Positions 1-64,000 of a stretch of DNA of 64,000 nt are shown here, piece after piece. Below the pieces are notes generated by a model. That model did not search any database and was not told the DNA's origin. It was given only the letters and a program-made list of their open reading frames with translations. Source of the DNA: Caulobacteraceae bacterium (GTDB lineage Bacteria; Pseudomonadota; Alphaproteobacteria; Caulobacterales; Caulobacteraceae); the NCBI GenBank assembly GCA_025450315.1, contig JANWHQ010000014.1:1-64000 (forward strand), in the 5' to 3' direction. Numbering within the stretch: the first letter of the stretch is position 1; every line of letters starts with the position of its first letter. Position numbers and translations under genes: made by a program.

Positions 1-362
1 CGGGCCTGCCGGCCAGCCAGCTGTTCCCCGAGGCGGCGGCGGCCAACCGTCCGATCTTCTACCGGGACGGACGTCCGGCGTCGGTCGCCGAGGTCTACGA
101 CACCCTGACGCGGGGGGCGAACGAGCCCGTGCCCACGGCCCAGCCGGCGCCGTCGGAACCCGGCTTCGTGGAATACGCCTCGGCCCGGCGCACCGAGATC
201 CAGGAGCAGGAGCGCATGCTGGTCGACATGCTGCTGCGCGGCCCGATGGAGCCCGACCAGAGCGAAGGCGCCAGCCTGGGGAGCTCGCTGTTCTCCACCG
301 ACATGCTGAGGGTGCTGTCGGAAGCCCGCGACAGCGGCCGGTCGGGGCCCCGGTCTAGTTGA
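1..362 (+). CDS. C-terminal part of an unrecognised protein (partial)
   Basis: The reading frame is open from the left edge (first full codon at base 3) to a TGA at 360-362, so only the last ~120 residues are visible. The tail is acidic and Gln/Glu-rich in the middle and ends in a Ser/Arg/Pro-rich stretch. No catalytic motif is visible and I do not recognise the family. Its stop overlaps the 3' end of the convergent histidine kinase by 8 bases. An internal GTG at 129 could be a start, but the frame reads naturally through it from upstream, so I treat it as a truncated longer gene. Confidence 0.5.
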   Translation, partial: GLPASQLFPEAAAANRPIFYRDGRPASVAEVYDTLTRGANEPVPTAQPAPSEPGFVEYASARRTEIQEQERMLVDMLLRGPMEPDQSEGASLGSSLFSTDMLRVLSEARDSGRSGPRSS

Positions 363-2181
363 TCCGGCCTGCCGCGCGCGTCTCGAAAAGGTCGTCTCCC
401 TGCAGCGAGTCCAGGGCGGCGGCGACGGCGCGGGCGACGCCGGTGACGGTGGCGGGCTTGCGCAGGGCCTGATCGGCGCCGGCGGCGAGACAGGCTTCGG
501 CTTCCCCCGAATCCCCGCCCACCAGGGCGATCACCGGCGCGCCGTGGGTGGCCTCGGCCAGGGCGAAGACGTAGCCGGGGGCGTCGGGGCCGGTCATGCA
601 GGTCAGCCGGCCGCTGAGCACCACCAGGTCGAAGGGGCAGAACTCGGCCAACTCCAGCGCCCGCTGGCCGCCCTGGGCCTGGACTACCTGGTGGCCCAGC
701 TGCTCGAGGATCGAGCGCATCATGGCCGCGCCGAGGCCGTCGTCCTCGGCCAGCAGCACCCGGAGGCAGCGGACGGCGGGGATGGGCGCGATGGCGTCGA
801 AGTCGGCCGGCTCCTCGGCCGCGTCGGCCGGCGCGGCGACGGAGTCGAAGGGCAGCTCCAGCCAGAAGCGGCTGCCGACCCCCACCGCGCTCTCGGCGGA
901 GACCTCGCCCTGCATCAGCCGCGCCAGCTCGCGCGACAGCGACAGGCCGAGGCCCGCGCCGGAGACGCCCAGGCCGACCCGGTCGATACGGGCGAAGGGC
1001 TCGAAGGCCCGCTCCAGCTCCTCGGCCGAAAGCCCGGGGCCGGTGTCGGCCACCTCGAAGCGAAGGCGGTTGTCGCCGGCGCGCTGCACGCGGACCTCCA
1101 CGCGGCCGCGGGCGGTGTATTTGATGGCGTTGCCGACCAGGTTGGACAGCACCTGGCGCACGCGCACCGGGTCGCCGACGGCCGCGCCGATGCCCGAGGC
1201 CAGGCTCTCGTCGACGTGCAGCACCAGCTCCAGTCCCTTGGCGGCGGCCTTGGGACGGATCAGCAGCACGGTCGAGCGGGCCAGGCGGGCGGCGTCGAAG
1301 GGCCGCGTGGCGACCGCCAGGCGGCCGGCGCCGGCGGTCTCGGTGTCGAGGGTGGCGTTCAGCACTTCCAGCAGCTCGTTGGCGGCGTGCAGGGCGGCCG
1401 ACAGCTGCTCGCGGCTGGGCGCCGAGCGACCCCCGCTGGCGGCGGCCGACAGCACGTGGGTCACGCCCGACAGGCCGTTGCGGATCTCGTGCGACAGGGT
1501 GGCGAGGATCTGGGACTTGGACTTGGCCAGCTGCTCGGCGGCGTCCTGCGAGGCGGCCCGCTCGCCCATCAGCTGTTCGCGCTCGTGCGCCAGGGCGAAC
1601 TGGCGGCGCAGGATGCGGTTCATGGTCATGCAGAGGGCCATGGCGAAGGCCACCGCGCCCGCCGCGCCGGTGGCGGCCTGGACGTCGCCGATCAGCACCA
1701 GGGTCAGGACCGGCGCGGTCGCCACCAGCGGGAAGGTGACCAGCAGGCCGAGCAGCCAGGGCGAGGTGAAGAACAGGCAGGCCACGGCCGCCGCCACGTC
1801 CATCGACATCAGCACCGGCTCCACCGGGCCCGCGAAGGCGGCGAAGACGGCGATCTCGGCGACGGTCAGCGCCCAGGTGAGGCTGCCCGCCAGATGCAGA
1901 AGCGCGTTGAGCCTCGGGCCGGCCGGACGGACGCCCTTGGGCCCATAGCGGTTCACCGCGAGGTAGAAGCCGGCCCAGTTGAGGCTGAACTGGGCGAAGA
2001 TCAGCGACAGCCAGACCGCGTCGTCGGCATAGGCCGCGGCCCAGACGAACACCGGCAGCGCCACGCCGAAGAATCCCAGGGCGTAGGGCAGGAGCTCGCT
2101 CTGCGCCTTCAGCGCCCGTGCTTCCACCGGCTCGGCCAGCTCGGCTCCGGGCTGCAGCTCGTGTCCGTCCCGAAAAGTCAT
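355..2181 (-). CDS. Membrane hybrid sensor histidine kinase with degenerate C-terminal receiver
   Basis: 608 residues. About six hydrophobic segments (residues ~30-190) are followed by a short coiled linker, a HisKA domain with the H-box around His231 (LATLSHEIRN), and a HATPase_c domain with N-box (NLVGNAIKYT, ~348-356), DTGPGL and GAGLGLS motifs. A receiver-like domain covers ~472-600. The kinase core looks intact. The receiver keeps the acidic pair (AEDD) and the distal Lys (RKPA, ~575), but the position of the phospho-accepting Asp is Ser (DLVVLSGRL, ~523), so it probably cannot be phosphorylated in the usual way. It likely autophosphorylates at the inner membrane and passes phosphate to a separate partner. 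The signal sensed is unknown. Confidence 0.88.
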   Translation of the reverse strand: MTFRDGHELQPGAELAEPVEARALKAQSELLPYALGFFGVALPVFVWAAAYADDAVWLSLIFAQFSLNWAGFYLAVNRYGPKGVRPAGPRLNALLHLAGSLTWALTVAEIAVFAAFAGPVEPVLMSMDVAAAVACLFFTSPWLLGLLVTFPLVATAPVLTLVLIGDVQAATGAAGAVAFAMALCMTMNRILRRQFALAHEREQLMGERAASQDAAEQLAKSKSQILATLSHEIRNGLSGVTHVLSAAASGGRSAPSREQLSAALHAANELLEVLNATLDTETAGAGRLAVATRPFDAARLARSTVLLIRPKAAAKGLELVLHVDESLASGIGAAVGDPVRVRQVLSNLVGNAIKYTARGRVEVRVQRAGDNRLRFEVADTGPGLSAEELERAFEPFARIDRVGLGVSGAGLGLSLSRELARLMQGEVSAESAVGVGSRFWLELPFDSVAAPADAAEEPADFDAIAPIPAVRCLRVLLAEDDGLGAAMMRSILEQLGHQVVQAQGGQRALELAEFCPFDLVVLSGRLTCMTGPDAPGYVFALAEATHGAPVIALVGGDSGEAEACLAAGADQALRKPATVTGVARAVAAALDSLQGDDLFETRAAGRIN

Positions 2182-2375
2182 GGCGCCGCCCCTGCCTGGA
2201 AGCCTCGGACTCTACCGCCTCCAGGTTGTCGCCCCGTTAGGGTGGGTGGTTAACCGCCGATTGCTTGGGTGATTTTGGCCCCCGGCGGCCACGGCCAAGA
2301 CAACCACTCATTAAGCCTAATTTCGGATTATCGGCCTGGCCCCGCTTCGGGCCGGGGGCAGGGGGACTGACCACG

Positions 2376-3527
2376 ATGTCGACCACGCGCGCGGCGCTGA
2401 CCCAGGGCGACATCCTGAGCCTGATGCGGGGCGCCACCGTCGACGAGCGCGCCGCCGCCGCCCACAAGCTCTGCCGCCGCATCGACGAGATGGTCCTCAC
2501 CGAGGAGGACCGCGCCATCGCCTACGAGATCCTGCGGGTGATGGCCTCGGACGCCGCCGAGCTGGTGCGCCGGGCCCTGGCGGTGACCCTGAAGGCTTCG
2601 CCCCTGGTGCCGCACGACGTGGCGCTGAAGCTGGCGCGCGACGTGGAATCGGTCGCGGCCCCCATGCTCAGCTTCTCGCCGGTGTTCACCGACGAGGACC
2701 TGATCGAGATCATCCGCTACGCCGGCCCGGTCCGGCAGATCGCCATCGCCACCCGCGTCAGCCTGCCCGAGACGGTGACCGCCGCCCTGGTCGAGCACGG
2801 CGCCGAGGCGGCGGTGCGCACGGCCTGCGCCAACGACAACGCCACCTTCTCCGAGGACAGCCTGCAGAAGGCCATCTCGCGCTTCGCCAATTCCCAGCAG
2901 CTGCTGGCGTCGGTCGCCTATCGCCAGGCCTTGCCGCCATCAGTGTCCGAGCGGCTGGTGAACATGGTCTCCGACCAGGTGCGCGACCACTTGATCAACC
3001 ACCACGCCCTGCCGCCCGAGACGGCGCTGCAGATCGCCGTGGGCGCGCGCGAGCGGGCGACCATCGACCTGGTGGACCAGGCCGGCCGCGCCACCGACAT
3101 GGAGCGTTTCGTCGAGCACCTGCAGGTGGAAGAGCGGCTGACCGCGTCGCTGCTGCTTCGGGCCCTGGCGCACGGGCACATGACCTTCTTCGAATGGGCG
3201 GTGGCCGGCCTGGCCAAGGTGCCCCACCACCGGACCTGGCTGATGATCCACGACGCCGGGCCGCTGGGCCTTCGGGCCATCTACGAGCGCGCCGGGCTGC
3301 CGGTGCGCCTGTTCACCGCCTTCCGCGCCGGCGTCGACGCCTTCCACTCGATGGAATACGACGGCGGCGCGCGCGACCAGCAGCGCTTCCAGGAGCGGAT
3401 GCTGGAACGCTTCCTGACCCAGGCGACCCCAACGCCGCGCGAAGACCTCGACTATCTGCTCGAGAAGATGGACCGCCGTCCCGAGTCCCCGAAGAAGCTC
3501 TCGCGCAAGCTGGTCAAGGCCGGCTGA
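2376..3527 (+). CDS. DUF2336 domain protein
   Basis: About 383 residues and soluble, built of alpha-helical, HEAT-like repeats, as in the DUF2336 family common in Caulobacterales and Rhizobiales. The ATG at 2376 is chosen because a purine-rich ribosome site (CAGGGGGA) lies just upstream and the family signature (a helix beginning LTQGDIL) follows directly. The longer frame from 2265 is Arg/Pro-rich and not protein-like. The C-terminus is basic. No enzymatic motif is visible. The family has been linked to cell-envelope and signalling contexts but has no established biochemical activity. Confidence 0.85.
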   Translation: MSTTRAALTQGDILSLMRGATVDERAAAAHKLCRRIDEMVLTEEDRAIAYEILRVMASDAAELVRRALAVTLKASPLVPHDVALKLARDVESVAAPMLSFSPVFTDEDLIEIIRYAGPVRQIAIATRVSLPETVTAALVEHGAEAAVRTACANDNATFSEDSLQKAISRFANSQQLLASVAYRQALPPSVSERLVNMVSDQVRDHLINHHALPPETALQIAVGARERATIDLVDQAGRATDMERFVEHLQVEERLTASLLLRALAHGHMTFFEWAVAGLAKVPHHRTWLMIHDAGPLGLRAIYERAGLPVRLFTAFRAGVDAFHSMEYDGGARDQQRFQERMLERFLTQATPTPREDLDYLLEKMDRRPESPKKLSRKLVKAG

Positions 3528-3644
3528 CGGCCGCCCGGGACGAGACGGCGGCGATGAAGCATTCGTCATTTTCGCCGGAGCGACTCGCGCGCTAAACCAG
3601 GGGTGGCCGCGCCATTCCCCCGGCGCGTCCTTGCAGGTTGGGCA

Positions 3645-3839
3645 GTGCAGTCGAACTTTGAGATCAACACCCGCGACGACGGGGAGGTGGAGGTCGTGGT
3701 GCGCCCTTCGGGCGCGCGCCCGATCCGGCTGGTCGGCTTCGCCTCGCAACGATCGGCGGAGGAGTGGGTCCGAACTCGCGTCGCGCGCGAGGATCGCCAT
3801 CTTGCGGCGCCGCCGGCGGCCGGGCCGCGGCTCTACTGA
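3645..3839 (+). CDS. Small hypothetical protein
   Basis: 64 residues from a GTG at 3645 that has AGGTTGGG upstream. The core (FEINTRDDGEVEVVVRP then IRLVGF) reads as a short beta-rich fold, and a helix (SAEEWVRTRV) follows. No signal peptide or membrane segment. An alternative GTG at 3603 would add a basic leader that looks less natural. Function unknown. It is convergent with the small membrane protein at 3849. Confidence 0.55.
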   Translation: MQSNFEINTRDDGEVEVVVRPSGARPIRLVGFASQRSAEEWVRTRVAREDRHLAAPPAAGPRLY

Positions 3840-3848
3840 GCCGGAAGG

Positions 3849-4127
3849 TCAGGACCTGATCGCCGAGGGGCCTTCGTCCGCGGCGGGAGAGGAGGCGGCC
3901 GGCACGCTGACCGCCAGGGCCTCGCCGCGCTGGGCGCCGGGCTCGGCCCGCCAGAACGCCAGCGTCGCGGCGACCATGGCCAGGCCCACGAACGCCCAGG
4001 CGGCGCGGCGGCGCATGCCGGGCAGCCTGAGGCTCGAACCATCGCCGAGCAGGTCGAGGCCCTCGGTCCCGCGGCGCCGGCCGAGGCGGGCGGACCTGTA
4101 CTCGGATTTCCACTGCGTCCGGTTCAT
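3849..4127 (-). CDS. Small single-pass membrane protein
   Basis: 92 residues starting at an ATG with a strong Shine-Dalgarno (GGAGGAGAC) immediately upstream, which decides the start against the much longer frame reaching 4949. A basic N-terminal half (MNRTQWKSEYRSARLGRRR) is followed by one hydrophobic segment (AAWAFVGLAMVAATLAFW) and a short Ala/Ser/Pro tail. This predicts an inner-membrane protein with a cytoplasmic basic N-terminus. The function is not recognised. Confidence 0.6.
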   Translation of the reverse strand: MNRTQWKSEYRSARLGRRRGTEGLDLLGDGSSLRLPGMRRRAAWAFVGLAMVAATLAFWRAEPGAQRGEALAVSVPAASSPAADEGPSAIRS

Positions 4128-4319
4128 GTCTCCTCCAACGCACAGCCTACGCCCGTGGGCCACAGGGCGGATCACAAGTTTCCGGGAGCGGTCCGTGATC
4201 GGCGGCGCGATGCGGGCGGCTGCAAGCGAGCGGCAGGGCGTTGGAGCGCGTCGGCCGCCCATGGCGCCGGGGCGGCCCGACTGCCAATCTGGGCGCGGGC
4301 CTGGGCAGGAGAGCCGACG

Positions 4320-4808
4320 CTGAAAGCCTCGTTCGCGCCGGTGACCGACGTCCGCACCCGGCTGCTGGTGCTGGGCAGCCTGCCCGGCGAGGTCTCGCTG
4401 GCCCGGGGCCAGTACTACGCCCACCCGCAGAACCAGTTCTGGCGGCTGATGGCCGAGGTCACCGGCCGGCCGCTGCCGGCGATGGCTTACGAGGCGCGGT
4501 TGGCGGCCCTGCTGGAGGCCGGCGTCGGGCTCTGGGACGTGATCGCCACCGCCGAGCGGGCGGGCAGCCTGGACGGCGCCATCCGGGCGCACCAGCCCAA
4601 CGCCCTGGGCGCGCTGGCGGCCGGGCTGCCGCGACTGCAGGCCATCGCCTTCAACGGCGGCAAGGCCGCCGCGATCGGGCGCAAGGCGCTGGCCGGCCTT
4701 GAGGACTGGGCGCTGGTCGACCTGCCCTCGAGCAGCCCCGCCTACACCCGCCCGTTCGCCGAGAAACTGGCGGCGTGGAAGGTGCTGGCGGCGATTGTTC
4801 AGGCCTGA
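4320..4808 (+). CDS. DNA-deoxyinosine/uracil glycosylase-like protein (UDG superfamily, family 6)
   Basis: About 162 residues. LVLGSLPGE near the N-terminus, YYAHPQNQFWRL, GLWDVI and LPSSSPA near the C-terminus are the UDG-fold motifs seen in hypoxanthine-DNA glycosylases (Hdg). Such enzymes excise deaminated bases in base-excision repair. The conserved region begins right at the usual family start, but no ATG, GTG or TTG lies there. A CTG at 4320 has AGGAG at 4307-4311 with good spacing and is my preferred start. Alternatives are a GTG at 4341 without a ribosome site, or an unnatural 55-residue extension from 4155. Confidence 0.8.
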   Translation: MKASFAPVTDVRTRLLVLGSLPGEVSLARGQYYAHPQNQFWRLMAEVTGRPLPAMAYEARLAALLEAGVGLWDVIATAERAGSLDGAIRAHQPNALGALAAGLPRLQAIAFNGGKAAAIGRKALAGLEDWALVDLPSSSPAYTRPFAEKLAAWKVLAAIVQA

Positions 4809-4872
4809 GGCGAAGCCCTGGACCGTCGCGGCGAAGCGTGATGACGTCGCAGCATCTTCCGATCTTCGACCG

Positions 4873-6048
4873 GTGATCGCCTTGAGCGCCGAACCACCCG
4901 CCCGATCGCCACGGTTGCCCGGGCTCGACCTGCTGCGCGCGGCGGCCATCGCGTGGGTGATGCTCTACCACCTGGCCGTGCTGGGGCTGATCGCGTCCAC
5001 GACCTGGCTGGTCCGCTTCGGCTGGATGGGCGTGGACCTGTTCTTCGTGCTCAGCGGCTTCCTGATCGCCGGCCAGCTGCTGCGGCCCTGGGCCAGGGGC
5101 GAGACGCCGAGCCTGCGCCGCTTCTTCGCGCGCCGACTGCTGCGGACCCTGCCGGCCTATTGGGTGGTGCTGGCGATCTACCTGCTGGTTCCGGTCCTGC
5201 GCGAAACCCCGCACCTGCAGCCGGTGTGGGTGTTCCTGAGCTTCACCCAGAACCTGGTGCTCGGCCACCAGCCCAACGCCTTCTCCCACGCCTGGTCGCT
5301 GAGCGTGGAGGAGCAGTTCTATCTGGCTCTGCCGCTGGTCCTGTTGGCGCTATGGGTGCGTCCGAGCGCCCGGGCCGCGATCCTGGCGATGCTCGCGGTG
5401 CTGGTCGGCGGCATGTGCCTGAGGGCCTGGCTGTGGACGCACCAGGTCGTCGGGCCGGACGGCCAGATCCACGACATGCGGTACATGCGGCTGATCTACT
5501 ATCCGACCTGGTCGCGCCTGGACGGCCTCTTGGCCGGCGTGGCCGCGGCGGCGATTAAGCTGTTCCGGCCCCGGCTCTGGGACAAGGTCACGGCGCGGCC
5601 GAACCTGCTGCTGGCCCTGGGCGCCTTGACCGTGATCGCCTCCAGCTGGCTGTTCGGCGGCCAGATCGCGGGCTTCTGGGGCGCGACGTTCGGCTACCCG
5701 CTGCTGGCGCTGGGCCTGGGCGCCATGGTGATGGGCGCCAGCGCGCCCGAGTCGATCATCGGCCGGCGCGCCATTCCAGGCGCGGGCTGGGTCGCGGCGG
5801 CGTCCTACAGCCTCTATCTCAGCCACAAGATGGTGTTCCACGCGGTGAGCGCGGGACTCGCGCCGATCCCGGCCGATTGGAAGCCCCTGGCCCCGGTGCT
5901 GGCCGTGGCCTTGGCCGCGCCCGCCGGCGTGGCGCTCCACCTTCTGGTGGAGCGGCCGTTCCTGAAGCTGCGCGACCGGCTGAGCGGACCCTCGCGCAGC
6001 TCCCTTTCGGCGGAGGCGGCGCCGAGGCTCGCCACCGTCGAACCCTAG
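4873..6048 (+). CDS. Acyltransferase family 3 membrane protein
   Basis: About 391 residues with around ten hydrophobic segments. The family signatures are an N-terminal LPGLDLLRAAAI followed by a His (MLYHL), VDLFFVLSGFLI, and the SHAWSLSVEEQFYL block. These OafA/YrhL-like inner-membrane enzymes O-acylate surface polysaccharides or other extracytoplasmic substrates. The acceptor cannot be predicted here. Start uncertain: GTG at 4873 or TTG at 4882, neither with a clear ribosome site. It follows the glycosylase gene by ~65 bases on the same strand. No SGNH domain is fused. Confidence 0.85.
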   Translation: MIALSAEPPARSPRLPGLDLLRAAAIAWVMLYHLAVLGLIASTTWLVRFGWMGVDLFFVLSGFLIAGQLLRPWARGETPSLRRFFARRLLRTLPAYWVVLAIYLLVPVLRETPHLQPVWVFLSFTQNLVLGHQPNAFSHAWSLSVEEQFYLALPLVLLALWVRPSARAAILAMLAVLVGGMCLRAWLWTHQVVGPDGQIHDMRYMRLIYYPTWSRLDGLLAGVAAAAIKLFRPRLWDKVTARPNLLLALGALTVIASSWLFGGQIAGFWGATFGYPLLALGLGAMVMGASAPESIIGRRAIPGAGWVAAASYSLYLSHKMVFHAVSAGLAPIPADWKPLAPVLAVALAAPAGVALHLLVERPFLKLRDRLSGPSRSSLSAEAAPRLATVEP

Positions 6049-6109
6049 GCTCGACCGTGGCCGGCCGCTGTGCTCAAACTCCGTCCGTCATGAGACTGGG
6101 AGGATGGCC

Positions 6110-6814
6110 ATGGCGAGAAGGATGATCTGGGCCGGCGCGGCCATGCTGTGCGCGGCCGCCGCCCTGGCGGGATGCCAGAAGAACGCGGCCGAGGAGGCCT
6201 CGGCCTCCTCGGCGGCCCCGGCGTCGGAGGCCGCGGCCAACGTGCAGCCGCAGTTCGGGGGCGGGGTGGTCAATGGCCTGGCCGGCCAGACCCTGACCGT
6301 GATGGCCCAGGGCGCGCCGGTGACCTACCAGCTGACCCCCTCCACGGCCATCATGGTGACCCACAAAGGCACGCTGGCCGACATCAAGCCCGGCAGCTTC
6401 CTGGGGACCACCAACACACCCTCGGCCGACGGCTCGGGCCTGTCCACCGAGGTGCACATCTTCCCGCCGGGCGTGAAGATCGGCGAGGGGGACCGGCCGA
6501 TGGGGCCGGCGCCGGCCAGCGGCCAGGCCACGCGGATGACCAACGGCACGGTCTCCGCCGCCAGTCCCGCCGCCGGCGGCCAGCGCATGACCAACGGCGC
6601 GGCCGGCAATGTGGCGACCACCTCGCAGGGCGTCCAGATGGACGTGGCCTACCAGGACGGGACTCGCCATATCGTGGTCACTCCGACCACCCCGATCACC
6701 GTGATGAGCTCGGCCAAGCCCGAGGACCTGAAGCCGGGGACCAATGTGCTGGTCGGCTATGTGCCGGGCCCGGGCGGGACCAAGACCGCGAGCTTCATCA
6801 ACATCCAGCCGTAG
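6110..6814 (+). CDS. Lipoprotein with repeated beta-rich domain
   Basis: 234 residues. The ATG at 6110 is preferred over 6104 because GGGAGG ends at 6102. It has a signal peptide with a lipobox (ALAGC), then an Ala/Ser linker. Two similar beta-rich blocks follow (around TVMAQGAPVTYQL and VQMDVAYQDGTRHIVV), each followed by a 'xIKPGxxL' or 'LKPGTNV' motif. Between them, MTNG occurs twice in an Ala/Gly-rich linker. The repeated layout resembles DUF5666-type beta domains, which is a tentative match. Probably a membrane-anchored envelope lipoprotein of unknown function. Confidence 0.65.
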   Translation: MARRMIWAGAAMLCAAAALAGCQKNAAEEASASSAAPASEAAANVQPQFGGGVVNGLAGQTLTVMAQGAPVTYQLTPSTAIMVTHKGTLADIKPGSFLGTTNTPSADGSGLSTEVHIFPPGVKIGEGDRPMGPAPASGQATRMTNGTVSAASPAAGGQRMTNGAAGNVATTSQGVQMDVAYQDGTRHIVVTPTTPITVMSSAKPEDLKPGTNVLVGYVPGPGGTKTASFINIQP

Positions 6815-6849
6815 GCGCAAGGATGGCGGGCTGAACCGGGAGACCCGCC

Positions 6850-7362
6850 ATCGATCCCGCCGACCTGCGTCCGGACTGCGACCGCTGCGCGGCCCTCTGC
6901 TGCGTGGGGCCCGCGTTCGACCGGTCGGACGAGTTCGCCATCGACAAGCCGGCCTGCGTGGCCTGCCCGAACCTCGACGAGGAGGATGGCTGCAGCATCC
7001 ACCACCGGCTGGAGAAGGCCGGCTTCCGGGGCTGCATCCTCTACGACTGCCTGGGGGCGGGCCAGAGGGTGGTGCAGGAGCTCTACGCCGGCCGGTCCTG
7101 GCGCGCCGATCCCGACCTGCTGCCCGAGATGTGGCGGGCCCTGACCTCCCTGCGCGGGGTGCACGAGCTGATCCTGCTGCTGGCCACCGCCGCCAAGGCG
7201 CCGCTGTCGGTCGCGGAACGCCGGACGCTGGAGGCGCTGCAGGCCGAGCTCGAACCGGCAGGAGGATGGACGCCGGAGAGCCTGGAGGCCTTCGCCGCCG
7301 GCCCGGTTCCGGGACGCGTGCGCGCGTTCCTGAGGTCGCTGCAGACCTATTTCGCCCGATGA
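6850..7362 (+). CDS. Cysteine-cluster protein (YkgJ-like zinc/Fe-S cluster)
   Basis: About 170 residues. The N-terminus carries CDRCAALCC, then CVACPNL, CSIHHRL, GFRGCILYDCLGAGQ. This cysteine pattern is typical of the cluster found ahead of pentapeptide repeats in some proteins; no pentapeptide repeats follow here. The cysteines begin upstream of the first standard start (GTG 6904), and the frame is open only from 6835, so translation probably starts at a rare codon. ATC at 6850 has GGGAGA at the right distance, and CTG at 6859 is the other option. The metal-binding role is inferred from the cysteines. Confidence 0.6.
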   Translation: MDPADLRPDCDRCAALCCVGPAFDRSDEFAIDKPACVACPNLDEEDGCSIHHRLEKAGFRGCILYDCLGAGQRVVQELYAGRSWRADPDLLPEMWRALTSLRGVHELILLLATAAKAPLSVAERRTLEALQAELEPAGGWTPESLEAFAAGPVPGRVRAFLRSLQTYFAR

Positions 7363-7449
7363 GCATTCGCGTCTCGGACTGCCGATTAGAGCGAGCCTAG
7401 CTTCTGCGCCGCCGCGGCAAACTTCCGGAAATTTCCGACCGGAAGACCG

Positions 7450-8016
7450 ATGAACGCACACGGTCCATTTCAGCCAAACGCTCCAGCCTCCGCACCGCTC
7501 GGATATTCATTTTCGCCGACACCCGGCGACTATGCAGCTGCGATCCTCGCCCTTCCTAGGTCGAATGATTTCGGAACCTGGCCCGGGATTGCTGCGCAGC
7601 AGCCCTTGGCGCCGGATTGGTCAAATCCGGATGACTGGTTACCGTATCTCCGGCCACCATGGCTGCGCGACGAGGCGGCGCACTCGAACGACAAAAGAGA
7701 CGAGACTGCAGAGCCAGTTTTCGGAGCCTTTGTCCGGCGACCTTCGGCTTCCCATAGATCAGATCAGTCTGAATACGCAGAACGCCAGAGCTCAGCGGCT
7801 ACTGGTCCGCTTGGAGACGGCCGCCTGCGCGATAACGCCGGGCCCCTGCCGCAAACCATCCAATTGGCGGCGGGAACGTGCGATCTCTGCCACAATGACG
7901 TGGTTGCCCCTCGCAACTTGAGCCACCCCCGCCGTTTTCGCCGGTTCCGACGGTACGAAACGCCACCAAAACCGACCCGCCACAATGCGGTATACAGTAT
8001 GATCGGGACGCCATAG
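7450..8016 (+). CDS. Hypothetical Pro/Ala-rich protein, possible effector remnant
   Basis: 188 residues in a lower-G+C patch. The first ~80 residues are proline-rich, unstructured and acidic. The C-terminal third is basic with CDLC and an Arg/His-rich run. The N-terminal style (short helices separated by Pro linkers) recalls the effector genes at 18199 and 37000, and a small gene follows at once. Codon use weakens after ~residue 90, so the 3' half may be frameshifted. No family is recognised and no enzyme motif is visible. Confidence 0.35.
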   Translation: MNAHGPFQPNAPASAPLGYSFSPTPGDYAAAILALPRSNDFGTWPGIAAQQPLAPDWSNPDDWLPYLRPPWLRDEAAHSNDKRDETAEPVFGAFVRRPSASHRSDQSEYAERQSSAATGPLGDGRLRDNAGPLPQTIQLAAGTCDLCHNDVVAPRNLSHPRRFRRFRRYETPPKPTRHNAVYSMIGTP

Positions 8017-8128
8017 TCTGCGGCCGGCGCAAGACTCGCACATGTTGGGAGAGCGCCAGCGCAAGATTGGCTCATTGCCTACACACAGGAGAGGTGGGGT
8101 TTCCCCCTCTAAGGCCTTGATCGAGAAG

Positions 8129-8455
8129 ATGATGGAAGTCATCGCAAGAACAAAGCTCGACGCTCGGGGTAGCGACCGGGGGATCGAGGTAAGAATATTC
8201 AAGCCGATCTTCAACAAGGATCATGACGTTTGGTCTTGCAGGATTGAGGTGGATCCACCCATATCGTTCTACATAGATATCAATGGTGCAGACAGCCTCC
8301 AGTCGTTGGTGCTGGCGTTAAGAGCTGTCTCGAGCTGTCTATATGGGTCGGAGCTGTATCGAAAATCTCTCATCGGAATGAATGGCGAATTTGGAGGGAA
8401 TTTATTCTTGCCCGCGCCGCATGACTTGCTGGGCATCGCTCCGTTTCCATTCTGA
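8129..8455 (+). CDS. DUF6968-like small protein
   Basis: 108 residues. IARTKLDARGSDRGIEVRIFKP, then WSCRIEVDPP and the helix SLQSLVLALRAVSSCLYGSELY match, by eye, the small soluble DUF6968 family of alphaproteobacteria. ATG at 8129 or 8132 fits the usual family start; an upstream ATG at 8042 adds a basic leader without a ribosome site. Function unknown. Its place directly after a possible effector remnant would fit an immunity role, but that is speculation. Base composition is more A+T-rich than the flanks. Confidence 0.55.
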   Translation: MMEVIARTKLDARGSDRGIEVRIFKPIFNKDHDVWSCRIEVDPPISFYIDINGADSLQSLVLALRAVSSCLYGSELYRKSLIGMNGEFGGNLFLPAPHDLLGIAPFPF

Positions 8456-8572
8456 GCCAGCCAAGGAGTAGGGAAGACCTCCAAGAGCACTGAGGTCGGC
8501 GCTTAAGGTCGGGTCTCGCGAACGCGTGCGCCGCGCCTCGACGGCGCCGCGCCCATGTGCTTTAGCCGCCTC

Positions 8573-9832
8573 ATGAAAACGGACTTCTCCGGGTCGCCGT
8601 CGGGAGGCGGGGCGGGCTTTGTGGAGTTCGTGGTGCTGATGGCGGCGACCATGGCGCTGGGGGCGCTGGGGATCGACGCCATGCTGCCCAACCTGCCGGC
8701 GATCGGCCACACCATGGGCGTCGCCGACGAGAACAAGCGCCAGCTGATCATCACGGTCTACCTGCTGGCCGTCGGCTTCAGTCAGGTGATCTACGGTCCG
8801 CTGGCCGACCGCTATGGCCGCCGGCCGGTGATCCTGATCGGGCTTGGCCTCTACGTCGGCTTCAGCATCCTGGCGGCCTTCTCGCGCTCGTTCGAGACCA
8901 TGCTGATCGCGCGGGTGCTGCAGGGGGTGGGCGCGGCCTCGACGCGGGCGATCCCGGTCTCGGTGATCCGCGACCGCTACGCCGGACGCGAGATGGCGCG
9001 GGTGATGAGCCTGACCTCGCTGGTGTTCATGGCCGCGCCAATCATGGCGCCGAGCCTGGGCCAGCTGGTGCTGGTGCTGGCCTCCTGGCCCTACATCTTC
9101 GGCCTGCTGGCGGCGTTCGGCGGAGCGGTGATGGTCTGGACGATGTTTCGCCTGTCCGAGACCCTGCACCCGGACGCCCGCCACTCGATCGTGCCCAGCC
9201 GCATCATCAGCTGCTTCCAGGACGCGGCGCGCAACCGCGTGGCCATCTGCTACATCCTGGGCCAGGCCTTCCTGTTCGGCGGCATGCTGGGGTTCATCAA
9301 CTCGTCCCAGCAGGTGTTCACCGACGCGCTGCACGCGACCGCGGCATTCCCCCTGGTGTTCGCCATCTGCGGCAGCTGCGTGGCCTGCGCCTCGCTGCTG
9401 AACGCCAGCCTGGTGCGCCGGCTGGGGATGCGGCGGCTCTCGCACTCGGCGCTCTTGCTCTACATCGCGGTCTCGGCCCTGCACCTGGTGGTGGCGGCGA
9501 CGGGCCACGAGACGCTGGTGCTCTATACGGTGCTGCAGGCGGCGACGATGTTCAGCTTCGGCCTGGCGTCGGGGAACTTCGGGGCCATGGCCATGGAGCC
9601 GATGGGCCACATCGCCGGCGTCGCCGCCTCGTTCCAGGGGCTGGTGAGCATGGTGGGCGCTTCGCTGATCGGCTTTCTGATCGGCCAGAACTTCAACGGC
9701 ACGGTGGTGCCGCTGGAGGCCGGCTATCTGGCCTGCGGGCTGCTGGCGCTCCTGATGGTGCTGATCGCCGAGCACGGCCGGCTGTTCCGCTCCCATACCC
9801 ACGTCCGGCTGCGGCCAAGCCCCGCGGAGTGA
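8573..9832 (+). CDS. MFS drug efflux transporter, Bcr/CflA type
   Basis: About 419 residues with twelve hydrophobic segments. The N-terminal ALGIDAMLPNLPAI, the motif-A block GPLADRYGRRPVILIG and ARVLQGVGAAS are typical of Bcr/CflA (DHA1) proton-driven efflux pumps of the inner membrane. ATG at 8573 is preferred over 8555 because it gives the usual short polar N-terminus. Substrate unknown; relatives export sulfonamides, bicyclomycin or chloramphenicol. Its 3' end lies six bases from that of the convergent GT61 gene. Confidence 0.88.
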   Translation: MKTDFSGSPSGGGAGFVEFVVLMAATMALGALGIDAMLPNLPAIGHTMGVADENKRQLIITVYLLAVGFSQVIYGPLADRYGRRPVILIGLGLYVGFSILAAFSRSFETMLIARVLQGVGAASTRAIPVSVIRDRYAGREMARVMSLTSLVFMAAPIMAPSLGQLVLVLASWPYIFGLLAAFGGAVMVWTMFRLSETLHPDARHSIVPSRIISCFQDAARNRVAICYILGQAFLFGGMLGFINSSQQVFTDALHATAAFPLVFAICGSCVACASLLNASLVRRLGMRRLSHSALLLYIAVSALHLVVAATGHETLVLYTVLQAATMFSFGLASGNFGAMAMEPMGHIAGVAASFQGLVSMVGASLIGFLIGQNFNGTVVPLEAGYLACGLLALLMVLIAEHGRLFRSHTHVRLRPSPAE

Positions 9833-9838
9833 GGGCGG

Positions 9839-11752
9839 CTAGGCCTTCGCGGCGAGGTCGAGGATGGCGTCGATGGCCGGGTTCAGGCGGTCCAGGGGCG
9901 CGATCCAAGGCGCGTGGCGTCCCTTGGCGCCGGCGCCATCGCCTGGAAGGCTCGGTCCCCAGAGGTATCCGAAACGCAGGCCGAGATCGCCGTGCCAGAG
10001 CGCGATCTCCTCCAGATGGCGGCGGGTGTGGTCGGGCAACAGCACCAGGCTGACGGGCTGGCCCGCCGAGAACGCCAGATTGTGGAAGGCCGAGCCGAAA
10101 GGCCCCGCGACGCAGGCCGGACCGGCGAAGAGCTCGCGCACCTGGGCGAAGGTCAGGCTGCCCGGATCGACCGCCCGGAAGCCCCGGCGCTCGAACAGAT
10201 CGCGCACCTCGTCCTCGTTGACCATTTGGCGCGAGGCGACGTTCTTGCGGGTGAGATAGAGCCGCGGCCGCTCGGCGGGAACCGTGCGGGGCGCCAGGCG
10301 GCGGTAGATGTCGTAGACGCCGGCCGAGGGCGCCAGCTTGGCGGGGGTCGGCCAGGACGGGACGATCAGCCGGGAGAACAGCGACACCCCGTCCGGGTCG
10401 TGGAAGAGGATCCGCTCGGGCGTCACGCCGAGGGCGGCCAGGATGTCCAGGGCCTGGGCCTGGGGCGGGCGCCGCAGCACGATCGCCAGATCGTCCAGCC
10501 CGGCGGCCTCGGCGAAGGCCAGCCGCGGCGGGAAGTTGATGATCCAGTCGCCGAACGAGGCGTCGGTCGGCCCGCACATCAGCAGCGCCGGCCGATCGAA
10601 GAGGCGCACCGCCCCCATGCCGTCGTGGAACCGCATCGGATCGAAGCTCATCCAGCCGCCGTCGCTCACGCCGGCGTACTTCGACGGCTTCGAAGGCGGG
10701 ATCAGCTCGGAGATCAACTCGCCGGCCTGGTTGAGGACCACCCCTTCACCGACCAGTGCGGCGTTCCTCAGCGAGACGAGGTGTTTCGGCGCCGTGCGGT
10801 AGCTGACGCCCAGCCGGTCGTCGCCGACGCCGTCCAGACTCACCACGGGGTCGTAGGTCACCGGAGCGCCGCCCGAGTCGAGCACCAGGCACGCGTCCTC
10901 GCCCTCGAGCAGGTCCGCCCCTCGCCGGGCCTGCCGGGTCGCCTCCGCAAGCCGGCGGATCGGAAAACGGTCGCGGGGGTCGAAGACCAGCCCCCGGCCG
11001 CCCAGCCTGCGGCCCATTCCGATCTCGGCGGCCGGCGCGCTGGAGGGCGAGGCCGAGATCCACGCCTGCTTCAGCGCCTGGGCTTGCCCGTGGCGGCCCT
11101 GGGCCTCCAGCGCGCCCCTGAGGCCGATCCAGCCCGGGGCGAAGCCGGGCCGTTCGCGGACGAGCGCGGCGAACAGCGGCTCGGCCCTGGCGGGGAGGCC
11201 ACGACGCAGCTGTTCCCTGGCCCTTTGCAGCGCCGCCTTGTCGCCGGGCTCGGCGCCGGCTTCGGCGTCTTCCGCCAGCCCGGCCAAGGCCGCCTCGTGA
11301 TGGGCGCGCAGGGAGGGCTCGGGGCCGCTGGCCATGGCCTGGCCGAGCAGGCGCGAGGCTTCCAGATGGCGGCCCATCGCCTGCAGCAGCCGGCCGGCCC
11401 GGACCAAGGTGAGCTGCCGCCCCCCATCGACCGCCACGGCGCCCTCGATCAGGCCCTGGGCCTCCTCATAGCGGCCCTGGATCACGTAGAGCTGCGCCTG
11501 GTGAAGCCTGCCCGTGACGTGGTCCGGCGCCCGCCGCAGCGCCTGGTCCAGGCACGCCTCGGCCTCGGCGAACCGCCTCAGCAGGATCAGCTGGCGCCCC
11601 TTGGCGGCCAGGAACTCCAGATCGTCGGGATCGAGCGCCAGCGCCTCGTCGGCGGCGGCCAGAGCGATGGGCGAGCCGGCCTTGTCGTGCGCGGCGAGGA
11701 TCGCCCGCCAGGCGGCGCGCCGGGCCTTCTCGTCCGGGAGACTCGCCGTCAT
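9839..11752 (-). CDS. TPR protein with C-terminal GT61 (DUF563) glycosyltransferase domain
   Basis: 637 residues. Residues ~20-230 form tetratricopeptide-like helices (AFLAAKGRQLILLRRFAEAEACLDQALRRAP-type repeats). The C-terminal ~300 residues match the GT61/DUF563 family, with RPRLYLTRKN, a helix leading to FAGPACVAGPFGSAFHNLAF, and SLVLLPDH. Such enzymes transfer sugars in polysaccharide or glycoprotein assembly. The start overlaps the stop of the methyltransferase gene by 4 bases (11749-11752), so the two are translationally coupled. Acceptor and sugar are unknown. Confidence 0.8.
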   Translation of the reverse strand: MTASLPDEKARRAAWRAILAAHDKAGSPIALAAADEALALDPDDLEFLAAKGRQLILLRRFAEAEACLDQALRRAPDHVTGRLHQAQLYVIQGRYEEAQGLIEGAVAVDGGRQLTLVRAGRLLQAMGRHLEASRLLGQAMASGPEPSLRAHHEAALAGLAEDAEAGAEPGDKAALQRAREQLRRGLPARAEPLFAALVRERPGFAPGWIGLRGALEAQGRHGQAQALKQAWISASPSSAPAAEIGMGRRLGGRGLVFDPRDRFPIRRLAEATRQARRGADLLEGEDACLVLDSGGAPVTYDPVVSLDGVGDDRLGVSYRTAPKHLVSLRNAALVGEGVVLNQAGELISELIPPSKPSKYAGVSDGGWMSFDPMRFHDGMGAVRLFDRPALLMCGPTDASFGDWIINFPPRLAFAEAAGLDDLAIVLRRPPQAQALDILAALGVTPERILFHDPDGVSLFSRLIVPSWPTPAKLAPSAGVYDIYRRLAPRTVPAERPRLYLTRKNVASRQMVNEDEVRDLFERRGFRAVDPGSLTFAQVRELFAGPACVAGPFGSAFHNLAFSAGQPVSLVLLPDHTRRHLEEIALWHGDLGLRFGYLWGPSLPGDGAGAKGRHAPWIAPLDRLNPAIDAILDLAAKA

Positions 11753-12543
11753 CGATCGCGCGTGGCCAGGAAGATGTAGCGGTTGAGGCTGAAGAAGAAC
11801 TCCCCGCGCGCGATGAGATCCTGCTGGTCGTCATGCCAGGCCTGGATCTCCTCCGCTCCCAGGCCCCGGCGCGGGCCGGCCTTGAGCACGAAATCGCGCA
11901 TGGTCCGGAGGATGCCGGCCGCGTAGCTGACCGGCTGCCAGCCGGCCGTCAGCAGGGGGGCGATCTCGACCCTTCGCACCGCGAACCCGGCCCGCTCCAG
12001 CATCGGGCCGAGCGCGGAGGGCAGATGCGGATCGAACAGGTGCTCGTCCCAGGCGGCGAGCACGCGGTCCATCAGCGCCTGGTCGCCGCAGCGCCAGACC
12101 AGGCTGCGCCAGTCGGTGTCGAGGATCAGCGCCCGGCCGCCCGGCTTCAGCACGCGGCGCAACTCGGCCAGGGCCGCGGGCATGTCGGCGACATATTCGT
12201 AGACCTGGGTCGAGACGGCCGCGTCGAAGGCGGCGGCGGGGAAGGGCAGGGCGGCGGCGTCACCAAGCACGCATTCGGCCTGGATCAGGGGGCCGAGACG
12301 CCCGCCGGCGGCCTTCAGCATGTCGGGCGAGGCGTCGAGACCCACGATGCGGCCGCCCTCGCCGACCAGTCGGCCGAGATCGTAGGCCAGCAGGCCCGGC
12401 CCGACGCCGATGTCGAGGATGTGCTCGCCGGGCCGGGGCGCCAGGAGCTCGAGCACCCGCGCGCGCTGGGCCACGATGTCGGGGGTCAGATAGACCTGCT
12501 CGAGCATGCGCGCGGTGGCGGCGTCGAAGGCGATGCTGGTCAT
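11749..12543 (-). CDS. Class I SAM-dependent methyltransferase
   Basis: 264 residues. Motif I (HILDIGVGPGLLAYDLG), motif II (IVGLDASPDML), the acidic GDAAALPFP and the post-motif LRRVLKPGGRALILDTDW give a standard Rossmann-like methyltransferase of the UbiE/Methyltransf_11 type. A C-terminal helical region ends in FFFSLNRYIFLA. The gene is the first of a two-gene operon with the downstream GT61 glycosyltransferase, which suggests a small-molecule or glycan substrate rather than nucleic acid. The start codon is the ATG at 12543. Confidence 0.85.
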   Translation of the reverse strand: MTSIAFDAATARMLEQVYLTPDIVAQRARVLELLAPRPGEHILDIGVGPGLLAYDLGRLVGEGGRIVGLDASPDMLKAAGGRLGPLIQAECVLGDAAALPFPAAAFDAAVSTQVYEYVADMPAALAELRRVLKPGGRALILDTDWRSLVWRCGDQALMDRVLAAWDEHLFDPHLPSALGPMLERAGFAVRRVEIAPLLTAGWQPVSYAAGILRTMRDFVLKAGPRRGLGAEEIQAWHDDQQDLIARGEFFFSLNRYIFLATRDR

Positions 12544-12615
12544 GCGGGCGCCCGGCTGTGGATGGCATCGAGCGTAGCCTGCCTCAGGACAACCGCAGAT
12601 GCGACTCCGTACCGA

Positions 12616-13047
12616 TCAGCGGCCCATCAAGGCGAGGGTGCGCTCGTCGGTCCCGCCTTGGTTCCAGCGGTCCAGCGCCCGTTGGAACGGCTCGGGATCG
12701 GCCGCCGCCAGCCGGAACAGGGTCATGCTGGAGACGAACTTCAGGTCGTCGGGCGAACCGAACAGGGCGTTCAGCGAGGGCGCATCGGACCGGGTCGCGG
12801 CCTGGGTGCAGGCCAGGAGCCGCGGCCCCAGGATCGGATGGTCAAGATAGGCCCGCGCCTCGTCCAGCGAGGCGACGCCATAGTGCTGGGCGGTGGACGA
12901 TTGGCCGAGGCCCCGCGCCTGGGGAAAGACGAACCACATCCAGTGGGAGCGCTTGCGCCCGGCCCGCAGCTCCGCAAGGGCGTTGTCATAGGCGCCGGCC
13001 TGGGCCGAGACGAAGCGTTGGAGGTCGAAAGGGTCGGAGGCGCCCAC
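12616..13047 (-). CDS. DUF1810 family protein
   Basis: 143 residues. DPFDLQRFVSAQ at the N-terminus, ELRAGRKRSHWMWFVFPQ, GLGQSSTAQHYGV and the long C-terminal helices with FGSPDDLKFVSSMTLF are diagnostic of DUF1810. The family fold is close to NADAR-like N-glycosidases of the ADP-ribose field, but its activity is not settled. Cytoplasmic, no signal peptide. It stands alone, separated from both minus-strand neighbours by short gaps. Confidence 0.85.
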   Translation of the reverse strand: MGASDPFDLQRFVSAQAGAYDNALAELRAGRKRSHWMWFVFPQARGLGQSSTAQHYGVASLDEARAYLDHPILGPRLLACTQAATRSDAPSLNALFGSPDDLKFVSSMTLFRLAAADPEPFQRALDRWNQGGTDERTLALMGR

Positions 13048-13079
13048 GCCGCCGCTCTACGCCGACGTGGGCAGGCCGG

Positions 13080-13277
13080 CTAGTGGACGGTGACCGTGCC
13101 GCTGACCGTGTGAGCCGCGCCGCCGGCCGCGCTGGCCACCTGGGCGGCCGGGGCCGTCGTTCCGCCGTGGCCGCCGAAGAAATAGATCCCGCCGACCACC
13201 ACGATCAGGACCACGAGCAGAAGCCCGATGATCATGCCCATGCCCATGCCAGCCGAAGTGTTGTCGCCATCCGCCAT
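13080..13277 (-). CDS. Small single-pass membrane protein
   Basis: 65 residues. A Met/Gly-rich stretch leads into one strong hydrophobic segment (IIGLLLVVLIVVVGGIYFFG), and a short extracytoplasmic tail ends in TVSGTVTVH. No enzyme motif. It is followed at its 5' side by another small membrane protein on the same strand, 36 bases away, so the two may be one unit. The ATG at 13277 is preceded by GGAGACCGG on the minus strand, a reasonable ribosome site. Confidence 0.6.
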   Translation of the reverse strand: MADGDNTSAGMGMGMIIGLLLVVLIVVVGGIYFFGGHGGTTAPAAQVASAAGGAAHTVSGTVTVH

Positions 13278-13313
13278 GTCCGGTCTCCGTCTCTGATCGT
13301 TTGGGTTTGAGGG

Positions 13314-13706
13314 TCAGCCGGGTTGGCTGGTGTCGCCGGCGGCGGCCGCGTCGGCGGGCGTCGCGGCCGGGGCGTTGGAGCGGGCGCTCTGGGCCGCGGC
13401 GTTGGCCTGCCGGGCGGCGGCCTCGGCGTTCTGGGCGGTGGCCGCCAGCTGGGCGTTGTTGCTGCTGGCGACGGCGGCCGCCTGTTGGGCCGCCGAGGCC
13501 TGGGCGTTGGCCGCCTGGACCGCGCTCTGGTCGGCGGCGCTCTGGGCCGCGGCGGCCTGGGAGGCGGCATTGATGGTCGTGGCGTCCTGGCTGGGCTGGC
13601 TGCGGGTCAGCAGCCACGCGCCCACAAGGATCACCACGATGGCCACGAGGCCGCCGACGATCAGCAGCGTCCGGTTGGTCTTTTCGGTTTCTCGCAGCAT
13701 CGACAT
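13314..13706 (-). CDS. Membrane-anchored Ala/Gln-rich protein
   Basis: 130 residues. One N-terminal hydrophobic segment (TLLIVGGLVAIVVILVGAWLL, ~14-34) anchors a long low-complexity Ala/Gln/Ser/Asn region (~45-125) predicted helical or disordered in the periplasm. The second Met (13700) is an alternative start. The composition recalls the Ala/Ser-rich lipoprotein at 21668. Function not recognised; possibly an envelope spacer protein. Confidence 0.55.
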   Translation of the reverse strand: MSMLRETEKTNRTLLIVGGLVAIVVILVGAWLLTRSQPSQDATTINAASQAAAAQSAADQSAVQAANAQASAAQQAAAVASSNNAQLAATAQNAEAAARQANAAAQSARSNAPAATPADAAAAGDTSQPG

Positions 13707-13782
13707 GGCTTGGCCCTCGCTTTGTTGCGGGGCAGTAACGTCGTACCCGGCCTGGGGTTGCTTCGGCTCGGCCCTGGCGGCG

Positions 13783-14478
13783 TCAGGGTGCGGTGTCGCG
13801 GACCCAGTGCGAGGTCTGGATCTGGCTGTAGGCGCGAGTCTGGCGCGCGGCGTTGATGACCGCCGCCTTGCTGGCCGGCGTGCAGTCCTCGCCCTCGACG
13901 GTGAGGCCGGGCAGGGGGTCGCGTGTGACGTAGCGGCCCTGCGCCGGCGAGGACCCCGCCTTCGGCTCGGGCGGCGGGGGACCGCACATCACCGGCCATT
14001 GCTCCATGCGGGTGATCCGACCCTGGCGGTCGAAGGCGAGCGGATGCACGCCCAGGAAGACGAAAGGCCGAGGCGCGCTGGCGTCCGCCGCCACGGCGGC
14101 CGAGGCGGAGCCGTCGCCGGAGGCGGAGGCCTCGGCCTTCGCGCTGAGGTCGAGGTCGGTCTGGGCCTGCAGCACCAAGGGGTCCCCGGCGGCTAGCAGG
14201 TAGGGCGTCGACGTCTTCTGCTCCTGAGCGCCGACGCCGCGGATCTCGCCAGGGGCGACCATCACCGGCTCGGCGCAGTCGGGCCACTTGTCGGCGGGCG
14301 CAGCCTCGTCGAAGCGGCAGTCGTCCTTCTCGCCGACCCAAAGGCCCGGCCGGAACGCCGGCGCCCCGGCCGTATCGGCCTGGGCGAACATGGGCGTCCT
14401 GGACACCACGATGTTGCAGCCGCCGAGCAGGGCGGCGGCGCAGAGGAGGGCCGCAGCCCTCGTGATGGCGCCTGGCAT
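13783..14478 (-). CDS. Lipoprotein of unknown function
   Basis: 231 residues with a clear lipoprotein signal (AALLGGCNIVVS). The mature part has an FRPGLWVGEKDDCRFD block near the N-terminus, several Cys, a Pro-rich segment around CGPPPPEP and a C-terminal helix. The 'GLW...DDC' block recalls small alphaproteobacterial lipoproteins of unknown function. No catalytic motif. It probably faces the periplasm. It leads a run of three minus-strand envelope genes (with 13314 and 13080). Confidence 0.6.
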   Translation of the reverse strand: MPGAITRAAALLCAAALLGGCNIVVSRTPMFAQADTAGAPAFRPGLWVGEKDDCRFDEAAPADKWPDCAEPVMVAPGEIRGVGAQEQKTSTPYLLAAGDPLVLQAQTDLDLSAKAEASASGDGSASAAVAADASAPRPFVFLGVHPLAFDRQGRITRMEQWPVMCGPPPPEPKAGSSPAQGRYVTRDPLPGLTVEGEDCTPASKAAVINAARQTRAYSQIQTSHWVRDTAP

Positions 14479-14597
14479 GATCAGTCCCCCCGAACCCGAG
14501 CCACCATACGCACGGCCGGGACGCCGCCGCCAGGGAACCCCCTCTTAACCCTGATCTGGCATCACAGCGGCGATGTGACCTTCAGGAGGAAGGCGCG

Positions 14598-14867
14598 TTG
14601 AGCGTCAGCGCCAACTATCCGACCCCGGTTTGGGTGAACGGCTACCAGTGCCGCAACTGCTCCGACGTGGACCTGGCCAAGAAGCACATCGATCCGGCCC
14701 ATCCCAAGTCGGGGCCCTTCAACGTCGACGCCAAGAGCGACCCCAGCCGCATCCTGCAGGACGCGGTGCAGTTCGGCGGGCTGCTGGCCGGGACCAGGGC
14801 CGGCGGAGCGGGTCCCGGCCCGGCGGCCGCCTCGGCGACAGGTACGCAGTTCGACCTCCGAGCCTGA
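14598..14867 (+). CDS. Small hypothetical protein with CxxC
   Basis: 89 residues from a TTG at 14598 with an excellent AGGAGG ribosome site 8 bases upstream. YQCRNCSDVDLAKKHIDP contains a CxxC pair, and the rest is polar with a Gly/Ala-rich tail. No signal peptide. The size and CxxC suggest a small metal-binding or redox protein, but no family is recognised. It lies ~107 bases ahead of the His-rich protein on the same strand. Confidence 0.6.
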   Translation: MSVSANYPTPVWVNGYQCRNCSDVDLAKKHIDPAHPKSGPFNVDAKSDPSRILQDAVQFGGLLAGTRAGGAGPGPAAASATGTQFDLRA

Positions 14868-14974
14868 CCGCGGCCCTAGGATCGGACCCCCGCGCGCGGG
14901 CGTTAGCCATGACGTCAAGGGCGAAGGGCGGCGTCGCGCCGCCCGGGGCGGCCCTGAAAATGGGAGCCATAGCA

Positions 14975-15328
14975 ATGGACAAGACCAAGCTCGGACTGAT
15001 GGGCGCGATCTCCTCGCTCGTCGCCCTGCCGGTGGGCGCCGGCGCCGCCGTTCCACAGGAACCGGTTACGCCGCCGGCCCAATCGTTCGCCGATCTGCTG
15101 CAGCCGATCCCGAACGCCGTGGAGAAGCTGAAGATCTCGGACGCGCAGGAACTCGCCAGCGCCCGGGGCGTGCAGCTGATCCAGACCCGCTGGCATCATC
15201 ACCACCACCACCACGCCCATTACTACAGGCCGTGGCGAAGGTCGTACTGGGGCTACAGCTACATCCCCTACTACTGGGGACGTTATCACCACCACCATCA
15301 CCACCATCATCATCACCACCGCTGGTGA
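14975..15328 (+). CDS. Secreted His-rich protein, copy 1
   Basis: 117 residues. A signal peptide (MDKTKLGLMGAISSLVALP, cleaved near AGA) is followed by a short conserved acidic segment with SFADLLQPIPNAVEKLKISDAQE. Two polyhistidine blocks, 7 and 11 His, flank an aromatic Tyr/Trp-rich linker. The ATG at 14975 follows a GGGAGCC ribosome site. The protein is probably periplasmic and could bind divalent metal (Ni, Zn, Cu) through the His runs. It is a tandem paralogue of the gene at 15461. Confidence 0.75.
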   Translation: MDKTKLGLMGAISSLVALPVGAGAAVPQEPVTPPAQSFADLLQPIPNAVEKLKISDAQELASARGVQLIQTRWHHHHHHHAHYYRPWRRSYWGYSYIPYYWGRYHHHHHHHHHHHRW

Positions 15329-15460
15329 GGGCGGAGGTCCGAAGCCTGGCCGCGCCGGGAGTTTCGTTTCCAGCCGGCAACAAGCTGCGCGGGCTCTGCG
15401 TTAGCCCTCTGGGCGAAGCACGGCAGGTCGTCGTCGCAGCCTAGTCTGGAGCCAGACCAA

Positions 15461-15814
15461 ATGGATAAGACCAAACTTGGTATCGTCGGGGCGATCGGTT
15501 CGTTGATCGCCGCGCCGCTCGGGGCGAGCGCAGCCGCCGCGCCGCAGGAATCCGCCGTTCCCCCGGCGCAATCCTTCGCCGACCTGCTGCAACCGATCTC
15601 GAACCCGGTCGAGCGGCTGCAACTGGCCGACGCCCAGGAGGAACAGCAGGCGCGCCTGATCCCCGCGCGATACTACCGTGGTTACGATCGCCACCATCAC
15701 CACCATCATCATCACAATCGGCGGTGGTACCTGCAGCGGGGCTATTACTGGTCGAACGGCGTGTGGGTGCTGCGCCCGCGCCATCACCACCACCATCATC
15801 ACCACCACAATTAG
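15461..15814 (+). CDS. Secreted His-rich protein, copy 2
   Basis: 117 residues, exactly the length of copy 1. The signal peptide (MDKTKLGIVGAIGSLIAAP) and the SFADLLQPISNPVERLQLADAQE segment are shared, and the two polyhistidine blocks (8 and 9 His) again flank a Tyr/Trp-rich linker. GGAGCC precedes the ATG. The linkers have diverged more than the signal peptide, which fits an old tandem duplication. A strong bidirectional hairpin follows. Metal storage or buffering in the periplasm is inferred from composition only. Confidence 0.75.
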   Translation: MDKTKLGIVGAIGSLIAAPLGASAAAAPQESAVPPAQSFADLLQPISNPVERLQLADAQEEQQARLIPARYYRGYDRHHHHHHHHNRRWYLQRGYYWSNGVWVLRPRHHHHHHHHHN

Positions 15815-15821
15815 GACCGTC

Positions 15822-15852
15822 GGCCGCGGCCGGGCGCGATCCGGCCGCGGCC
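15822..15852. terminator. Strong hairpin between convergent genes
   Basis: A perfect 12-bp stem (GGCCGCGGCCGG / CCGGCCGCGGCC) with a 7-base loop starts 8 bases after the stop of the second His-rich gene and before the end of the convergent gene at 15890. There is no T-tract, so it may act as a bidirectional structural terminator or RNA-stabilising hairpin. Confidence 0.55.
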
Positions 15853-15889
15853 ATCCGGTGCAGGGGCCGGATGGATCCGGCGGCCGCGC

Positions 15890-16615
15890 TCAGGCGCCCT
15901 CGGGGCGGGCTTTCGCCGCGCGCAGCAGGTGACGGTAGGTGCCGTCGAAGACGGTGTTGGTCGAGGACAGCCAGGTGGTGTTCTCCGAGAGGGTAGGCCG
16001 GCTGTCCCGGATCCGGCGCGACTGCAATTCCCGTTCGGCCGACTCCTCCTCGCCCATCGGCTCCAGCTGGAGCTGGGGATCGGAGGGGATGACCATCATC
16101 TGCATGAACGGCTCGCCCTTGCGGAAGATGTGGGTCGCCCCCTTGGGCGGCGACTTGAAGATCACGAACAGGATCATCGGCCACCATTCGGTGCGGATCA
16201 TCGCCGGCACCGCCAGCGGGGTGGTGTCGGTGGAATCGGCGTAGAAGCGTGGATGCGGCTCGGTGCGCACCGCCCATCCGTGCGGGACCTTGAGGTCGAT
16301 GACGCTCTGGTAGGAATAGTAGCCTTCCCCGAACGACCGGAAGGGCGGCCACATCAGGCCGTTTTCGGGATCCGGGCCCCAGTCGGCCTCCAGCTTGACC
16401 TTGCCCCGCACGGTGCGGACCCGGAGCTCCTGATCGAACGGATAGATCAACTCCAGCCCGTACTTGGCGCCCTCGGAGAACGGGGTGCAGTGCCAGACCT
16501 GCTCGTGCGAGCCGTCGGCCCGGGGCTGGGGCTGGCCGCCCCATCCGGGAACGGGCACCTGGGTCTGCTGCGGCGCCAGGCCGGGACCGATCACGCGGTA
16601 TTTGACGAGCGGCAT
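15890..16615 (-). CDS. Hypothetical soluble protein
   Basis: 241 residues, no signal peptide. Features are an N-terminal YRVIGPG, HEQVWHCTPFSEGAKYGLEL, a Trp/Pro-rich middle (GLMWPPF, PHGWAVRTEPHPRF) and a hydrophobic beta stretch MIRTEWWPMILFVIF. A long polar C-terminal helix is rich in Glu and Arg. The arrangement faintly resembles DUF6065 proteins, but I would not assign it. Single gene between a terminator hairpin and the divergent PAP2 gene. Confidence 0.6.
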   Translation of the reverse strand: MPLVKYRVIGPGLAPQQTQVPVPGWGGQPQPRADGSHEQVWHCTPFSEGAKYGLELIYPFDQELRVRTVRGKVKLEADWGPDPENGLMWPPFRSFGEGYYSYQSVIDLKVPHGWAVRTEPHPRFYADSTDTTPLAVPAMIRTEWWPMILFVIFKSPPKGATHIFRKGEPFMQMMVIPSDPQLQLEPMGEEESAERELQSRRIRDSRPTLSENTTWLSSTNTVFDGTYRHLLRAAKARPEGA

Positions 16616-16728
16616 GGTGAAGCTCCCTTGCGGCAGCGTAACGCCGCAACGGGGTTCCGGGTTCTGCCTGGGGTGAAGCCTCGATCCCGCCGGCCGGATC
16701 GACGGCGGTGGCGACGCGTTCAGCGCCC

Positions 16729-17496
16729 ATGACCGAGGTCGGGGCCCATTTCACCCCGGCGGCCAAGGCGCTCGCCGCGGTCCGCCGCATCGAAGGCCGG
16801 CTGCTCCTGGCGGCGCTGGCGATCTCGGGCGCGGTGTGGGCGTTCAGCGGCCTCTGGGACGCGGTGGAAGACCGCCACACCGGCGGCTTCGACCGGGCGG
16901 TGCTGCTGGCGTTCCGGGTTCCCGGCCATCCGGACCAGCTGGCAGGGCCGCGCTGGCTGCAGGAGTGCGCCCGCGACCTGACGGCGCTCGGCGGCTTCAC
17001 GGTGCTGACCCTGGTCAGCCTGATGGCCGTGGCCATCCTGGTCATGAAGCGGCGCCGGCTCCAGGCCGCGATCTTCGCCGGCGCCGTGGTCGCCGGCCAG
17101 GCCCTGGCCGAGGCGATCAAGCTGATCGCCGGCCGGCCGCGGCCGGACATCGTCGCCCATTTCGACCTGGTCTATTCCTCGAGCTTCCCCAGCGGCCACT
17201 CGACCATGGCGCCGGTGGTCTACCTGACCCTGGTGGTGATCCTGGCCGCCGGCGAGGCCCGCAAGGACGTGCGGGTGCTGATGTTCGCCAGCGCGGTGGC
17301 GGTGATCCTCGCGGTGGGCGTCAGCCGCGTCTATCTGGGCGTGCACTGGCCCACCGACGTGCTGGCCGGCTGGGCGCTGGGCGCGGCGATCGCCCTGGTC
17401 GCCATGACGGCCCTGAGGCTGACCGCGCGCAAGCTGCATCAGGGCGGGGTGGTGGTGAGGCCGGCGCCAGAGGTCGCGTCCTCCTTGCATTCATAG
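16729..17496 (+). CDS. PAP2-family membrane phosphatase
   Basis: 255 residues, about six membrane segments. All three PAP2 phosphatase motifs are present: KLIAGRPRPD (motif 1), the SFPSGHST block (motif 2) and SRVYLGVHWPTD (motif 3). These enzymes hydrolyse lipid phosphates such as undecaprenyl pyrophosphate or phosphatidic acid on the periplasmic face of the inner membrane. ATG at 16729 is chosen; GTG at 16708 would add seven residues. It is monocistronic and convergent with the gene at 17527. Confidence 0.85.
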   Translation: MTEVGAHFTPAAKALAAVRRIEGRLLLAALAISGAVWAFSGLWDAVEDRHTGGFDRAVLLAFRVPGHPDQLAGPRWLQECARDLTALGGFTVLTLVSLMAVAILVMKRRRLQAAIFAGAVVAGQALAEAIKLIAGRPRPDIVAHFDLVYSSSFPSGHSTMAPVVYLTLVVILAAGEARKDVRVLMFASAVAVILAVGVSRVYLGVHWPTDVLAGWALGAAIALVAMTALRLTARKLHQGGVVVRPAPEVASSLHS

Positions 17497-17526
17497 CGCC
17501 GGGAAACAGGCGACGGTCCTGGCCAC

Positions 17527-18102
17527 CTACCGCTTGCAGTAGTCGGCGATCCGGGGCCCGGGCTGGGGCCAGGGCCTCGTGTGAGGGAAAAACTCCAGAA
17601 ATTCGGCGGGCGTGTCGAAGCCCAGGTTGTAGCCGAAGAGAAGGTGAAGCGTCCGAGGCGGTCCCTGGGGTCCGAAGTGGATCGTGTTGTTGTAAGAATG
17701 GCCTAAGTCGTCCTTGCGCGGCGGGAACAGGATGTCCGCGCCCTCTGTGCGCGTGGGTTTCGCGTCGATGTCACTGATGTCGTAGAGGCCGAGGAAACGC
17801 CCACTTGCCGTCGCCACAACTAAATCAATGTGGCCGTGGTTGGTGGCCGTATCCGGATTGGCATTTAGATCATAGTAGATCTTGTACGCCCGGCCGCCGG
17901 CGCGAACCTTGCCCACGAATCGCAACTGATGTCCGTCTGGGGTCTTGGGCCCGTAGACCTGCTCGGTGCGCCACAAGCCGTCGTGTTTCCATCTGGCGAT
18001 CAAGTGCGCCGTGATGCAGGAGCCGAGCCATGCGCTTTGGGCGTGGCTGCCAGCCAGCGTGAGCGCGGCGGCCAGAACAGCCCGTGGGATCAACCTTCTC
18101 AA
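17527..18102 (-). CDS. Secreted protein, candidate immunity protein of the muramidase-like effector
   Basis: 191 residues from a TTG at 18102 with GGGGAGGA upstream; the longer frame from 18192 has an unnatural leader. A Sec signal peptide (RRLIPRAVLAAALTLAGSHA) precedes a beta-rich periplasmic domain with VYGPKTPDGHQLRFVGKV, IYYDLNANPD and FLEFFPH. It lies 96 bases downstream of, and on the same strand as, a gene with a lytic-transglycosylase-like domain. A periplasmic partner next to a peptidoglycan-cutting effector suggests immunity. That role is inference; the family itself is not recognised. Confidence 0.55.
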   Translation of the reverse strand: MRRLIPRAVLAAALTLAGSHAQSAWLGSCITAHLIARWKHDGLWRTEQVYGPKTPDGHQLRFVGKVRAGGRAYKIYYDLNANPDTATNHGHIDLVVATASGRFLGLYDISDIDAKPTRTEGADILFPPRKDDLGHSYNNTIHFGPQGPPRTLHLLFGYNLGFDTPAEFLEFFPHTRPWPQPGPRIADYCKR

Positions 18103-18198
18103 CGATGCATCCTCCCCACAATGGGCCGGCGGGCCGGCAGTGTTCTTATTTTGTTCCAGAAATGCCTTTCCCGCAAGGGAGAACTGGAGCATGGGGTG

Positions 18199-19239
18199 CT
18201 ATTTTCCCCGGCGGGCCTGTCTCGCCGCGTTGAACAGGCCCTCCACCCGCTCCGCATACCGAGGATCATGACCATTGTAGCGCCGCAACGCACGGTAGTC
18301 GCCGCGATAGCGGAGAGCTTTGCCCGTGTCGTCGTGCACCCAACCTTTGTACTGAAGCCACTTGAGCGCTGCGTCGGCGCTGGTTTGAGGCGTCATTGCT
18401 TGGCCTTTCTCCAAGCCGGCAACGGGCTTCTTGTGGGCCTCCCAGTCGCGCACGTTGTTGACCTGGAGCGGGTCTGTCAGGAAGGCATGCTTGTCGCCTC
18501 CGGACTCCTTCATCGCCTGCGCCTTCAGCAGATCGGCGAGCCAGTAGCCGGCATCGCCCGGGCGATAGCCGTTCGCGGCGTTGAAGCGGTTCACGGCATC
18601 CAGGAAGATTGGGTCGTTCGCGGCTCTCCAGGCGTTGCGGCCGGTCTGATCGAAGTTGGGGATCGGATCGATGACGGTCTGTCGCGGCGAAGGCGCGGCC
18701 GACGATGGAGGCGGGGACGGCGCCTGTGGCTTGGCCGGGGTCTGCGTGTATTGATCGGCCATCGCTTGCCACGGCGGATCGAAGTTGGCGGGCGAGCCCA
18801 TGGCGTAGAGTGTTCCGGCGCCGGCGTTCGCTCCGCTTCCATCGGCACGCGGGGAAGCGCCGCTGTCCGCCGGCGGCTCCGCCATGAAAGGGCCGGGGGG
18901 GATCGAGGCCAAGGTGGACCGCAACGCCTCGCTGGCGGGAAGCGAGGCCGACAGCAGGATGGGCCGCGCGTCGGCGGCCGAGCCGACGCCATCGGCCTGG
19001 GATGGGTCGACGGGAGAACTGCCGAGCCCCGCGCCGGGCGCGCCGGGTCGCCCATAAGCCTCGAGCGCGTCGGCAAGCATCTGCCGATATGGCGTGGGTC
19101 CCGCAGATGGCTGGCCACCGCCCAAGGCGTCCAGGGCGTCGGCGTAGAGGATGTGATCCGGCGTCAAGGGATCCAGAAGCGACGGCTGGGGACCGCCCAG
19201 GGCGAGCTTCTGCAGATTGATCCAGTCCTGGTCGTCCAT
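18199..19239 (-). CDS. Effector-like protein with lytic transglycosylase (SLT-like) domain
   Basis: 346 residues, no signal peptide. Residues 1-60 contain short helices (MDDQDWINLQKLAL, YRQMLADALEAYG). Residues ~65-190 are a Pro/Ala/Ser linker. The C-terminal ~150 residues carry AQAMKESGGDKHAF, with Glu245 in the position of the catalytic Glu of SLT/lysozyme folds, then DPLQVNN and a YNGHDPRYAERV end typical of this fold. This predicts peptidoglycan cleavage. The long linker and following secreted protein resemble a toxin-immunity pair. The gene is divergent from the phage portal gene, and dyad 19294-19308 sits between them. It could instead be a virion-associated murein hydrolase. Confidence 0.6.
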   Translation of the reverse strand: MDDQDWINLQKLALGGPQPSLLDPLTPDHILYADALDALGGGQPSAGPTPYRQMLADALEAYGRPGAPGAGLGSSPVDPSQADGVGSAADARPILLSASLPASEALRSTLASIPPGPFMAEPPADSGASPRADGSGANAGAGTLYAMGSPANFDPPWQAMADQYTQTPAKPQAPSPPPSSAAPSPRQTVIDPIPNFDQTGRNAWRAANDPIFLDAVNRFNAANGYRPGDAGYWLADLLKAQAMKESGGDKHAFLTDPLQVNNVRDWEAHKKPVAGLEKGQAMTPQTSADAALKWLQYKGWVHDDTGKALRYRGDYRALRRYNGHDPRYAERVEGLFNAARQARRGK

Positions 19240-19293
19240 GGCGGTCCTTTGCTCCAGCCTCCGGTCGTCATGGTCGCGGCGGACGGCGCCGGG

Positions 19294-19332
19294 TTAGGGA
19301 GCCGCTAAGCCGGGGCGACGGTCGCTTAGCCT
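19294..19332 (+). promoter_or_regulatory. Phage-regulon promoter P1 (TTAG-N7-CTAA dyad + TAGCCT)
   Basis: TTAG at 19294-19297, seven bases, CTAA at 19305-19308, then 17 bases from the following G to TAGCCT at 19327-19332. The portal ATG begins 7 bases further on, with no ribosome site, so the mRNA is probably leaderless. The same layout recurs at 24135, 27307, 27796 and 40787. The dyad is symmetric and could also serve the divergent gene at 18199. Confidence 0.6.
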
Positions 19333-19339
19333 TCGGCGC

Positions 19340-21592
19340 ATGACCGACGCCGCCCCCGACCTTTCCGCCGCCGAGACTCCCGCCGACTTCGGCGACGACC
19401 CGGGGGCCGTGGCCCGCCGCTGGATCAGCGAACTGGAGCTGGCCGAGAAGGACCAGGAGAGCTGGCGCCGGCGCGGGCGGCGGATCATCGGGCGCTATCG
19501 CGAGGACCGGGCCGAGGCGGCGCCGGAGACGCGCGGGCGGCGGTTCTCGCTGCTGTGGGCCAACATCCAGACCCTGGGTCCGGCCATCTACGCCCGCACG
19601 CCCACGGCGGTGGTAGGACGCCGCTGGAAGGACGACGATCCGGTGGGCCGCGTGGCCTCCGAAGTGCTCGAGCGGGCGCTGAACTTCGCCGTCGACAGCC
19701 TGGATTTCTCGGATGTCCTTCTGGGTCTGAGGGACGACTTCCTGCTGGTCGGCCGCGGCCAGGCCTGGGTGCGCTACGTGCCCCACCTGCGCACGGCGAC
19801 GCCGCCCGCGCCGCCGCCCGACGCCGAGGGCCAGGTCGCCGACGATCCGGAGCCCTTCGAGGTGGTCGACTGGGAGGAGGCGGTGGTCGACCACGTCTGC
19901 TGGGACGACTTCCTGCACAACCCCGCCCGCACCTGGGCCGAGGTGCGCTGGGTGGCGCGCACGGTGTTCATGACCCGCGAGGAGCTGATCCTGCGCTTCG
20001 GCGAGGAGGTGGGCGGCGAGATCCCGCTGGACCACGGGCCCGAGGACCGGGCGGGCTCGCCCGACGAGAACCAGCAGTGGAAGAAGGCGGCCATCTACGA
20101 GATCTGGGACAAGCCCTCGCGCACGGCGCTGTGGATTTCCAGGAGCTGGACCGAGGGGGCCCTGGACCGGCGCGAGGATCCGCTGGGGCTGGCCGACTTC
20201 TTCCCGTGTCCCCGGCCGATCCTGGGGGCCACCGCGCCGGACAGCCTGATCCCCACCCCCGACTACGTCTATTACGAGGGCCAGGCGCGCGACATCAACG
20301 ACCTGACCGGCCGCATCGGCCTGCTCACCGACGCCATCCGCCTGCGCGGCTTCTATGCGGCGGGCGGCGAGGCGGGAAAGTCGCTGGAGGACCTGTTCTC
20401 CAGCGAGAGCGGCACGCTGATCCCGGTGGACAGCTGGGCCGCCTTCGCCGAGCGCGGCGGGGTGAAGGGGCTGATCGAGTGGATCCCGCTCGACATGGTG
20501 ATGAGCGCCCTGCAGGGCTGCATCGAGGCGCGCAAGCAGCTGATCGACGACGTCTACCAGGTGACCGGCATCGCCGACATCATGAGGGGCGACACCGATC
20601 CGGAAGAGACCGCCGCCGCCCAGAGGATCAAGGCCAACTGGGGCGCCTCGCGGGTGCGCGACAAGCAGAAGGAGCTGGCCAGGTTCGCCCGCGACGTGCT
20701 GCGCATCATGGGCCAGGTGATCGCCGGCAGGTTCGCGCCCGAGACCCTGGCGGCCATGACCAACGTGCAGCTGCTCCCGACGCCCGAGGCCAAGGCGGCG
20801 CTGGCGGCGCAGCTGCAGGCGGCGGCCCGGCAGGCGGCGATGGCCGCCGCGCGGGCCCAGGCGACTGGCCAGCCGCCGCCGCCGCCGTTCCGGCCGCCGG
20901 CGGCCGCCCAGGCGCTGCTGGACCAGCCGAGCTGGGCGGAGGTGATGGGCCTGCTCCGCGACAACACGCTGCGGGCCTTCCGCATCGACATCGAGACCGA
21001 CTCCACCATTGAGCCCGACGACCAGGACGAAAAGCAGCGGCGCATCGAGTTCATCCAGGCGGTGGGCGCCTATGTGGCCAAGTCGATGCCGGCCCTGCAG
21101 CTGGCGCCGGCGATGACGCCGGTGATCGCCGAAGGGCTGAAGTTCCTGGTGCGCGGCTTCCGCGTGGGGCGCGAGATGGAGGAGGTGATCGACAAGGCCC
21201 TGGCCGACCTGCAGGCGGGCGGCCTGCAGCCGCCGCAGCCGCCGGCGGGCGGGGGGGCCGGAGCCTCGCGCGACACCCAGACCGACCGGTTGAAGGCCCA
21301 GGCGGCTGTGACCAGCGCCGGCGCCAAGGCCCAGGAGGCGGGCGCCCGCCGCTTCGAGGCCGAGACCGACCGCTTCCGCGCCCAGGCCGAGGCGCGCGCC
21401 GACGTCGCCCGGGTGCAGGCGGAGAACGCGCGCACCGACGCCGACCGCTCGGCCGAGATGGCCATGCACCACGACCAGCTGAAGGCCGACCTGCAGCAGG
21501 CGATCCTGTCGGGCGTCAGCCGCCGGTTCATGCGCGAAACGGACCCGGCCCAGCCGCTGGTCGCGCCACCGGACGCGGGCGGACCCATCTAG
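19340..21592 (+). CDS. Phage portal protein (podovirus-like)
   Basis: 750 residues. Near the N-terminus, SLLWANIQTLGPAIYARTP and later LDFSDVLLGLRDDFLLVGRGQAWVRY are typical of long podoviral portal proteins, the dodecameric head vertex through which DNA passes. The C-terminal ~200 residues are Ala/Gln-rich and helical, consistent with the portal barrel. It begins at an ATG just after promoter P1. No terminase gene lies upstream, where one would be expected; the preceding gene is a divergent muramidase-like protein. Phage origin is clear, host origin excluded. Confidence 0.85.
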   Translation: MTDAAPDLSAAETPADFGDDPGAVARRWISELELAEKDQESWRRRGRRIIGRYREDRAEAAPETRGRRFSLLWANIQTLGPAIYARTPTAVVGRRWKDDDPVGRVASEVLERALNFAVDSLDFSDVLLGLRDDFLLVGRGQAWVRYVPHLRTATPPAPPPDAEGQVADDPEPFEVVDWEEAVVDHVCWDDFLHNPARTWAEVRWVARTVFMTREELILRFGEEVGGEIPLDHGPEDRAGSPDENQQWKKAAIYEIWDKPSRTALWISRSWTEGALDRREDPLGLADFFPCPRPILGATAPDSLIPTPDYVYYEGQARDINDLTGRIGLLTDAIRLRGFYAAGGEAGKSLEDLFSSESGTLIPVDSWAAFAERGGVKGLIEWIPLDMVMSALQGCIEARKQLIDDVYQVTGIADIMRGDTDPEETAAAQRIKANWGASRVRDKQKELARFARDVLRIMGQVIAGRFAPETLAAMTNVQLLPTPEAKAALAAQLQAAARQAAMAAARAQATGQPPPPPFRPPAAAQALLDQPSWAEVMGLLRDNTLRAFRIDIETDSTIEPDDQDEKQRRIEFIQAVGAYVAKSMPALQLAPAMTPVIAEGLKFLVRGFRVGREMEEVIDKALADLQAGGLQPPQPPAGGGAGASRDTQTDRLKAQAAVTSAGAKAQEAGARRFEAETDRFRAQAEARADVARVQAENARTDADRSAEMAMHHDQLKADLQQAILSGVSRRFMRETDPAQPLVAPPDAGGPI

Positions 21593-21667
21593 GCAAGGAG
21601 ACCCGGCGCGCCGCGCCGGGCCTCCAGGCGCCTTTGGCCGGAACCGAAGCCCCGGCTGGAGCCGATG

Positions 21668-21919
21668 CTACGGCGCCGACGACGCGGGCGGGGCCGCCGC
21701 GGCGGCCGCCATGGCCGACGAGGAGGCCATGGCCGAAGAGGCCGCCGCCTGGCTGGCCGAAGTCGAGGCCATGGCCGCGGCGTTCTGGGCCGCCGCCGCC
21801 GACGATTCGGCCGCCGCCGCGGAGGATTCCGCGGCCGAGTTGTTGGTCTTGCTGCACGCCGCGAGCCCGAAGGCGGCGAAGGCGCTCACGGCGAGCACGA
21901 GGCCCAAGGTCTTCATCAT
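21668..21919 (-). CDS. Small Ala/Ser-rich lipoprotein
   Basis: 83 residues. The signal sequence ends in the lipobox FGLAACSKTNNS, and the mature chain is almost entirely Ala and Ser (with Met). GGGAGGAACCCC precedes the ATG, which supports translation. Probably an outer- or inner-membrane lipoprotein with a flexible chain; function unknown. It is transcribed opposite to the flanking phage genes, as are the next two genes, so these look like bacterial genes lodged within the phage set. Confidence 0.6.
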   Translation of the reverse strand: MMKTLGLVLAVSAFAAFGLAACSKTNNSAAESSAAAAESSAAAAQNAAAMASTSASQAAASSAMASSSAMAAAAAAPPASSAP

Positions 21920-22012
21920 GGGGTTCCTCCCTGGTTCTGCGAGATGCGCCGCCCCCGGCCCACGGTGCGTGGATGACCAGGGGTAGCACGGCTCCGGCTG
22001 GGATCAACCGAG

Positions 22013-22588
22013 TCAGACGCGGGGCCTGGCGTGCATCTCCTCGTGCCGCAGGCCGCCGATGCGGGCCGCGACGGCCGAGACGAAGGCGCCGAGCAGCATG
22101 CCGACGGCGATGAACAGCGACGCCTGGCTGGCGATGCTGGCGGCGCGCTGGGCCTCGGCCGGGGTGGGCGGCGGGGCGGCGGCCGACGCGGCGGCCAGGC
22201 CCTGGGCGTAGGGGGCCAGGACCAGGGTGGCGAGCAGCACGCCCGCCAGGGTGGCCACCGCCCAGACGATGAGGCCGTGGGCGGTGTCGCGGAAATGGCT
22301 CTCGTCGTCGTGCAGGCCGGTCCAGATGGTGCGGGTGCGGCCGGCCACATAGCCGCCGAGCGCGGCGGACAGCACCTGGATCAGGACGGCGCCGGCCCCA
22401 AGCTCGGGCGCGAAGACCTTCAGCGAGCCGGAGGTGACGATCCCCGGCAGGCCGGTGTCGAAGCCCACGCCGGCGGCGGCGAGGCTGAGCAGGAGGGACG
22501 AGGCGACGGCCACCGCCGCCCCGGCCAGCACGGCCGACCAGGAGATCGCCGATGGGGGCGGGGAGTAGACGATATGATCTGCGCTCAT
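22013..22588 (-). CDS. Hypothetical multi-pass membrane protein
   Basis: 191 residues. Four hydrophobic regions (~17-40, ~60-85, ~105-130, ~155-175) are separated by short polar loops including GRTRTIWTGLHDDESHFRD, and the protein ends in a basic tail. The N-terminal ISWSAVLAGAAVAVA motif and the whole layout match small alphaproteobacterial inner-membrane proteins that have no assigned role, sometimes annotated 'PhnA-like'. It lies upstream of a 26-residue membrane peptide on the same strand. Confidence 0.65.
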   Translation of the reverse strand: MSADHIVYSPPPSAISWSAVLAGAAVAVASSLLLSLAAAGVGFDTGLPGIVTSGSLKVFAPELGAGAVLIQVLSAALGGYVAGRTRTIWTGLHDDESHFRDTAHGLIVWAVATLAGVLLATLVLAPYAQGLAAASAAAPPPTPAEAQRAASIASQASLFIAVGMLLGAFVSAVAARIGGLRHEEMHARPRV

Positions 22589-22601
22589 GGGGGCCTCCGG
22601 C

Positions 22602-22682
22602 CTAGAAGTGGTGGCTGCACATGGCCAGGAGCAGGATGATCGGCAGGGGCACGCCGATCAGATAGAGCAGGATGGAGCGCAT
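22602..22682 (-). CDS. 26-residue hydrophobic peptide
   Basis: A short frame encodes 26 residues (MRSILLYLIGVPLPIILLLA and six more, ending CSHHF). The ATG at 22682 has the near-perfect site GGAGGAAACGACC upstream. One membrane segment fills almost the whole peptide, with a conserved-looking GVPLPII centre and a short His-containing tail. Such tiny proteins are usually missed by gene finders. It sits 13 bases downstream... in transcription terms upstream... of the membrane gene at 22588 on the same strand, so the two are probably cotranscribed. Function unknown. Confidence 0.55.
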   Translation of the reverse strand: MRSILLYLIGVPLPIILLLAMCSHHF

Positions 22683-22852
22683 GGTCGTTTCCTCCGTGGT
22701 CCGATGGTGCGCCAGCGGAGGATCTGCCGATCGCCCGGTGGCGCGAGCTTGGCCCTGAAACGACGCTGCCCGCCGCCCGTTCCACATTGTGGCGAGATTG
22801 CGCCCGTCCCGGCGATGACATCCGCCCGCGGAGCCCTTAGACCGATGGGGCC

Positions 22853-24127
22853 ATGAGTCCTCCGCCCAGCTCCGCCGCCGCCGCGCCGGCGGGTTCCGCC
22901 ACGGCCGCCGCGGGCACGACCTTCTGGGTCATCGCGGCGGTGAGCTTCAGCCACATGCTGAACGACATGATGCAGTCGCTGCTGCCGGCGATCTATCCGA
23001 CGCTGAAGCAGAGCTTCCATCTGAGCTTCGCCCAGATCGGCCTCTTGACCCTGGCGTTCCAGCTCACCGCCTCGCTGCTGCAGCCGGTGGTGGGCCTGGT
23101 GGCGGACAGGCGGCCGATGCCGTTCTCGCTGCCGGGCGGGGCGGTGTTCACCCTGACCGGGCTGCTGCTGCTGGGCCTCGCGCAGAACTACGCCATGACG
23201 GTGGTCGCCGCCTGCGTGGTGGGCATGGGATCGTCGGTGTTCCACCCGGAGTGCTCGCGGGTGGCGCGGATGGCGGCCGGGCCCCGGCCGGGCCTGGCCC
23301 AGGCGCTGTTCCAGGTGGGCGGCAACGTCGGCTCGGCGCTGGGACCGCTGCTGGCGGCGATGGTGGTGGCCACCTACGGCCACACCTCGATCGCCTGGTG
23401 CGCGCTGATCGCCCTGGTCTCGATCCTGGTGCTGGGCCGGGTGGGCTGGTGGTACAAGACCGTGGGCCTGGCGCGGATCAGGAGCGCCAGGGCGGCGATC
23501 GCCGACATCGGCCTGTCGCCCGCGGTGGTCCGGCGCTCGATCGTGGTGCTGCTGATACTGATCTTCTCGAAGTTCTTCTATCTGGCAAGTATTTCAAGCT
23601 ACTACACCTTCTACCTGATCCATCACTTCGGGCTGTCGGTCAGGGATGCGCAGCTGCACCTGTTCCTGTTCCTGGCTTCGGTGGCGGTGGGCACCATGTG
23701 CGGCGGGCCGATCGGCGACCGCTATGGCCGCAAGCACCTGATCTGGTTCTCGATCCTGGGCGCCCTGCCGTTCACCCTGCTGCTGCCCTTCGCCAGCCTG
23801 TTCTGGACCAGCGTGCTCAGCGTGGTGATCGGACTGTTCCTGGCCTCGGCCTTCCCGGCGATCGTGGTCTACGGCCAGGAGCTGATGCCGGGACGGGTGG
23901 GCATGGTGGCCGGCCTGTTCTTCGGCTTCTCCTTCGGCATGGGGGGCCTGGGCGCGGCGCTGATCGGGGTGCTGGCCGACATGAAGGGCATCGTCTTCGT
24001 CTATCGCCTGTGCGCCTTCCTGCCGGCGCTGGGCCTGCTGGCCGTGTTCCTGCCCAGGATCGAGAAGCACGGCCGGACCATCGCCACCTCGCCCATGGTC
24101 GACGTCGAGGATCTGGGCCAGGTCTAG
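22853..24127 (+). CDS. fsr: MFS transporter of the fosmidomycin-resistance (Fsr) type
   Basis: 424 residues, twelve hydrophobic segments. SFSHMLNDMMQSLLPAIYP at the start, QPVVGLVADRRPMP, and GMGSSVFHPECSRVARMAAG are hallmarks of Fsr-like pumps, which export fosmidomycin and related compounds at the expense of the proton gradient. Start ATG 22853 follows a weak site. It has the same orientation as the phage genes but ends 8 bases before the dyad of promoter P2 and has no phage-like feature, so it is a host-type passenger. Resistance spectrum unknown. Confidence 0.85.
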   Translation: MSPPPSSAAAAPAGSATAAAGTTFWVIAAVSFSHMLNDMMQSLLPAIYPTLKQSFHLSFAQIGLLTLAFQLTASLLQPVVGLVADRRPMPFSLPGGAVFTLTGLLLLGLAQNYAMTVVAACVVGMGSSVFHPECSRVARMAAGPRPGLAQALFQVGGNVGSALGPLLAAMVVATYGHTSIAWCALIALVSILVLGRVGWWYKTVGLARIRSARAAIADIGLSPAVVRRSIVVLLILIFSKFFYLASISSYYTFYLIHHFGLSVRDAQLHLFLFLASVAVGTMCGGPIGDRYGRKHLIWFSILGALPFTLLLPFASLFWTSVLSVVIGLFLASAFPAIVVYGQELMPGRVGMVAGLFFGFSFGMGGLGAALIGVLADMKGIVFVYRLCAFLPALGLLAVFLPRIEKHGRTIATSPMVDVEDLGQV

Positions 24128-24134
24128 GGGCGGC

Positions 24135-24173
24135 TTAGCGGCGGCCTAAGGGGCCCTCCAGCCCCCCTAGCCT
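24135..24173 (+). promoter_or_regulatory. Phage-regulon promoter P2
   Basis: TTAG at 24135-24138, seven bases, CTAA at 24146-24149, then TAGCCT at 24168-24173, with 17 bases after CTAAG. The fibre-gene ATG follows after 6 bases and has no ribosome site. The half-sites extend to CTTAG/CTAAG, giving a 5-bp inverted repeat. It is the best match to the group consensus. Confidence 0.6.
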
Positions 24174-24179
24174 CGGGGC

Positions 24180-26105
24180 ATGCCCAAGCAACGCCTCGCC
24201 CCGCTCGCCCTCGCGCTCGCCGTCGCCAGCGGCGCCCAGGCCGCCTCGATCACCCCGCCCAACCTGATCCAGGCGACCGGCGCGGCCAACGGCGACCTGA
24301 TGCTGGTCTGGCCCACCACGGCCGGCGGCCCGCTGGAGAGCCTCAGCTGGGCGAACCTCAAGGCCCAGATCCAGGCCGACCTGGGCTCGACCTGGCTGAA
24401 GTCGGCCAACAACCTGTCGGACCTGTCGAACACCACGGCGGCGCGCACCAACCTCGAGCTCGACGCGCCCTGGCAGTCGGTGTCGTTCGCGACCGGCACG
24501 GGCCTCTTCAACCTCTGCGACCCGAGCATCACCTCCGACAACCTCTCGGCCACGATCCCCGCGGGCAATGCGATCACCGACTTCGGGGCCTGCCCCAGCG
24601 GCACGCACAAGCGCATCAAGAACGTCGGGACCACCACCATCGCCCTGGTGGCCGACCGGACGCACATCTTCGGCTACCAGCCGCTGGGCGCCACCGGCGC
24701 GCCGGGCGGCTCGGGCTTCAGCGACATCGTGCCGGTGCAGCCGGGCGACGTGGTCGACGTGGTCTCGCTGGGCTCTGACGCCTGGCAGATCACCAACGAC
24801 CTGCCCATGGGGCTGATGAACTACGGCTATCGGTGTGGGACCGGCTCGCTCAGCGACGCGCCCGCCTTCACCTGGTTCGGCGTCGGCCCCCTCGCGGGCA
24901 ACTGCACCACCAGCAACATCCCGGTGACGCCCTTCGCGGTGGGCTGGGGCATGAACGAAATGAAGATCTACTCCGGCGGGGCGCGCTTCACCCTGCCGGG
25001 CGACACGCCGAACATCGCGTTCTTCATCGCCGACGTGAACTCGGCCGACGGCAGCGCCAAGCCGTGGACGAGCGCCCCCTACCTGGGTTCCCACATCGCC
25101 GGCCAGCCGGTGGTGGACAAGGGCGGCGGCGTCTACGGCTTCGCCAACAACACCGTGGCGGGCGCGCCCGGCTCGGCCTTCCAGGGCTTCAACGCCGACA
25201 TCGCCTATCCGATCATCGGGGTTCCGACCACGACCAGCACGCCCGGCGCCATCGTCTTCAGCGTGACCGCGCCCGGCACGGTGACCCATTTCGACCGCAT
25301 GTGGCTGAACGGCTCGACCGGCGACCTGGTGCTGCAGGGTTCCGGCGCCTGGGAGGCGTGCGGCGCGACCTATCCCTACTCGGCCGGCTCGATCCTGGCG
25401 TCCAAGTCGCCTTGCGCCGACAGCGACTACTACGACACCCCGGGCTATGCGAACCTGACCCTGATCGGCACCGACTACACCTCCGCGATCGACCACGACA
25501 ACGCCGCCATCGCGATCCGCCGGTTCGGGGCCCACACCGAGGGCCTGGACATCGGCATGACCGGCGGGGCCGGCACGGACGTGATGACGGTCCACTCCGG
25601 GACCCGCACCGTGGTCGAACACTTCGACCCCGCCACCAGCCAGGTGACCATGCCGGCGCAGGTGGCCGTATCTGCCTACGTGAACGCGACGATCTCCAAC
25701 GTCACCGGCGATGGGACCGTCTATTTCCCTGTCGTCTTCAATGCGACCAACCTGAACCAGGGCTCGGCTTTCAACACCTCGACGGGAGTGTTCACCGCGC
25801 CCGTGGCCGGGATGTACGAGGCAAGCTACTGCCTCCAACTCACTGGTCTGACGACCTCGGACACGGTCCTGCAGTCGGTGATCGTCACCACACTGAAGAA
25901 CTACCAGTTGTTCGCCGGTGCCGCGAAGCCGGACTCCGGCGGCACGCAAAGCGTCTGCGGCACCGCGACGGCCTACATGGCTGCTACGGATACCCTCAGC
26001 ATCTTCCTCAAAATCTCGGGCAGCACCAAGACCGTCGGCGTGGCCGGTGGAACCGGCGCCGGGAACTCCGGGCTCTCGTACCTGACGGTGCGCCTGGCCG
26101 GCTAA
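24180..26105 (+). CDS. Phage tail fibre-like protein with N-terminal signal peptide
   Basis: 641 residues. After residue ~25 the sequence has a fibre-type repeat (LSWANLKAQIQADLGSTWLKSANNL then SDLSNTTAARTNL), long beta-rich Gly/Thr/Asn stretches, and a C1q/TNF-like C-terminal domain (FNTSTGVFTAPVAGMYEASY, ending in LTVRLAG). This predicts a trimeric receptor-binding fibre. Unusually it begins with a good Sec signal peptide (MPKQRLAPLALALAVASGAQA), which virion fibres assembled in the cytoplasm do not need. It starts 6 bases after promoter P2 and overlaps the convergent GSCFA gene by 4 bases. Confidence 0.7.
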   Translation: MPKQRLAPLALALAVASGAQAASITPPNLIQATGAANGDLMLVWPTTAGGPLESLSWANLKAQIQADLGSTWLKSANNLSDLSNTTAARTNLELDAPWQSVSFATGTGLFNLCDPSITSDNLSATIPAGNAITDFGACPSGTHKRIKNVGTTTIALVADRTHIFGYQPLGATGAPGGSGFSDIVPVQPGDVVDVVSLGSDAWQITNDLPMGLMNYGYRCGTGSLSDAPAFTWFGVGPLAGNCTTSNIPVTPFAVGWGMNEMKIYSGGARFTLPGDTPNIAFFIADVNSADGSAKPWTSAPYLGSHIAGQPVVDKGGGVYGFANNTVAGAPGSAFQGFNADIAYPIIGVPTTTSTPGAIVFSVTAPGTVTHFDRMWLNGSTGDLVLQGSGAWEACGATYPYSAGSILASKSPCADSDYYDTPGYANLTLIGTDYTSAIDHDNAAIAIRRFGAHTEGLDIGMTGGAGTDVMTVHSGTRTVVEHFDPATSQVTMPAQVAVSAYVNATISNVTGDGTVYFPVVFNATNLNQGSAFNTSTGVFTAPVAGMYEASYCLQLTGLTTSDTVLQSVIVTTLKNYQLFAGAAKPDSGGTQSVCGTATAYMAATDTLSIFLKISGSTKTVGVAGGTGAGNSGLSYLTVRLAG

Positions 26106-27040
26106 GCAGACTGCTCGTAGGCCGACAGCATGTGGTCGGCGACCTCGCGCACCACCTCTTCCCTGACGTGCGTGTGGTCGTCGATATAGCTCGCCAGGCC
26201 GCCGCTTCGGACGATCTCGTAGGCGGGGAAATAGTCGACGCCCGGGAGAGCGGCCAGCTGCCCGGCGGCGACGCGGAGAACGGCCTTGGAGTACTCGTTG
26301 GCGTTGACACAGTCCTCGCCCGAGAAGGTGACTTGAAGGGGAACCGGCGAAACGGTGAGGATCACGTGCACGCCGGACGCCCCCAGCGCTTCAAGGGCGG
26401 GCGCCAGCACCGCCGTGGTTTCTTCGACCCCGAGGCGGCGGAAGCTGAAGCGGCCGGGGTGCTTGCGCGCCCACTCCTTCGTGGGCATCCGGTTCAGGAA
26501 CAGGCGGAGTTCCTCATCGTACCAGCACTCGACGAACCCCAGGGTGACGATCGCGCAATCCGAGGCCCCGAGCCGCCGATAGACGGCGTCGATCTCGCGC
26601 CTGCGCCCGAGCGCCCGTTCGCGGGTCACGCTGGCGCCGGCCTTCAGCTGCGGGTCGATCACCCCATCGCCGACCGGGATAAGGGAGTCGTCCGGCAGCG
26701 ATGCGCCCTCGAGCGCCAGCAGGATGCGCTGCGCGGTCGAGCCAGGATTGTACTCGTTCAACAGCCCATTTGGCGCGTGGCGGAATTCCTCTGGCGGCAC
26801 GGCGAAGTCGAGGGTCGGCACCCGGCACCCCAGCGGGGCGAGCGCCTGCTCGATATTGCGGGCGAAGCAACTGCCGATGGTGAAGACCTGCGCCCCTCGG
26901 AAATCGATACGCCGCTTGGGGGTGAACTCAGGGAACAGAAGGCCGGCGCGCGCGCGGCGGTCGCCCGAGACTGGATATTCGCGGATCTCGCGAACGCTCG
27001 CGGGCTGCCTGACGGCCTGTTCGAAAGAGAGCTTCTGCAT
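26102..27040 (-). CDS. GSCFA family protein
   Basis: 312 residues, cytoplasmic. The family signature is FTIGSCFARNIEQAL, giving the Gly-Ser-Cys-Phe-Ala name. It is followed by NPGSTAQRILLALEG, VTLGFVECWYD, and ILTVSPVPLQVTFSGEDC near the C-terminus. The family resembles SGNH hydrolases and is often found in glycan-related loci, but its reaction is unproven. It is on the minus strand, convergent with the fibre gene, and may modify surface glycans that serve as a receptor; that is speculation from position. Confidence 0.8.
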   Translation of the reverse strand: MQKLSFEQAVRQPASVREIREYPVSGDRRARAGLLFPEFTPKRRIDFRGAQVFTIGSCFARNIEQALAPLGCRVPTLDFAVPPEEFRHAPNGLLNEYNPGSTAQRILLALEGASLPDDSLIPVGDGVIDPQLKAGASVTRERALGRRREIDAVYRRLGASDCAIVTLGFVECWYDEELRLFLNRMPTKEWARKHPGRFSFRRLGVEETTAVLAPALEALGASGVHVILTVSPVPLQVTFSGEDCVNANEYSKAVLRVAAGQLAALPGVDYFPAYEIVRSGGLASYIDDHTHVREEVVREVADHMLSAYEQSA

Positions 27041-27189
27041 CGGGGAATCCTGGCAGGTCGATTTGGCGCCGCGCTCGTGCAGTCCCGGGCCTCATTCGCT
27101 CGCCATCCCCTATCCGATAGCACACGCGTCCAGCGCGCAACTACCCGGCCCTTTCGTCGCCGCCACATCCAATATCCCCGAGGATTCTC

Positions 27190-27321
27190 ATGGCTGAAGC
27201 CGCTCCCACTTTCGGCCAAATCCTGGAGTGGGACAGGGCGGGCCTTGTCACGCTCGCGGGCCGCGACGACGGCCGCCGCCCGGGTCCGCCGACGAGTTCG
27301 CCGGGTTTAGCCCGGCCCTAA
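27190..27321 (+). CDS. Possible 43-residue ORF
   Basis: ATG at 27190 has GAGG six bases upstream. It encodes 43 residues beginning MAEAAPTFGQILEWDRAGLV and becoming Arg/Pro-rich. Its TAA stop overlaps the CTAA half of promoter P3. The first half looks protein-like; the second half looks like non-coding G+C-rich sequence. May be a short phage gene or a chance frame. The rest of 27041-27189 shows no gene. Confidence 0.25.
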   Translation: MAEAAPTFGQILEWDRAGLVTLAGRDDGRRPGPPTSSPGLARP

Positions 27322-27345
27322 GCGGCGGCGGCGGGGCGCAGGCTC
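27307..27345 (+). promoter_or_regulatory. Phage-regulon promoter P3
   Basis: TTAG at 27307-27310, seven bases, CTAA at 27318-27321. A CAGGCT at 27339-27344 replaces the TAGSCT element, with 16 bases after CTAAG instead of 17. The next gene's ATG is 6 bases further on, again without a ribosome site. Weaker than P1, P2 and P5 in the downstream element, but the dyad is exact. Confidence 0.5.
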
Positions 27346-27350
27346 GGCCC

Positions 27351-27647
27351 ATGACCCGAACGATCTATGTCCTGCGCGGCGGCGAGCTGGTCGACAAGCG
27401 CAGCGCTTCGCCGCTTCACGCCCGGGCGCCCGCGCCGACGGTGCGGCCCGACGGCATGGGTCCGATGCGTTCGATGGCCGACGGGCGCATCTACGACTCC
27501 CGCTCGGCCTACCACGCCAGCGTGCGGGCGGCCGGCTGCGAGATCGTCGGCGACGAACGGGCTCCCTTCGAGCGGCGCCCGGTGTTCGAGCCCGGCCGCA
27601 CCGGCGCCGACATCAAGGCCGCCATCGAACAGCTGAGGTCCCGATGA
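27351..27647 (+). CDS. Small phage protein, unknown
   Basis: 98 residues. N-terminal TIYVLRGGELVDKRSA, then RPDGMGPMRSMADGRIYDSRSAYHASVRAAGCEIVGDE, then a short C-terminal helix (ADIKAAIEQLR). The 'MADGRIYDSRSAYHASVRAAGC' block resembles small head-region proteins encoded near the portal and scaffold in podophages. Leaderless start at 27351 just after promoter P3. Its 3' end overlaps a possible 51-residue ORF by ATGA. Confidence 0.65.
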   Translation: MTRTIYVLRGGELVDKRSASPLHARAPAPTVRPDGMGPMRSMADGRIYDSRSAYHASVRAAGCEIVGDERAPFERRPVFEPGRTGADIKAAIEQLRSR

Positions 27648-27799
27648 GCGCGTGTTTCACCGGCTCCGGCGCCGCGGACGCGCCGCTGCATTCGCCCGTG
27701 GGCCCCGATCCGTTTTCCTCGGGTCGCCGCCGCCTCCGCCAAGGAGCCGTCTCCGGCCGGCCGTCCTGCGCCGCCTCCAATCTCGAAGTGACCGTTTAG
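27644..27799 (+). CDS. Possible 51-residue ORF
   Basis: ATG at 27644 overlaps the stop of the preceding gene in an ATGA, the usual coupling arrangement in phage operons. The 51-residue product (MSACFTGSGAADAPLHSPVG and so on) is Ser/Arg/Pro-rich with no recognisable fold. It stops within the TTAG half of promoter P4. Only the coupling supports it. Confidence 0.25.
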   Translation: MSACFTGSGAADAPLHSPVGPDPFSSGRRRLRQGAVSGRPSCAASNLEVTV

Positions 27800-27834
27800 C
27801 CCCGTCCTAAGCGGGCGCCGGGAGGACCGATGAT
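27796..27834 (+). promoter_or_regulatory. Phage-regulon promoter P4
   Basis: TTAG at 27796-27799, seven bases, CTAA at 27807-27810. The downstream element is poor (GATGAT where TAGSCT is expected). The distance from CTAAG to the ATG at 27842 (30 bases) matches P1-P3 (28-30), which argues for that start rather than the ATG at 27830. Confidence 0.45.
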
Positions 27835-27841
27835 CCTCCCC

Positions 27842-28957
27842 ATGACCCAAGACACCGAGGAATTCATCGACTCCGCCGCCGCGCCCCTGGCCGGCGAAGC
27901 GGACGGCCTGTCCCTGCGCGAGGCGCTGGCGAATGCGCTGGCGGACGCCGGGGAGGGCGCGGCGGCCGCTTCCGTCCCCCCGGCGGCCGCCGCGCCCGCT
28001 CGAGACCCGGACGGGCGCTTCGCCCGGTCCTCGGATCGCCCGGGCCCCCAATCTCCGAATGAGCCGGACGGACCGCCCACCCCCGCCAAGGCGGGGGGCG
28101 AGCCGGCGGCCGGACCCGGCGCCGCGGACGCGGCCCGGACCACCGCGCCGCCGCCCTCGTGGAGCGCCGCAGCCCAGGCCGAGTTCCAGTCCCTGCCCGA
28201 ACATATCCGAAAGGAGGTCCTGAAGCGGGAAGCGGACATGGAGCGCGGCCGGGCCCAGTGGCAATCGGGCGCCGAACGGCTCAACCGCCTGGACGCCGTG
28301 CTTGGCCCCCGCGCCGACTACATCCGCATGCGCGGCATGGACGAGGCCGGCGCCATCCAGGCGCTGTTCGCGGCCCAGGACCTGCTCGAGCGCGACCCGA
28401 TCGAGGGCCTGAGGCACATCGCGCGAACCTACGGCGTCGACCCCCGCGCCCTGGCCATGGCCGGCGCGCCGCAGCAGCCGCAGGGGGCGACGTCCCCCCA
28501 GGCCCAGCCGCCGGCGCCGTTCGCCAGCCTGGCGCGCGAGGTCGAGACCCTGAAAGGAGCGCTCGCGCAGCAGCGGCAGCGCGCCGAAGCCGCCCACAAG
28601 GCCGGGGTGTTGAGCCAGGTCGAGGCGTTCGCCGCCGATCCCGCCAATCTCTACTTCGAGAACGTGCGCGAACGGATGGCGGCCCTGCTACGGGCCGAGA
28701 CGGCGAAGGACGTCGCCGAGGCCTACCAGCAGGCGATCTGGAGCGATCCCGACGTGCGCTCGCAGCTCCTGCGCCAGCAGGCGGCCGAGCGGCCGGGCGG
28801 GCCTTCGGACGCCGCCCGCGCGAAAGCGGCGCAGGCCCGTCACGCCTCAGGGTCGATCACCGGCTCGCCCTCGCCCGGCTCGCGTCCGGGCCGGGGCGGG
28901 CCAGCCCCCACGCTCCGCGACGAGCTGCTCCACGCCTGGAACGAGCACGCGGTCTGA
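27842..28957 (+). CDS. Phage scaffold-like protein
   Basis: 371 residues, placed directly before the capsid gene. Acidic N-terminus (MTQDTEEFIDS), a Pro/Ala-rich disordered middle, then helices with EFQSLPEHIRKEVLKREADMERGRAQW and FFENVRE-like and AEAYQQAIWSDPDVR segments. It ends in a Gly/Pro/Arg-rich tail (LRDELLHAWNEH). This acidic, helical, low-complexity profile before a major capsid gene is typical of scaffolding proteins that guide procapsid assembly. ATG 27830 is an alternative start with GGAGG close upstream; the promoter spacing favours 27842. Confidence 0.6.
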   Translation: MTQDTEEFIDSAAAPLAGEADGLSLREALANALADAGEGAAAASVPPAAAAPARDPDGRFARSSDRPGPQSPNEPDGPPTPAKAGGEPAAGPGAADAARTTAPPPSWSAAAQAEFQSLPEHIRKEVLKREADMERGRAQWQSGAERLNRLDAVLGPRADYIRMRGMDEAGAIQALFAAQDLLERDPIEGLRHIARTYGVDPRALAMAGAPQQPQGATSPQAQPPAPFASLAREVETLKGALAQQRQRAEAAHKAGVLSQVEAFAADPANLYFENVRERMAALLRAETAKDVAEAYQQAIWSDPDVRSQLLRQQAAERPGGPSDAARAKAAQARHASGSITGSPSPGSRPGRGGPAPTLRDELLHAWNEHAV

Positions 28958-28983
28958 ACCCCCTTCAAAGGAATCCCTAGGGA

Positions 28984-29955
28984 ATGGCTTCCCCGAACCT
29001 CAACGAGATCGTGACCACGACTCTCCGGAACCGCTCCGGAAAGCTCGCGGACAACATCACCAACAACAACGCCCTCCTGGCGCGGATGAAGAAGAAGGGC
29101 TCGATCAAGCCCGTCTCCGGCGGCCGCACCATCGTGCAGGAGCTGGAGTACGCCCAGAACGGCACCTACCAGCGCTATGCCGGCTACCAGGTGCTGAACA
29201 TCCAGCCCTCGGACGTGTTCACCGCGGCCGAGTTCGACTGGAAGCAGGCGGCCGTGGCGGTCACCTGGAACGGCCTGGAGATCGACGTCCAGAACACCGG
29301 CGCCGAGCAGATCATCGACCTCTTGGAAAGCCGGATCCAGAACGCCGAGAAGACCATGGCCAACAACCTGTCCTACGACCTGTATTCCAACGGGACGGCG
29401 GACGGGGGCCTGCAGATCGGTGGCCTGCAGCTGCTGGTCGCCGACGCGCCGACCTCGGGCGTGGTGGGCGGCATCGACCGCTCGCAGTGGCCGTTCTGGC
29501 GCAACCAGGTGTTCTCGGGCGTGACCAACGGCGGCGCCGCGGTCTCGCCGTCCAACATCCAGGCCTACATGAACCAGCTCTGGCTGGCGACGAAGCGCCA
29601 GAACGACGTCACCGACCTGATCATCGCCGACAACGCCTACTTCAACGACTACTGGCTGAGCCTGCAGGCGATCCAGCGGATCACCAGCGAAAGCAGCGGC
29701 GAGGCCGGCTACCAGACGCTGAAGTACATGGGCGCGGACGTGGTCCCCGACGGCGGCGTGGGCGCGGCCTGCCCGGCCAACCACATGTATTTCCTGAACA
29801 CCGACTACATCAAATATCGGCCGTCCTCGAAGCGGAACATGGTTCCGCTGGAGACGGTCTCCTCGATCAACCAGGACGCCTCCGTGCGGCTGATCGTGTG
29901 GGCCGGGAACATGACCCTGTCCAACGCCCAGCTGCAGGGCGTGCTGATCGCCTAA
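28984..29955 (+). CDS. Phage major capsid protein (HK97-fold candidate)
   Basis: 323 residues. It begins MASPNLNEIVTTTLRNRSGK, and has VSGGRTIVQELEYAQNGTYQRYAGY, a long helix FDWKQAAVAVTWNGLEI and a C-terminal RLIVWAGNMTLSNAQLQGVLIA. These are typical of the capsid proteins that follow scaffold genes in podovirus-like prophages. It forms the icosahedral shell. AAAGGAAT precedes the ATG. It sits 26 bases after the scaffold gene, in the same operon driven by P4. Confidence 0.8.
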   Translation: MASPNLNEIVTTTLRNRSGKLADNITNNNALLARMKKKGSIKPVSGGRTIVQELEYAQNGTYQRYAGYQVLNIQPSDVFTAAEFDWKQAAVAVTWNGLEIDVQNTGAEQIIDLLESRIQNAEKTMANNLSYDLYSNGTADGGLQIGGLQLLVADAPTSGVVGGIDRSQWPFWRNQVFSGVTNGGAAVSPSNIQAYMNQLWLATKRQNDVTDLIIADNAYFNDYWLSLQAIQRITSESSGEAGYQTLKYMGADVVPDGGVGAACPANHMYFLNTDYIKYRPSSKRNMVPLETVSSINQDASVRLIVWAGNMTLSNAQLQGVLIA

Positions 29956-29968
29956 GGGAGCCGCGACC

Positions 29969-31555
29969 ATGCGAGACCTTCGTCATCTATCCGGCCGCGC
30001 CGCGCTCCTCGCCGGCGCCGCCGATCCGGCCCTGTGCCAGCTGGTCTGGCAGGGGGACTTCGGCACGGGCCAGCCCACCGGCTCGGGCGTGTGGGACGAC
30101 GCCGGCATCAATCCGTGCCTGCTCGTCCTGACCGGGACCGCCAACTCGATCCCGCAGCCGCAGTTCAAGCTCGGCCATCGGGCCCGTGGCGACTTCGGCA
30201 CCGAGTTCGTCTACTGCCGCCTGGTCCTGGCCTCGACCACCGACCTCTTGCCTGGGGACGTCTACCAGTTCGACGAGAACTTCCTCGCCGCCGCCGCGAC
30301 CACCTCCGGCGCGGTGCTGAGCGGGGAAGTGGGCGTCGGCATGGTGTTCGCCCCGGCGACGGTGGCCGGGACCTATTACCTCTGGCTGGCGGTGCGCGGG
30401 CACATCGGCGTCCGCGACAATGGCTCCTCGGTCGCCCATGGCGTCGCCGAGACCAGCACGGGGGCCGGGGCGGTGAAGTTCAAGATCACCCACACGTCGA
30501 CGACGCTGACCTTGAACAACCTGGTGGCCAACGCCGCGTCCAGCAACATCACCTTCACTGGTGACACGCTGAACGGCTCGCCCACGATCAAGAACGTGGC
30601 CTCGCAGATCAGCCTCGACGGGGCTGTGGGCGGGATCACGGACCTGCTCCTGGGTGCGACGATCACCGGCACGAACCTGCCATCGAACGCCTGTATCGCC
30701 GCGATCCGGCGTGTGGCGAACGCCTGGCAGATCGATATCGGGACCTCCACCACCGGGGCCCAGAAGACGTTGCAGAACGCCTCGGGCACGGCGACGGGAA
30801 CGACCTTCACCCTCACCACCCTGGTGCAGGCGCAGGCCCTGAACCCGCTGGGCGCGCCGGCGGTGACCCGATCCACGGGCGGGAGGGTTCCGGCCCTCCC
30901 GCTACCCTTTGAGAGGCTCCATGTCCGAAACCGATTTCCGCGACCCCTCGGCCCCGAAGTCGCCGGCGATCCCGCAGTTCTTCACCGAGGCGGTGAAGCT
31001 GGAGTGGAAGAGCCGCCAGGAGGGCCGCCCGATCTTCGAGGACCGGGAGTTCGTCCGCATCATCATCCCCGGCGACCGCCGCTCCGTGGCCGTCGAGCCG
31101 GTGGGCGAAGCGCACAAGGCGCGCTGGCCGCGCGAATACGAGGCCTTCCAGGTCGGCCGCGAGGCGCCCGTGGAGGGCACGCCGCTGTCGGAATGGCCGG
31201 TGTCGCTGATGAGCCCGGCCCGGGTGCAGGAGCTGGCCTATTTCAACCTGCGCACGGTCGAGCAGCTGGCGGCGGTCAACGACGCCCAGCTGCAGAACCT
31301 GGGCATGGGCTCGCGGGAGCTGCGCGAGCGGGCCCGCACCTGGCTGGAGGTCGCGGCCAAGGGCGCCGGGCCCATCGAGCGGCTGATCTCGCGCAACGAG
31401 GAGCTGACGCTGGAGACCGAGCGGCTGACGCGCGAGCTGAAGGCCGCCAACGCCGAGCTGTCGGCGCTGAAGAGCAAGGAGATCCGCCATGCCGGCGCTG
31501 CAGCGTAGCGTCTCGATCCGGGGCGCGAGGTTCTACCAGGAGGGCGATCAGGTGA
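29969..31555 (+). CDS. Phage head decoration/fibre-type protein; no stop where expected
   Basis: The protein-like part is residues 1 to ~298 (to about base 30865): MRDLRHLSGRAALLAGAADP, beta-rich domains with LVWQGDFGTGQPTGSGVWDD and YLWLAVRGHIGVRDNGSS, and a Thr/Asn-rich C-terminal region ending near LVQAQALNPLGAP. This suits a capsid-surface or spike protein. Beyond this point the frame stays open but becomes Arg/Gly/Pro-rich, passes through a perfect hairpin at 30879-30902, and overlaps the entire next gene. The true stop has probably been lost by a small frameshift or sequence error. GGGAG precedes the ATG. Confidence 0.55.
   Translation: MRDLRHLSGRAALLAGAADPALCQLVWQGDFGTGQPTGSGVWDDAGINPCLLVLTGTANSIPQPQFKLGHRARGDFGTEFVYCRLVLASTTDLLPGDVYQFDENFLAAAATTSGAVLSGEVGVGMVFAPATVAGTYYLWLAVRGHIGVRDNGSSVAHGVAETSTGAGAVKFKITHTSTTLTLNNLVANAASSNITFTGDTLNGSPTIKNVASQISLDGAVGGITDLLLGATITGTNLPSNACIAAIRRVANAWQIDIGTSTTGAQKTLQNASGTATGTTFTLTTLVQAQALNPLGAPAVTRSTGGRVPALPLPFERLHVRNRFPRPLGPEVAGDPAVLHRGGEAGVEEPPGGPPDLRGPGVRPHHHPRRPPLRGRRAGGRSAQGALAARIRGLPGRPRGARGGHAAVGMAGVADEPGPGAGAGLFQPAHGRAAGGGQRRPAAEPGHGLAGAARAGPHLAGGRGQGRRAHRAADLAQRGADAGDRAADARAEGRQRRAVGAEEQGDPPCRRCSVASRSGARGSTRRAIR
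30879..30902 (+). terminator. Intrinsic terminator-like hairpin
   Basis: A perfect 9-bp stem GCGGGAGGG / CCCTCCCGC with loop TTCCGG, followed by TACCCTTT. It lies after the protein-like part of the preceding gene and 18 bases before the next start codon, where a gene boundary would be expected. It may weaken or terminate transcription from the capsid unit. Confidence 0.6.
30921..31508 (+). CDS. Phage protein, helical C-terminus, unknown role
   Basis: 195 residues from the ATG at 30921 (GAGAGG upstream; a TTG at 30909 is an alternative). N-terminal part contains KSPAIPQFFTEAVKLEWKSRQEGRPIFED and FVRIIIPGDRR. Around the middle, LNLRTVEQLAAVNDAQLQNLGMG is a helix-hairpin-like segment. The C-terminus is a coiled coil (NEELTLETERLTRELKAANAELSALKSKE). 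The family occurs beside capsid genes of podovirus-like prophages without an assigned function. Confidence 0.65.
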   Translation: MSETDFRDPSAPKSPAIPQFFTEAVKLEWKSRQEGRPIFEDREFVRIIIPGDRRSVAVEPVGEAHKARWPREYEAFQVGREAPVEGTPLSEWPVSLMSPARVQELAYFNLRTVEQLAAVNDAQLQNLGMGSRELRERARTWLEVAAKGAGPIERLISRNEELTLETERLTRELKAANAELSALKSKEIRHAGAAA

Positions 31556-31698
31556 TGTTCGTCCGCCATCTGGACGCCTCGACCCGCGAGGGTCCCCGCG
31601 CCGCGACCGACCAGGACCGCTGGACGCATCCGGAAGCCTGGGGCGAGTTCGACGCCGACCGACCGCCTGCCGCGCCCTCGCCGAAGAGGAAGGCATGA
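31489..31698 (+). CDS. Small phage protein
   Basis: 69 residues, overlapping the end of the previous gene by 20 bases and the start of the next by 4, so it is translationally coupled on both sides. RFYQEGDQVMFVRHLDASTREG and WTHPEAW are recognisable beta/loop segments, and the C-terminus is basic (PSPKRKA). Compact phage genes of this size between capsid and adaptor genes are common. Role unknown. Confidence 0.6.
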   Translation: MPALQRSVSIRGARFYQEGDQVMFVRHLDASTREGPRAATDQDRWTHPEAWGEFDADRPPAAPSPKRKA

Positions 31699-32390
31699 GC
31701 CTGCTGTCGATCGTCCAGGGCGTGTCGGGGCGGCTGTCGCTGCCGCAGCCGTCGGCGGTGGTGGGATCGAGCGACAAGCAGGTGATCCAGCTGCTGGCCC
31801 TGGCCAACGAGGAGGGGACCGCGCTGGCGCGCCGGCACGGCTGGCAGGCGCTGGCGGAGGAGCAGACCTTCGTCACCGTGGCCTCGCCGGCCCAGGGCGC
31901 GGCGCTGCCGGCCGACTTCGACCGCTTCGTCCCGGGCAGCGTCTTCAACCGCTCGACCCGGCGGCCGATGACCGGGCCGATCACGTCCCGGCAATGGCAG
32001 TGGATCCAGGCCCAGCCGGCCTATTCCACCGCCTGCCTGGCGTTCCGCGAGCGCACCGGCCAGTTCCTGATCGCCCCCACGCCGCCGGCGGGCGAGACGA
32101 TCGCCTACGAATACCTGTCGAGGAACTGGGCCCGGAGCTCGGGCGGCGCGGCGCAGTCCGCCTTCCTGGCCGACGCCGACAAGGCGCTGCTGGACGAGGA
32201 GCTGATCGCGCTGGGCCTGCGCTGGCGGTTCCTGCGGGCCAAGGGGCTCGATTACGCCGAGGAGATGGCCAGCTACGAACGGGAGCTGGAGCAGGCCATG
32301 GCCCGCGACGGCGGCTCGACCGCGGTGAGCCTCACGCCCCGGCCGGCGGACCCCGACCGCGTCAACATCCCCGACGGGAGCTTCGGCTGA
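31695..32390 (+). CDS. Phage head-to-tail adaptor protein
   Basis: 231 residues. Helical and charged, with VVGSSDKQVIQLLALANEEGTALARRHGWQAL near the N-terminus and a beta segment with YEYLSRNWAR, then AFLADADKALLDEELIALGLRWRFLRAKGLDYAEE. This composition and its order after the capsid genes fit the gp11/gp4-type adaptor that joins the portal to the tail. It ends in the TGATG overlap that starts the tail-hub gene. Confidence 0.65.
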   Translation: MSLLSIVQGVSGRLSLPQPSAVVGSSDKQVIQLLALANEEGTALARRHGWQALAEEQTFVTVASPAQGAALPADFDRFVPGSVFNRSTRRPMTGPITSRQWQWIQAQPAYSTACLAFRERTGQFLIAPTPPAGETIAYEYLSRNWARSSGGAAQSAFLADADKALLDEELIALGLRWRFLRAKGLDYAEEMASYERELEQAMARDGGSTAVSLTPRPADPDRVNIPDGSFG

Positions 32391-34210
32391 TGCGCGCGGC
32401 GCTGCGAGCCAATCCCCAGCGCCGGCAGGTGTCGGTCGGCCAGTCGATCCCGGCGCCGATCGGGGGCTGGGACGCCTACAACCCCCTGGCCGCCATGCCG
32501 ATCGAGAACGCGGTGATCCTGGACAACTGGGTGCCGCGCGCCGGCTATGTGGAGATGCGGCGGGGCTATGTGCAGCACGCCAGCGGCTTCACCTCGCCGG
32601 CCGAGAGCCTGATGGCCTTCCGCGGCGGCCCGGCGGGCGACAGCCTGTTCGCGGCGGCCGGGGGAGAGATCCACGACGTGACCGACGGCGGCCTGATCGG
32701 GGCGCCGATCGCCTCGGGTTTCAGCTGCGACCGCTGGAACAGCGTCAACTATTCCAACGCGGCCGGCGCCTGGCTGGTCGCCGTCAACGGCCAGGACGCG
32801 CCCCAGGGCTACAACTTGGGCGCCTGGGCGCCGCTGCCGGCGCTGTCGGGAAGCTCGGGCCCGATCGTCCTGGCGCCCGAGAGCCTGTTCAACGTGTTCG
32901 CGCACAAGGGGCGGCTGCACTACCTCGAACAGGGGACGCTGCGCGTCTGGAACCCGGCCGCCGGCGCGGTGGGCGGAGCGTGCACGCTGCTCGACCTGTC
33001 GTCGATCTTCTCCAAGGGCGGGCGGCTGGTGGCGGGCGGGGGCTGGAGCTACCAGTTCGGCGTCACCGCCGACGACTACGCCGTCTATGTCAGCGACCAG
33101 GGCCAGGTGGCGATCTACCAGGGCAGCGATCCCACCAACGCCTCGGACTGGAGCCTGGTGGGCGTCTACGACTTCGGCCCGCCGCTAGGGCCCAAGGGCC
33201 TGCTGAAATTCGGCGGCGACCTGGCGGTGCTGACCTCCGACGGGGTGATCCCGCTGAGCCAGGGGCTGAAGCTCGACCGCTCCCGGCAGAACGAGGTGGC
33301 GCTGACCGCCAAGATCGTCAACGCCTTCTCGGCGGCGGTGAAGAACTACGCGGCCAACCACGGCTGGCAGGGGATCCTCTATCCCGGCCAGACCCAGAGC
33401 GCGGACGTCTCGGCCTCGGGCGGATCGCTGGCGATCTTCAACGTGCCGGTGTCGCCGCCGCCCTGGAACGCCCAGACCACCTATCCGGCCTCGACCGGCG
33501 CCCAGCCGATGCTGGTGCTGGGATCGGACGAGACCGTCTATGCCTCGGCCGTGGGCTCGAACCTGGGCCACAATCCGGTGGGGGACGGCGGAGTCCACTG
33601 GACGGCGGCGGGCGCCTCCGGCGGGACCAACATCCAGTTCGTGCAGAACGTGATGACCGGGGCCTGGTGCCGGTTCGTGAACCTGGACGCCTTCTGCTGG
33701 GAGCTGGCCAACGGCGCCATCTACTTCGGCTCGACGCTGGGGGTGTTCCAGTGGGACGTGGGCTCGGACGACTCGGGCACGCCGATCACCGGCGACGTGA
33801 AGAGCGCCTTCACCAACTTCGGCGACGGCAGCCGCCAGAAGCGCTTCACCATGATCCGGCCGCTGCTCTACACCACCTCGGCGGTGCGGCCGACGCTGGA
33901 GATCGACGTCGACTACCAGGAGAGCGAGCCGACGGCGGCGCCCACCATCTCGCCCCAGGGCGCGGCCGCCGCGATCCGCTACGACTGGACCAGCGCCTCG
34001 GGCATCGGCTACGTCGGCGCCGCGCGGATGCAGGTGCAGCTGCAGGGCGACACCGCCGCGGCGCTGCTGGGCGTCGGCGACACCCCGCCCCACGACCTGG
34101 GCATCGACAGCTCGGACGACACCCTGCTGACCCAGGGCAGCGCGCCCTTCGACGTGCCCTGCCAGCTGCTGGGCTTCGACGTGGTCTACGAGGTGGGCGG
34201 CCTGATCTGA
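32390..34210 (+). CDS. Podovirus tail tube/hub protein (P22 gp10-like)
   Basis: 606 residues from an ATG that shares its A with the previous stop (TGATG). GGWDAYNPLAAMPIENAVILDNWVPRAGYVEMRRG at the start, repeated beta-propeller-like strands (LFAAAGGEIHDVT, LRVWNPAAG, YAVYVSDQGQVAIYQGS), and RFTMIRPLLYTTSAVRPTLEIDVDY resemble podoviral tail-hub or DNA-stabilisation proteins. It is coupled at its end to the GNAT gene by another TGATG. The 738-residue frame from 31994 is a read-through, not the gene. Confidence 0.7.
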   Translation: MRAALRANPQRRQVSVGQSIPAPIGGWDAYNPLAAMPIENAVILDNWVPRAGYVEMRRGYVQHASGFTSPAESLMAFRGGPAGDSLFAAAGGEIHDVTDGGLIGAPIASGFSCDRWNSVNYSNAAGAWLVAVNGQDAPQGYNLGAWAPLPALSGSSGPIVLAPESLFNVFAHKGRLHYLEQGTLRVWNPAAGAVGGACTLLDLSSIFSKGGRLVAGGGWSYQFGVTADDYAVYVSDQGQVAIYQGSDPTNASDWSLVGVYDFGPPLGPKGLLKFGGDLAVLTSDGVIPLSQGLKLDRSRQNEVALTAKIVNAFSAAVKNYAANHGWQGILYPGQTQSADVSASGGSLAIFNVPVSPPPWNAQTTYPASTGAQPMLVLGSDETVYASAVGSNLGHNPVGDGGVHWTAAGASGGTNIQFVQNVMTGAWCRFVNLDAFCWELANGAIYFGSTLGVFQWDVGSDDSGTPITGDVKSAFTNFGDGSRQKRFTMIRPLLYTTSAVRPTLEIDVDYQESEPTAAPTISPQGAAAAIRYDWTSASGIGYVGAARMQVQLQGDTAAALLGVGDTPPHDLGIDSSDDTLLTQGSAPFDVPCQLLGFDVVYEVGGLI

Positions 34211-34716
34211 TGCGGCTGGTGCTGGGCCGGGACGCGGCGGTGGCCGACTGGGTGGGCCGGCGCATCGCGCACGTGGGGACAGGCGAGGCGTTCGGGCCCT
34301 GCGCGGCGATCGGGGTGGAGGCCGAGGACGGCCGGCCCCTGGGCGGGGTGGTGTTCTCCAACTGGCAGCCCGCCTGCCGTTCGATCGAGGCCAGCTTCGC
34401 CGCCGACGGCCCGCGCTGGCTGACCCGGCGGCTGATCGGCCAGATCCTCAGCTACCCGTTCGGCCAGCTGGACTGCCAGAGGATCACCGCCCTGACCCCG
34501 CGGCGGGCCACGGCCGCGCGGCGGTTCCTGGAGGCGTTCGGATTCCGGCGCGAGGGGCTGGTGCGCAAGGGCTTCGGCGACGACGACGCGGTGGTGTCGG
34601 GCCTGCTGAGGCGGGAGTGGGAGACGAGCCGGTGGGTCCGGCGAGGCGATCAGAGCCGCTCGCCGTCCTCGCCCCGGACGACCACGCCCACCCCTCGCTC
34701 CGGATCGTCGGGATAG
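34210..34716 (+). CDS. Phage-encoded GNAT-like acetyltransferase
   Basis: 168 residues, coupled to the hub gene (TGATG). The middle has RWLTRRLIGQILSYPFGQLDCQRITALTPRRATAARRFLEAFGFRREG, the GNAT core with its C-terminal loop, where the Q/R-x-x-G acetyl-CoA turn is weak. Small GNAT proteins of this kind are widespread in tail-region clusters of podophages. Substrate unknown. The last ~20 residues overlap the convergent cupin gene by 67 bases and may not be native. Confidence 0.6.
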   Translation: MRLVLGRDAAVADWVGRRIAHVGTGEAFGPCAAIGVEAEDGRPLGGVVFSNWQPACRSIEASFAADGPRWLTRRLIGQILSYPFGQLDCQRITALTPRRATAARRFLEAFGFRREGLVRKGFGDDDAVVSGLLRREWETSRWVRRGDQSRSPSSPRTTTPTPRSGSSG

Positions 34717-35111
34717 TGGATCCGCTCCTCGCCGCGCTTGCGCGCGCCGACCACGAGAAGGGTGGCGGGCGCGGCGGTGCGGTTGGCCAGGTGATGGGCG
34801 TTGGCGACGCCGGCCTTGAAGCCGGCGCTGTCGCCGGGGCCGAGCGGATGCTCGCCATTGTCGTCGATCAGCACCACCTCGCCCGAGAGGACATGGACGA
34901 ATTCGTCCTCGCCCTCATGCCAGTGGCGCAGCGAGGAATAGCCGCCAGGTCCCAGGGTCAGGAGGTTCGCCCCGAACTGGTCGACCCCCACCGCGCGGCC
35001 GAGCTGGCGCTCTTCGTTGGTCCTGAACCGCTCGGGCCGCAGCACGCCGGGACCCTGCCAGGGGCCCTTGACCGGAACCTCGGCGAGGCGGGCGATGCGG
35101 GTCCTGGGCAT
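34650..35111 (-). CDS. Cupin domain protein
   Basis: 153 residues. A single double-stranded beta-helix with HWHEGEDEFVHVLSGEVVLIDDNGEHPLGPGDSAGFKAGVANAHH: metal ligands His-x-His-x4-Glu and a distal His of cupin motif 2. The ATG at 35111 is used; the frame upstream is not protein-like. Non-haem iron or zinc-dependent enzyme or sugar/metabolite-binding protein; substrate unknown. Its first 24 codons and upstream region are duplicated near 36199-36269. Confidence 0.75.
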   Translation of the reverse strand: MPRTRIARLAEVPVKGPWQGPGVLRPERFRTNEERQLGRAVGVDQFGANLLTLGPGGYSSLRHWHEGEDEFVHVLSGEVVLIDDNGEHPLGPGDSAGFKAGVANAHHLANRTAAPATLLVVGARKRGEERIHYPDDPERGVGVVVRGEDGERL

Positions 35112-35265
35112 GGCGGCGGCTTCCGGGCGGTGGAACCAGCATAGTTTAGGCCGAGTCCGCAGGCATCGCGCGAGCTCCGCTACTTCAGGTTCGTCCAAGA
35201 ACAGTGGACCCCAAGAGCCGCTGAGGACCCCCGCGAAAACAGCCTTCGGGACCGCGTCGTCCTCG
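35041..35265. repeat. Direct repeat, copy 1
   Basis: About 225 bp similar to 36199-36430. The central ~55 bases around CATAGTTTAGGCCGAGTCC are identical in both copies. It contains the 5' end of the cupin gene and, beyond base ~35195, a decayed copy of the 3' end of the gene at 36362. Together with copy 2 it brackets the acyltransferase-like gene at 35312. Confidence 0.75.
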
Positions 35266-35311
35266 GGCTATGGTTCAGTCCGCCGACCTCAACGAGCGAC
35301 GACCAGCCACC

Positions 35312-36166
35312 ATGAACCCACCCGCGGCCTACACCGGACCCTTGAAGAGGTACTGGATGTATGCGGGCGTGCCGCAACCGGAGGACCCCCATCTGCTGTT
35401 CGAGAACGCGGAGATGGTCGCCGATGTCGTCAAGCCCAATCCCGCGCTGGGCTATCTCTACGACCATGCCCGCGAGCCCAAGGCGCCGCGGGAGTCGTGG
35501 ATCAGGCAGGCGCACGTGGCGACCTGCGCCGAACTGATCCTGAAGGACTTCTTCCGTCACCTGAGCCTGCAGGAGCTCGAGGTCCTGTTCGATCCGGAGG
35601 CCGGGGCCCGGGCTGCGCGGGCCATGTCCTCTCCCCGGGGCGTCCTCGCCCTGACCTTCCACGGCGGCTACAGCACCCTGCTGCGCCACAGCTTCACCGC
35701 CCGCACAGACCACGGCGTCATCATCGGACCCCTGGCCGCGGCGAAGTTCCGCATGCTGGATGGGAACGACCCGGGCGCGGCCCTGTTCGCGGCCCTGCGC
35801 ACGCTCAACGAGGGCCACGCCGTCTACGTCGCGCCCGACGGGCCGTTCGGAAAGCCGGCCGGATCGATCGAGGTGCTGGGCGCGACCTGTCCGGTGGCCG
35901 CCGGCGCACCGTTCCTGGCCTATGAAACGGGCTGCGACACCGTCTTCTTCACCCTGAAGCGCAACGGGCGCCTGCTGGCCCCGCACGTCGCGCCCGGCCC
36001 GAGCCGCGATCCCGACGAAACGCTCGAGACGTTCCAAGCGCGATTGATCGGCTTCTACCGGGACAGGATCGAGGCGTGCCTGACGGGAGATCCTCAAAAC
36101 GTCGCGCTGGCCGCCCGGTGGGGAAAGAAGTTCTACGGGGCGATGGGCATGGCGCCGGTCGCCTGA
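35312..36166 (+). CDS. Lauroyl/LpxL-like acyltransferase family protein
   Basis: 284 residues. Core motifs are LALTFHGGYSTLLRHSF, HGVIIGPLAAAKFRML, and AVYVAPDGPFGKPAGSIEVLGATCPVAAGAPFLAYETGC, with the spacing and Gly/Pro blocks of the LABLAT family. The substituted HxxxxxD/E pattern makes the activity uncertain. It probably acts at the inner membrane on a lipid or peptide substrate. Start ATG 35312. The gene lies between two direct repeats, is on the strand opposite to its flankers, and may have arrived by recombination. Confidence 0.6.
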   Translation: MNPPAAYTGPLKRYWMYAGVPQPEDPHLLFENAEMVADVVKPNPALGYLYDHAREPKAPRESWIRQAHVATCAELILKDFFRHLSLQELEVLFDPEAGARAARAMSSPRGVLALTFHGGYSTLLRHSFTARTDHGVIIGPLAAAKFRMLDGNDPGAALFAALRTLNEGHAVYVAPDGPFGKPAGSIEVLGATCPVAAGAPFLAYETGCDTVFFTLKRNGRLLAPHVAPGPSRDPDETLETFQARLIGFYRDRIEACLTGDPQNVALAARWGKKFYGAMGMAPVA

Positions 36167-36198
36167 GCCGGCGCGACCATCGGGAGAGGGTGGGCCTC

Positions 36199-36430
36199 AG
36201 CACGCCAGGGCCCTGCCGGGGGCCCTTGACCGGAACCTCGGCGAGGCGGGCGATGCCAGTCCTGGGCATGGCGGCGGCGTCCGGGCGGTGGAACCAGCAT
36301 AGTTTAGGCCGAGTCCGCAGGCATCGCGCGAGCTCCGCCGCGTCTGGTTCGGCGCCGCGGCCTAAGGGCGATAGAACCCAAAGCCGTCGAGGACCTCCTT
36401 GAAAACGGCCTTCGAGAGCGCGTTGTCGCG
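36199..36430. repeat. Direct repeat, copy 2, with truncated cupin fragment
   Basis: Second copy of the repeat at 35041. It holds a 5' fragment of a second cupin gene (minus strand, 36199-36269; begins MPRTGIARLAEVPVKGP) that loses similarity after ~24 codons. It then contains the intact 3' end of the gene at 36362. A segmental duplication with the acyltransferase gene in between is the simplest reading. Confidence 0.75.
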
Positions 36431-36904
36431 GGTTCGGGTTTCGACGAAGAGACTGAGGACCTTCCTGCCGGTGACCCAGCCGGCGAACCGGAAAATCGTG
36501 TAGTCGTCATAGCCGGCATAGGCGACGTATCCGAGGGCGCCGTCGTCCTTCAGCTCGACGAACTTGTCGCCGAATTGGACGTTTCGATGCGCCCGAAGCT
36601 TCGTCTCGGCGTTCAGGCGCTGGTCGGCGAGAACATTGGCGGTCTTGAGGATCTTGTCGGCGGGGAAAGCCGCCTGGAGGACCGAGATGACGATCACCGA
36701 CTGCTTCGCGTCGGACTGGAACCCCCACTGCTCGTCGTCGTCCATACCCTCGGCCTGCCAGTCCGGCGGCAGCTTGAGGTGGAATTCGTCCGTCTTGAGA
36801 TCAATACCGCCTGGTCCGGGACGCGTGGCCGAAGCTCCGGACTGAGCGCCTTCAACTGATCGCCGCCACGACGACGCGATCTTCCGAAAGAAACCTGTCG
36901 CCAT
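36362..36904 (-). CDS. Hypothetical protein, possible PsbP/DcrB-like fold
   Basis: 180 residues from the ATG at 36904 (the longer frame to 37051 is unnatural). Core: FHLKLPPDWQAEGMDDDEQWGFQSD, VIVISVLQAAFPADKILKTA, then VELKDDGALGYVAYAGYDDYTIFRFAGWVTGRKVLSLFVETR. The 'F.L.LP..W...' start and beta-rich middle are reminiscent of DUF1795/DcrB (Mog1-PsbP) proteins, which can serve as effector adaptors. It is divergent from the LysM effector gene at 37000. The assignment is tentative. Confidence 0.5.
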   Translation of the reverse strand: MATGFFRKIASSWRRSVEGAQSGASATRPGPGGIDLKTDEFHLKLPPDWQAEGMDDDEQWGFQSDAKQSVIVISVLQAAFPADKILKTANVLADQRLNAETKLRAHRNVQFGDKFVELKDDGALGYVAYAGYDDYTIFRFAGWVTGRKVLSLFVETRTRDNALSKAVFKEVLDGFGFYRP

Positions 36905-36931
36905 CCAGCATTCCCCCGCGCTGTGACCAGA

Positions 36932-36970
36932 TGAGCAAAATCCTAAGCTGAGTCCAGCCGCCCTCATGCT
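36932..36970 (+). promoter_or_regulatory. Near-match to the phage-regulon promoter
   Basis: TGAG at 36932-36935, seven bases, CTAA at 36943-36946, then CATGCT at 36965-36970, 17 bases after CTAAG. One of eight dyad positions differs from TTAG-N7-CTAA. It precedes the LysM effector by 29 bases (ATG at 37000). Weak, but it has the same geometry as P1-P5. Confidence 0.3.
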
Positions 36971-36999
36971 GGCCCCGAACCTTCTTGTTCGGCGGCCGC

Positions 37000-38594
37000 A
37001 TGGAACCTTTCGACCTCCTTTCAACCTCTCCGCTGACCGTCGGCGGCCCACTGATCCGGCCGGCCCAGCCGGCTTCGAATGGCGCCCTCAGCGACGCCCA
37101 ACTGATGGCGCGCCTCCTGGCGTCCTACCCTTCACAGGTCTTCGAGGGTTGGTCGCCCCCACCGCCGTCCCCTGAGGCGGCGGCGAACGCCGACGGCCTG
37201 ATGCGGGTTGGCCTGGCGCAGCTTTATCCGCAGCTATTCGGGGATCTCCAGTTCTCCGACCTCAATGACGGTGGCTATCCCGGTCCTCCAGACCCGATCA
37301 GCGCAGGCGCGGCTTCCGGCGCTGCAGGGACGCCGCGGGCGGATTACCCACCGTCCAGCGCCGGCGCGAGCGAGCCCGATCTGGTTCGCCCGCAATCCGA
37401 TCCCTATGCGGCCGTGGGGCTCGAACCGCCGAGCGTGTTGGAACAACGCCTTCCAGCAACCGCCTTCCAACAGACCTACAGGGCCAAGCCCGGCGACAGC
37501 ATCTCGACCATCGTCGGGTCGAGCGATCCGGAGACCATCGGCAAATTCGCGATCCAAAATGGGTTGCGATCCGGCACGATCTATCCAGGCCGGGAATATG
37601 CTTTCCCAACCCTGGTCAGGGCCTTGACCCGCGTGCGTCCGCATTCGGGCAAGCCATCCTTGATCAGGACAACGCGCGTCTCGCAAACACGGCGCGGATC
37701 CGTCCCCAGCCCGGAACGGGTCTCTGGGTCGACGGAGCCTACTATCCGCCCGATCGCCTGAAGCAGGCGGCAGCCGCTCTGCGAAGCGGTCCGGCGCCGG
37801 TGTCCGACCCGGGTCTCATCGCCGAGCACAATTGGCTCCGCTCGGCGAGCGCGCCAAGCCTTCTCGAGACACCCAGGAGTGGGTTCCAGGAGGCGCAGCG
37901 CCAGTTCTGGCAAGCTGTCTCCGACGATACCGCCAGTAGCGCGGGCGAATTCTTCGGCGAGTTAGCTCACGAACTCTGGGACGATCTCCCAGGGATCGAA
38001 CCTGCGCTCGGCTATCTGCCTTTGCTGGGACAGGCCGCCCGGTTCGGCGGAGCGCTGAAGGCGGCGCGGCCTGAGGCCGAGGCCGCCGCCGAAAATGGGA
38101 TTTCAATTGGTCGATCCGGCTACCGGTCAATCGAGGAATTCAGCGACGCCGTTCTCGCCAAGTACCAAGCACTCTATGATCATCATTACGGCGAGGTGCT
38201 TGAGATGGCGAGGAAAGGGATCATCCCCAATACGCCACTCGCGATTGGTGGTCGGCTGGATGGACTCGCCCGGGACGGCATCAGACAGTTCGTCGAAGAC
38301 GAAGGCGTTCGAGAAGGGTCGGGTGAGCTGATTCAAATCAACAGACGGTTGCCTGACCCCGATGGATCAGGGGCATCTCGCTTCCCTGACATCTACATTC
38401 CAAAGGCTGGCGTCATCTTTGACGGCTCATTGGCGCCAAAATTCGCCTCATCCCTCCAGATCGCCGACTTTGGCCGCTTTTCAGGCGGCGCAAAGACGTC
38501 CATCGTCCGGCCGTCCAGTCTCCCGCCCAAGGACCTGGGTGGAGGGGGCTCGATCATGGGTTCTTATGGCATCGTTCCACGGACGCCGAAATGA
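37000..38594 (+). pseudogene. Frameshifted LysM polymorphic-toxin-like gene
   Basis: The ATG at 37000 opens a frame (MEPFDLLSTSPLTVGGPLI, Pro-rich linker, then the LysM-like TYRAKPGDSISTIVGSSDPETI) that ends as coherent protein near base 37605. The frame one base back then continues perfectly from FPNPGQGLDPRASAFGQAIL through WVDGAYYPPDRL to 38594, over a C-terminal domain containing IEEFSDAVLAKYQALYDHHYGE and SRFPDIYIPKAGVIFDGS. A single base missing at the TTTCCC run (37602-37607) explains this. The C-terminal 'PD...D' pattern faintly suggests a nuclease; family unproven. The immunity-like gene at 38591 is intact. Confidence 0.65.
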
Positions 38595-38908
38595 CAGCTC
38601 CATTTTCCTTTCATGATCTTCACGGCTTCAAGGACTATGTGACGTTCGTTCAAACCTATCTGCCCGACCGGTTTCATCCTCGGGAGAACTACGGCCCCGA
38701 AGATCAGTGGACCTTGGATCTGGCCTTCAAAGGACTCCGCCTCGGCCTGCGCATTGCGGTGGAGGAAAAGGGCGACAAGCCGGTCTTCGCGGAATGTTCG
38801 CGGCTGGTAGATAAGGCCGAGGCCGAGTACCGGGATGACCGATGGCGTGACGGATTCGCCACCTTGGAGGAGGTTCGCAAGCTGCTCCGAAAGGTTCGGA
38901 CGTCCTGA
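38591..38908 (+). CDS. Small protein, probable immunity partner of the LysM toxin-like gene
   Basis: 105 residues, starting in an ATGA overlap with the stop of the preceding frame. MTAPFSFHDLHGFKDYVTFVQTYLPDRFHPRENYG, then a helical region LDLAFKGLRLGLRIAVEEKGDKPVFAECSRLVDKAEAEY and a C-terminal helix LEEVRKLLRK. No signal peptide, so it would act in the cytoplasm, which fits a nuclease or other cytoplasmic toxin. The overlap and size are typical of immunity proteins; I do not recognise a named immunity family. Confidence 0.55.
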   Translation: MTAPFSFHDLHGFKDYVTFVQTYLPDRFHPRENYGPEDQWTLDLAFKGLRLGLRIAVEEKGDKPVFAECSRLVDKAEAEYRDDRWRDGFATLEEVRKLLRKVRTS

Positions 38909-38910
38909 TG

Positions 38911-40743
38911 TCAGGGCTTGGCCGCCGGCGCCGCGGTGGTCGCAGCCCCTGCCGCCGGCGCGTCCGGACCGATGCCCAGCCGCCTGGCGCGGGCGACCAC
39001 CACCGGGGAGATGTCGTCGGCGGCCTTGAGGTCGGCCTCGCCGTCGGCGGCGCGGCCGGTCTTCAGCTCGGCGACGCCCCGGCCGTAATGGGCCCAGGCG
39101 ATCTGGGGCTGGAGCCTCAGCGCCGCGTCGTAGTCGCCGATGGCCTGCTGGTACTGGCCCAGCCGCAGACGCACCAGGCCGCGGCTGTCGAGGAACTCGG
39201 CGGTCGAGGGGCGCAGCTTCAGGGCGCGGTCGCAGTCGGCCAGGGCGATCTGGAGCTCGTGGTTGGCCAGGGCCCTGGCCCAGCAGCGGCCGTTGAGGGC
39301 GAAGGCCAGGCGCTCGTCCTTGGGATTGGCGGCGATCCACTGGTCGTAGTTGTCGACGGCCGGCTGCATCAGGCCGACGGCCTCGTAGGCCTGGGCGATC
39401 TCGAGCCGCAGCTGCGGGTCGATCCTGGCCGCCGCCTCGAAGTCGGCCCGGGCGCCGTCGGGGTCGCGGTCGGCCAGCTTCAGCCGCCCCCGGCCGAGCA
39501 GGGCCAGGGTGAAATCCGGCTTGAGCTTCAGCGCCTGGTCCAGGTCGGAGACGGCCAGCAGCGGCTGGCGGTTGCCCAGCCGCGCCATGGCGCGGTCGTA
39601 GGCGAGCTGGGGATCGGCGGGGGCCAGCGCCATGGCGTGGGTGAAGTCGTCGATCGCCTGGGGATATTCGCGCCGGGCGCTGGCGGCGGCGCCGCGGCGG
39701 GCATAGCCGCTGGCGTCGGTGGGCTGATCCCCTGCGGGGACGGCGGCTCCCGGGGCGGGCGGCGCGGCTGCGGTAGCCTCGGTGACGGGCGGCGGGGCCG
39801 GGGCGCTGTCCAGGCGGAACACCGGGCCGCCGTTGTAGGTGAAGTAGAGCTTGTCCTGGCTGCGGGCGATGTAGATCCGGTGCGAGAGCATGAAGTCCGC
39901 GCCGATCAGCATGTCGACATCGCCCAGGTCGATGGCGCCGATCCTGAGCCGGGTGTGCTCGATCTCCTCGTCGCCGATCCTGAAGCTGTCGACCGGCGCG
40001 ATCCAGGTCTCGATCGAGCGCCGGCCGAAGCCGTTGGTGAGCCCCGCCGGGGTCACGCCGGGCCCGTCGTGACGGATGCCGGCGCGGCCGGCCGCGCGCA
40101 GGGTGAGCACCGAGGTGGAGGCCCCGCTGTCGAACAGCACCTTCATGGTGACCCCGTTCACCTTGGCCGTGCCGATCACCGGGCCGGTGCGCCCGCGCGC
40201 CTCGTCCAGCAGGACCACCGAATAGGGGGCGCCGGGCGCGGCCCAATAGGCCAGGGGCTGGCCCTCGCAGCCGTGGGGCTGGAACATGCGGACCGCGCCG
40301 TTGGCGAGGTCGAGTTCGACATCGGCGACCATCAGGAAGTTGCGCCCGAGGATGCCGTCGATGGTCGGCCCGAACTCGGTGCCGCCGACCAGGAACTGGG
40401 TGTGGTGGAAGGGCGCGCCCAGCAGGGTGAAGTCCGAGACGGTGGCGAGCCCGACGTCGGCTTCGCCGTTGACGCCGCTGACCGTGATGCCGGACGGCAG
40501 GGCGCCGACCCTCAGGTGGTAGCGGTCCACGCGTGAGCGGCTGATCGAGCTGAAGAAGGCCCCGAGGTCGACCAGCAGGCGGGCGTCGACGCCTTCGATC
40601 CTGGCGTCGATCACCGGCGACAGGCCCTGCATGGTGACCGGCATGGTGACGACCAGGTCGAGCTTGCAGGCGGCCGCCGCGGGAAGGGCGGGGACCAGCA
40701 TCGCGGCCAGCATCGACAGTATCAGCACAAGTCTGGAGCGCAT
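38911..40743 (-). CDS. Retropepsin-like aspartic protease with TPR repeats
   Basis: 610 residues with a Sec signal peptide (LVLILSMLAAMLVPALPAAAA). Two retropepsin domains follow: one at ~40-160 with DLG (Asp59-Leu-Gly) in place of D[TS]G, and a second at ~195-320 with FDSGAST (Asp204). A Pro/Ala linker leads to ~7 tetratricopeptide repeats (~360-585). The second domain could be catalytic; retropepsins need two aspartates, so the DLG domain may be structural or partly active. Exported, likely periplasmic. It is divergent from the phage gene at 40860 and shares the dyad of P5. Confidence 0.75.
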   Translation of the reverse strand: MRSRLVLILSMLAAMLVPALPAAAACKLDLVVTMPVTMQGLSPVIDARIEGVDARLLVDLGAFFSSISRSRVDRYHLRVGALPSGITVSGVNGEADVGLATVSDFTLLGAPFHHTQFLVGGTEFGPTIDGILGRNFLMVADVELDLANGAVRMFQPHGCEGQPLAYWAAPGAPYSVVLLDEARGRTGPVIGTAKVNGVTMKVLFDSGASTSVLTLRAAGRAGIRHDGPGVTPAGLTNGFGRRSIETWIAPVDSFRIGDEEIEHTRLRIGAIDLGDVDMLIGADFMLSHRIYIARSQDKLYFTYNGGPVFRLDSAPAPPPVTEATAAAPPAPGAAVPAGDQPTDASGYARRGAAASARREYPQAIDDFTHAMALAPADPQLAYDRAMARLGNRQPLLAVSDLDQALKLKPDFTLALLGRGRLKLADRDPDGARADFEAAARIDPQLRLEIAQAYEAVGLMQPAVDNYDQWIAANPKDERLAFALNGRCWARALANHELQIALADCDRALKLRPSTAEFLDSRGLVRLRLGQYQQAIGDYDAALRLQPQIAWAHYGRGVAELKTGRAADGEADLKAADDISPVVVARARRLGIGPDAPAAGAATTAAPAAKP

Positions 40744-40786
40744 CCCGGCAGACTAATCCTGGGGCCAAGCTTGGGGGAAGGCCGTT

Positions 40787-40825
40787 TTAGCGCCGGCCTA
40801 ACGACCTCCACGCGACGGCTAGGCT
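40787..40825 (+). promoter_or_regulatory. Phage-regulon promoter P5
   Basis: TTAG at 40787-40790, seven bases, CTAA at 40798-40801, then TAGGCT at 40820-40825, 17 bases after CTAAC. Unlike P1-P4 the next gene starts 34 bases later, at a TTG with an AGGAG ribosome site, so this mRNA has a leader. It drives the virion protein and lysis cassette. Confidence 0.6.
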
Positions 40826-40859
40826 GCCTTTCGACACCGCAGTCGACCAGGAGCCTCCG

Positions 40860-42026
40860 TTGGGCAAGTCCGCACCCACGCCGCCGCCGGCCCCCGATCC
40901 GGCGACCATCATCAACGCCCAGACCGGGGCCAGCGAGCAGACCGCGCAGTTCCAGTCGGGCCTGAACAACGTCAACTACCAGGGCCCCCAGGGAGACGTG
41001 TCCTATTCGATGCAGTCGCCGGGCCGCTGGACCGAGAACGTCCAGCTGAATCCCACCGAGCAGGCGACCTACGACACCGTCGACAACGCCAACTATCGGG
41101 CGGCCAAGGTGGCGGACAACCAGATCCTCAACGTCGGCAAGGCGCTGGAGAATCCGGCGCCGGCGATCCCGCAGCTGCAGACCGGCGTCTCGGCCGTCTC
41201 GCCCTTCGTGACCTATGGCGGCGCGGGTGCGACCTCGCCGCTGCCGGGCGATCCCTCGAGCGCCCCCGCGGGCATGCGCTACGACCAGTCCTCGGGGTGG
41301 ATCCCGACGACGCCCTACGGCGTGGACGCCACCGGCGCCCATCCGGGCCAGATGTACGATCCGAATCAGGGCTGGGTCGCGGCGACCGGCCAGGCGGCCT
41401 ATCCCTCGAGCGGGCAGCCGACAAGCGCGGCGTCGCCGCAGAGCGGCGCCCTGGCGCTCTCCGGCGCGGCGGCGTCGAACCCCGTGGCGGCCACCCAGCT
41501 CGCCACCTACCAGAACGCGCGCCAGATGCTGGATCCCCAGTGGCGGCAGGCGTCCGAGCAGCAGCAGGCCCGGCTGGTCGCCCAGGGGCTGAACCCCGAC
41601 AGCGCCGCCTACCAGAACGCCCAGACCCTGTTCGGCGACCAGGAGAACGAGGCCTACGACGCGGCCCTCTACAACGCGATCACCGCCGGCGACGCCGAGC
41701 AACAGGCCCTCTACGGCCAGAACCTGTCGTCGGCCCAGCTCGGCAACCAGGCCGCCCAGCAGACCTTCCAGAACCAGGCCTACGCCACCCAGCTGCCGAT
41801 CGACGAGTTCACGGCCCTACTGGGCGACAGCCAGGTGGCCATGCCGCCGTCGTCGCCGGCCCAGAACACGCCGGTCCAGCCGGCGAACGCGCTCGGCGCC
41901 TACCAGCTCCAGCAGAACGCGCTGCAGAGCGACTACCAGGCGCAACTTCAGAACAGCCAGTCCGGGCTGACCGGACTGTTCAACCTGGGCGCCGCCGCCC
42001 TCAAGACCTTCGGAGTCCCGCTATGA
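40860..42026 (+). CDS. Phage virion protein (internal/injection-type)
   Basis: 388 residues from a TTG at 40860 with AGGAG six bases upstream. Gln/Asn/Ala-rich and mostly helical, with GASEQTAQFQSGLNNVNYQGP near the start, repeated GG/Pro loops and long helices such as NPVAATQLATYQNARQML and ENEAYDAALYNAITAGDAEQQAL. This low-complexity, disordered-helical profile between the tail genes and the lysis genes fits internal virion or DNA-injection proteins of podophages. No enzyme motif is visible. Confidence 0.6.
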   Translation: MGKSAPTPPPAPDPATIINAQTGASEQTAQFQSGLNNVNYQGPQGDVSYSMQSPGRWTENVQLNPTEQATYDTVDNANYRAAKVADNQILNVGKALENPAPAIPQLQTGVSAVSPFVTYGGAGATSPLPGDPSSAPAGMRYDQSSGWIPTTPYGVDATGAHPGQMYDPNQGWVAATGQAAYPSSGQPTSAASPQSGALALSGAAASNPVAATQLATYQNARQMLDPQWRQASEQQQARLVAQGLNPDSAAYQNAQTLFGDQENEAYDAALYNAITAGDAEQQALYGQNLSSAQLGNQAAQQTFQNQAYATQLPIDEFTALLGDSQVAMPPSSPAQNTPVQPANALGAYQLQQNALQSDYQAQLQNSQSGLTGLFNLGAAALKTFGVPL

Positions 42027-42364
42027 ACCCGGCCAACCCCCAGGCGCCCCAGCCCCAGGCCCTGCTCTACGCACCCGCCGAGCCGACGCCGCAGGACTAC
42101 GCCGACGCCCTGGCCCAGCTGGGCCGGCAAGGCCAGGCGGGCATCCGCACGCCCGGCGCCCTGGCGTCGAACCTCGCGGCGGACGCCCTGCTTCAGTACG
42201 GCCAGGCCCGGGCGCAGCGGCAGCAGGCGGCGAACGGCGCCTTCGGATCGACGCCGGGCCCGGGTCTCCAGCCGAACGACTGGCGCGCGCTGCTGCAGCC
42301 TGCCCGAGCCAACCTCTACCCCTCGGCCTACGGCGCGCCTGCCGATCCCACGGGTGGCTCATGA
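42023..42364 (+). CDS. Phage protein, unknown
   Basis: 113 residues, overlapping the previous gene by 4 bases. Pro/Gln-rich N-terminus (MNPANPQAPQPQALLYAPAE), a helix with YADALAQLGRQGQAG and another with LASNLAADALLQYGQARAQRQQAANG, ending in PSAYGAPAD. GGAG precedes the ATG. Coupled to the next gene by ATGA. The style matches its neighbour, so it is probably also a virion component. Confidence 0.6.
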   Translation: MNPANPQAPQPQALLYAPAEPTPQDYADALAQLGRQGQAGIRTPGALASNLAADALLQYGQARAQRQQAANGAFGSTPGPGLQPNDWRALLQPARANLYPSAYGAPADPTGGS

Positions 42365-42690
42365 TCGCCTCGACCGTCGCCAATTGGCTGGCGTTCGGCG
42401 GGCTGTCGTTCCTAGTCTGCTCGGCGTCGGTGACCTTCGCCTTCGGGCTCGGCCGCGTGTTCCAGCGCGTGGGCGACCTGCGCGCGGACGTGGACCAGCT
42501 GAAGCAGGGCGAGGCCGAGGAGGGCAGGGCGCGCTCGTCGCTGCGCGAGGCCTTCGCGCGCTTCGAGGCCCGCATCGAGGCCAAGCTCGAGCACCTGGAC
42601 GCCCGCGTCGCCGAGCTGACCCAGGCCCTGGCGGGCGGCCGCGGCCGTCGCGTCCCGACCTCCCGCGCCGACGGGGAGGGCCGGCCATGA
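42361..42690 (+). CDS. Small membrane protein with coiled coil (lysis-cassette accessory)
   Basis: 109 residues. One N-terminal membrane segment (ANWLAFGGLSFLVCSASVTFAFG) is followed by a long charged helix (LRADVDQLKQGEAEEGRARSSLREAFARFEARIEAKLEHLDARVAELTQAL), predicted coiled coil. The layout is like a spanin or antiholin-type lysis protein. It is coupled by ATGA to both its neighbours, the preceding gene and the endolysin. Confidence 0.6.
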   Translation: MIASTVANWLAFGGLSFLVCSASVTFAFGLGRVFQRVGDLRADVDQLKQGEAEEGRARSSLREAFARFEARIEAKLEHLDARVAELTQALAGGRGRRVPTSRADGEGRP

Positions 42691-43163
42691 CCACGCCCTT
42701 CCTGGCCCAGGACCTGCGCCGCGACGAGGGCCTGCGCCTGGAGGCCTATCCCGATCCGCTGTCCGGGGCCGAGCCCTGGACCATCGGCTATGGCCACACC
42801 GGCCCGGAGGTCGGGCGCGGGCTGGTCTGGACCCCGGCCCAGGCCGAGACGGCCCTGATCGCCGACATCGCCCGCGCCTGCGAGCGGCTCGACGCGCATG
42901 CGCCCTGGTGGCGCGGACTGGACGACCCTCGCCAGGACGTGCTGGCCAACCTGGTCTTCAACATGGGCTGGCTCGATGCGGCCGGGACCCACGGCCTGGG
43001 GACCTTCCACCAGGCCCTGGCCGCCATCCGGGACGGCCGCTGGCGGGACGCGCACGACGCGCTGCTGGCCAGCGCCTGGGCGCGGGAGGTGGGCCCCCGG
43101 GCCCGCCGCCTGGCGACCCAGCTCCTGCGCGGGGTCCGGGCGCCGGAGGAGGCCGCCGCATGA
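42687..43163 (+). CDS. Phage endolysin, GH24 lysozyme
   Basis: 158 residues. The T4-lysozyme catalytic triad is visible: Glu14 (DEGLRLEAYPDP), Asp23 and Thr32 (WTIGYGHT). NLVFNMGWLD in the C-terminal lobe is the usual second helix motif. It cleaves the MurNAc-GlcNAc bond of peptidoglycan. No signal peptide, so it needs the holin encoded next (43160). The ATGA start at 42687 couples it to the upstream gene; the longer frame from 42354 is not the protein. Confidence 0.85.
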   Translation: MTTPFLAQDLRRDEGLRLEAYPDPLSGAEPWTIGYGHTGPEVGRGLVWTPAQAETALIADIARACERLDAHAPWWRGLDDPRQDVLANLVFNMGWLDAAGTHGLGTFHQALAAIRDGRWRDAHDALLASAWAREVGPRARRLATQLLRGVRAPEEAAA

Positions 43164-43375
43164 CGCCCCAGGCCCAGGCCCTGCTGGCCGGCCTCGCGCT
43201 GGTCATGCTGGGGCTGCTCGCCGGCTGCCTGGTCTTCGTGGCCGTGCCCCAGGCCAACCAGCAGCTGGTGACCTTCGCGCTCGGCGCCCTCGCCGGGGCG
43301 ACGACCATCGGCGGCGCCGGCCACCTCGCCGGCTCGCTCAAACCCGGCGCCCAGCCCCCATCCCCTCGGCCCTGA
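43160..43375 (+). CDS. Holin-like protein
   Basis: 71 residues, starting in the ATGA that overlaps the endolysin stop. Two hydrophobic segments (LLAGLALVMLGLLAGCLVFVAVP and LVTFALGALAGATTIGGAGHLAG) are separated by a short polar turn, with a Pro-rich tail. Small two-segment proteins coupled to endolysin genes are typically holins or pinholins that time lysis. The weak hydrophobic second segment suits the SAR-pinholin class, though that is only a possibility. Confidence 0.65.
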   Translation: MTPQAQALLAGLALVMLGLLAGCLVFVAVPQANQQLVTFALGALAGATTIGGAGHLAGSLKPGAQPPSPRP

Positions 43376-43390
43376 CGGAGAGATCCAACC

Positions 43391-43717
43391 ATGTCGTTCC
43401 TGTCCCAGTCCCTGAACCAGCTCGAACACGGCCAGATCGCCGAGTGGGCGAGATACTCGATCGGCTACGTCAAGCGCCGCATCGGCCAGCCCCTGCCGCC
43501 CCAGGCCGCCGACGCCGTCGCCGGCGACATCGAGGGATTCAAGGCGGCGGTCGAGGCGGCGGCCAATGCCTATCTGGTCGCCAGGCTCGGCCCGCTGGGC
43601 GGCGCCCTGGCGGCCAATGTGGCCGACCACGCGGTCCAGGCCGTGGCCACCACGCTGGAAGCGGCCACCCGCGCGCTCGAAGCGGTCCCCGCCAACGCCC
43701 CCGCGCCCCAGGCCTGA
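43391..43717 (+). CDS. Small phage protein, unknown
   Basis: 108 residues, with GGAGAG upstream of the ATG. Soluble with an amphipathic start (MSFLSQSLNQLEHGQIAEWARYSIGYVKRRIGQPLPP), then helices rich in Ala and Val (GFKAAVEAAANAYLVARLG, AAVADHAVQAVATTLEAATRALEAV). Small helical proteins like this occur beside Rz genes in some phages. No function is visible. Confidence 0.55.
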   Translation: MSFLSQSLNQLEHGQIAEWARYSIGYVKRRIGQPLPPQAADAVAGDIEGFKAAVEAAANAYLVARLGPLGGALAANVADHAVQAVATTLEAATRALEAVPANAPAPQA

Positions 43718-43721
43718 ACCG

Positions 43722-44198
43722 ATGCCGACCCTGCGGCTGATGCTGGCGCTCGCCCTGACCGGCGGCGGCTTCCTGGCCGGCTGGCGCGCGCACGGCTGGA
43801 AGGACGCCGCCGCCGCCGCCAAGGCCGAGGTCCACGCCATCCATGTGGTCCAGACGCAAGCGGCGGTCGCCCAGAAGGTCGCCGTCCGCCAGCAGGCGGC
43901 GCAGGACCGCGTGCGCGTGGTCACCCGGACGATCACCAAGGAGATCCCCGCCTATGTCACCCTTGAAGCCGACGCTGGCTGCGTTGTGCCTGATGGCTTC
44001 CGCCGGCTGCACGACGCGGCCGCCGCAGGCGTGCTCCCCGCCGCCGAACCCCCCGGCAAGTCTGCTGACGCCCCCTCGGGCCTTGCTCTCTCTGCCGTCG
44101 CCGACACGGTGAGCCGCAACTACGGCATCTGCCACGAGACCGCCGAGCGGCTGAAGGGCTGGCAGGACTGGTGGGCCGGCGTGAGCGCCGCGCGCTGA
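43722..44198 (+). CDS. Rz-like inner-membrane spanin (i-spanin)
   Basis: 158 residues from the ATG at 43722. An N-terminal signal-anchor (RLMLALALTGGGFLAGWRAHGW) precedes a long charged periplasmic helix (KAEVHAIHVVQTQAAVAQKVAVRQQAAQDRVRVVTRTI), the standard i-spanin plan. The C-terminal part is Ala/Pro-rich. A lipoprotein gene with Pro-rich mature chain is nested in another frame (43954-44112), as in the Rz/Rz1 pairs that disrupt the outer membrane at the end of lysis. Confidence 0.7.
   Translation: MPTLRLMLALALTGGGFLAGWRAHGWKDAAAAAKAEVHAIHVVQTQAAVAQKVAVRQQAAQDRVRVVTRTITKEIPAYVTLEADAGCVVPDGFRRLHDAAAAGVLPAAEPPGKSADAPSGLALSAVADTVSRNYGICHETAERLKGWQDWWAGVSAAR
43954..44112 (+). CDS. Rz1-like outer-membrane spanin (o-spanin), nested in Rz
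   Basis: 52 residues in a different frame inside the Rz-like gene. MSPLKPTLAALCLMASAGC is a short lipoprotein signal with lipobox ASAGC. The mature chain is Pro-rich (TTRPPQACSPPPNPPASLLT), the defining composition of Rz1 proteins. AAGGAG lies 10 bases upstream of the ATG. Together with the Rz-like protein it would span the periplasm. The nested arrangement is the classical lambda-type one and is strong evidence that both are genes. Confidence 0.7.
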   Translation: MSPLKPTLAALCLMASAGCTTRPPQACSPPPNPPASLLTPPRALLSLPSPTR

Positions 44199-44245
44199 CC
44201 GCGCCCTGGAGCCGGGCCCGCGCCGCTGCTAAGAGCCGCGCCCAC

Positions 44246-44335
44246 GGACGGGTGGCCGAGTGGTTGAAGGCAGCGGTCTTGAAAACCGCCGTGCGCGCAA
44301 GCGCACCGTGGGTTCGAATCCCACCCCGTCCGCCA
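44246..44335 (+). tRNA. tRNA-Ser (anticodon TGA)
   Basis: A 90-base cloverleaf with acceptor stem GGACGGG pairing CCCGTCC, discriminator G and an encoded CCA. The anticodon loop contains CTTGAAAA, with anticodon TGA for serine codons UCN. A long variable arm (class II tRNA) and the T-loop GGTTCGAATC are both present. It sits just after the phage lysis cassette. No duplicate of its 3' end was seen in the window, so use as an attachment site is unproven. Confidence 0.95.
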
Positions 44336-44360
44336 TATGCTGTTGTTTTTATTGTGGAAA

Positions 44361-44378
44361 TCTTCCGATATCGGAAGA
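44361..44378. repeat. 18-bp perfect palindrome
   Basis: TCTTCCGATATCGGAAGA is its own reverse complement. It lies in an A+T-rich 270-base gap between the tRNA and the NYN gene. A related inverted repeat lies downstream of that gene. It could be an operator or a tRNA 3' processing/termination hairpin (the T-rich TGTTGTTTTTATT just upstream fits a tRNA terminator). Nothing else is recognisable in 44336-44604. Confidence 0.55.
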
Positions 44379-44610
44379 CACCCATCGAACCACCCACCTA
44401 TAACAGCGAGGTGCCACGCAGGGAGTCGAGCTCGGCCCGGTGCCGTGGCCCCAATCAACACCGGGGCACCACGGAACGTTAACGGCCGAATCGTATTGAC
44501 ATTGTCAGCCGCGTGGCCAAGTTCTGCGGTGTTATCCGCTACGCCCGTAGGCGGGCACATATCCGAGGCCCCCTGGTGCGGAAACGCGCTGGGGGGCGTC
44601 GACTTTGAGC

Positions 44611-45192
44611 ATGCCGACAGTCGCCGTGCTTATCGACGGCGGCCATCTCCGAGCCCAAGCCAAAATCGCAAAGCTCAAGTATGAGCCCGGCCTGATCGAA
44701 AAGGCGGCCCTCGCGTGCGTTCACGCTGACGAGCGCCTTCTCCGCATTCTCTACTACGACTGCTCCCAGTACGAAGGCCGCGCTAGGCTACCGGTCTCCG
44801 GACTCCACCACGAATTCAAGGCCAGCGACCAGTGGCTCAAGGATCTCGCGGCGAAGGACCTGTTCGCCGTACGGAGGGGTGTCCTCAAGTTCCGGGGATG
44901 GAAGCCAAAGAAAATCCCGCTCGCGAGTAGTCCCCTTACCGACGCGGACTTCGATCCAGACTTCGAGCAGAAGGGGGTCGACATGCGAATCGGCTTGGAC
45001 ATGGCGAGCTTTTCGGAGCGACGTTCCGTTGATCGCCTCATTCTGGTGACTGGCGATACCGATTGCGTTCCCGCGATGAAGCATGCGCGGAAGGCGGGGC
45101 TTCAGGTTGTTCTCGTGCAATGGCCCAAGGGTCGCGCCATTCCCGAACTCGCCTGGCATGCTGACTACGTCCGCCACGTCGCGTGGCCCTGA
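44611..45192 (+). CDS. NYN-domain (PIN-like RNase) protein
   Basis: 193 residues. PTVAVLIDGGHLRAQAKIAKLKY at the start, then MRIGLDMASFSERRSVDRLILVTGDTDCVPAMKHARKAG, are NYN/LabA-type PIN motifs, with the metal-binding Asp in LIDGG, the LDMAS Asp and the TGDTD pair. Such domains cut RNA, for example in RNA processing or defence. Start ATG 44611; TTG 44605 is an alternative. Base composition is lower in G+C than the flanks, and a truncated ParB-like remnant follows immediately, so this pair looks acquired. Confidence 0.8.
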   Translation: MPTVAVLIDGGHLRAQAKIAKLKYEPGLIEKAALACVHADERLLRILYYDCSQYEGRARLPVSGLHHEFKASDQWLKDLAAKDLFAVRRGVLKFRGWKPKKIPLASSPLTDADFDPDFEQKGVDMRIGLDMASFSERRSVDRLILVTGDTDCVPAMKHARKAGLQVVLVQWPKGRAIPELAWHADYVRHVAWP

Positions 45193-45412
45193 GCCGCTCG
45201 CCTACGTCATCAGCCTGAACCTGAAGCGGCGGCACCTGTCGGAAAGCCAGCGGGCGATGGTGGCGGCAAAGCTGGCGAAGCTTGAACCGGGGCGCCCGTC
45301 CAAAACTGCCGATATTTCGGCAGTTTCTCAGCAGTGCCCGCCCAGCAACGCGCTGGCCCAATGCAGTCAGAAAAAGGATCGACGCGCCGGCGGACACGAG
45401 GAACAGGAGTGA
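45191..45412 (+). pseudogene. Remnant of a ParB-like protein
   Basis: From base 45191, inside the stop of the NYN gene, the frame reads EPLAYVISLNLKRRHLSESQRAMVAAKLAKL, the characteristic helix of ParB/Srx-type nuclease or partner proteins, which continue past a helix-turn-helix. Here it degrades after ~45 residues, and the N-terminal ParB fold is missing. It is out of frame with the NYN gene. A truncated leftover of a mobile or plasmid-derived gene is the simplest reading. Confidence 0.5.
45303..45326. repeat. Inverted repeat with 10-bp arms
   Basis: AAACTGCCGA-TATT-TCGGCAGTTT. The centre (CCGATATTTCGG) resembles the palindrome at 44361 (CCGATATCGG), so the two may be related elements on either side of the NYN gene. 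It lies within the ParB-like remnant. Function unknown. Confidence 0.5.
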
Positions 45413-45502
45413 CGCCTGCGTTGTGACGAATGTGACCGAGGTCGCTTGTCCGCCGCGGACGGAACCCTAGACTTGGCTCGACTTGGTCAGGAACGAAGCA
45501 TC

Positions 45503-45883
45503 ATGCAGGCGCAGACGGGCCTCGCCCTGGCGATCGTGGCCATATTGCTGGTCAAGCACATGGTCTTCGACTTCGTGCTGCAGACCCCCTACCAGCTCGC
45601 CAACAAGCATCAGTACGGACATCCGGGCGGGTTGCTGCACGCAGGTCTTCATGCCATCGGCACGCTGGCGGCCATCGCCGTGGCCCGCCCATCGCCAGCC
45701 ATCGCCGCGGTAGTGCTGGCTGCGGAATTCGCAGTCCACTACAATGTCGACTGGGCCAAGGAGCAGCTGCTGCGCCGCGCCGGCTGGCCGCGCACCGACG
45801 GGCGCTACTGGGCGGTGTTCGGCGCCGACCAGCTGATCCACAACCTCGGCTATCTGGTGATGACGGCCGTGCTGGTCAGCTGA
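45503..45883 (+). CDS. DUF3307 membrane protein
   Basis: 126 residues. LALAIVAILLVKHMVFDFVLQTPYQLANKHQYGHPGGLLHAGLHAIGTLAAIAVA and DQLIHNLGYLVMTAVL carry the conserved His, Asp and Gln residues of DUF3307, a three- or four-segment inner-membrane family. The activity is unknown; the conserved polar residues in membrane segments hint at ion or metabolite handling. Start ATG 45503, not 45446. Its 3' end overlaps the convergent Pycsar-effector-like gene by 8 bases. Confidence 0.75.
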   Translation: MQAQTGLALAIVAILLVKHMVFDFVLQTPYQLANKHQYGHPGGLLHAGLHAIGTLAAIAVARPSPAIAAVVLAAEFAVHYNVDWAKEQLLRRAGWPRTDGRYWAVFGADQLIHNLGYLVMTAVLVS

Positions 45884-46412
45884 CGAGCCGCGCCAGTTCG
45901 GCCGCCACCAACAACAGGAAAGCGGCTTGGCCCGACCGGATCGCGATCTGGAAGTGGCGGAATTTCTCGCGGCAGATGCCGGCCAGCATGTGCAGGTGCG
46001 AGAGCTTGTCGTGGCGCTCCCGCTCGAGATCGATCTTTTCCATGGCCTCGACGTACTGGTCGACCGGCAGATCGAACACCGTCGCCTCCCAGAAGATGTG
46101 ATCGTCTCTTCCGCGACGTAAGCGAGGCAGGACCGTCGTCAGCGAAAAATGGCACGAGATCAGGAACGCCCCCGCCGCCAGCAGGAACAGGGCGTTGGTC
46201 AGGCCATGCTCCAGGCCGAGGTGCGGGGCGCGGCCGCCGACGAAGGCGTCGATGCAGAAGATCACCATGGCCCCGTCGAAGGCCAGCAGCACGCCCGACT
46301 TGGCGTCGCACAGGATGATGTTGTCCTGTAGCACGCCCCGCTCGAAGGCCGCGAAGCGCTCGTGGATCAGCTCTCGCTCGATGCGGGCGATCTCGTGCAT
46401 GGGAGTCGGCAT
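45876..46412 (-). CDS. Pycsar-effector-like (PycTM) membrane protein
   Basis: 178 residues from the ATG at 46412 with AAGGAG six bases upstream. N-terminal helix (IARIERELIHERFAAFERGVLQDNIILCD), two membrane segments with SGVLLAFDGAMVIFCIDAF and GLTNALFLLAAGAFLISCHF, RRGRDDHIFWEATVF, and a C-terminal helix EKFRHFQIAIRSGQAAFLLLVAAEL. This order matches PycTM-type effectors, which damage the inner membrane when bound to cyclic nucleotide. No adjacent pyrimidine cyclase is present; the nearest cyclase is at 46954 and belongs to a Crp operon. Match by eye, so moderate confidence. Confidence 0.55.
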   Translation of the reverse strand: MPTPMHEIARIERELIHERFAAFERGVLQDNIILCDAKSGVLLAFDGAMVIFCIDAFVGGRAPHLGLEHGLTNALFLLAAGAFLISCHFSLTTVLPRLRRGRDDHIFWEATVFDLPVDQYVEAMEKIDLERERHDKLSHLHMLAGICREKFRHFQIAIRSGQAAFLLLVAAELARLVS

Positions 46413-46547
46413 CCTGGCTCCTTTTCTTCTGCGCTCAGGCTGCCGTCCTGCGCGCGCCGGCACGGTGACCGGCGTCACAGGGGAAACGACGGCGATCAGC
46501 GAAGCTTCAGACGTCGCTCGAGCGACCCAGCTGAAGGAAACTTAGCC

Positions 46548-46895
46548 ATGTCCTCTTTCTCTCGTCCATCGGTGGCGGCGCTGCTCAGCCTCGCCCTCGC
46601 TTTGCCCTTCCTTGCCTCGGCCCAGAGCTCCGTGCGCGAGATCGTCGTCCAGGGCGCCGCCCCTGGCGTGGAAGTCCGTTCCGAGAAGGTGTCGTTCACC
46701 GACCTGAACCTCGATCGGCCGGCCGGCGCCCACACGCTGCTCGGCCGGTTGCGTGGCGCGGCCCAGCGCGTGTGCGGCACGGATGGCGGGCGGGCCGACC
46801 ACGACTACCAAGCCTGCGTCGCCAAGGCGCTGGACCGTGCGGTGACCGAGGTCGACAACCCTCTGCTCACCTCGCTTCATCACAGCCGCGGCTGA
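46548..46895 (+). CDS. UrcA family protein
   Basis: 115 residues with a Sec signal peptide (VAALLSLALALPFLASAQ). Mature chain: VREIVVQGAAPGVEVRSEKVSFTDLNLDRPAGAHTLLGRLRGAAQRVCG and a C-terminal Cys (ACVAKALDRAV), the UrcA signature of a beta strand, helix and a conserved Cys pair. Periplasmic, of unknown role, frequent in Caulobacterales and Sphingomonadales. AAGGAAA precedes the ATG. Followed by a terminator hairpin before the convergent cyclase. Confidence 0.85.
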   Translation: MSSFSRPSVAALLSLALALPFLASAQSSVREIVVQGAAPGVEVRSEKVSFTDLNLDRPAGAHTLLGRLRGAAQRVCGTDGGRADHDYQACVAKALDRAVTEVDNPLLTSLHHSRG

Positions 46896-46926
46896 GGCGC
46901 GGTCTCGCCAACCTGGTGGAAGGGCC

Positions 46927-46944
46927 GGCCGGCTTCGGCCGGCT
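46927..46944. terminator. Bidirectional hairpin terminator
   Basis: GCCGGC-TTCG-GCCGGC: a 6-bp stem closed by the stable TTCG tetraloop (46928-46943), followed by TCCTCTTGTG on the plus strand. It separates the UrcA gene from the convergent cyclase gene. Confidence 0.65.
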
Positions 46945-46953
46945 CCTCTTGTG

Positions 46954-49044
46954 TCAGGACCTCTTGCCTGCGAGCTTCGCCGCCTCGGACTTGCAATCGT
47001 AGGGCAGACCGGGCCCGCTGCAGAAGTCCGGCCACTTGCCGGTCCGGGTCCAGTAGTCGACCAGGCCCCAGCGCGCGGCGAGCGCCATGAAACGTCGATC
47101 CTGGCGCATCGGCAGGGCTTGCGGCATGAACAAAACCGTAGGTGGGTTGCTCGGGGAAAGATCGTCACGCGAGGCGCGATTGGCCAGGGAGAATGCGTCG
47201 TCGACGAAGCCGAGCCATGAGAGCTGGAGCACGCGGTCGCCCAAGGGTATGGGAGCGCCGGGGGGCAGATCCATGAGGGCGGTTCTGGCCCGGGCGAGGT
47301 CCCGGGGCGCCCGGGTGCGGGCAGCCGTCACGACGAGCTTCAATCGATCGATATTCGCCGCCGTCAGAATCTTCGGTTGTTGTGACGGCGTGTCCAGGAA
47401 GGCTTGCAGCCCCGACCAGTCGTGGTCGGCCTGGTACAGATTGAAGCGCTCGATCCACGGCAGCGGCCAAAGCCGCGAGATGCGGGCGAGCTCCTGTTTC
47501 GCCTCGCTGATCTGCCCGGTCATCGTGAGCGGCAGGACCAGATCCTGGTCGGCGCTAAGTGGATTGGCCGCCACCGCCCGCTGATACGCCACCAATCCTT
47601 CCTGCTCTCGCCCCACATCCTGAAGGAAGGCGCCCCTGAAAATCTCACCGTAGGCCCATGAAGGATCGAACGACGCGCCCATGATCGCTCTGTCGCGGCC
47701 GACGAAATCTGAAGTCGGCCTCAGGAGATAAAGCGCCACGTGGGCATCGATGTCGGCCGGATCGATGCGTAAGGCCTTGTCGATCTCCAGTTTCGCCTCC
47801 GTGGCCAAGGGCTCGTTCATCGCGGGCGGCAGGTAGTTTCTGTAGTAAGCGTCGAACTTGGCCAGGAGGGAGTGGCCCGCGGCGAAACCCGGCGCCTTCT
47901 GGGTCAGCTGTCTCGAGGTGTCGAGCAGGGCGAAAATCTGTTGCGGGTCGTCGCCGGCGCCAACCTGGTCCTCGAAGATGTCGCAGGCCTTGAGCAGCAG
48001 GGTCATGGCGTCGGGATCGGACAGGCCGCCCTTGGGCCGCAGCGCTCGCGATGTGCAGTTCAGGACGGCGATGATGCGGGCGCCGAGCTGGGCCTGCAGC
48101 TGCTCGGACCGGGCGGCGGGCCCATCCAGCGCAGCCGTCCATAGCGTCACGCCCTGCCGGGCGTCGTCGAGGCGCACCCGCACCTTCAGCTGGTCGGCCT
48201 CGCGCGCCACCGTGCCGCCGAATATCAGCCGCACGCCAAGCCTGTGAATGCGATCGGCCCCCCCGGGGCCAGTCAAGGCCTGGGCGTCGTCGCCCGTGAC
48301 GATCGGACGTCCGTTGCCGCTGAGGACGCTGGCCAGGTCGTCGGTGACGGCCGAGGCGAAGGCCTTCACCTCCTCGCCGCCCCCAAGGGTGCTGAAGGGC
48401 ACGATGGCGATCCGTTGCGCCGGCGGTCCCGACCAGAACTGTTGCGAGGCGAACCAGCCCAGGGCCGCCACCGCCACCACGGCGATTGCGACGGCAAGGG
48501 GGAGCATTGGCAGCTTCAGCCGCCGCCCCTTCACCTTGCCGCCTTCGGCCGAGGCCAAGGCGAAGATCGGCACCACCTCGGTCATCTTTTCGAGCCGCAC
48601 GCTGCCCTGCGGCTTCAACCGCTCGCCGAGCGTCCCCCGGATTGCGCGCCTGACGTCGCCAGAGGCCAGGACCGCGCCCGGCGAGGCCATCTGCTGGATG
48701 CGGGCTGCGACATTGACGCCGTGGCCCAAAAGGTCGCCCGAGGGGGTGACGGAGACGTCCCCGAGGTGCACCCCAACGCGCACCTGCGGATCGTCCGCCG
48801 AGGCGATCTCCTCGGCTGCCTCCAGCGCCGAATAGACCGACGGGAACTCCAGCATGAAGCCGTCGCCAGCGGTGTTGAACACCCGCCCGCCGCGGGCGCC
48901 TGCGCTCTCGTTGATCCGTTCGCGCAGAGCCGCGACCGCCCGGACTGCTGCAGCCTCGTCGGTCTCGGTGCGGCGCGAATAGCCGGCCACGTCGATGGCC
49001 ACGATGCTGGCGAGCTTGCGGGTCGCGCCGGTGTCGCTGGCCAC
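46954..49044 (-). CDS. Class III adenylate/guanylate cyclase with membrane segment and TPR-like domain
   Basis: 696 residues. The N-terminal cyclase domain (~10-175) has the first metal Asp (IVAIDVAGYSR), VFNTAGDGFM, the second metal Asp (HLGDVSVTPSG), and VNVAARIQ with the catalytic Asn and Arg. The usual KTxGDG Lys that selects ATP is Asn, so substrate preference is unclear. A single membrane segment (~190-210) is followed by a 'FSTLGG/VTDDL' domain and TPR-like helices. Cytoplasmic cyclase, periplasmic sensor part. The Crp-like gene ends 4 bases upstream, so the two form an operon. Confidence 0.8.
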   Translation of the reverse strand: MASDTGATRKLASIVAIDVAGYSRRTETDEAAAVRAVAALRERINESAGARGGRVFNTAGDGFMLEFPSVYSALEAAEEIASADDPQVRVGVHLGDVSVTPSGDLLGHGVNVAARIQQMASPGAVLASGDVRRAIRGTLGERLKPQGSVRLEKMTEVVPIFALASAEGGKVKGRRLKLPMLPLAVAIAVVAVAALGWFASQQFWSGPPAQRIAIVPFSTLGGGEEVKAFASAVTDDLASVLSGNGRPIVTGDDAQALTGPGGADRIHRLGVRLIFGGTVAREADQLKVRVRLDDARQGVTLWTAALDGPAARSEQLQAQLGARIIAVLNCTSRALRPKGGLSDPDAMTLLLKACDIFEDQVGAGDDPQQIFALLDTSRQLTQKAPGFAAGHSLLAKFDAYYRNYLPPAMNEPLATEAKLEIDKALRIDPADIDAHVALYLLRPTSDFVGRDRAIMGASFDPSWAYGEIFRGAFLQDVGREQEGLVAYQRAVAANPLSADQDLVLPLTMTGQISEAKQELARISRLWPLPWIERFNLYQADHDWSGLQAFLDTPSQQPKILTAANIDRLKLVVTAARTRAPRDLARARTALMDLPPGAPIPLGDRVLQLSWLGFVDDAFSLANRASRDDLSPSNPPTVLFMPQALPMRQDRRFMALAARWGLVDYWTRTGKWPDFCSGPGLPYDCKSEAAKLAGKRS

Positions 49045-49047
49045 GGG

Positions 49048-49764
49048 TCAGAGCGCGAGGTTGGGGCTGGCCGCGGCTCTGAGCGCGCCGCGGTCGAGCA
49101 CCTTGACGCCATAGGGACCCAGCTCGATCCAGCCCTTGGCGCGCCAGCCGGAGAGTTTGCGGTTCACCCGCTCGCGCGAGGCGCCGATCAGGCGCGCCAT
49201 CTCTCCCTGCGACAGGGCGATCGTCGGCCCCGGCGCCTCCAGCAGCAGACGCGCCAGCCGCCCGCCCAGATCCATCAGGGCTGTCTCCTGCAGCAGTACA
49301 TCTGTGAGCCGCAGCCGGCGCGCCATCATGGCCAGCAGCTCCAGCCCCGACGACGGCTCGTCCCTCAGGGTGTCGAGCACTGCCCGGCGGCCGATACGCC
49401 AGAGCTCCGTTCGCGGAACGGCGCAGACATCCGCCGATCGCGGGCCGCCGTCGAGCACCCCCATCTCGCCGACGAGCGCCCCCGCCCCCAGCTTGGCAAG
49501 CCACACTTCGCGGCCGTCGGGCCCGGGAACCGCCACGTCGAGCTCGCCGGTCAGCACGACATAGACGGCGTCCGCCTCGTCTCCCGTGCGGAACAGCGCC
49601 TGGCCGGGCTCCAGCCTGACCGGAGTTCCCGACAGGGCCAGCTCGCGCCGGCGCGCCTCGAAAAGTACGCCGAACACGGGATTACGCGCCAACGCGTCCG
49701 CTAGATCCTCCGGCCGCCGGAAAGGGGCGGCCGGACCGCTCGGATGATCGACCGAATTCACCAC
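49048..49764 (-). CDS. Crp/Fnr-family transcription regulator
   Basis: 238 residues. An N-terminal cyclic-nucleotide-binding beta-barrel (ALFRTGDEADAVYVVLTGELDV, GALVGEMGVLDGGPRSAD) is joined by the dimer helix to a winged helix-turn-helix (LSQGEMARLIGASRERVNRKLSGW). The start is taken at the tandem GTG at 49764 with GGGGGAG just upstream; the longer frame to 49869 is unlikely. It probably binds a cyclic nucleotide, plausibly that made by the coupled cyclase downstream, and controls transcription. The binding site is not identified. Confidence 0.8.
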   Translation of the reverse strand: MVNSVDHPSGPAAPFRRPEDLADALARNPVFGVLFEARRRELALSGTPVRLEPGQALFRTGDEADAVYVVLTGELDVAVPGPDGREVWLAKLGAGALVGEMGVLDGGPRSADVCAVPRTELWRIGRRAVLDTLRDEPSSGLELLAMMARRLRLTDVLLQETALMDLGGRLARLLLEAPGPTIALSQGEMARLIGASRERVNRKLSGWRAKGWIELGPYGVKVLDRGALRAAASPNLAL

Positions 49765-49869
49765 GCTCGCTCCCCCGTGCGGTGGAAAAAACTCTACCAG
49801 CCTCGTACGGTGCAACCAATGGAGTTGGCGTGCGGCTCGCTCAGTCAGAGGCTGCTTCATGGGCCACAT

Positions 49870-50883
49870 TTCACGGAGGCTATCGGTTCACGGCCCTACA
49901 GCGCGGTGGCCGCAAGGGTGGAGCATCTGGGCATCATGTGCTGTGACCAGAGTCATAAGAGGCGAACACCACGTTCAGGGCCGCCCATGGTCTTCGGCTC
50001 TTGATGCGCGTCAGGGTCCTACCATCACCGCCGGCCGGCATTTCGTGCGGTGTTGAGAGCCCAGCGCGGGCGCGAAGCGTGATGCACAGAAGAAGGAGGA
50101 ACTCTACTGGGGTGGCAGGGGCTTCTCACCCATGTAGCAATCCCCTGAGTGTCGTCTTTGCGGATGGGTGCCAAGGTCCGGAAATGGCGCTGGGCCGACT
50201 TAAGGCTGGACGGCCACAGGCACCGGCTCAGCGGAGGTTCTAAATCGCGGCCAAGGGTGGATTTCGGAAGTCGACCTCTAGCCTGTTTGCGGCAGGGCGA
50301 GGTCAGGAATGTCCGAATTACGGCTGGGGGTCTCGGACTGCTCTTGACTCATCTCTTCCATTGGGAAGGTCCGTTTCCGGCGCGGGTGGGCTGAGGGGCG
50401 ATCACTGCGTTCATTGTGGCTCTGGTGTTCGCCTTCCGCCGTCCGAGGACTGGCGCGCGGGCTCAGGCAAAGGGCGCATCAACCCAGTCGTCTGGTCATC
50501 GGGCGGGTGCAGATGGATTGATAGCCCAGGGACGCACGCGGGACACGAGCGCATCACGGAACGCGGCCATGTGGGTCTGCAACGCCGTCCCCAGGCCCAT
50601 AAATTGCCGCGCCCACGTTAGGGGGATTCGGCGTCGGTTCCTCGCGGTCCTACCTGCGGCTGCGCCAAGTTTCCCTACCCTAGCCCTGAAGGTTCCCTGC
50701 TCGGACTTGGCCCGAGAACCGCCTAAGTAGCGGATCTATCGTGGGTATTCTGGTCAGTCGGGGCCATTTCGATCTCAGGATCGCGAAAATTCCCTGAGAG
50801 CAGGGACTTTGGGGCGGAGAAAGGTTGTCGGCACACTGCGTCAACCACCACCTCCGCCTCGACCATCGCAAGGGCAGGCTTGA
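49870..50883. other. About 1 kb without a convincing gene
   Basis: Only short, overlapping frames of under 90 codons occur here, with no ribosome site, domain or consistent codon use. The segment has more A+T than the flanks and includes no recognisable RNA gene, repeat or insertion sequence. It may be a decayed gene region or the remains of a mobile element. Confidence 0.5.
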
Positions 50884-51207
50884 TCAGCTGGGTTGCACGA
50901 GAGGCAGGCCGGCGGCGCGCCATGCCTCTATCCCGCCCTTGAGGAGATAGACCTCGCAATGCGTCGCCGTCTGGGCCAGCGCGGCCGCGTTCATGCCCGT
51001 GCGACCGCCGCTCTTGCAGTGGAAGATCACCGACCGGCCAGGCTGCGTCGACGGAGGGTTGAAGCGGAGGGTCGACAGGGGCGCGTGAGTCGCCCCCGGA
51101 ATCATGCCCGACCTGATCTCGGCCGCTTCGCGAATGTCCACGATCTGTGCGCCGGCGCGGGCCATCTCCGCCGCCTCGCGCGCGCTGATCTCCTTGGGCC
51201 TGTTCAT
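50884..51207 (-). CDS. Rhodanese-domain sulfurtransferase
   Basis: 107 residues from the ATG at 51207, which overlaps the ArsR stop by 4 bases. ISAREAAEMARAGAQIVDIREAAEIRSGMIPGATHAPLS is the rhodanese start, and HCKSGGRTGMNAAAL is the active-site loop with the catalytic Cys (C-x-S-G-x-R-T). It transfers sulfane sulfur, for example from persulfides to acceptors. It is the distal gene of the arsR operon, and works with the divergent persulfide dioxygenase-like protein. Confidence 0.85.
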   Translation of the reverse strand: MNRPKEISAREAAEMARAGAQIVDIREAAEIRSGMIPGATHAPLSTLRFNPPSTQPGRSVIFHCKSGGRTGMNAAALAQTATHCEVYLLKGGIEAWRAAGLPLVQPS

Positions 51208-51551
51208 CTCTTGTCTCCTGTTGATCCACGCTGCTCTTCGCAGAACAGCTCGTTGAGAAGGCCGAGGACCGCGCGGGTCCGGGCATCCGAGAGCCTGTAG
51301 AACACCGTCTGGGCTTCGCGCCGGCAGCTCACGACGCCCTCCTCGCGCAGACGCGAAAGGTGCTGCGAGAGCGCCGATTGGCCGAGGCCGACCGCGTGCG
51401 ACATCGCCGTCACCGTCATCTCGTCCGTCGCCGCGAGGCGGCACAGGACCATCAACCGGTGCTCATTTGCGAGATCGCGCAGGAACCGCGCGGCCTCCGC
51501 CGCCCGGCGCTCCAGGTCCGCGATTCCCGCGTCCGCCACAGCTTCCAACAT
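51204..51551 (-). CDS. bigR: BigR/SqrR-like ArsR-family repressor
   Basis: 115 residues. A winged helix (VTAMSHAVGLGQSALSQHLSRLREEGVV) with FYRLSD is the ArsR fold. Cys37 (EHRLMVLCRL) and Cys104 (LNELFCEEQ) fall where BigR and SqrR carry the two cysteines that form a disulfide or polysulfide bridge and release DNA; a further Cys76 (VVSCRRE) is also present. It should repress the divergent genes until persulfide or sulfide is present. A perfect dyad lies in the shared promoter region. Symbol used by analogy. Confidence 0.8.
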   Translation of the reverse strand: MLEAVADAGIADLERRAAEAARFLRDLANEHRLMVLCRLAATDEMTVTAMSHAVGLGQSALSQHLSRLREEGVVSCRREAQTVFYRLSDARTRAVLGLLNELFCEEQRGSTGDKR

Positions 51552-51580
51552 CGTGAGGGTGCTCGCTCGGCTCCGATTAC

Positions 51581-51596
51581 ATTAGCATTTGCTAAT
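51581..51596. promoter_or_regulatory. Perfect operator for the BigR-like repressor
   Basis: ATTAGCATTTGCTAAT is a perfect inverted repeat (ATTAGCA / TGCTAAT around TT) in the gap between the divergent arsR and hydrolase genes. Its A+T-rich form and location fit the BigR-type operators that overlap both promoters. Repression of both genes by one dimer pair is inferred. Confidence 0.7.
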
Positions 51597-51650
51597 TTAG
51601 TGATCATGCATATATGTGTCAACGCGGCGCGGAATCGGAGCATGACGACG

Positions 51651-52550
51651 ATGTCGAGCCTGGAGATCCGGGCCTTCTTCGATAGGGCCACCAAGACGAT
51701 CACCTATCTGGCGTGGGATTCGGCGACGCGCGAGGGCGCCGTGATCGACCCCGTGCTCGATTTCGACTCCGCTTCCGGCGAGGTCGACACCCGTTCGGCG
51801 GACGAGGTGTTGCGGGCAGCTGAATCCGAAGGGCTGCGGCTGGCCTGGTCCCTGGAAACCCACGCCCACGCCGATCACCTCAGCGGCGCGCCCTATATCA
51901 AGGCCAAGACTGGCGCCAAGATCGGGATCGGCGAGCACATCCGCGATGTGCAGAAGATCTTCCGCCCCATCTTCAACGCCACCGACCTGAACCCCGACGG
52001 AAGCGACTTCGACAAGCTGTTCGCCGACGGCGAACGCCTCCCGCTCGGCGATCTGGAGATCGAGGTCCTTCACACGCCCGGTCACACGCCCGCGGACGTC
52101 AGCTACCGGATCGGGGACGCCGTGTTCGTGGGCGATACCCTGTTCATGCCGGACTACGGCACCGCCCGCGCGGACTTCCCCGGCGGTGACGCGCGCCAGC
52201 TCTACCGGTCGATCCGCAGACTGCTCAGTCTCCCGCCTCAGACGCGCCTGTTCATGTGCCACGACTACAAGGCCCCTGGCCGCGAAACCTATGCGTGGCA
52301 GACCACGGTCGAGGCGCAACGGCAGCACAACGTCCACATTAGCGACGGAGTGAGCGAAGCCGACTTCGTGGCCATGCGCGAAGCGCGAGACGCTGGCCTT
52401 TCCGCCCCGGCGCTGCTGACCCCCTCGATCCAGGTGAATATCCGGGCGGGCCGCTTCCCACCCGCGGAAGCCAACGGCGTCCGCTACCTGTTGGTCCCGG
52501 TGAAGGTCAGAGGGCCGTCCGCCGCCGAAGCCGTCGGTCCGCGGCGCTAG
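51651..52550 (+). CDS. Persulfide dioxygenase-like metallo-beta-lactamase (Blh/ETHE1-type)
   Basis: 299 residues. The metal motif THAHADH (near residue 71), the acidic GDTLFMPDYGTARADFPGGD segment and FMCHDYKAPGRE with a distal His are those of ETHE1/Blh enzymes. Such enzymes oxidise glutathione persulfide to sulfite. Start ATG 51651 follows GGAG by ten bases; ATG 51642 or 51606 are alternatives. It is divergent from the BigR-like repressor, and the sulfite exporter gene follows by 14 bases, completing a detoxification pathway. Confidence 0.85.
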   Translation: MSSLEIRAFFDRATKTITYLAWDSATREGAVIDPVLDFDSASGEVDTRSADEVLRAAESEGLRLAWSLETHAHADHLSGAPYIKAKTGAKIGIGEHIRDVQKIFRPIFNATDLNPDGSDFDKLFADGERLPLGDLEIEVLHTPGHTPADVSYRIGDAVFVGDTLFMPDYGTARADFPGGDARQLYRSIRRLLSLPPQTRLFMCHDYKAPGRETYAWQTTVEAQRQHNVHISDGVSEADFVAMREARDAGLSAPALLTPSIQVNIRAGRFPPAEANGVRYLLVPVKVRGPSAAEAVGPRR

Positions 52551-52564
52551 GGCGGTCCGCAGCC

Positions 52565-53350
52565 ATGTCCCCGCAAGACCTGCTCGCCGTCTTCGCCGGC
52601 GGGATCGTCGGCTTCTCCCTGGGCCTGATCGGCGGCGGCGGCTCGGTGCTCGCTGTCCCGCTGCTGCTCTATGTGGTGGGGGTCCGCGATCCGCACGTCG
52701 CCATCGGCACCAGCGCCCTGGCCGTGGCCCTGAACGCCTTTGCCAACCTCGCCCAGCATGCCCGGGCCGGAAACGTGAAATGGCCCTGTGCCGCCACCTT
52801 CGGGGCCGCGGGCGTCGTCGGCGCGCTGATCGGCTCGACGGTGGGCAAGATGGTCAATGGCCAGCATCTTCTGGCGCTCTTCGCGATCGTCATGGCGGTG
52901 GTCGGCGCCTCCATGTTGCGCGGCCGCTCCGGCGAAGGCGATCCGACGGTGCGCATGGACTCGAGGATGGCCCCTCGCCTGGTGGCGGCCGGCCTTGGCG
53001 CAGGCCTGTTGTCGGGCTTTTTCGGAATTGGCGGCGGCTTCCTGATCGTGCCGGGGCTGATCGTGGCCAGCGGCATGCCGATCCTCAACGCCGTGGGCTC
53101 CTCCCTGTTCTCGGTCGGCGCCTTCGGCCTGACGACCGCGGCGAACTACGCCTTGTCCGGCTTGGTGGACTGGAAGATCGCGATCCTTTTCATCATCGGC
53201 GGGGTCGTCGGCGGCCTCGTGGGCATGAAACTGGCGATCCGCCTTGCCGATCGTCGCGGCGCCCTGGCCAGGATCTTCGCCGTCCTGCTGTTCGCCGTCG
53301 CCGCCTACATGCTGTACCGCAGCGTGGGCCCGCTTGTCGGGCTGCACTGA
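52565..53350 (+). CDS. TauE/SafE-family sulfite exporter
   Basis: 261 residues with about eight hydrophobic segments. GGIVGFSLGLIGGGGSVLAVPLLLYVVGV near the start and GLLSGFFGIGGGFLIVPGL in the second half are the duplicated TauE/SafE signature with its GGGG/GIGGG motifs. It exports organosulfonates or sulfite across the inner membrane. Placement after the persulfide dioxygenase-like gene suggests it removes the sulfite formed. Confidence 0.85.
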   Translation: MSPQDLLAVFAGGIVGFSLGLIGGGGSVLAVPLLLYVVGVRDPHVAIGTSALAVALNAFANLAQHARAGNVKWPCAATFGAAGVVGALIGSTVGKMVNGQHLLALFAIVMAVVGASMLRGRSGEGDPTVRMDSRMAPRLVAAGLGAGLLSGFFGIGGGFLIVPGLIVASGMPILNAVGSSLFSVGAFGLTTAANYALSGLVDWKIAILFIIGGVVGGLVGMKLAIRLADRRGALARIFAVLLFAVAAYMLYRSVGPLVGLH

Positions 53351-53553
53351 ACCTCAAGCGCCCATCGATCCGGTGGTGGCGCAGCGGACGACGCCCCCCG
53401 CCGGCGCTCGAGAAGGCCGGCCATCGTGGCGACGCCCCGACGGGCTGGTCCGCCCGACCGGCTCGCTGCGGACCGCTTCCACCGCCAGCCCTGTAGGCGC
53501 GGCGTCACACAAGACCTAATCTCCCGCGCTAGGACTGCGGCGGGGGCTGGTGG

Positions 53554-54789
53554 GTGGAGGTGGCCTTGGAGACGGAACGGTCGGCCGAGGCGGCGCGCGA
53601 ACCTCGTCCCATGCCCGCGATCGACGTGTCGTGGGCCAGCGCCCTGGTGGTCGACGACGTCGAGGAGAACCGCGATCTGCTGGTCCGCCGGCTGCGGCGC
53701 CTGGGGATCACCGACGTCGGCCAGGCGGCCAACGGCCGCGAGGCGCTGGAACGGCTGGGCGAACGCAACTTCGACCTCGTGCTGCTCGACATCATGATGC
53801 CGGAGATGAACGGCTACGAGGTGCTCGACGTCCTGAGGCGCGACGGGCGCACCCACGACCTGCCGGTGCTGGTGATCTCGGCCCTCAGCGAGATAGACGC
53901 GGTGGCCCGCTGCATCGAGCAGGGCGCCGAGGACTTCATCTTCAAGCCCTTCAACCCCACCATCCTGCGCGCGCGGGTGCTGGCCTCGCTGGAGAAGAAG
54001 CACCTGCGCGACGCCTGGAGGCGCGAGTTGGAGCGCAAGCGGGCCGAGCTGAACGAGGCGCGCAACCTGCAGCTGGCCCTGGCGCCGCCGCCGGCCGAGC
54101 GCTCGACGCCCCTGGGGCGGATCGCCATCGAGGTGGTGCTGGAGCCGGCCAGGGAGGTGGGCGGCGACCTGGTCGACCATTTCGAGATCGGCGAGCGGCT
54201 GCAGGCGGCCCTGGTCGGCGACGTCTCCGACAAGGGCGCCGGCGCGGCCCTGGTGATGGCGCGCACCCACGCCCAGTTCCGCGCGCTGGCGGCCCGGCCG
54301 GACGCGGAGGCGCTGTTCGCCGATCCGGCGCGGGCGGTCTCGGCAGTCAACGAGGCGCTCGCCGCCAACAATCCGAGCTGCATGTTCGTGACCCTGTTCC
54401 TGGGCGTGCTGGACGTCGTCACCGGCCAGCTCGCCTATGTGCGCTGCGGCCACGTCCCGCCCTGGATCCGCCGCGCCGACGGCGGCGTCGAGCGGCTGGA
54501 GGCGGCCGCGGGCCTGCCGCTCGGCGTGATGGAGGGCGCGCCCTATCGGTCGGGGCGCACGGCCCTGGCCATGGGCGAGACGCTGCTGGTGGTGACCGAC
54601 GGGGTCACCGAGGGCGCGGCGCCGGACAAGTCCCTGTTCGGCGAGGCGCGGATCGGCGACTGGCTTGCGGCCGCCGGCCAGGCCGCGTCGCTGGATGCGC
54701 TGGTGGCCCAGGTGCGCACGCACGAGGCCGGCGAACCCGCGTCCGACGACGTGGCCGCGGTGCTCCTCAAGATCCAGGCCGCCGGCTAG
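53554..54789 (+). CDS. Response regulator with SpoIIE-type PP2C phosphatase output (RsbU-like)
   Basis: 411 residues. The receiver (ASALVVDDVEENRDLLVRRL, phospho-acceptor Asp in DLVLLDIMMPEMNGYE, Lys in FIFKPF) leads through a coiled helix to a PP2C domain with PAREVGGDLVDHFEI, ALVGDVSDKGAGAALVMA and LLVVTDGVTEGAAPD, all carrying metal-binding Asp. It should dephosphorylate a STAS antagonist when phosphorylated. Start uncertain: GTG 53554, TTG 53563 or ATG 53611. It opens an eight-gene same-strand cluster with an RsbW-like kinase and two STAS proteins. Confidence 0.85.
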   Translation: MEVALETERSAEAAREPRPMPAIDVSWASALVVDDVEENRDLLVRRLRRLGITDVGQAANGREALERLGERNFDLVLLDIMMPEMNGYEVLDVLRRDGRTHDLPVLVISALSEIDAVARCIEQGAEDFIFKPFNPTILRARVLASLEKKHLRDAWRRELERKRAELNEARNLQLALAPPPAERSTPLGRIAIEVVLEPAREVGGDLVDHFEIGERLQAALVGDVSDKGAGAALVMARTHAQFRALAARPDAEALFADPARAVSAVNEALAANNPSCMFVTLFLGVLDVVTGQLAYVRCGHVPPWIRRADGGVERLEAAAGLPLGVMEGAPYRSGRTALAMGETLLVVTDGVTEGAAPDKSLFGEARIGDWLAAAGQAASLDALVAQVRTHEAGEPASDDVAAVLLKIQAAG

Positions 54790-54793
54790 CGGT

Positions 54794-55216
54794 ATGAAGA
54801 CGCTGGACCTGGAGCTGGTTCTGGGTGTCGACGGCGTCTCGGCCGCGGTCGAAAGGGCGCAGGCTTGGCTGGAAGAGGAGGGCGAGGTCGACGCCCGGGC
54901 GGCCATGCACGTGGCCCTGACGCTGGACGAGCTGCTGACCAACGCCTCGACCCACGGCGGCGCGGGCGGACAGGCGGCCCAGGTCCGATTGGAGGTGGCG
55001 GCCGATCGCGTGAAGGTGCAGATCGTCGATCCGGCGGCCGAGTACGACCCTCGCCAGGCGCCCGAACCGGACCTCGACGCCAGCCTGGAGGACAAGCGGA
55101 TCGGCGGTCTGGGCGTTCACCTGGTCATCAAACTGTCGCGTGACCTGACCTACGTCCGCGACAAGGATCGCAATCGGACCAATTATTGGATCGCGCGGAA
55201 CGGGCCGCGGGGCTAG
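54794..55216 (+). CDS. RsbW-like anti-sigma/serine kinase ATPase
   Basis: 140 residues, a single HATPase_c domain. The N-box [18 protein letters not shown] (Glu and Asn), then [14 protein letters not shown] and a Gly-rich [13 protein letters not shown] make up the GHKL fold. As RsbW/SpoIIAB-type proteins do, it likely phosphorylates a STAS protein on Ser/Thr or binds a target regulator. No sigma factor gene is next to it, so its target may be a transporter or a factor elsewhere. It starts 4 bases after the phosphatase gene. Confidence 0.8.
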
Positions 55217-55238
55217 CTTCGTTCGGGGAGGGGCGCCG

Positions 55239-57139
<1,901 letters not shown>

Positions 57140-57143
<4 letters not shown>

Positions 57144-57520
57144 CCCGGGTCCTGCTGGTCGAGGACAACCCCGAGAACCGCGACATGCTGAGCCGGCGGC
57201 TGATCCGGCGCGGCTATGTGATCGAGTTCGCCGAGGACGGCGAGGAGGCGGTCCGCAAGGCCAAGGACGTCCGCCCGGCGCTGATCCTGATGGATCTCAG
57301 CCTGCCGGTGATGGACGGCTGGGAGGCCACGCGCCGGATCAAGGCCGACGCGGCGACGACCGCCATCCCGGTCATCGCCCTGACCGCGCACGCCATGGCG
57401 TCCGACCGCGAGCGGGCCCTGGAGGCGGGCTGCGACGACTACGATACCAAGCCGGTGGACCTCGAACGACTGCTCGGCAAGATGCTGGCGCTGCTCCCCG
57501 CCGGGAGCGCGCCCGCGTGA
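57140..57520 (+). CDS. Stand-alone receiver domain (CheY-like)
   Basis: 126 residues, a receiver alone: [20 protein letters not shown], phospho-acceptor Asp in [15 protein letters not shown], Thr in IALTAHAM, Lys in [11 protein letters not shown]. It starts at a GTG that overlaps the previous stop by 4 bases (GTGA), so it is translationally coupled. No DNA-binding domain, so it acts on a partner protein, plausibly the RsbU-like phosphatase or the RsbW-like kinase. Confidence 0.85.
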
Positions 57521-57583
57521 GCCGGGGCCTGTCGCAAGAGCTTCACGGAACCCCAGCATTTTGCCGGCGCGCGGGAGGCTGAC

Positions 57584-57916
57584 ATGCAGATCGACAAAAC
57601 CGACCTTGGGGACGCCGTCACCCGCCTGAAGCTGGCCGGCCGGCTCGACATCAACGGCGCGGCGATGGCCGAGATCCCCATCAGCCTGGCGGCCAAGAAC
57701 TGCCAACGGCTTGTGATCGACATGTCCGACGTCAGCTACGTCTCCTCGCTCGGGGTGCGTCACCTGGTGATGGCGGCCAAGACCCTGGGGCGGACCGGCG
57801 GCAAGCTGGTGCTGTTCTCGGTGACCGAGCCGGTGGCGGAAGTCCTCCAGACCATGGCCATCACCGACATCATCCCGATGGCGGCCACCGAAACCGCGGC
57901 GCTGGACCTGGCCTGA
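57584..57916 (+). CDS. STAS-domain anti-anti-sigma factor-like protein (RsbV/SpoIIAA)
   Basis: 110 residues. The fold of a STAS domain, with a beta start (DAVTRLKLAGRLDINGAAM) and the phospho-acceptor helix loop (DMSDVSYVSSLGVRHL) where the Ser in YVSSLG is the usual phosphorylation site. Partner switching would couple its phosphorylation state to the RsbW-like kinase. ATG at 57584 with GGGAGG upstream. Confidence 0.8.
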   Translation: MQIDKTDLGDAVTRLKLAGRLDINGAAMAEIPISLAAKNCQRLVIDMSDVSYVSSLGVRHLVMAAKTLGRTGGKLVLFSVTEPVAEVLQTMAITDIIPMAATETAALDLA

Positions 57917-57965
57917 GGCCGCGCCGCGTCGTCCAGTTCAGAGGTCAGGGCAGGAGAGTCCGGCT

Positions 57966-59609
57966 TTGCCCACCACGAGCGTCCTGGCGCCCCTGCTGAC
58001 GGGGCTGGGCCTGTTCTTCTGCGGCGTGCGCTTCATCGCGGCCAATCTGACGCCGCTCGCCGGCCCCTCGGCGCGCCGGCTGTTCCGCGGCGCGGTCAAG
58101 ACCAACTGGACGGTGGCGCTGGCGGGCGTGCTCGCGGGCCTGGTCAGCCAGAGCACCAGCGCCGTGACCCTCGTGGTGGTCGGCCTGGTGCGCGCGGGGA
58201 TCATTCCGGAGGGCCGCGCGGTGCTGCTGCCGGTCTGGTCGCAGGTGGGCGCCGCGGCGCTGGTGATCATCGTCTCGCTGCAGACCGGGCCCGCCGTGGC
58301 CTGCGCCCTGGCGATCGCCGGCGCTGTCCTCTACTTCGATTTCAAGCTTTCCGAACGCCTGCGCCACGCCGTGCTCGTGCTCCTGGGCGTGGGCCTGCTG
58401 TTCCTGGGCATGGAGATGCTGAACGTCTCGAGCGTCCCCTTGCGCATCTGGCTGTCGGCCGAGGGCCTGCTGGCCAAGCGCGAGAACGTCGCGGTCCTGC
58501 TCGTCCTGGGTCTGGTGCTGGCGGCCATCACCCAATCCTCCACCGTGGCGGGCGCTTTCGCCGTGGCGGTGGTGCGGGCCGGCATCTTCGACCTCGACGC
58601 GGCCCTGGCGCTGCTGGTGGGCGCCAGTGTCGGATCGGCCATCAACTACGGCGTTCCCGGGTGGAGGGGGGAATCGGTCGGCGGCAAGGTCCTGCTCTTC
58701 CAGGCCGCCCAGAAGCTGTCCAGCGCGACCCTGCTGATCTTGCTGTTCGCGGCCAGCGAAGGACGGCCGCAAACCGCGCTCGCCGGCTATCCGATCAGCG
58801 CGACGGCGGCCTTCGCCTGGATCTTCCTGGCCATCCAGGTTGGCGGATCGGTGATCTGCACGCTGCTCTACGGCCCTCTGTCGCGGCTGATGGAGAAGAT
58901 CGCACCGCCCAAGGAGAGCGAAACCCTGGCGCGTCCGGCCTATCTGCTCGACGAAGCCCTGGCCGATCCGGCCCTGGCGCTGGAGCTGGTGGAGCGCGAG
59001 GAACAGCGGCTGCTGCAGCGGCTGCCCGCGATGCTGGACGCGGTTCGCGCTGAGGGGGGCGTCGGGGGCTTCTCCCCCGAGGTCCTGCGCGAGGCAGGCC
59101 TCAGCGTCTCGGACGCCATCCGGCGCTATCTGGCGGCCGTCCTGGAATCCGATCCGGGGCGCAACGCCGTGGTCCTGGCGATGCGGCGTCAGCGCGTGCT
59201 GGACAACGTGGTCGCCCTGCACGAGGCGGTGGAGGAGTTCCAGAGGGCGGTGCGGATCGCCCAGCCCCAGGCCGGCGAGGCGGTCGGGCGCATGGTCGAG
59301 AGCCTGCACATGTTGCTGGAGGTGCTGACGGACGTGGCCTCGAGCCACGAGCCGGCCGAGCAGGAGATGTCCCTGGCCCTGCTCGGCGACCGGCGGCAGG
59401 TGATCGAGGGGCTGCGGTCGCGGCTGCTCGGCGCTTCCAAGGACGCCAAGGTGCAGGAGGCATTGTTCCGCAGCACCGTGCTGTTCGAGAGGATCCTCTG
59501 GCTGGCGCGAGATACCGCCGTGGCCCTGATGCGGGCCTCCAGCGAGGCGCCGGCGGCGGAAGCGACCGAGCCGCAGCCGCTCTTGGCCCCGGATGAAGCC
59601 TCGGCATAG
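57966..59609 (+). CDS. Na+/phosphate cotransporter-like protein with PhoU-like tail
   Basis: 547 residues. About nine membrane segments with the paired Na/Pi motifs: VSQSTSAVT and AITQSSTVAGA (QS[ST]SA repeats). After ~residue 320 a helical cytoplasmic region with DPALALELVEREEQRLLQRLPAML and similar helices resembles PhoU. TTG start at 57966 with AGGAGAG upstream. It would take up phosphate or a related anion with sodium. Its place inside a partner-switching cluster suggests control by the STAS proteins, which is inference. Confidence 0.75.
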   Translation: MPTTSVLAPLLTGLGLFFCGVRFIAANLTPLAGPSARRLFRGAVKTNWTVALAGVLAGLVSQSTSAVTLVVVGLVRAGIIPEGRAVLLPVWSQVGAAALVIIVSLQTGPAVACALAIAGAVLYFDFKLSERLRHAVLVLLGVGLLFLGMEMLNVSSVPLRIWLSAEGLLAKRENVAVLLVLGLVLAAITQSSTVAGAFAVAVVRAGIFDLDAALALLVGASVGSAINYGVPGWRGESVGGKVLLFQAAQKLSSATLLILLFAASEGRPQTALAGYPISATAAFAWIFLAIQVGGSVICTLLYGPLSRLMEKIAPPKESETLARPAYLLDEALADPALALELVEREEQRLLQRLPAMLDAVRAEGGVGGFSPEVLREAGLSVSDAIRRYLAAVLESDPGRNAVVLAMRRQRVLDNVVALHEAVEEFQRAVRIAQPQAGEAVGRMVESLHMLLEVLTDVASSHEPAEQEMSLALLGDRRQVIEGLRSRLLGASKDAKVQEALFRSTVLFERILWLARDTAVALMRASSEAPAAEATEPQPLLAPDEASA

Positions 59610-59635
59610 GATGCGCCTGCCCGGGGGGTTTCGAC

Positions 59636-59959
59636 GTGTCCGATGAGATCCAGATCCTTCGCCCGCAAGGGCGCCTCGACAGCGCCAGCAGTCCCACGCT
59701 CGAGCGCGAAGCCTTCGAGGTCATCGACGGCGGCGGCCGCCGGCTGCTGATCGACTTCCACGGCCTCGACTACATCTCCTCTGCGGGCCTCCGGGCCGCC
59801 CTGGCCGTGGCCAAGCGCATGAACGCCGCCGGCGGACGCCTCGCCCTCTGTTCGCTGAGCCCCCAGGTGGCCGAGGTGTTCGAGATCTCGGGCGTGAACG
59901 CCATCATCGACATCCACGTGTCGGCCGAAAGCGCCACCGCGCGCCTGACCGGCGGCTGA
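59636..59959 (+). CDS. Second STAS-domain anti-anti-sigma factor-like protein
   Basis: 107 residues from a GTG at 59636. IQILRPQGRLDSASSPTLERE, then LLIDFHGLDYISSAGLRAALAVAK, which is the RsbV consensus with phospho-accepting Ser in YISSAG. It differs from the first STAS protein in the acceptor loop, so the two may answer to different signals or kinases. It lies 8 bases before the GPP34-MFS fusion gene. Confidence 0.8.
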   Translation: MSDEIQILRPQGRLDSASSPTLEREAFEVIDGGGRRLLIDFHGLDYISSAGLRAALAVAKRMNAAGGRLALCSLSPQVAEVFEISGVNAIIDIHVSAESATARLTGG

Positions 59960-59967
59960 GGCGACCC

Positions 59968-61899
59968 GTGGCCGCCCGGGCCCGCGCGTCCCGCTCCGCC
60001 GCCACCCCCGCCGAGGCCTTGCCCGTCTCGCTGATCGAGGAATTCCTGCTGCTGGCCCTGGAGGACAAGGGCGGCGAGTTCAGCCGGATCCCCGAGACCT
60101 CGCTCAGCTGCGGGCTCGCCGGCGCGGCGCTGATGGACCTGGCGATCCGGGGCCGCATCGACTCCGACCTGCACCACCTCTGGGTGGTCGATCCGACGCC
60201 CACGGACTCGGCCGTGCTGAACGGGGTGCTGGCCGAGATCGCCGCCGAGCCACGGCGGCTGCATCCGCGCGAATGGATCGCCCGGCTGATGCCTCGCGCC
60301 GCGCATCTGCGCCGGGAGGCCATCGTCCGCCTGTGCGACCGCGGCGTGCTGCGCCAGGAGGAGCACGCCTTCCTGTGGGTGCTGCAGGCGCGCCGCTATC
60401 CGGTGGAGCGGGGCGAAGAGCGGCTGGAAGGCAAGCGGCGCATCCTCGCCCTGCTGTTCAACCACGAGATCCCCGACCCGCAGGACGCGGCTCTGGTGGC
60501 CCTGGCGGACGCCTGCGGCGTGTTCGGGCGGATCCTCCACGCCGGCGCCTTGGAGGAGGCCGGCCCGCGCATCCGCCAGCTCCGGCGCATGGACCTGATC
60601 GGCGCGGAGATCGCCCACACCGCCGAGATCATGAACCGGGAGATCCGCGCCGCCGAGCGGCGGACGGTGCTCGCCGGTCTCGCTGGCAATGTGATGGAGT
60701 GGTACGACTTCGGCATCTACGGCTACTTCGCCGCCATCATGGGCCAGAAGTTCTTCCCGGCCCACGATCCGGCCACCTCGCTGATGGCCTCGTTCGGCGT
60801 GTTCGCCGTGGGCTTCCTGGGCCGACCCATGGGCGCCCTACTGTTCGGCCACCTCGGCGACCGGCACGGTCGCAAGCACGCCCTGACCGCCTCGGTGCTG
60901 TTCATGGCCGTGCCGACCCTGTTCATCGGCTTTCTGCCGACCTACGCCCAGGTCGGCATGTTGGCGCCGGTGCTGCTGATCGTCCTGCGCCTGTTCCAGG
61001 GGATGGCCGTGGGTGGGGAGTTCACCACCTCGATGGTCCTGCTGGTGGAGTCCGCCCAGCGAAGCCGGCGCGGGCTCGTCGGCAGCTTCGCGCCCGCGGG
61101 GGCGTCGGCGGGGATGCTGCTGGGCTCCATCGTGGGCGCGGCGGTCACAGGGTTGCTGTCGGCCGAGGCGATCTCCGCCTGGGGCTGGCGCGCGGCTTTC
61201 CTGTTCGGCCTGGTCATCGGCCTGGCGGTGCTTCTGGTGCGCCGGCGGTTGCCGCCGGACCCGACCATTGAGGCCATCGGCGAGGCCCGCAAATCGCCAA
61301 TCGTGGCGGCGTTCAAGACCGAGTGGCGCACCATCCTGCGTATCACCGGCATGATGCTGACCCTCGGGATCGGCTTCTATCTGAACTTCGTCTACCTCTC
61401 GACGTGGCTGAGCCAGTACACCCACCTCGCGCGGCCCACCGTGCTGCTGCTCAACGCCCTGATGTTGGGTCTGCAGCTGGTCCTGCTGCCGCTGGGCGGG
61501 GCGCTGTCGGACCGGATCGGCCGCAAGCCCCAGATGCTGCTCTCCACGCTCGGGTTCGCCCTGCTGGCATGGCCGCTCTACACCGTCATCGGCCATGGCT
61601 CGCTGATCGCCGTGCTGATGGGGCAGGCGGGCTTCTCGCTGCTCCAGGCCGGGATCTCCAGCGCCGTACCGGCCTTCTCGGTGGAGGCTTTGCCCAAGTA
61701 TGTGCGCTGCACGGCCCTGTCGTTCGGGACCAATCTCGCCCAGGCCTGCTTCGGCGGCACGGTGCCCATGGTCGCTGTCGCGCTGATCGCGGCCACCGGC
61801 TACAAGCTCGCGCCTTCCCTCTATTTGACCGCGGCGGCGGTGGTGTCGTTCCTGGTCGTGCTGAGCAGCCGGATGCCGGCCGAAGAGGACATCGCCTAG
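59968..61899 (+). CDS. GPP34-domain/MFS (metabolite:H+ symporter type) fusion
   Basis: 643 residues from a GTG. Residues ~20-215 match the GPP34 (Golgi phosphoprotein 3-like) domain: SLIEEFLLLALEDKGGEF, SCGLAGAALMDLAIRGRI, RRILALLFNHEIPDPQDAALVALADACGVFGRIL. From ~residue 230 it is an MFS transporter of the ProP/MHS class (NVMEWYDFGIYGYFAAI, GRPMGALLFGHLGDRHGRKHAL, RLFQGMAVGGEF). GPP34 proteins bind phosphoinositides in eukaryotes; in bacteria the role is unclear. As a fusion it may regulate transport. It is the last gene of the partner-switching cluster. Confidence 0.7.
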   Translation: MAARARASRSAATPAEALPVSLIEEFLLLALEDKGGEFSRIPETSLSCGLAGAALMDLAIRGRIDSDLHHLWVVDPTPTDSAVLNGVLAEIAAEPRRLHPREWIARLMPRAAHLRREAIVRLCDRGVLRQEEHAFLWVLQARRYPVERGEERLEGKRRILALLFNHEIPDPQDAALVALADACGVFGRILHAGALEEAGPRIRQLRRMDLIGAEIAHTAEIMNREIRAAERRTVLAGLAGNVMEWYDFGIYGYFAAIMGQKFFPAHDPATSLMASFGVFAVGFLGRPMGALLFGHLGDRHGRKHALTASVLFMAVPTLFIGFLPTYAQVGMLAPVLLIVLRLFQGMAVGGEFTTSMVLLVESAQRSRRGLVGSFAPAGASAGMLLGSIVGAAVTGLLSAEAISAWGWRAAFLFGLVIGLAVLLVRRRLPPDPTIEAIGEARKSPIVAAFKTEWRTILRITGMMLTLGIGFYLNFVYLSTWLSQYTHLARPTVLLLNALMLGLQLVLLPLGGALSDRIGRKPQMLLSTLGFALLAWPLYTVIGHGSLIAVLMGQAGFSLLQAGISSAVPAFSVEALPKYVRCTALSFGTNLAQACFGGTVPMVAVALIAATGYKLAPSLYLTAAAVVSFLVVLSSRMPAEEDIA

Positions 61900-62083
61900 G
61901 GCGCGTCGGGTCGGGACAGCCGCGTCTCCCACCGTCGTCGAGATGGCCGCCGGTCGTCGCATGCGTCGCTATCTGCACGCCGTGACGTTCAAATTTCGCG
62001 GCGAGCGGGCATTAACCTTTCATATAGACAATCCGCGAGTACCTGATAAGTTGTGCAAGAAATGGCGGATATCGGGGGTTGCA

Positions 62084-62560
62084 ATGCCTGGTCCTCTTTC
62101 AATCAAGTATGTCAACCTGCATCCCACGATTACCTTCGAACAATCCTCCAGCCTCACGGGCGGTCAGACCCAACTCGGGATCGACACTTGGTCGGTCATG
62201 CCGGGCGACAAGCTGAAGAAGGATGGCGGCGAGGAGCAGGTGGTCATCTCCGAGACCCTGCTGGCCGCGGTCGCGAACGGCGACACCTGGATCATGCTGG
62301 GCTGGATGAATCCGTCGACCGGCTATCAGTTCGGAGTCCGCATCAACGTGCCCGTCCAGGTGCTGATGATGGGCCATCAACCCTATTACGAGGTCGCGTC
62401 GGGCTATGATGCTTCACCGGCCTGGGCCAAGACCGTATCCAATCCGGCCTTTCCATACACGATCACAGCGCCGGACAAGGAGCGCATCAGCATTCTCGTC
62501 AGTCCGACGGCGCATCACACGTCCTTGGAAATCGTCGCCACCATTCAACCGAAGGCTTGA
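62084..62560 (+). CDS. Hypothetical beta-rich protein
   Basis: 158 residues from the ATG at 62084, before which the sequence is A+T-rich. No signal peptide. Beta-rich with SIKYVNLHPTITFEQSSSLTGG, TWIMLGWMNPSTGYQFGVRINVPVQVLMMGHQPYYEV and a C-terminal strand SLEIVATIQPKA. Its composition is lower in G+C than the preceding cluster. Family not recognised; the shape recalls small soluble carbohydrate- or lipid-interaction proteins. It is paired with the gene at 62590. Confidence 0.5.
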   Translation: MPGPLSIKYVNLHPTITFEQSSSLTGGQTQLGIDTWSVMPGDKLKKDGGEEQVVISETLLAAVANGDTWIMLGWMNPSTGYQFGVRINVPVQVLMMGHQPYYEVASGYDASPAWAKTVSNPAFPYTITAPDKERISILVSPTAHHTSLEIVATIQPKA

Positions 62561-62589
62561 TCCACGAACCGGAGGCGCCGGAGCACGCG

Positions 62590-62949
62590 ATGACGATCTT
62601 GTATATCAAGATTATCGACGAACATTCGCCCAACCCCATCGGGCTCCAGCCTGAAAGCGGCGTCTGCAAATTCAAGTTCCGAGGCGGCGATGCTCGCGCT
62701 CAGAAGGACAGCGCCAGTCTCCTGGCCGGCTATATGCAGGATCCGGATGTGTCACTCGAGGCGGGCGTGGAACAGACGCTGGATCTCGATGGCTATACGC
62801 CGCCGGAAGCCGTTCGCCTGTTGTTCGACGTGAACGACGAATTCTGGTCAGACAGCGGCACGATGATCTATCGGTGCTCCACCTCTCTGACCACGGAAAT
62901 CGAGGAGGTTGGCGAAGCCTTCATCGACTTCCTCGCGCTGTTTCCGTGA
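62590..62949 (+). CDS. Hypothetical protein, partner of 62084
   Basis: 119 residues, starting 29 bases after the previous stop. TILYIKIIDEHSPNPIGLQPE, KFKFRGGDARAQKDS, SLLAGYMQDPDVSLEAGVEQTLDLDGYTPPEAVRLLFDVNDEFW and a C-terminal helix ending FIDFLALF. No signal peptide. Same lower-G+C composition as its neighbour; the two probably form one transcript. Unknown function. Confidence 0.5.
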   Translation: MTILYIKIIDEHSPNPIGLQPESGVCKFKFRGGDARAQKDSASLLAGYMQDPDVSLEAGVEQTLDLDGYTPPEAVRLLFDVNDEFWSDSGTMIYRCSTSLTTEIEEVGEAFIDFLALFP

Positions 62950-63081
62950 GGGGATCGCCCCATCGGCGTCCCGGACGGCCGCGTGGCGATCCGGGGCCTG
63001 GACGACTGAGCTTGACGCTGGGTCCCCGCTCGAGGCCGGGATGACGAGGCGGGATGGCCGATTCAATCCAGACCGGCGGCC

Positions 63082-64000
63082 TCAGCGCCTCCAAAAGGTG
63101 GTGACCAGCAGCGCGATCGCCGACAGCGCCATCACACCGAAGGTCAGCCACAGCCCGAGCTGTGACAACACCCCCCCGACGCGGTCGCCCAGCGTGCGCC
63201 GGCTCGAGTTCAGACGGGCGATCACGTAGAGCAAGGGCACGGCGGCGATGCCGTTGATCACCGAGGTGACCACCAACGCCTTGAACGGGTCGATGCCGAT
63301 GAAGTTGAGGCAAAGCCCCACCACCGTCGCGACGATGATCACCCCGTAGAAACCCCGGGCGTCCCTGAATTTGCGGCTCAGCCCCTCACGCCAGCCGAGG
63401 GCCTCCGAGAGCGCGTAGGCCGCCGAGCCCGCCAGCACCGGGATTCCCAGCAGCCCCAGTCCGATCACGCCCACGGCGAACAGGTCCCGCGCGATCTGGC
63501 CCGAGTTGGGGAACGAACGCACCAGCGGTTCCAGCGCCTTGGCCGCGTCCGCGGCGGTGTTGATGGTCTTCTGGCCGTGGCTGAACAGCACCGTGGCGGT
63601 GGTGATGATGATGAACCACTGCGCCACCTCGGCCGCGATCATGCCGGCGATGGTGTCCACCCGCATCTGGGTGATGAAGGTCTTGGGCAACCGGGGCCGG
63701 CCATCGGACCCCTTGGCGATCCCTTGCGCCGTCTCCTCCTCGACTTCCTCGGAGGCCTGCCAGAAGAACATGTAGGGCGAGATCGAGGTGCCGAACACGC
63801 CGGTGATGATGAACAGGAAGCCGAAACTGAACTCTATGTGCGGGATGAACGTGGCCCTGATGATCTGCAGCCAGGGCTCCTGCACGATCAGCGCGGTGGC
63901 CGCGTAGGACAGGAGCGCCAAGGCCAGCCACTTCAGCACCCGCGCATAGACCCGATAGGTGACCAGGACTTCCAGCAGCACCACCAGCAGGGTGGTTCCG
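63082..64000 (-). CDS. NRAMP-family divalent metal transporter (partial)
   Basis: The frame is open from 64000 to 63082, giving ~305 C-terminal residues of a longer protein whose N-terminus lies off the window. Six to seven hydrophobic segments include FSFGFLFIITGVFGTSISPYMFFWQASEEVEEE, MRVDTIAGMIAAEVAQWFIIITTATVLF and GIPVLAGSAAYALSEALGW. These match the NRAMP/MntH fold, which takes up Mn2+ or Fe2+ with protons. The NRAMP metal-binding DPG motif in segment 1 is outside the window. Metal preference cannot be judged. Confidence 0.8.
   Translation of the reverse strand, partial: GTTLLVVLLEVLVTYRVYARVLKWLALALLSYAATALIVQEPWLQIIRATFIPHIEFSFGFLFIITGVFGTSISPYMFFWQASEEVEEETAQGIAKGSDGRPRLPKTFITQMRVDTIAGMIAAEVAQWFIIITTATVLFSHGQKTINTAADAAKALEPLVRSFPNSGQIARDLFAVGVIGLGLLGIPVLAGSAAYALSEALGWREGLSRKFRDARGFYGVIIVATVVGLCLNFIGIDPFKALVVTSVINGIAAVPLLYVIARLNSSRRTLGDRVGGVLSQLGLWLTFGVMALSAIALLVTTFWRR

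Follow-up and report, generated by a model that had tools for sequence, protein, structure and literature searches.

Gene transfer agents (GTAs) are defined as particles of caudoviricete derivation, encoded by an endogenized and vertically inherited genome, which package mostly random host DNA, cannot package their own full genome and deliver DNA to other cells (PMC9662315). The structural and accessory genes of the R. capsulatus system (RcGTA) occupy five loci, including a large head-tail cluster, and answer to one activator with a DnaA-like HTH, GafA (PMC6363796, PMC9662315). The gafA gene is controlled by CtrA (PMC6363796), as are several alphaproteobacterial phages (PMC9437464); CtrA binds TTAA-N7-TTAA near the -35 region (PMC4287350, PMC9437464), and its full-box promoters, with a palindrome of 7-bp spacer over the -35 region, include at least one leaderless gene (PMC4287350). 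In the Caulobacter crescentus system (CcGTA; RogA/GafY/GafZ/IHF), an operon that encodes a DnaA-type HTH protein is under a LexA/CI-like S24 repressor, and several scattered loci are activated together (PMC9632790, PMC11150451); there is one main cluster, 14 kb long, whose single main promoter is served by a GafY element at about -120 plus IHF.

Here we describe an arrangement from the same family, Caulobacteraceae, which shares with both systems scattered loci and a DnaA-type HTH protein (here a candidate activator), and with CcGTA an S24 repressor, the co-activation being in our case predicted. In contrast to CcGTA, it consists of podovirus genes in many short units with a dyad over the -35 region, and its repressor adjoins the candidate activator operon, which itself includes a terminase. 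The window, as the term is used below, is the whole 64-kb stretch analysed (positions 1 to 64,000 of contig JANWHQ010000014.1) from a metagenome-assembled genome of 164 contigs with 5.7% contamination. A search of the PMC literature, subscription journals excluded, returned no paper describing this arrangement.

Podovirus genes dispersed among host genes

Five forward-strand units of phage derivation, P1 to P5, are found in the window. P1 is a portal gene (19340..21592; phrog_12082, E 1.6e-202) with phage relatives. P2 encodes a fibre-like protein with a C1q domain (24180..26105), the N-terminus of which is homologous to the product of the gene after the portal in the phage contig L077 (CAIVVT010000276.1), and P3 a 98-aa phage protein (27351..27647; phrog_21669) whose start matches the small protein of L077. 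P4 is the longest, with a scaffold-like protein (27842..28957; tblastn matches to phages L020, L033 and L077), a podovirus-type major capsid protein (MCP; 28984..29955; NF033394, E 1.1e-96) and a remainder (29969..34636) of head/neck and tail (phrog_6013) genes, a long tail/amidase-family gene (32390-34210; phrog_5107) and a small gene at the end. P5 is a virion structural protein (40860..42026; phrog_6121, E 2.7e-24).

Host-type genes stand between these units: portal and fibre are separated by an MFS transporter (22853..24127, forward strand), fibre and small protein by a GSCFA protein (26102..27040, reverse strand), and P4 and P5 by an aspartyl protease/TPR protein (38911..40743, reverse strand). 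A further gene of 346 aa (18199..19239, reverse strand) is divergent from P1; its product has no Pfam or PHROG match, and its predicted structure (pLDDT 45) is unusable. With seven matches, four of them strong, the GSCFA family is enlarged in this genome, and it is rare in 79 related genomes; its synteny is not conserved in relatives and is uninformative on the order of insertion. Between P4 and P5 there is also a direct duplication of 160 bp, 93% identical (35034-35193 and 36192-36351), which flanks a 298-aa gene.

The closest phage is L077, with a capsid 87% identical to the window MCP. Its genes run in the order DnaA-like, 230-aa gene, winged helix, TerS, TerL, two genes, portal, fibre, small, scaffold and capsid, and the contig carries an integrase-like gene, as read from the sequence. 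Between portal and capsid the window keeps this order, though with interruptions: the portal and fibre genes of L077 overlap at the place where the window has the MFS gene and a dyad. Temperate podoviruses of the L077 type and phages with Mx8-like portals have their gene order in common with the genes present here, yet they carry these genes uninterrupted by the host genes and also possess an integrase-like gene and an early region. None of 80 viral loci around capsid relatives contains the MFS, GSCFA or protease genes. Among 390 genomes of the family, five, the window's own included, encode the MCP. Genome G181 was considered as a second dispersed case and rejected: its portal and capsid lie at facing contig ends with the portal adjoining TerS/TerL, so that it is probably one split prophage. 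A second phage type in G181 (C1:2065000-2072600; L038:10165-17596) has TerS-TerL with a phrog_156 portal 4 kb on, and response-regulator and lipoprotein genes in between.

A shared promoter-like element at the head of each unit

The inverted repeat TTAG-N7-CTAA occurs exactly at 19294..19308, 24135..24149, 27307..27321, 27796..27810 and 40787..40801, spanning 21.5 kb, and at no other position in the window. Five such dyads compare with 0.01 expected from dinucleotide shuffles, and 0 of 100 shuffles reach five; two copies with one mismatch lie at 7386 and 36932. Each lies 44-73 bp before the start of a unit derived from a podovirus, so that both the number and the placement claimed in the first-pass annotation were reproduced. 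In the window no dyad precedes the capsid, neck or tail genes or the other genes inside phage units (the 29969..34636 segment included), nor the same-strand host genes, the MFS gene among them. At the two outermost sites the palindrome also lies upstream of a divergent gene, the 346-aa gene at P1 (69 bp) and the host-like protease/TPR gene at P5 (58 bp), and these dyads can serve the divergent genes too.

Downstream of each dyad there is a -10-like hexamer: TAGCCT at P1 (19327..19332) and P2 (24168..24173), CAGGCT at P3 (27339..27344), GATGAT at P4 (27829..27834) and TAGGCT at P5 (40820..40825). The TAGSCT element that had been described holds for 19294, 24135 and 40787, where it lies 18 bases after CTAA with zero mismatches to a 39-bp composite; its spacing had been counted as 17 bases past CTAAG. 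The base after CTAA is G at four sites and C at 40787. The CAGGCT of P3, 17 bp after CTAA, is one base closer, as had been noted. At P4, where the element had been called not recognisable, GATGAT occupies the same place in register, so that P4 is less aberrant than first claimed.

At P1 to P4 the hexamer follows the dyad by 17-18 bp and the ATG stands a further 6-7 bp on (7, 6, 6 and 7 nt), giving distances from dyad start to start codon of 46, 45, 44 and 46 bp; at P5, which is leadered and has AGGAG before a TTG start, the distance is 73 bp. A composite model with the start codon (dyad with at most one mismatch, N17/18, NANNNT, N5-8, RTG) matches the window exactly four times, at P1 to P4, against 0.017 per window in shuffles. 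If the A of the ATG is taken as the transcription start, the hexamer falls at -10 and the dyad at about -45 to -31, and the P3 start codon agrees with the L077 homologue (MTRTIYV versus MARTRYV). Spacing and, at P3, the start codon together make a leaderless-promoter layout at P1 to P4, with the dyad over the -35 region as earlier suggested, a well-supported reading of the sequence.

None of P1 to P5 has the features of a sigma-70 promoter (-35 TTGAC with an A/T-rich -10 at 16-18 bp): TTGAC is absent and the -10 is weak, only NCTAGSCT-like. These promoters should therefore be inactive unaided, and their layout is consistent with dependence on an activator.

Further sites in the genome and candidate regulators

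The whole genome contains eight exact dyads and nine matches of the reversed control pattern; since the control is equally frequent, the clustering is the signal and the total is background. One exact dyad, on C28, precedes an ordinary MFS gene, probably by chance. Another, on C159, lies where the P1 region is partly duplicated: the dyad with the 5' end of the 346-aa gene (common sequence CTGGAGCAAAGGA) exists in three copies (C29:23308-23370, C159:51906-51969 and window 19230-19308), of which those on C29 and C159 are truncated. A third (C117:47970) precedes a TerS-like gene (NGRFGPGNPGRRRGSRN) with a weak PHROG match. When the composite was scanned with a tolerance of three mismatches, a single additional site had the proper arrangement, C39:4419 with two mismatches (TTAGCGTTCCCCCAA-N18-TAACCT-N7-ATG), which ends 7 nt before the ATG of an operon. 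The products of this operon are an HTH protein with DnaA domain IV (PF08299), a protein with a winged helix, a short protein and a large terminase (TerL); a CI/LexA-like repressor gene with HTH and S24 domains is divergent from it. The TerL had already been located independently by phrog_2, before the composite scan; it is 57% identical to a terminase adjoining the portal in prophage G097, and related terminases adjoin the portal in viral relatives of the window capsid. A terminase match on C98 was identified as PhoH and discarded. The genome-wide scan, which had been proposed as a check on a shared regulon, speaks for such a regulon: the motif is not spread over unrelated genes, and the scan led beyond the window's contig to a TerL operon and to a TerS-like gene. 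The earlier interpretation as a whole is partly supported.

Both loci have host flanks (UppS, histidine kinase, deacetylase and Hpt), and endogenization extends over several loci, those on C14, C39 and C117 each lying among host genes. The dyad arrangement is known from one species, a 99.98% identical IMG/VR contig adding no divergence. The 27 other IMG/VR matches to the composite promoter all came from two unrelated repeated sequences and were set aside.

Two proteins of the C39 operon are candidate activators. The winged-helix protein (100 aa; predicted model with pLDDT 91.6) is slightly preferred; its nearest solved folds are MarR-like dimers, with no fold match of E below 0.001, and an OmpR/CtrA-type assignment was dropped since the fold search favours MarR-like, at weak E-values. 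The DnaA-domain-IV protein (113 aa) is comparable to GafY. The adjacent repressor retains, by eye, the GDSM serine, a lysine and an AG pair, as a cleavable S24 protein should, whereas key residues are reported to be missing from RogA (PMC9632790); from this difference one might guess at induction of the regulon by DNA damage. A different palindrome, AGCACG-AAA-CGTGCT (by eye), lies between the CI-like gene and the operon (L041 4330-4420) and is likely a repressor operator.

A related terminase system under a different promoter

Relatives of the C39 TerL (54-68%) occur in most genomes of genus g62, which belongs to the same bacterial family; there the terminase genes sit among host genes, several with a TerS-like gene. 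These loci (e.g. L177-L189, L190-L219) share another promoter, TTGAC-N10-20-TTGCA-WW-ATG, found in 1-13 copies per genome in six g62 genomes and absent from the window's genome and from G181; its reversed form was never found. In G402 of this genus it also heads, by eye, a portal-like gene at a separate locus. Since many of the remaining g62 sites precede ORFs that are short or unidentified, this regulon is only sketched. Some of these copies head short GCTGCC-rich ORFs, possibly RNAs. As g62 has similar scattering under a different promoter, the wiring may have been rebuilt more than once, a tentative reading to which we give somewhat less than even weight.

A predicted regulon and probable domestication of the phage genes

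From the motif, its geometry and clustering, the dispersal and the gene identities, we infer promoter activity, an activator, a switch and a particle as follows. A temperate podovirus would have been domesticated, with the fragments of its late operon coming to lie among host genes, and every fragment would bear a copy of one promoter in which the dyad replaces the -35 element and the NCTAGSCT-like hexamer serves as -10. Transcription of P1 to P4 would begin from, or beside, the A of the ATG. All units would be activated jointly by a dimeric protein bound to the dyad, putatively the winged-helix or the DnaA-domain-IV protein of the C39 operon, with that operon itself under a degenerate dyad promoter and the CI/LexA-like S24 repressor as the likely master switch. 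Since nearly every piece begins with the same promoter-like sequence, the scattered pieces are probably switched on together, perhaps for the purpose of making particles that carry DNA. A GTA-like particle is proposed as the probable output because structural and packaging genes are kept, whereas no integrase or replication genes were seen alongside the fragments. In keeping with domestication, GC3 of the phage genes (0.89-0.97) equals that of host genes (0.86-0.95) and is above that of the L077 MCP (0.86). Taken as a whole, we regard this account of a scattered podovirus still held as one regulon by a copied promoter and a dimeric activator as likely.

The strongest competing explanation is that the dyad is an operator, at which a repressor (the C39 CI-like protein or the MarR-like dimer) covers the -35 region and silences the scattered genes. 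Proteins of MarR-like fold are mostly repressors and bind inverted repeats. A CI/S24 repressor is indeed present in C39, and the dyad shared in g62 overlaps the -10 of a consensus promoter, a placement typical of operators. However, the repressor gene's own intergenic region carries the other palindrome, and P1 to P5, having no TTGAC-like -35 and weak -10 hexamers, should not be active unaided; we judge the operator reading unlikely.

An alternative in which the dyad is a variant CtrA box, with host CtrA driving the phage genes, draws on the likeness of TTAA-N7-TTAA, a palindrome near -35 with the same 11-bp spacing (PMC4287350, PMC9437464), and on the role of CtrA at gafA and in several alphaproteobacterial phages. 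The comparison made in the first-pass annotation stands as to position over -35 and differing half-sites (TTAG/CTAA versus TTAA/TTAA), but the CtrA box itself is found nowhere in the window, even with one mismatch. Moreover, the inner position is G/C in 10 of 10 half-sites and the exact dyad is mostly confined to phage units, making control by CtrA very improbable. Ordinary prophage decay, with the dyads as functionless relics of ancestral late promoters, would account for the host genes between units and for the truncated copies of the P1 region on C159 and C29. Against it, all structural ORFs checked are intact, and in the MCP compared with that of L077 codons with silent changes outnumber those with replacements (84 versus 41). 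The fetched phage relatives are without dyad promoters, TTAG-N7-CTAA being absent from the fetched 12 kb of L077, and the MFS gene and dyad stand where L077 has overlapping genes. We consider simple decay equally improbable. A chance origin, in which a dispersed repeat happens to have left the dyads near phage genes, as partial copies of the region beside P1 might suggest, is largely refuted since the interior N7 and flanks of P1 to P5 differ and do not align beyond the half-sites and the -10, and it hardly merits consideration.

On the preferred reading of a domesticated regulon, the system resembles a GTA, though, judging from its genes, not one of the R. capsulatus family: the capsid (NF033394) and portal (phrog_12082) belong to podovirus families, which places them outside the Rhodogtaviriformidae. 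By relatedness, the encoded proteins include a portal, a capsid, a scaffold, a tail protein and TerL, from which particles may be formed. An active prophage is contradicted by late genes split by the MFS, GSCFA and protease genes and by TerL and TerS on other contigs. With rather less confidence, at something short of even odds, it may be proposed that this is a separately domesticated, podovirus-derived GTA of the Caulobacteraceae, with its late operon in at least seven units under one mostly leaderless, activator-dependent promoter, in a regulon rewired more than once.

Implications

In the well-studied GTAs of R. capsulatus and C. crescentus most structural genes lie in one cluster, whereas here even neighbouring structural genes appear to be separately promoted. 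With the dyad promoter one could search for dispersed GTAs, which prophage finders would miss because their genes are not contiguous, and five 39-bp promoters, two small HTH proteins and one repressor are defined targets for studying the co-regulation of domesticated phages. If true, the proposal would show how an operon of phage origin can become an ordinary, dispersed regulon of its host.

Follow-up and report, generated by a model that had tools for sequence, protein, structure and literature searches.

Gene organization around the fusion gene

We analysed a 64,000-nucleotide stretch of a Caulobacteraceae genome (the window), in which a run of same-strand genes begins with a REC-SpoIIE phosphatase gene and ends with a gene encoding a GPP34 domain joined to a permease of the major facilitator superfamily (MFS). 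The genes of the run and the parts of the fusion protein are as follows.

53554..54789 (+): REC-SpoIIE (PP2C-type) phosphatase, RsbU/RsbP-like
54794..55216 (+): RsbW/SpoIIAB-like HATPase_c_2 kinase; no second kinase of this kind in the genome scores above 50 bits
55239..57143 (+): hybrid histidine kinase, PAS-HisKA-HATPase-REC-REC
57140..57520 (+): single-domain response regulator
57584..57916 (+): STAS1, a second STAS-only protein (SSLGVR)
57966..59609 (+): Na/Pi-cotransporter family protein (PF02690, profile match)
59636..59959 (+): STAS2, RsbV/SpoIIAA-like antagonist with Ser48/Ser49 (SSAGLR)
59968..61899 (+): GPP34-MFS fusion gene, 643 aa, GTG start, uninterrupted frame
60031..60615 (+): GPP34 domain (aa 22-216) with the GOLPH3/Vps74 fold (Pfam, structure search, alignment)
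60595..60726 (+): single unbroken helix (aa 210-253) linking the C-terminal part of GPP34 with TM1 (predicted by AlphaFold, high pLDDT)
60643..61866 (+): MHS-type MFS permease with 12 TM (MFS profiles, AlphaFold, motifs)

The initial annotation had described a GPP34-like domain of about 200 residues and a transporter encoded in a single frame. Both points hold: Pfam GPP34 matches aa 22-216 (E 7.3e-40), and the 643 residues are read without an internal stop. A failing N-terminal match and a gene boundary between the GPP34 and permease parts were both looked for, and neither was found. An SD-like GAGG lies 6 nt 5' of the GTG start, and an alternative start (TTG, 60019) falls in the alignment where the relatives described below have their start codons. 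A gene boundary or frameshift artefact is ruled out by the open frame together with the same junction in relatives, and a sequencing or annotation artefact by 11 independent contigs with the same in-frame domain order. A GPP34 domain and a transporter are truly joined in one bacterial gene, which is also the sole GPP34 gene of this genome.

The fusion gene had also been placed at the end of a partner-switching cluster, and a profile scan agrees, as a SpoIIE phosphatase, an RsbW-like kinase and a STAS antagonist are all encoded 5' of it on the same strand. STAS2 lies directly 5' of the fusion gene. Its SSAGLR motif aligns beside S57/S58 of SpoIIAA, which makes these serines candidate phosphorylation sites. 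Because the STAS2 stop codon is 8 nt 5' of the fusion start, the two genes are probably co-translated from the same operon. Two of the three STAS domains detected by Pfam in the whole genome sit in this cluster. The cluster showed neither a sigma nor an anti-sigma gene, with sigma-factor families giving no match among the cluster genes scanned, and the RsbW-like HATPase returned no PDB match at E 0.01. Just 5' of the cluster (51654-53347) lie genes for a metallo-beta-lactamase-fold protein and a TauE/SafE exporter, a pair that resembles a persulfide dioxygenase and a sulfite exporter. Farther away, at about 19300-42000, the genes appear phage-like by eye, with portal- and capsid-like genes starting at 19340 and 28984.

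Structure of the GPP34 domain

The GPP34 profile (PF05719) is covered from position 1 to 195 of 201, with a score of 137.6 bits against a gathering score of 29.1. The isolated domain was modelled with a pLDDT of 88.9, and the significant neighbours of this model in the PDB are GOLPH3/Vps74 structures only (E 1e-8 to 5e-6, TMq 0.63-0.72). An alignment profile of bacterial GPP34 domains also retrieves GOLPH3/Vps74 from the PDB, with an E value of 1e-27. In GOLPH3/Vps74, membrane binding and oligomerisation occur through a beta-hairpin (PMC4414131, PMC3760917). This hairpin is retained in the fusion protein as predicted strands at aa 128-131 and 134-137, with L136 and W137 invariant; the segment directly after the strands has a low pLDDT in the domain model.

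In GOLPH3, PI(4)P is held in a pocket formed by W81, R90, R171 and R174 (PMC4414131). In our alignment, these residues correspond to P42, A51, A112 and R115 of the fusion protein, so that only R174 is retained, and the R90 position is occupied by alanine in most aligned bacterial GPP34 domains. The phospholipid binding suggested in the initial annotation is thus weakened in its specific PI(4)P form. With W81, R90 and R171 gone, the alignment supports neither binding of PI(4)P in the classical pocket nor classification of the domain as a strict PI(4)P effector. Because the hairpin is kept, the domain may bind another lipid, contact the membrane or self-associate.

Permease and its connection to the GPP34 domain

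MFS profiles match residues ~235-630 (MFS_1, E 3.1e-29; Sugar_tr, E 1.4e-24; Pfam). The metabolite/H+ symporter model TIGR00883 (NCBIfam) matches aa 240-627 with an E value of 1.3e-104 and 350 bits, which, together with a 12-TM MFS model, bears out the ProP/MHS-type assignment made at the outset. Because this score is below the curated cut-off of 443, the permease is best described from its profile matches as ProP-like or MHS-type, outside the named equivalogs. The MFS loop motifs GDRHGRK, RLFQG and DRIGRK are intact, and the permease model matches MFS structures in a structure search. The fusion protein is a candidate proton-coupled metabolite symporter. In two Methylocystaceae bins, a beta carbonic anhydrase gene lies directly 5' of the fusion gene (L014:3-371(+) and L019:5850-6437(+)), a neighbour that is possibly a hint at the substrate.

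The full-length AlphaFold model, based on 63 sequences, has a pLDDT of 92.4 and a pTM of 0.89. In this model, aa 210-253 form one unbroken helix that begins in the last part of GPP34 and continues as TM1. Because the N-terminus of MFS proteins is cytosolic, the GPP34 domain would face the cytosol and, if the model is right, would be linked mechanically to TM1, the first helix of the transporter. The model is compatible with the suggestion that the domain acts as a cytosolic gate.

Distribution and origin of the fusion

The same fusion occurs in 11 other genomes or bins (12 in all) at 54-67% identity. Their contigs are labelled as Rhodospirillales, Methylocystaceae, Hyphomicrobiales, other Alphaproteobacteria and, in one case, Kuenenia; this last bin was placed in the same class as the others in our analysis. 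Most of the 11 relatives have a start codon immediately 5' of the GPP34 domain. Only 29 of 385 sampled genomes of the class contain GPP34, and still fewer carry the fusion, which was identified in just one of them besides the window's genome.

The permease tree separates the 12 fusions, as a single clade (100/100), from 36 unfused relatives. The fused domains are likewise monophyletic in the GPP34 tree (100/100), where two solo GPP34 proteins are their sister group. As each half forms only one clade, the fusion has a single origin and was retained afterwards, and several independent fusion events are ruled out. None of 35 other members of the window's family has GPP34 above the cut-off. The solo GPP34 genes of the order (L177-L181) fall in a separate, distant clade and have no STAS gene nearby. 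Vertical heritage within the host family is ruled out on these two grounds, and, as the family relatives lack GPP34, this copy was probably acquired laterally, provided that the contig belongs to its bin (contamination, 5.7%).

GPP34 is found in other long proteins as well. A second fusion type, clustered on the GPP34 tree (L122 with L127), places the domain in front of a terpene-oxygenase-like cytochrome P450 in several alphaproteobacterial genomes (L120:6382-8484(-), L121:7297-9546(-) and L122:8462-10543(+)); L123, L124 and L127 are likely of this type by tree position and length. Further long GPP34 proteins (L119:7283-9373(+), L125:7881-9767(-), L129:7582-8787(-), L130 and L131) contain 150-460 residues that match nothing in Pfam (L119, L125, L129) or NCBIfam (L119, L130, L131), and in some of them GPP34 is C-terminal or in the middle of the protein.

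Association of GPP34 with STAS and RsbW-like genes

Of 76 distinct GPP34 genes, 22 have a STAS gene at a distance of at most 400 nt, and nearly all of these are alphaproteobacterial; for the other 54, no STAS gene lies that close. The gap is mostly 5-110 nt, the two genes are nearly always on the same strand, and a HATPase_c_2 gene often adjoins. As controls, 69 loci of sister MFS genes without the fusion (840 kb) were examined, and none contained STAS, HATPase_c_2 or SpoIIE; the link is therefore with GPP34 and not with the permease. The STAS label changes at least five times on the GPP34 tree, so the association does not stem from one recent lineage. The SSAGLR/SSAGIR serines are kept in all GPP34-adjacent STAS proteins.

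Because the HMM used for this local count had been trained partly on GPP34-adjacent STAS proteins, the analysis was repeated on whole genomes with the Pfam HATPase_c_2 and STAS models and a kinase threshold of 50 bits. A GPP34 gene, either fusion or solo, has an RsbW-like kinase gene at most 5 kb away in 9 of the 12 fusion genomes, and five of these 9 genomes (G000, which is the window's genome, G440, G442, G446 and G447) have no other such kinase above 50 bits. The chance of each such coincidence is, by a rough estimate, about 0.3-2% (10-20 kb GPP34 neighbourhoods in 2-5 Mb); as the genomes are related, this figure is not a formal p-value.

The arrangement varies among loci. L009 has the gene set of the window, rearranged, plus an extra solo GPP34 gene beside its own STAS gene. 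At L018, the STAS gene is divergent, the fusion gene overlaps the start of the HATPase gene, and a cNMP-SpoIIE gene is next downstream, whereas L013 has STAS, HATPase and cNMP-SpoIIE genes within ~5 kb. At L016, the gene divergent from the fusion (4737-7073(-)) encodes STAS, TCAD9 (ternary complex associated domain 9) and an APH-like kinase region. The nearest solo relative of the fused GPP34, L148, is adjoined by STAS and HATPase_c_2 genes. STAS, SpoIIE and RsbW genes are absent beside the fusion itself at L010, L011, L014, L015, L017 and L019. The genomes of L010, L011 and L015 have a solo GPP34 module elsewhere; among the Methylocystaceae, L017 and L019 have one unlinked STAS-kinase pair each, and L014 has none. 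On three actinobacterial or cyanobacterial plasmids, no STAS gene was seen adjoining GPP34. Since STAS and RsbW-like genes accompany GPP34 across Alphaproteobacteria, the partner-switching cluster is probably the point of this locus rather than its background.

PF02690 Na/Pi proteins recur at GPP34 loci (the window, L009, L150, L195, L109 and L151). Such genes stand beside GPP34-STAS-HATPase modules at L195:9541-11328(+), L150:2294-3547(-), L009:15183-16832(+) and 57966-59609 of the window. At L012, a gene for a GAF-HisKA_2 histidine kinase (3545-4687(+)) ends ~90 nt 5' of the fusion start.

Possible mechanism

The gene context suggests that the switch controls the transporter directly. In the reading we tentatively prefer, whose probability we put a little below even, the N-terminal cytosolic GPP34 domain is the receiver of a STAS partner switch that controls an MHS metabolite/H+ symporter. 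The pair of histidine kinase and response regulator would set the activity of the REC-SpoIIE phosphatase, and whether STAS2 is phosphorylated would depend on the phosphatase and the RsbW-like kinase together. In its unphosphorylated form, STAS2, which is made beside the transporter from the same probable operon, would bind GPP34 and alter its seating on the membrane, by hairpin insertion or self-association. The change would then be passed through the rigid helix into TM1, turning transport up or down.

GPP34 might instead place or cluster the transporter in the membrane through its hairpin and self-association, while the adjacent switch controls something else. Several observations would suit such a module: the membrane binding and hairpin-mediated oligomerisation of GOLPH3/Vps74 (PMC4414131, PMC3760917), the preserved hairpin and fold, the GPP34-P450 fusions without STAS nearby, which fit a general tether, and the fusions without adjacent switch genes. 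However, an integral membrane protein requires no tether, the PI4P pocket is unconserved, and the repeated STAS/RsbW neighbourhood would be left unexplained, which makes this alternative unlikely, though it deserves attention. The neighbourhood also suits a scheme in which the fusion is an input to the switch: substrate or flux through the transporter would alter GPP34, and capture or release of STAS2 would signal to the partner switch. Gene proximity is compatible with GPP34 as output or as input, the predicted continuous helix between TM1 and GPP34 could carry a signal in this sense, and unfused GPP34-STAS pairs could represent the basic sensor. On the other hand, the PAS histidine kinase and REC-SpoIIE already serve as inputs of the cluster, where no sigma gene or other output gene was seen, and we regard a transceptor role as rather improbable.

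Still less probable is that GPP34 senses lipid, curvature or turgor autonomously for the symporter, in the manner of the osmosensory C-terminus of ProP, with the switch genes merely co-regulated. The MHS family does include the osmosensing ProP (TIGR00883/PRK10642 matches), and the model places a cytosolic domain in rigid connection with TM1, but the PI4P residues are absent and the STAS linkage would go unexplained. A functionless chance fusion or an assembly artefact, which the bin contamination and the 35 family relatives without GPP34 might bring to mind, is refuted by the conserved junction: the same junction occurs at 11 further loci at 54-67% identity, with conserved domain residues and monophyly, and we assign this explanation a negligible probability.

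The reading of GPP34 as receiver of the switch can be extended from the fusion to the domain. Bacterial GPP34 may represent a general class of membrane-side targets of STAS switches in Alphaproteobacteria, acting post-translationally and not through sigma factors, with the transporter fusions displaying direct control of an effector. We offer this generalisation with more doubt than confidence.

Comparison with known systems

GPP34 in bacteria (Pfam; SCO4440, PMC12402492), MHS permeases and partner switches are each already known. The GPP34 domain of the fusion shares with GOLPH3/Vps74 the fold, a full-length profile match and the beta-hairpin, but it is bacterial and fused to a transporter, has lost three of the four PI(4)P ligands and lacks the coatomer-binding N-terminus. 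SCO4440 of Streptomyces coelicolor is likewise a bacterial GPP34 (GOLPH3-like) protein; it is a solo protein encoded beside a D-Ala-D-Ala carboxypeptidase, with no link to STAS or a transporter reported (PMC12402492). The permease resembles the MHS symporters of TC 2.A.1.6 (ProP, TcuC, and shikimate and citrate types) over its whole length by TIGR00883, and differs from them in the added N-terminal GPP34 and in scoring below the curated cut-off.

The cluster resembles the partner switches RsbU/V/W, SypA/E, BtrU/V/W, RbaV/W and HmpU/V/W in its SpoIIE phosphatase, RsbW-like kinase and serine-conserving STAS protein (PMC8256260), whereas no sigma factor is encoded beside it and a GPP34-transporter is its neighbour. 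Such a switch ends in a STAS protein that binds its target when unphosphorylated, and the targets of SypA, RbaV and HmpV were described as unknown (PMC8256260). GPP34 is a candidate for the kind of target that STAS outputs of this type may have. The control proposed here would also recall SulP/SLC26, in which a transporter is under a STAS-type regulatory element; there, however, STAS is fused C-terminally, whereas in the window STAS is separate and GPP34 is fused instead. A literature search, with most subscription journals outside its scope, found no paper joining GPP34 with a STAS domain or GOLPH3 with partner switching, and none on a GPP34-MFS protein; the one paper naming both GPP34 and the major facilitator superfamily was an insect transcriptome. 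The architecture may already be listed in domain databases.

Virtually no function has been assigned to bacterial GOLPH3-like proteins; one 2025 paper reports a mutant (PMC12402492). The fusion within a switch and the repeated GPP34-STAS pairs join two gaps, namely the function of GOLPH3-like proteins and the targets of STAS switches. If the proposed mechanism is true, transporters would be regulated directly by partner switching, and GPP34 would have a role outside the Golgi as a membrane adaptor that is switched by phosphorylation. If GPP34 is a class of STAS targets, this would be a first role for bacterial GOLPH3-like proteins and would provide a candidate target for orphan STAS outputs.
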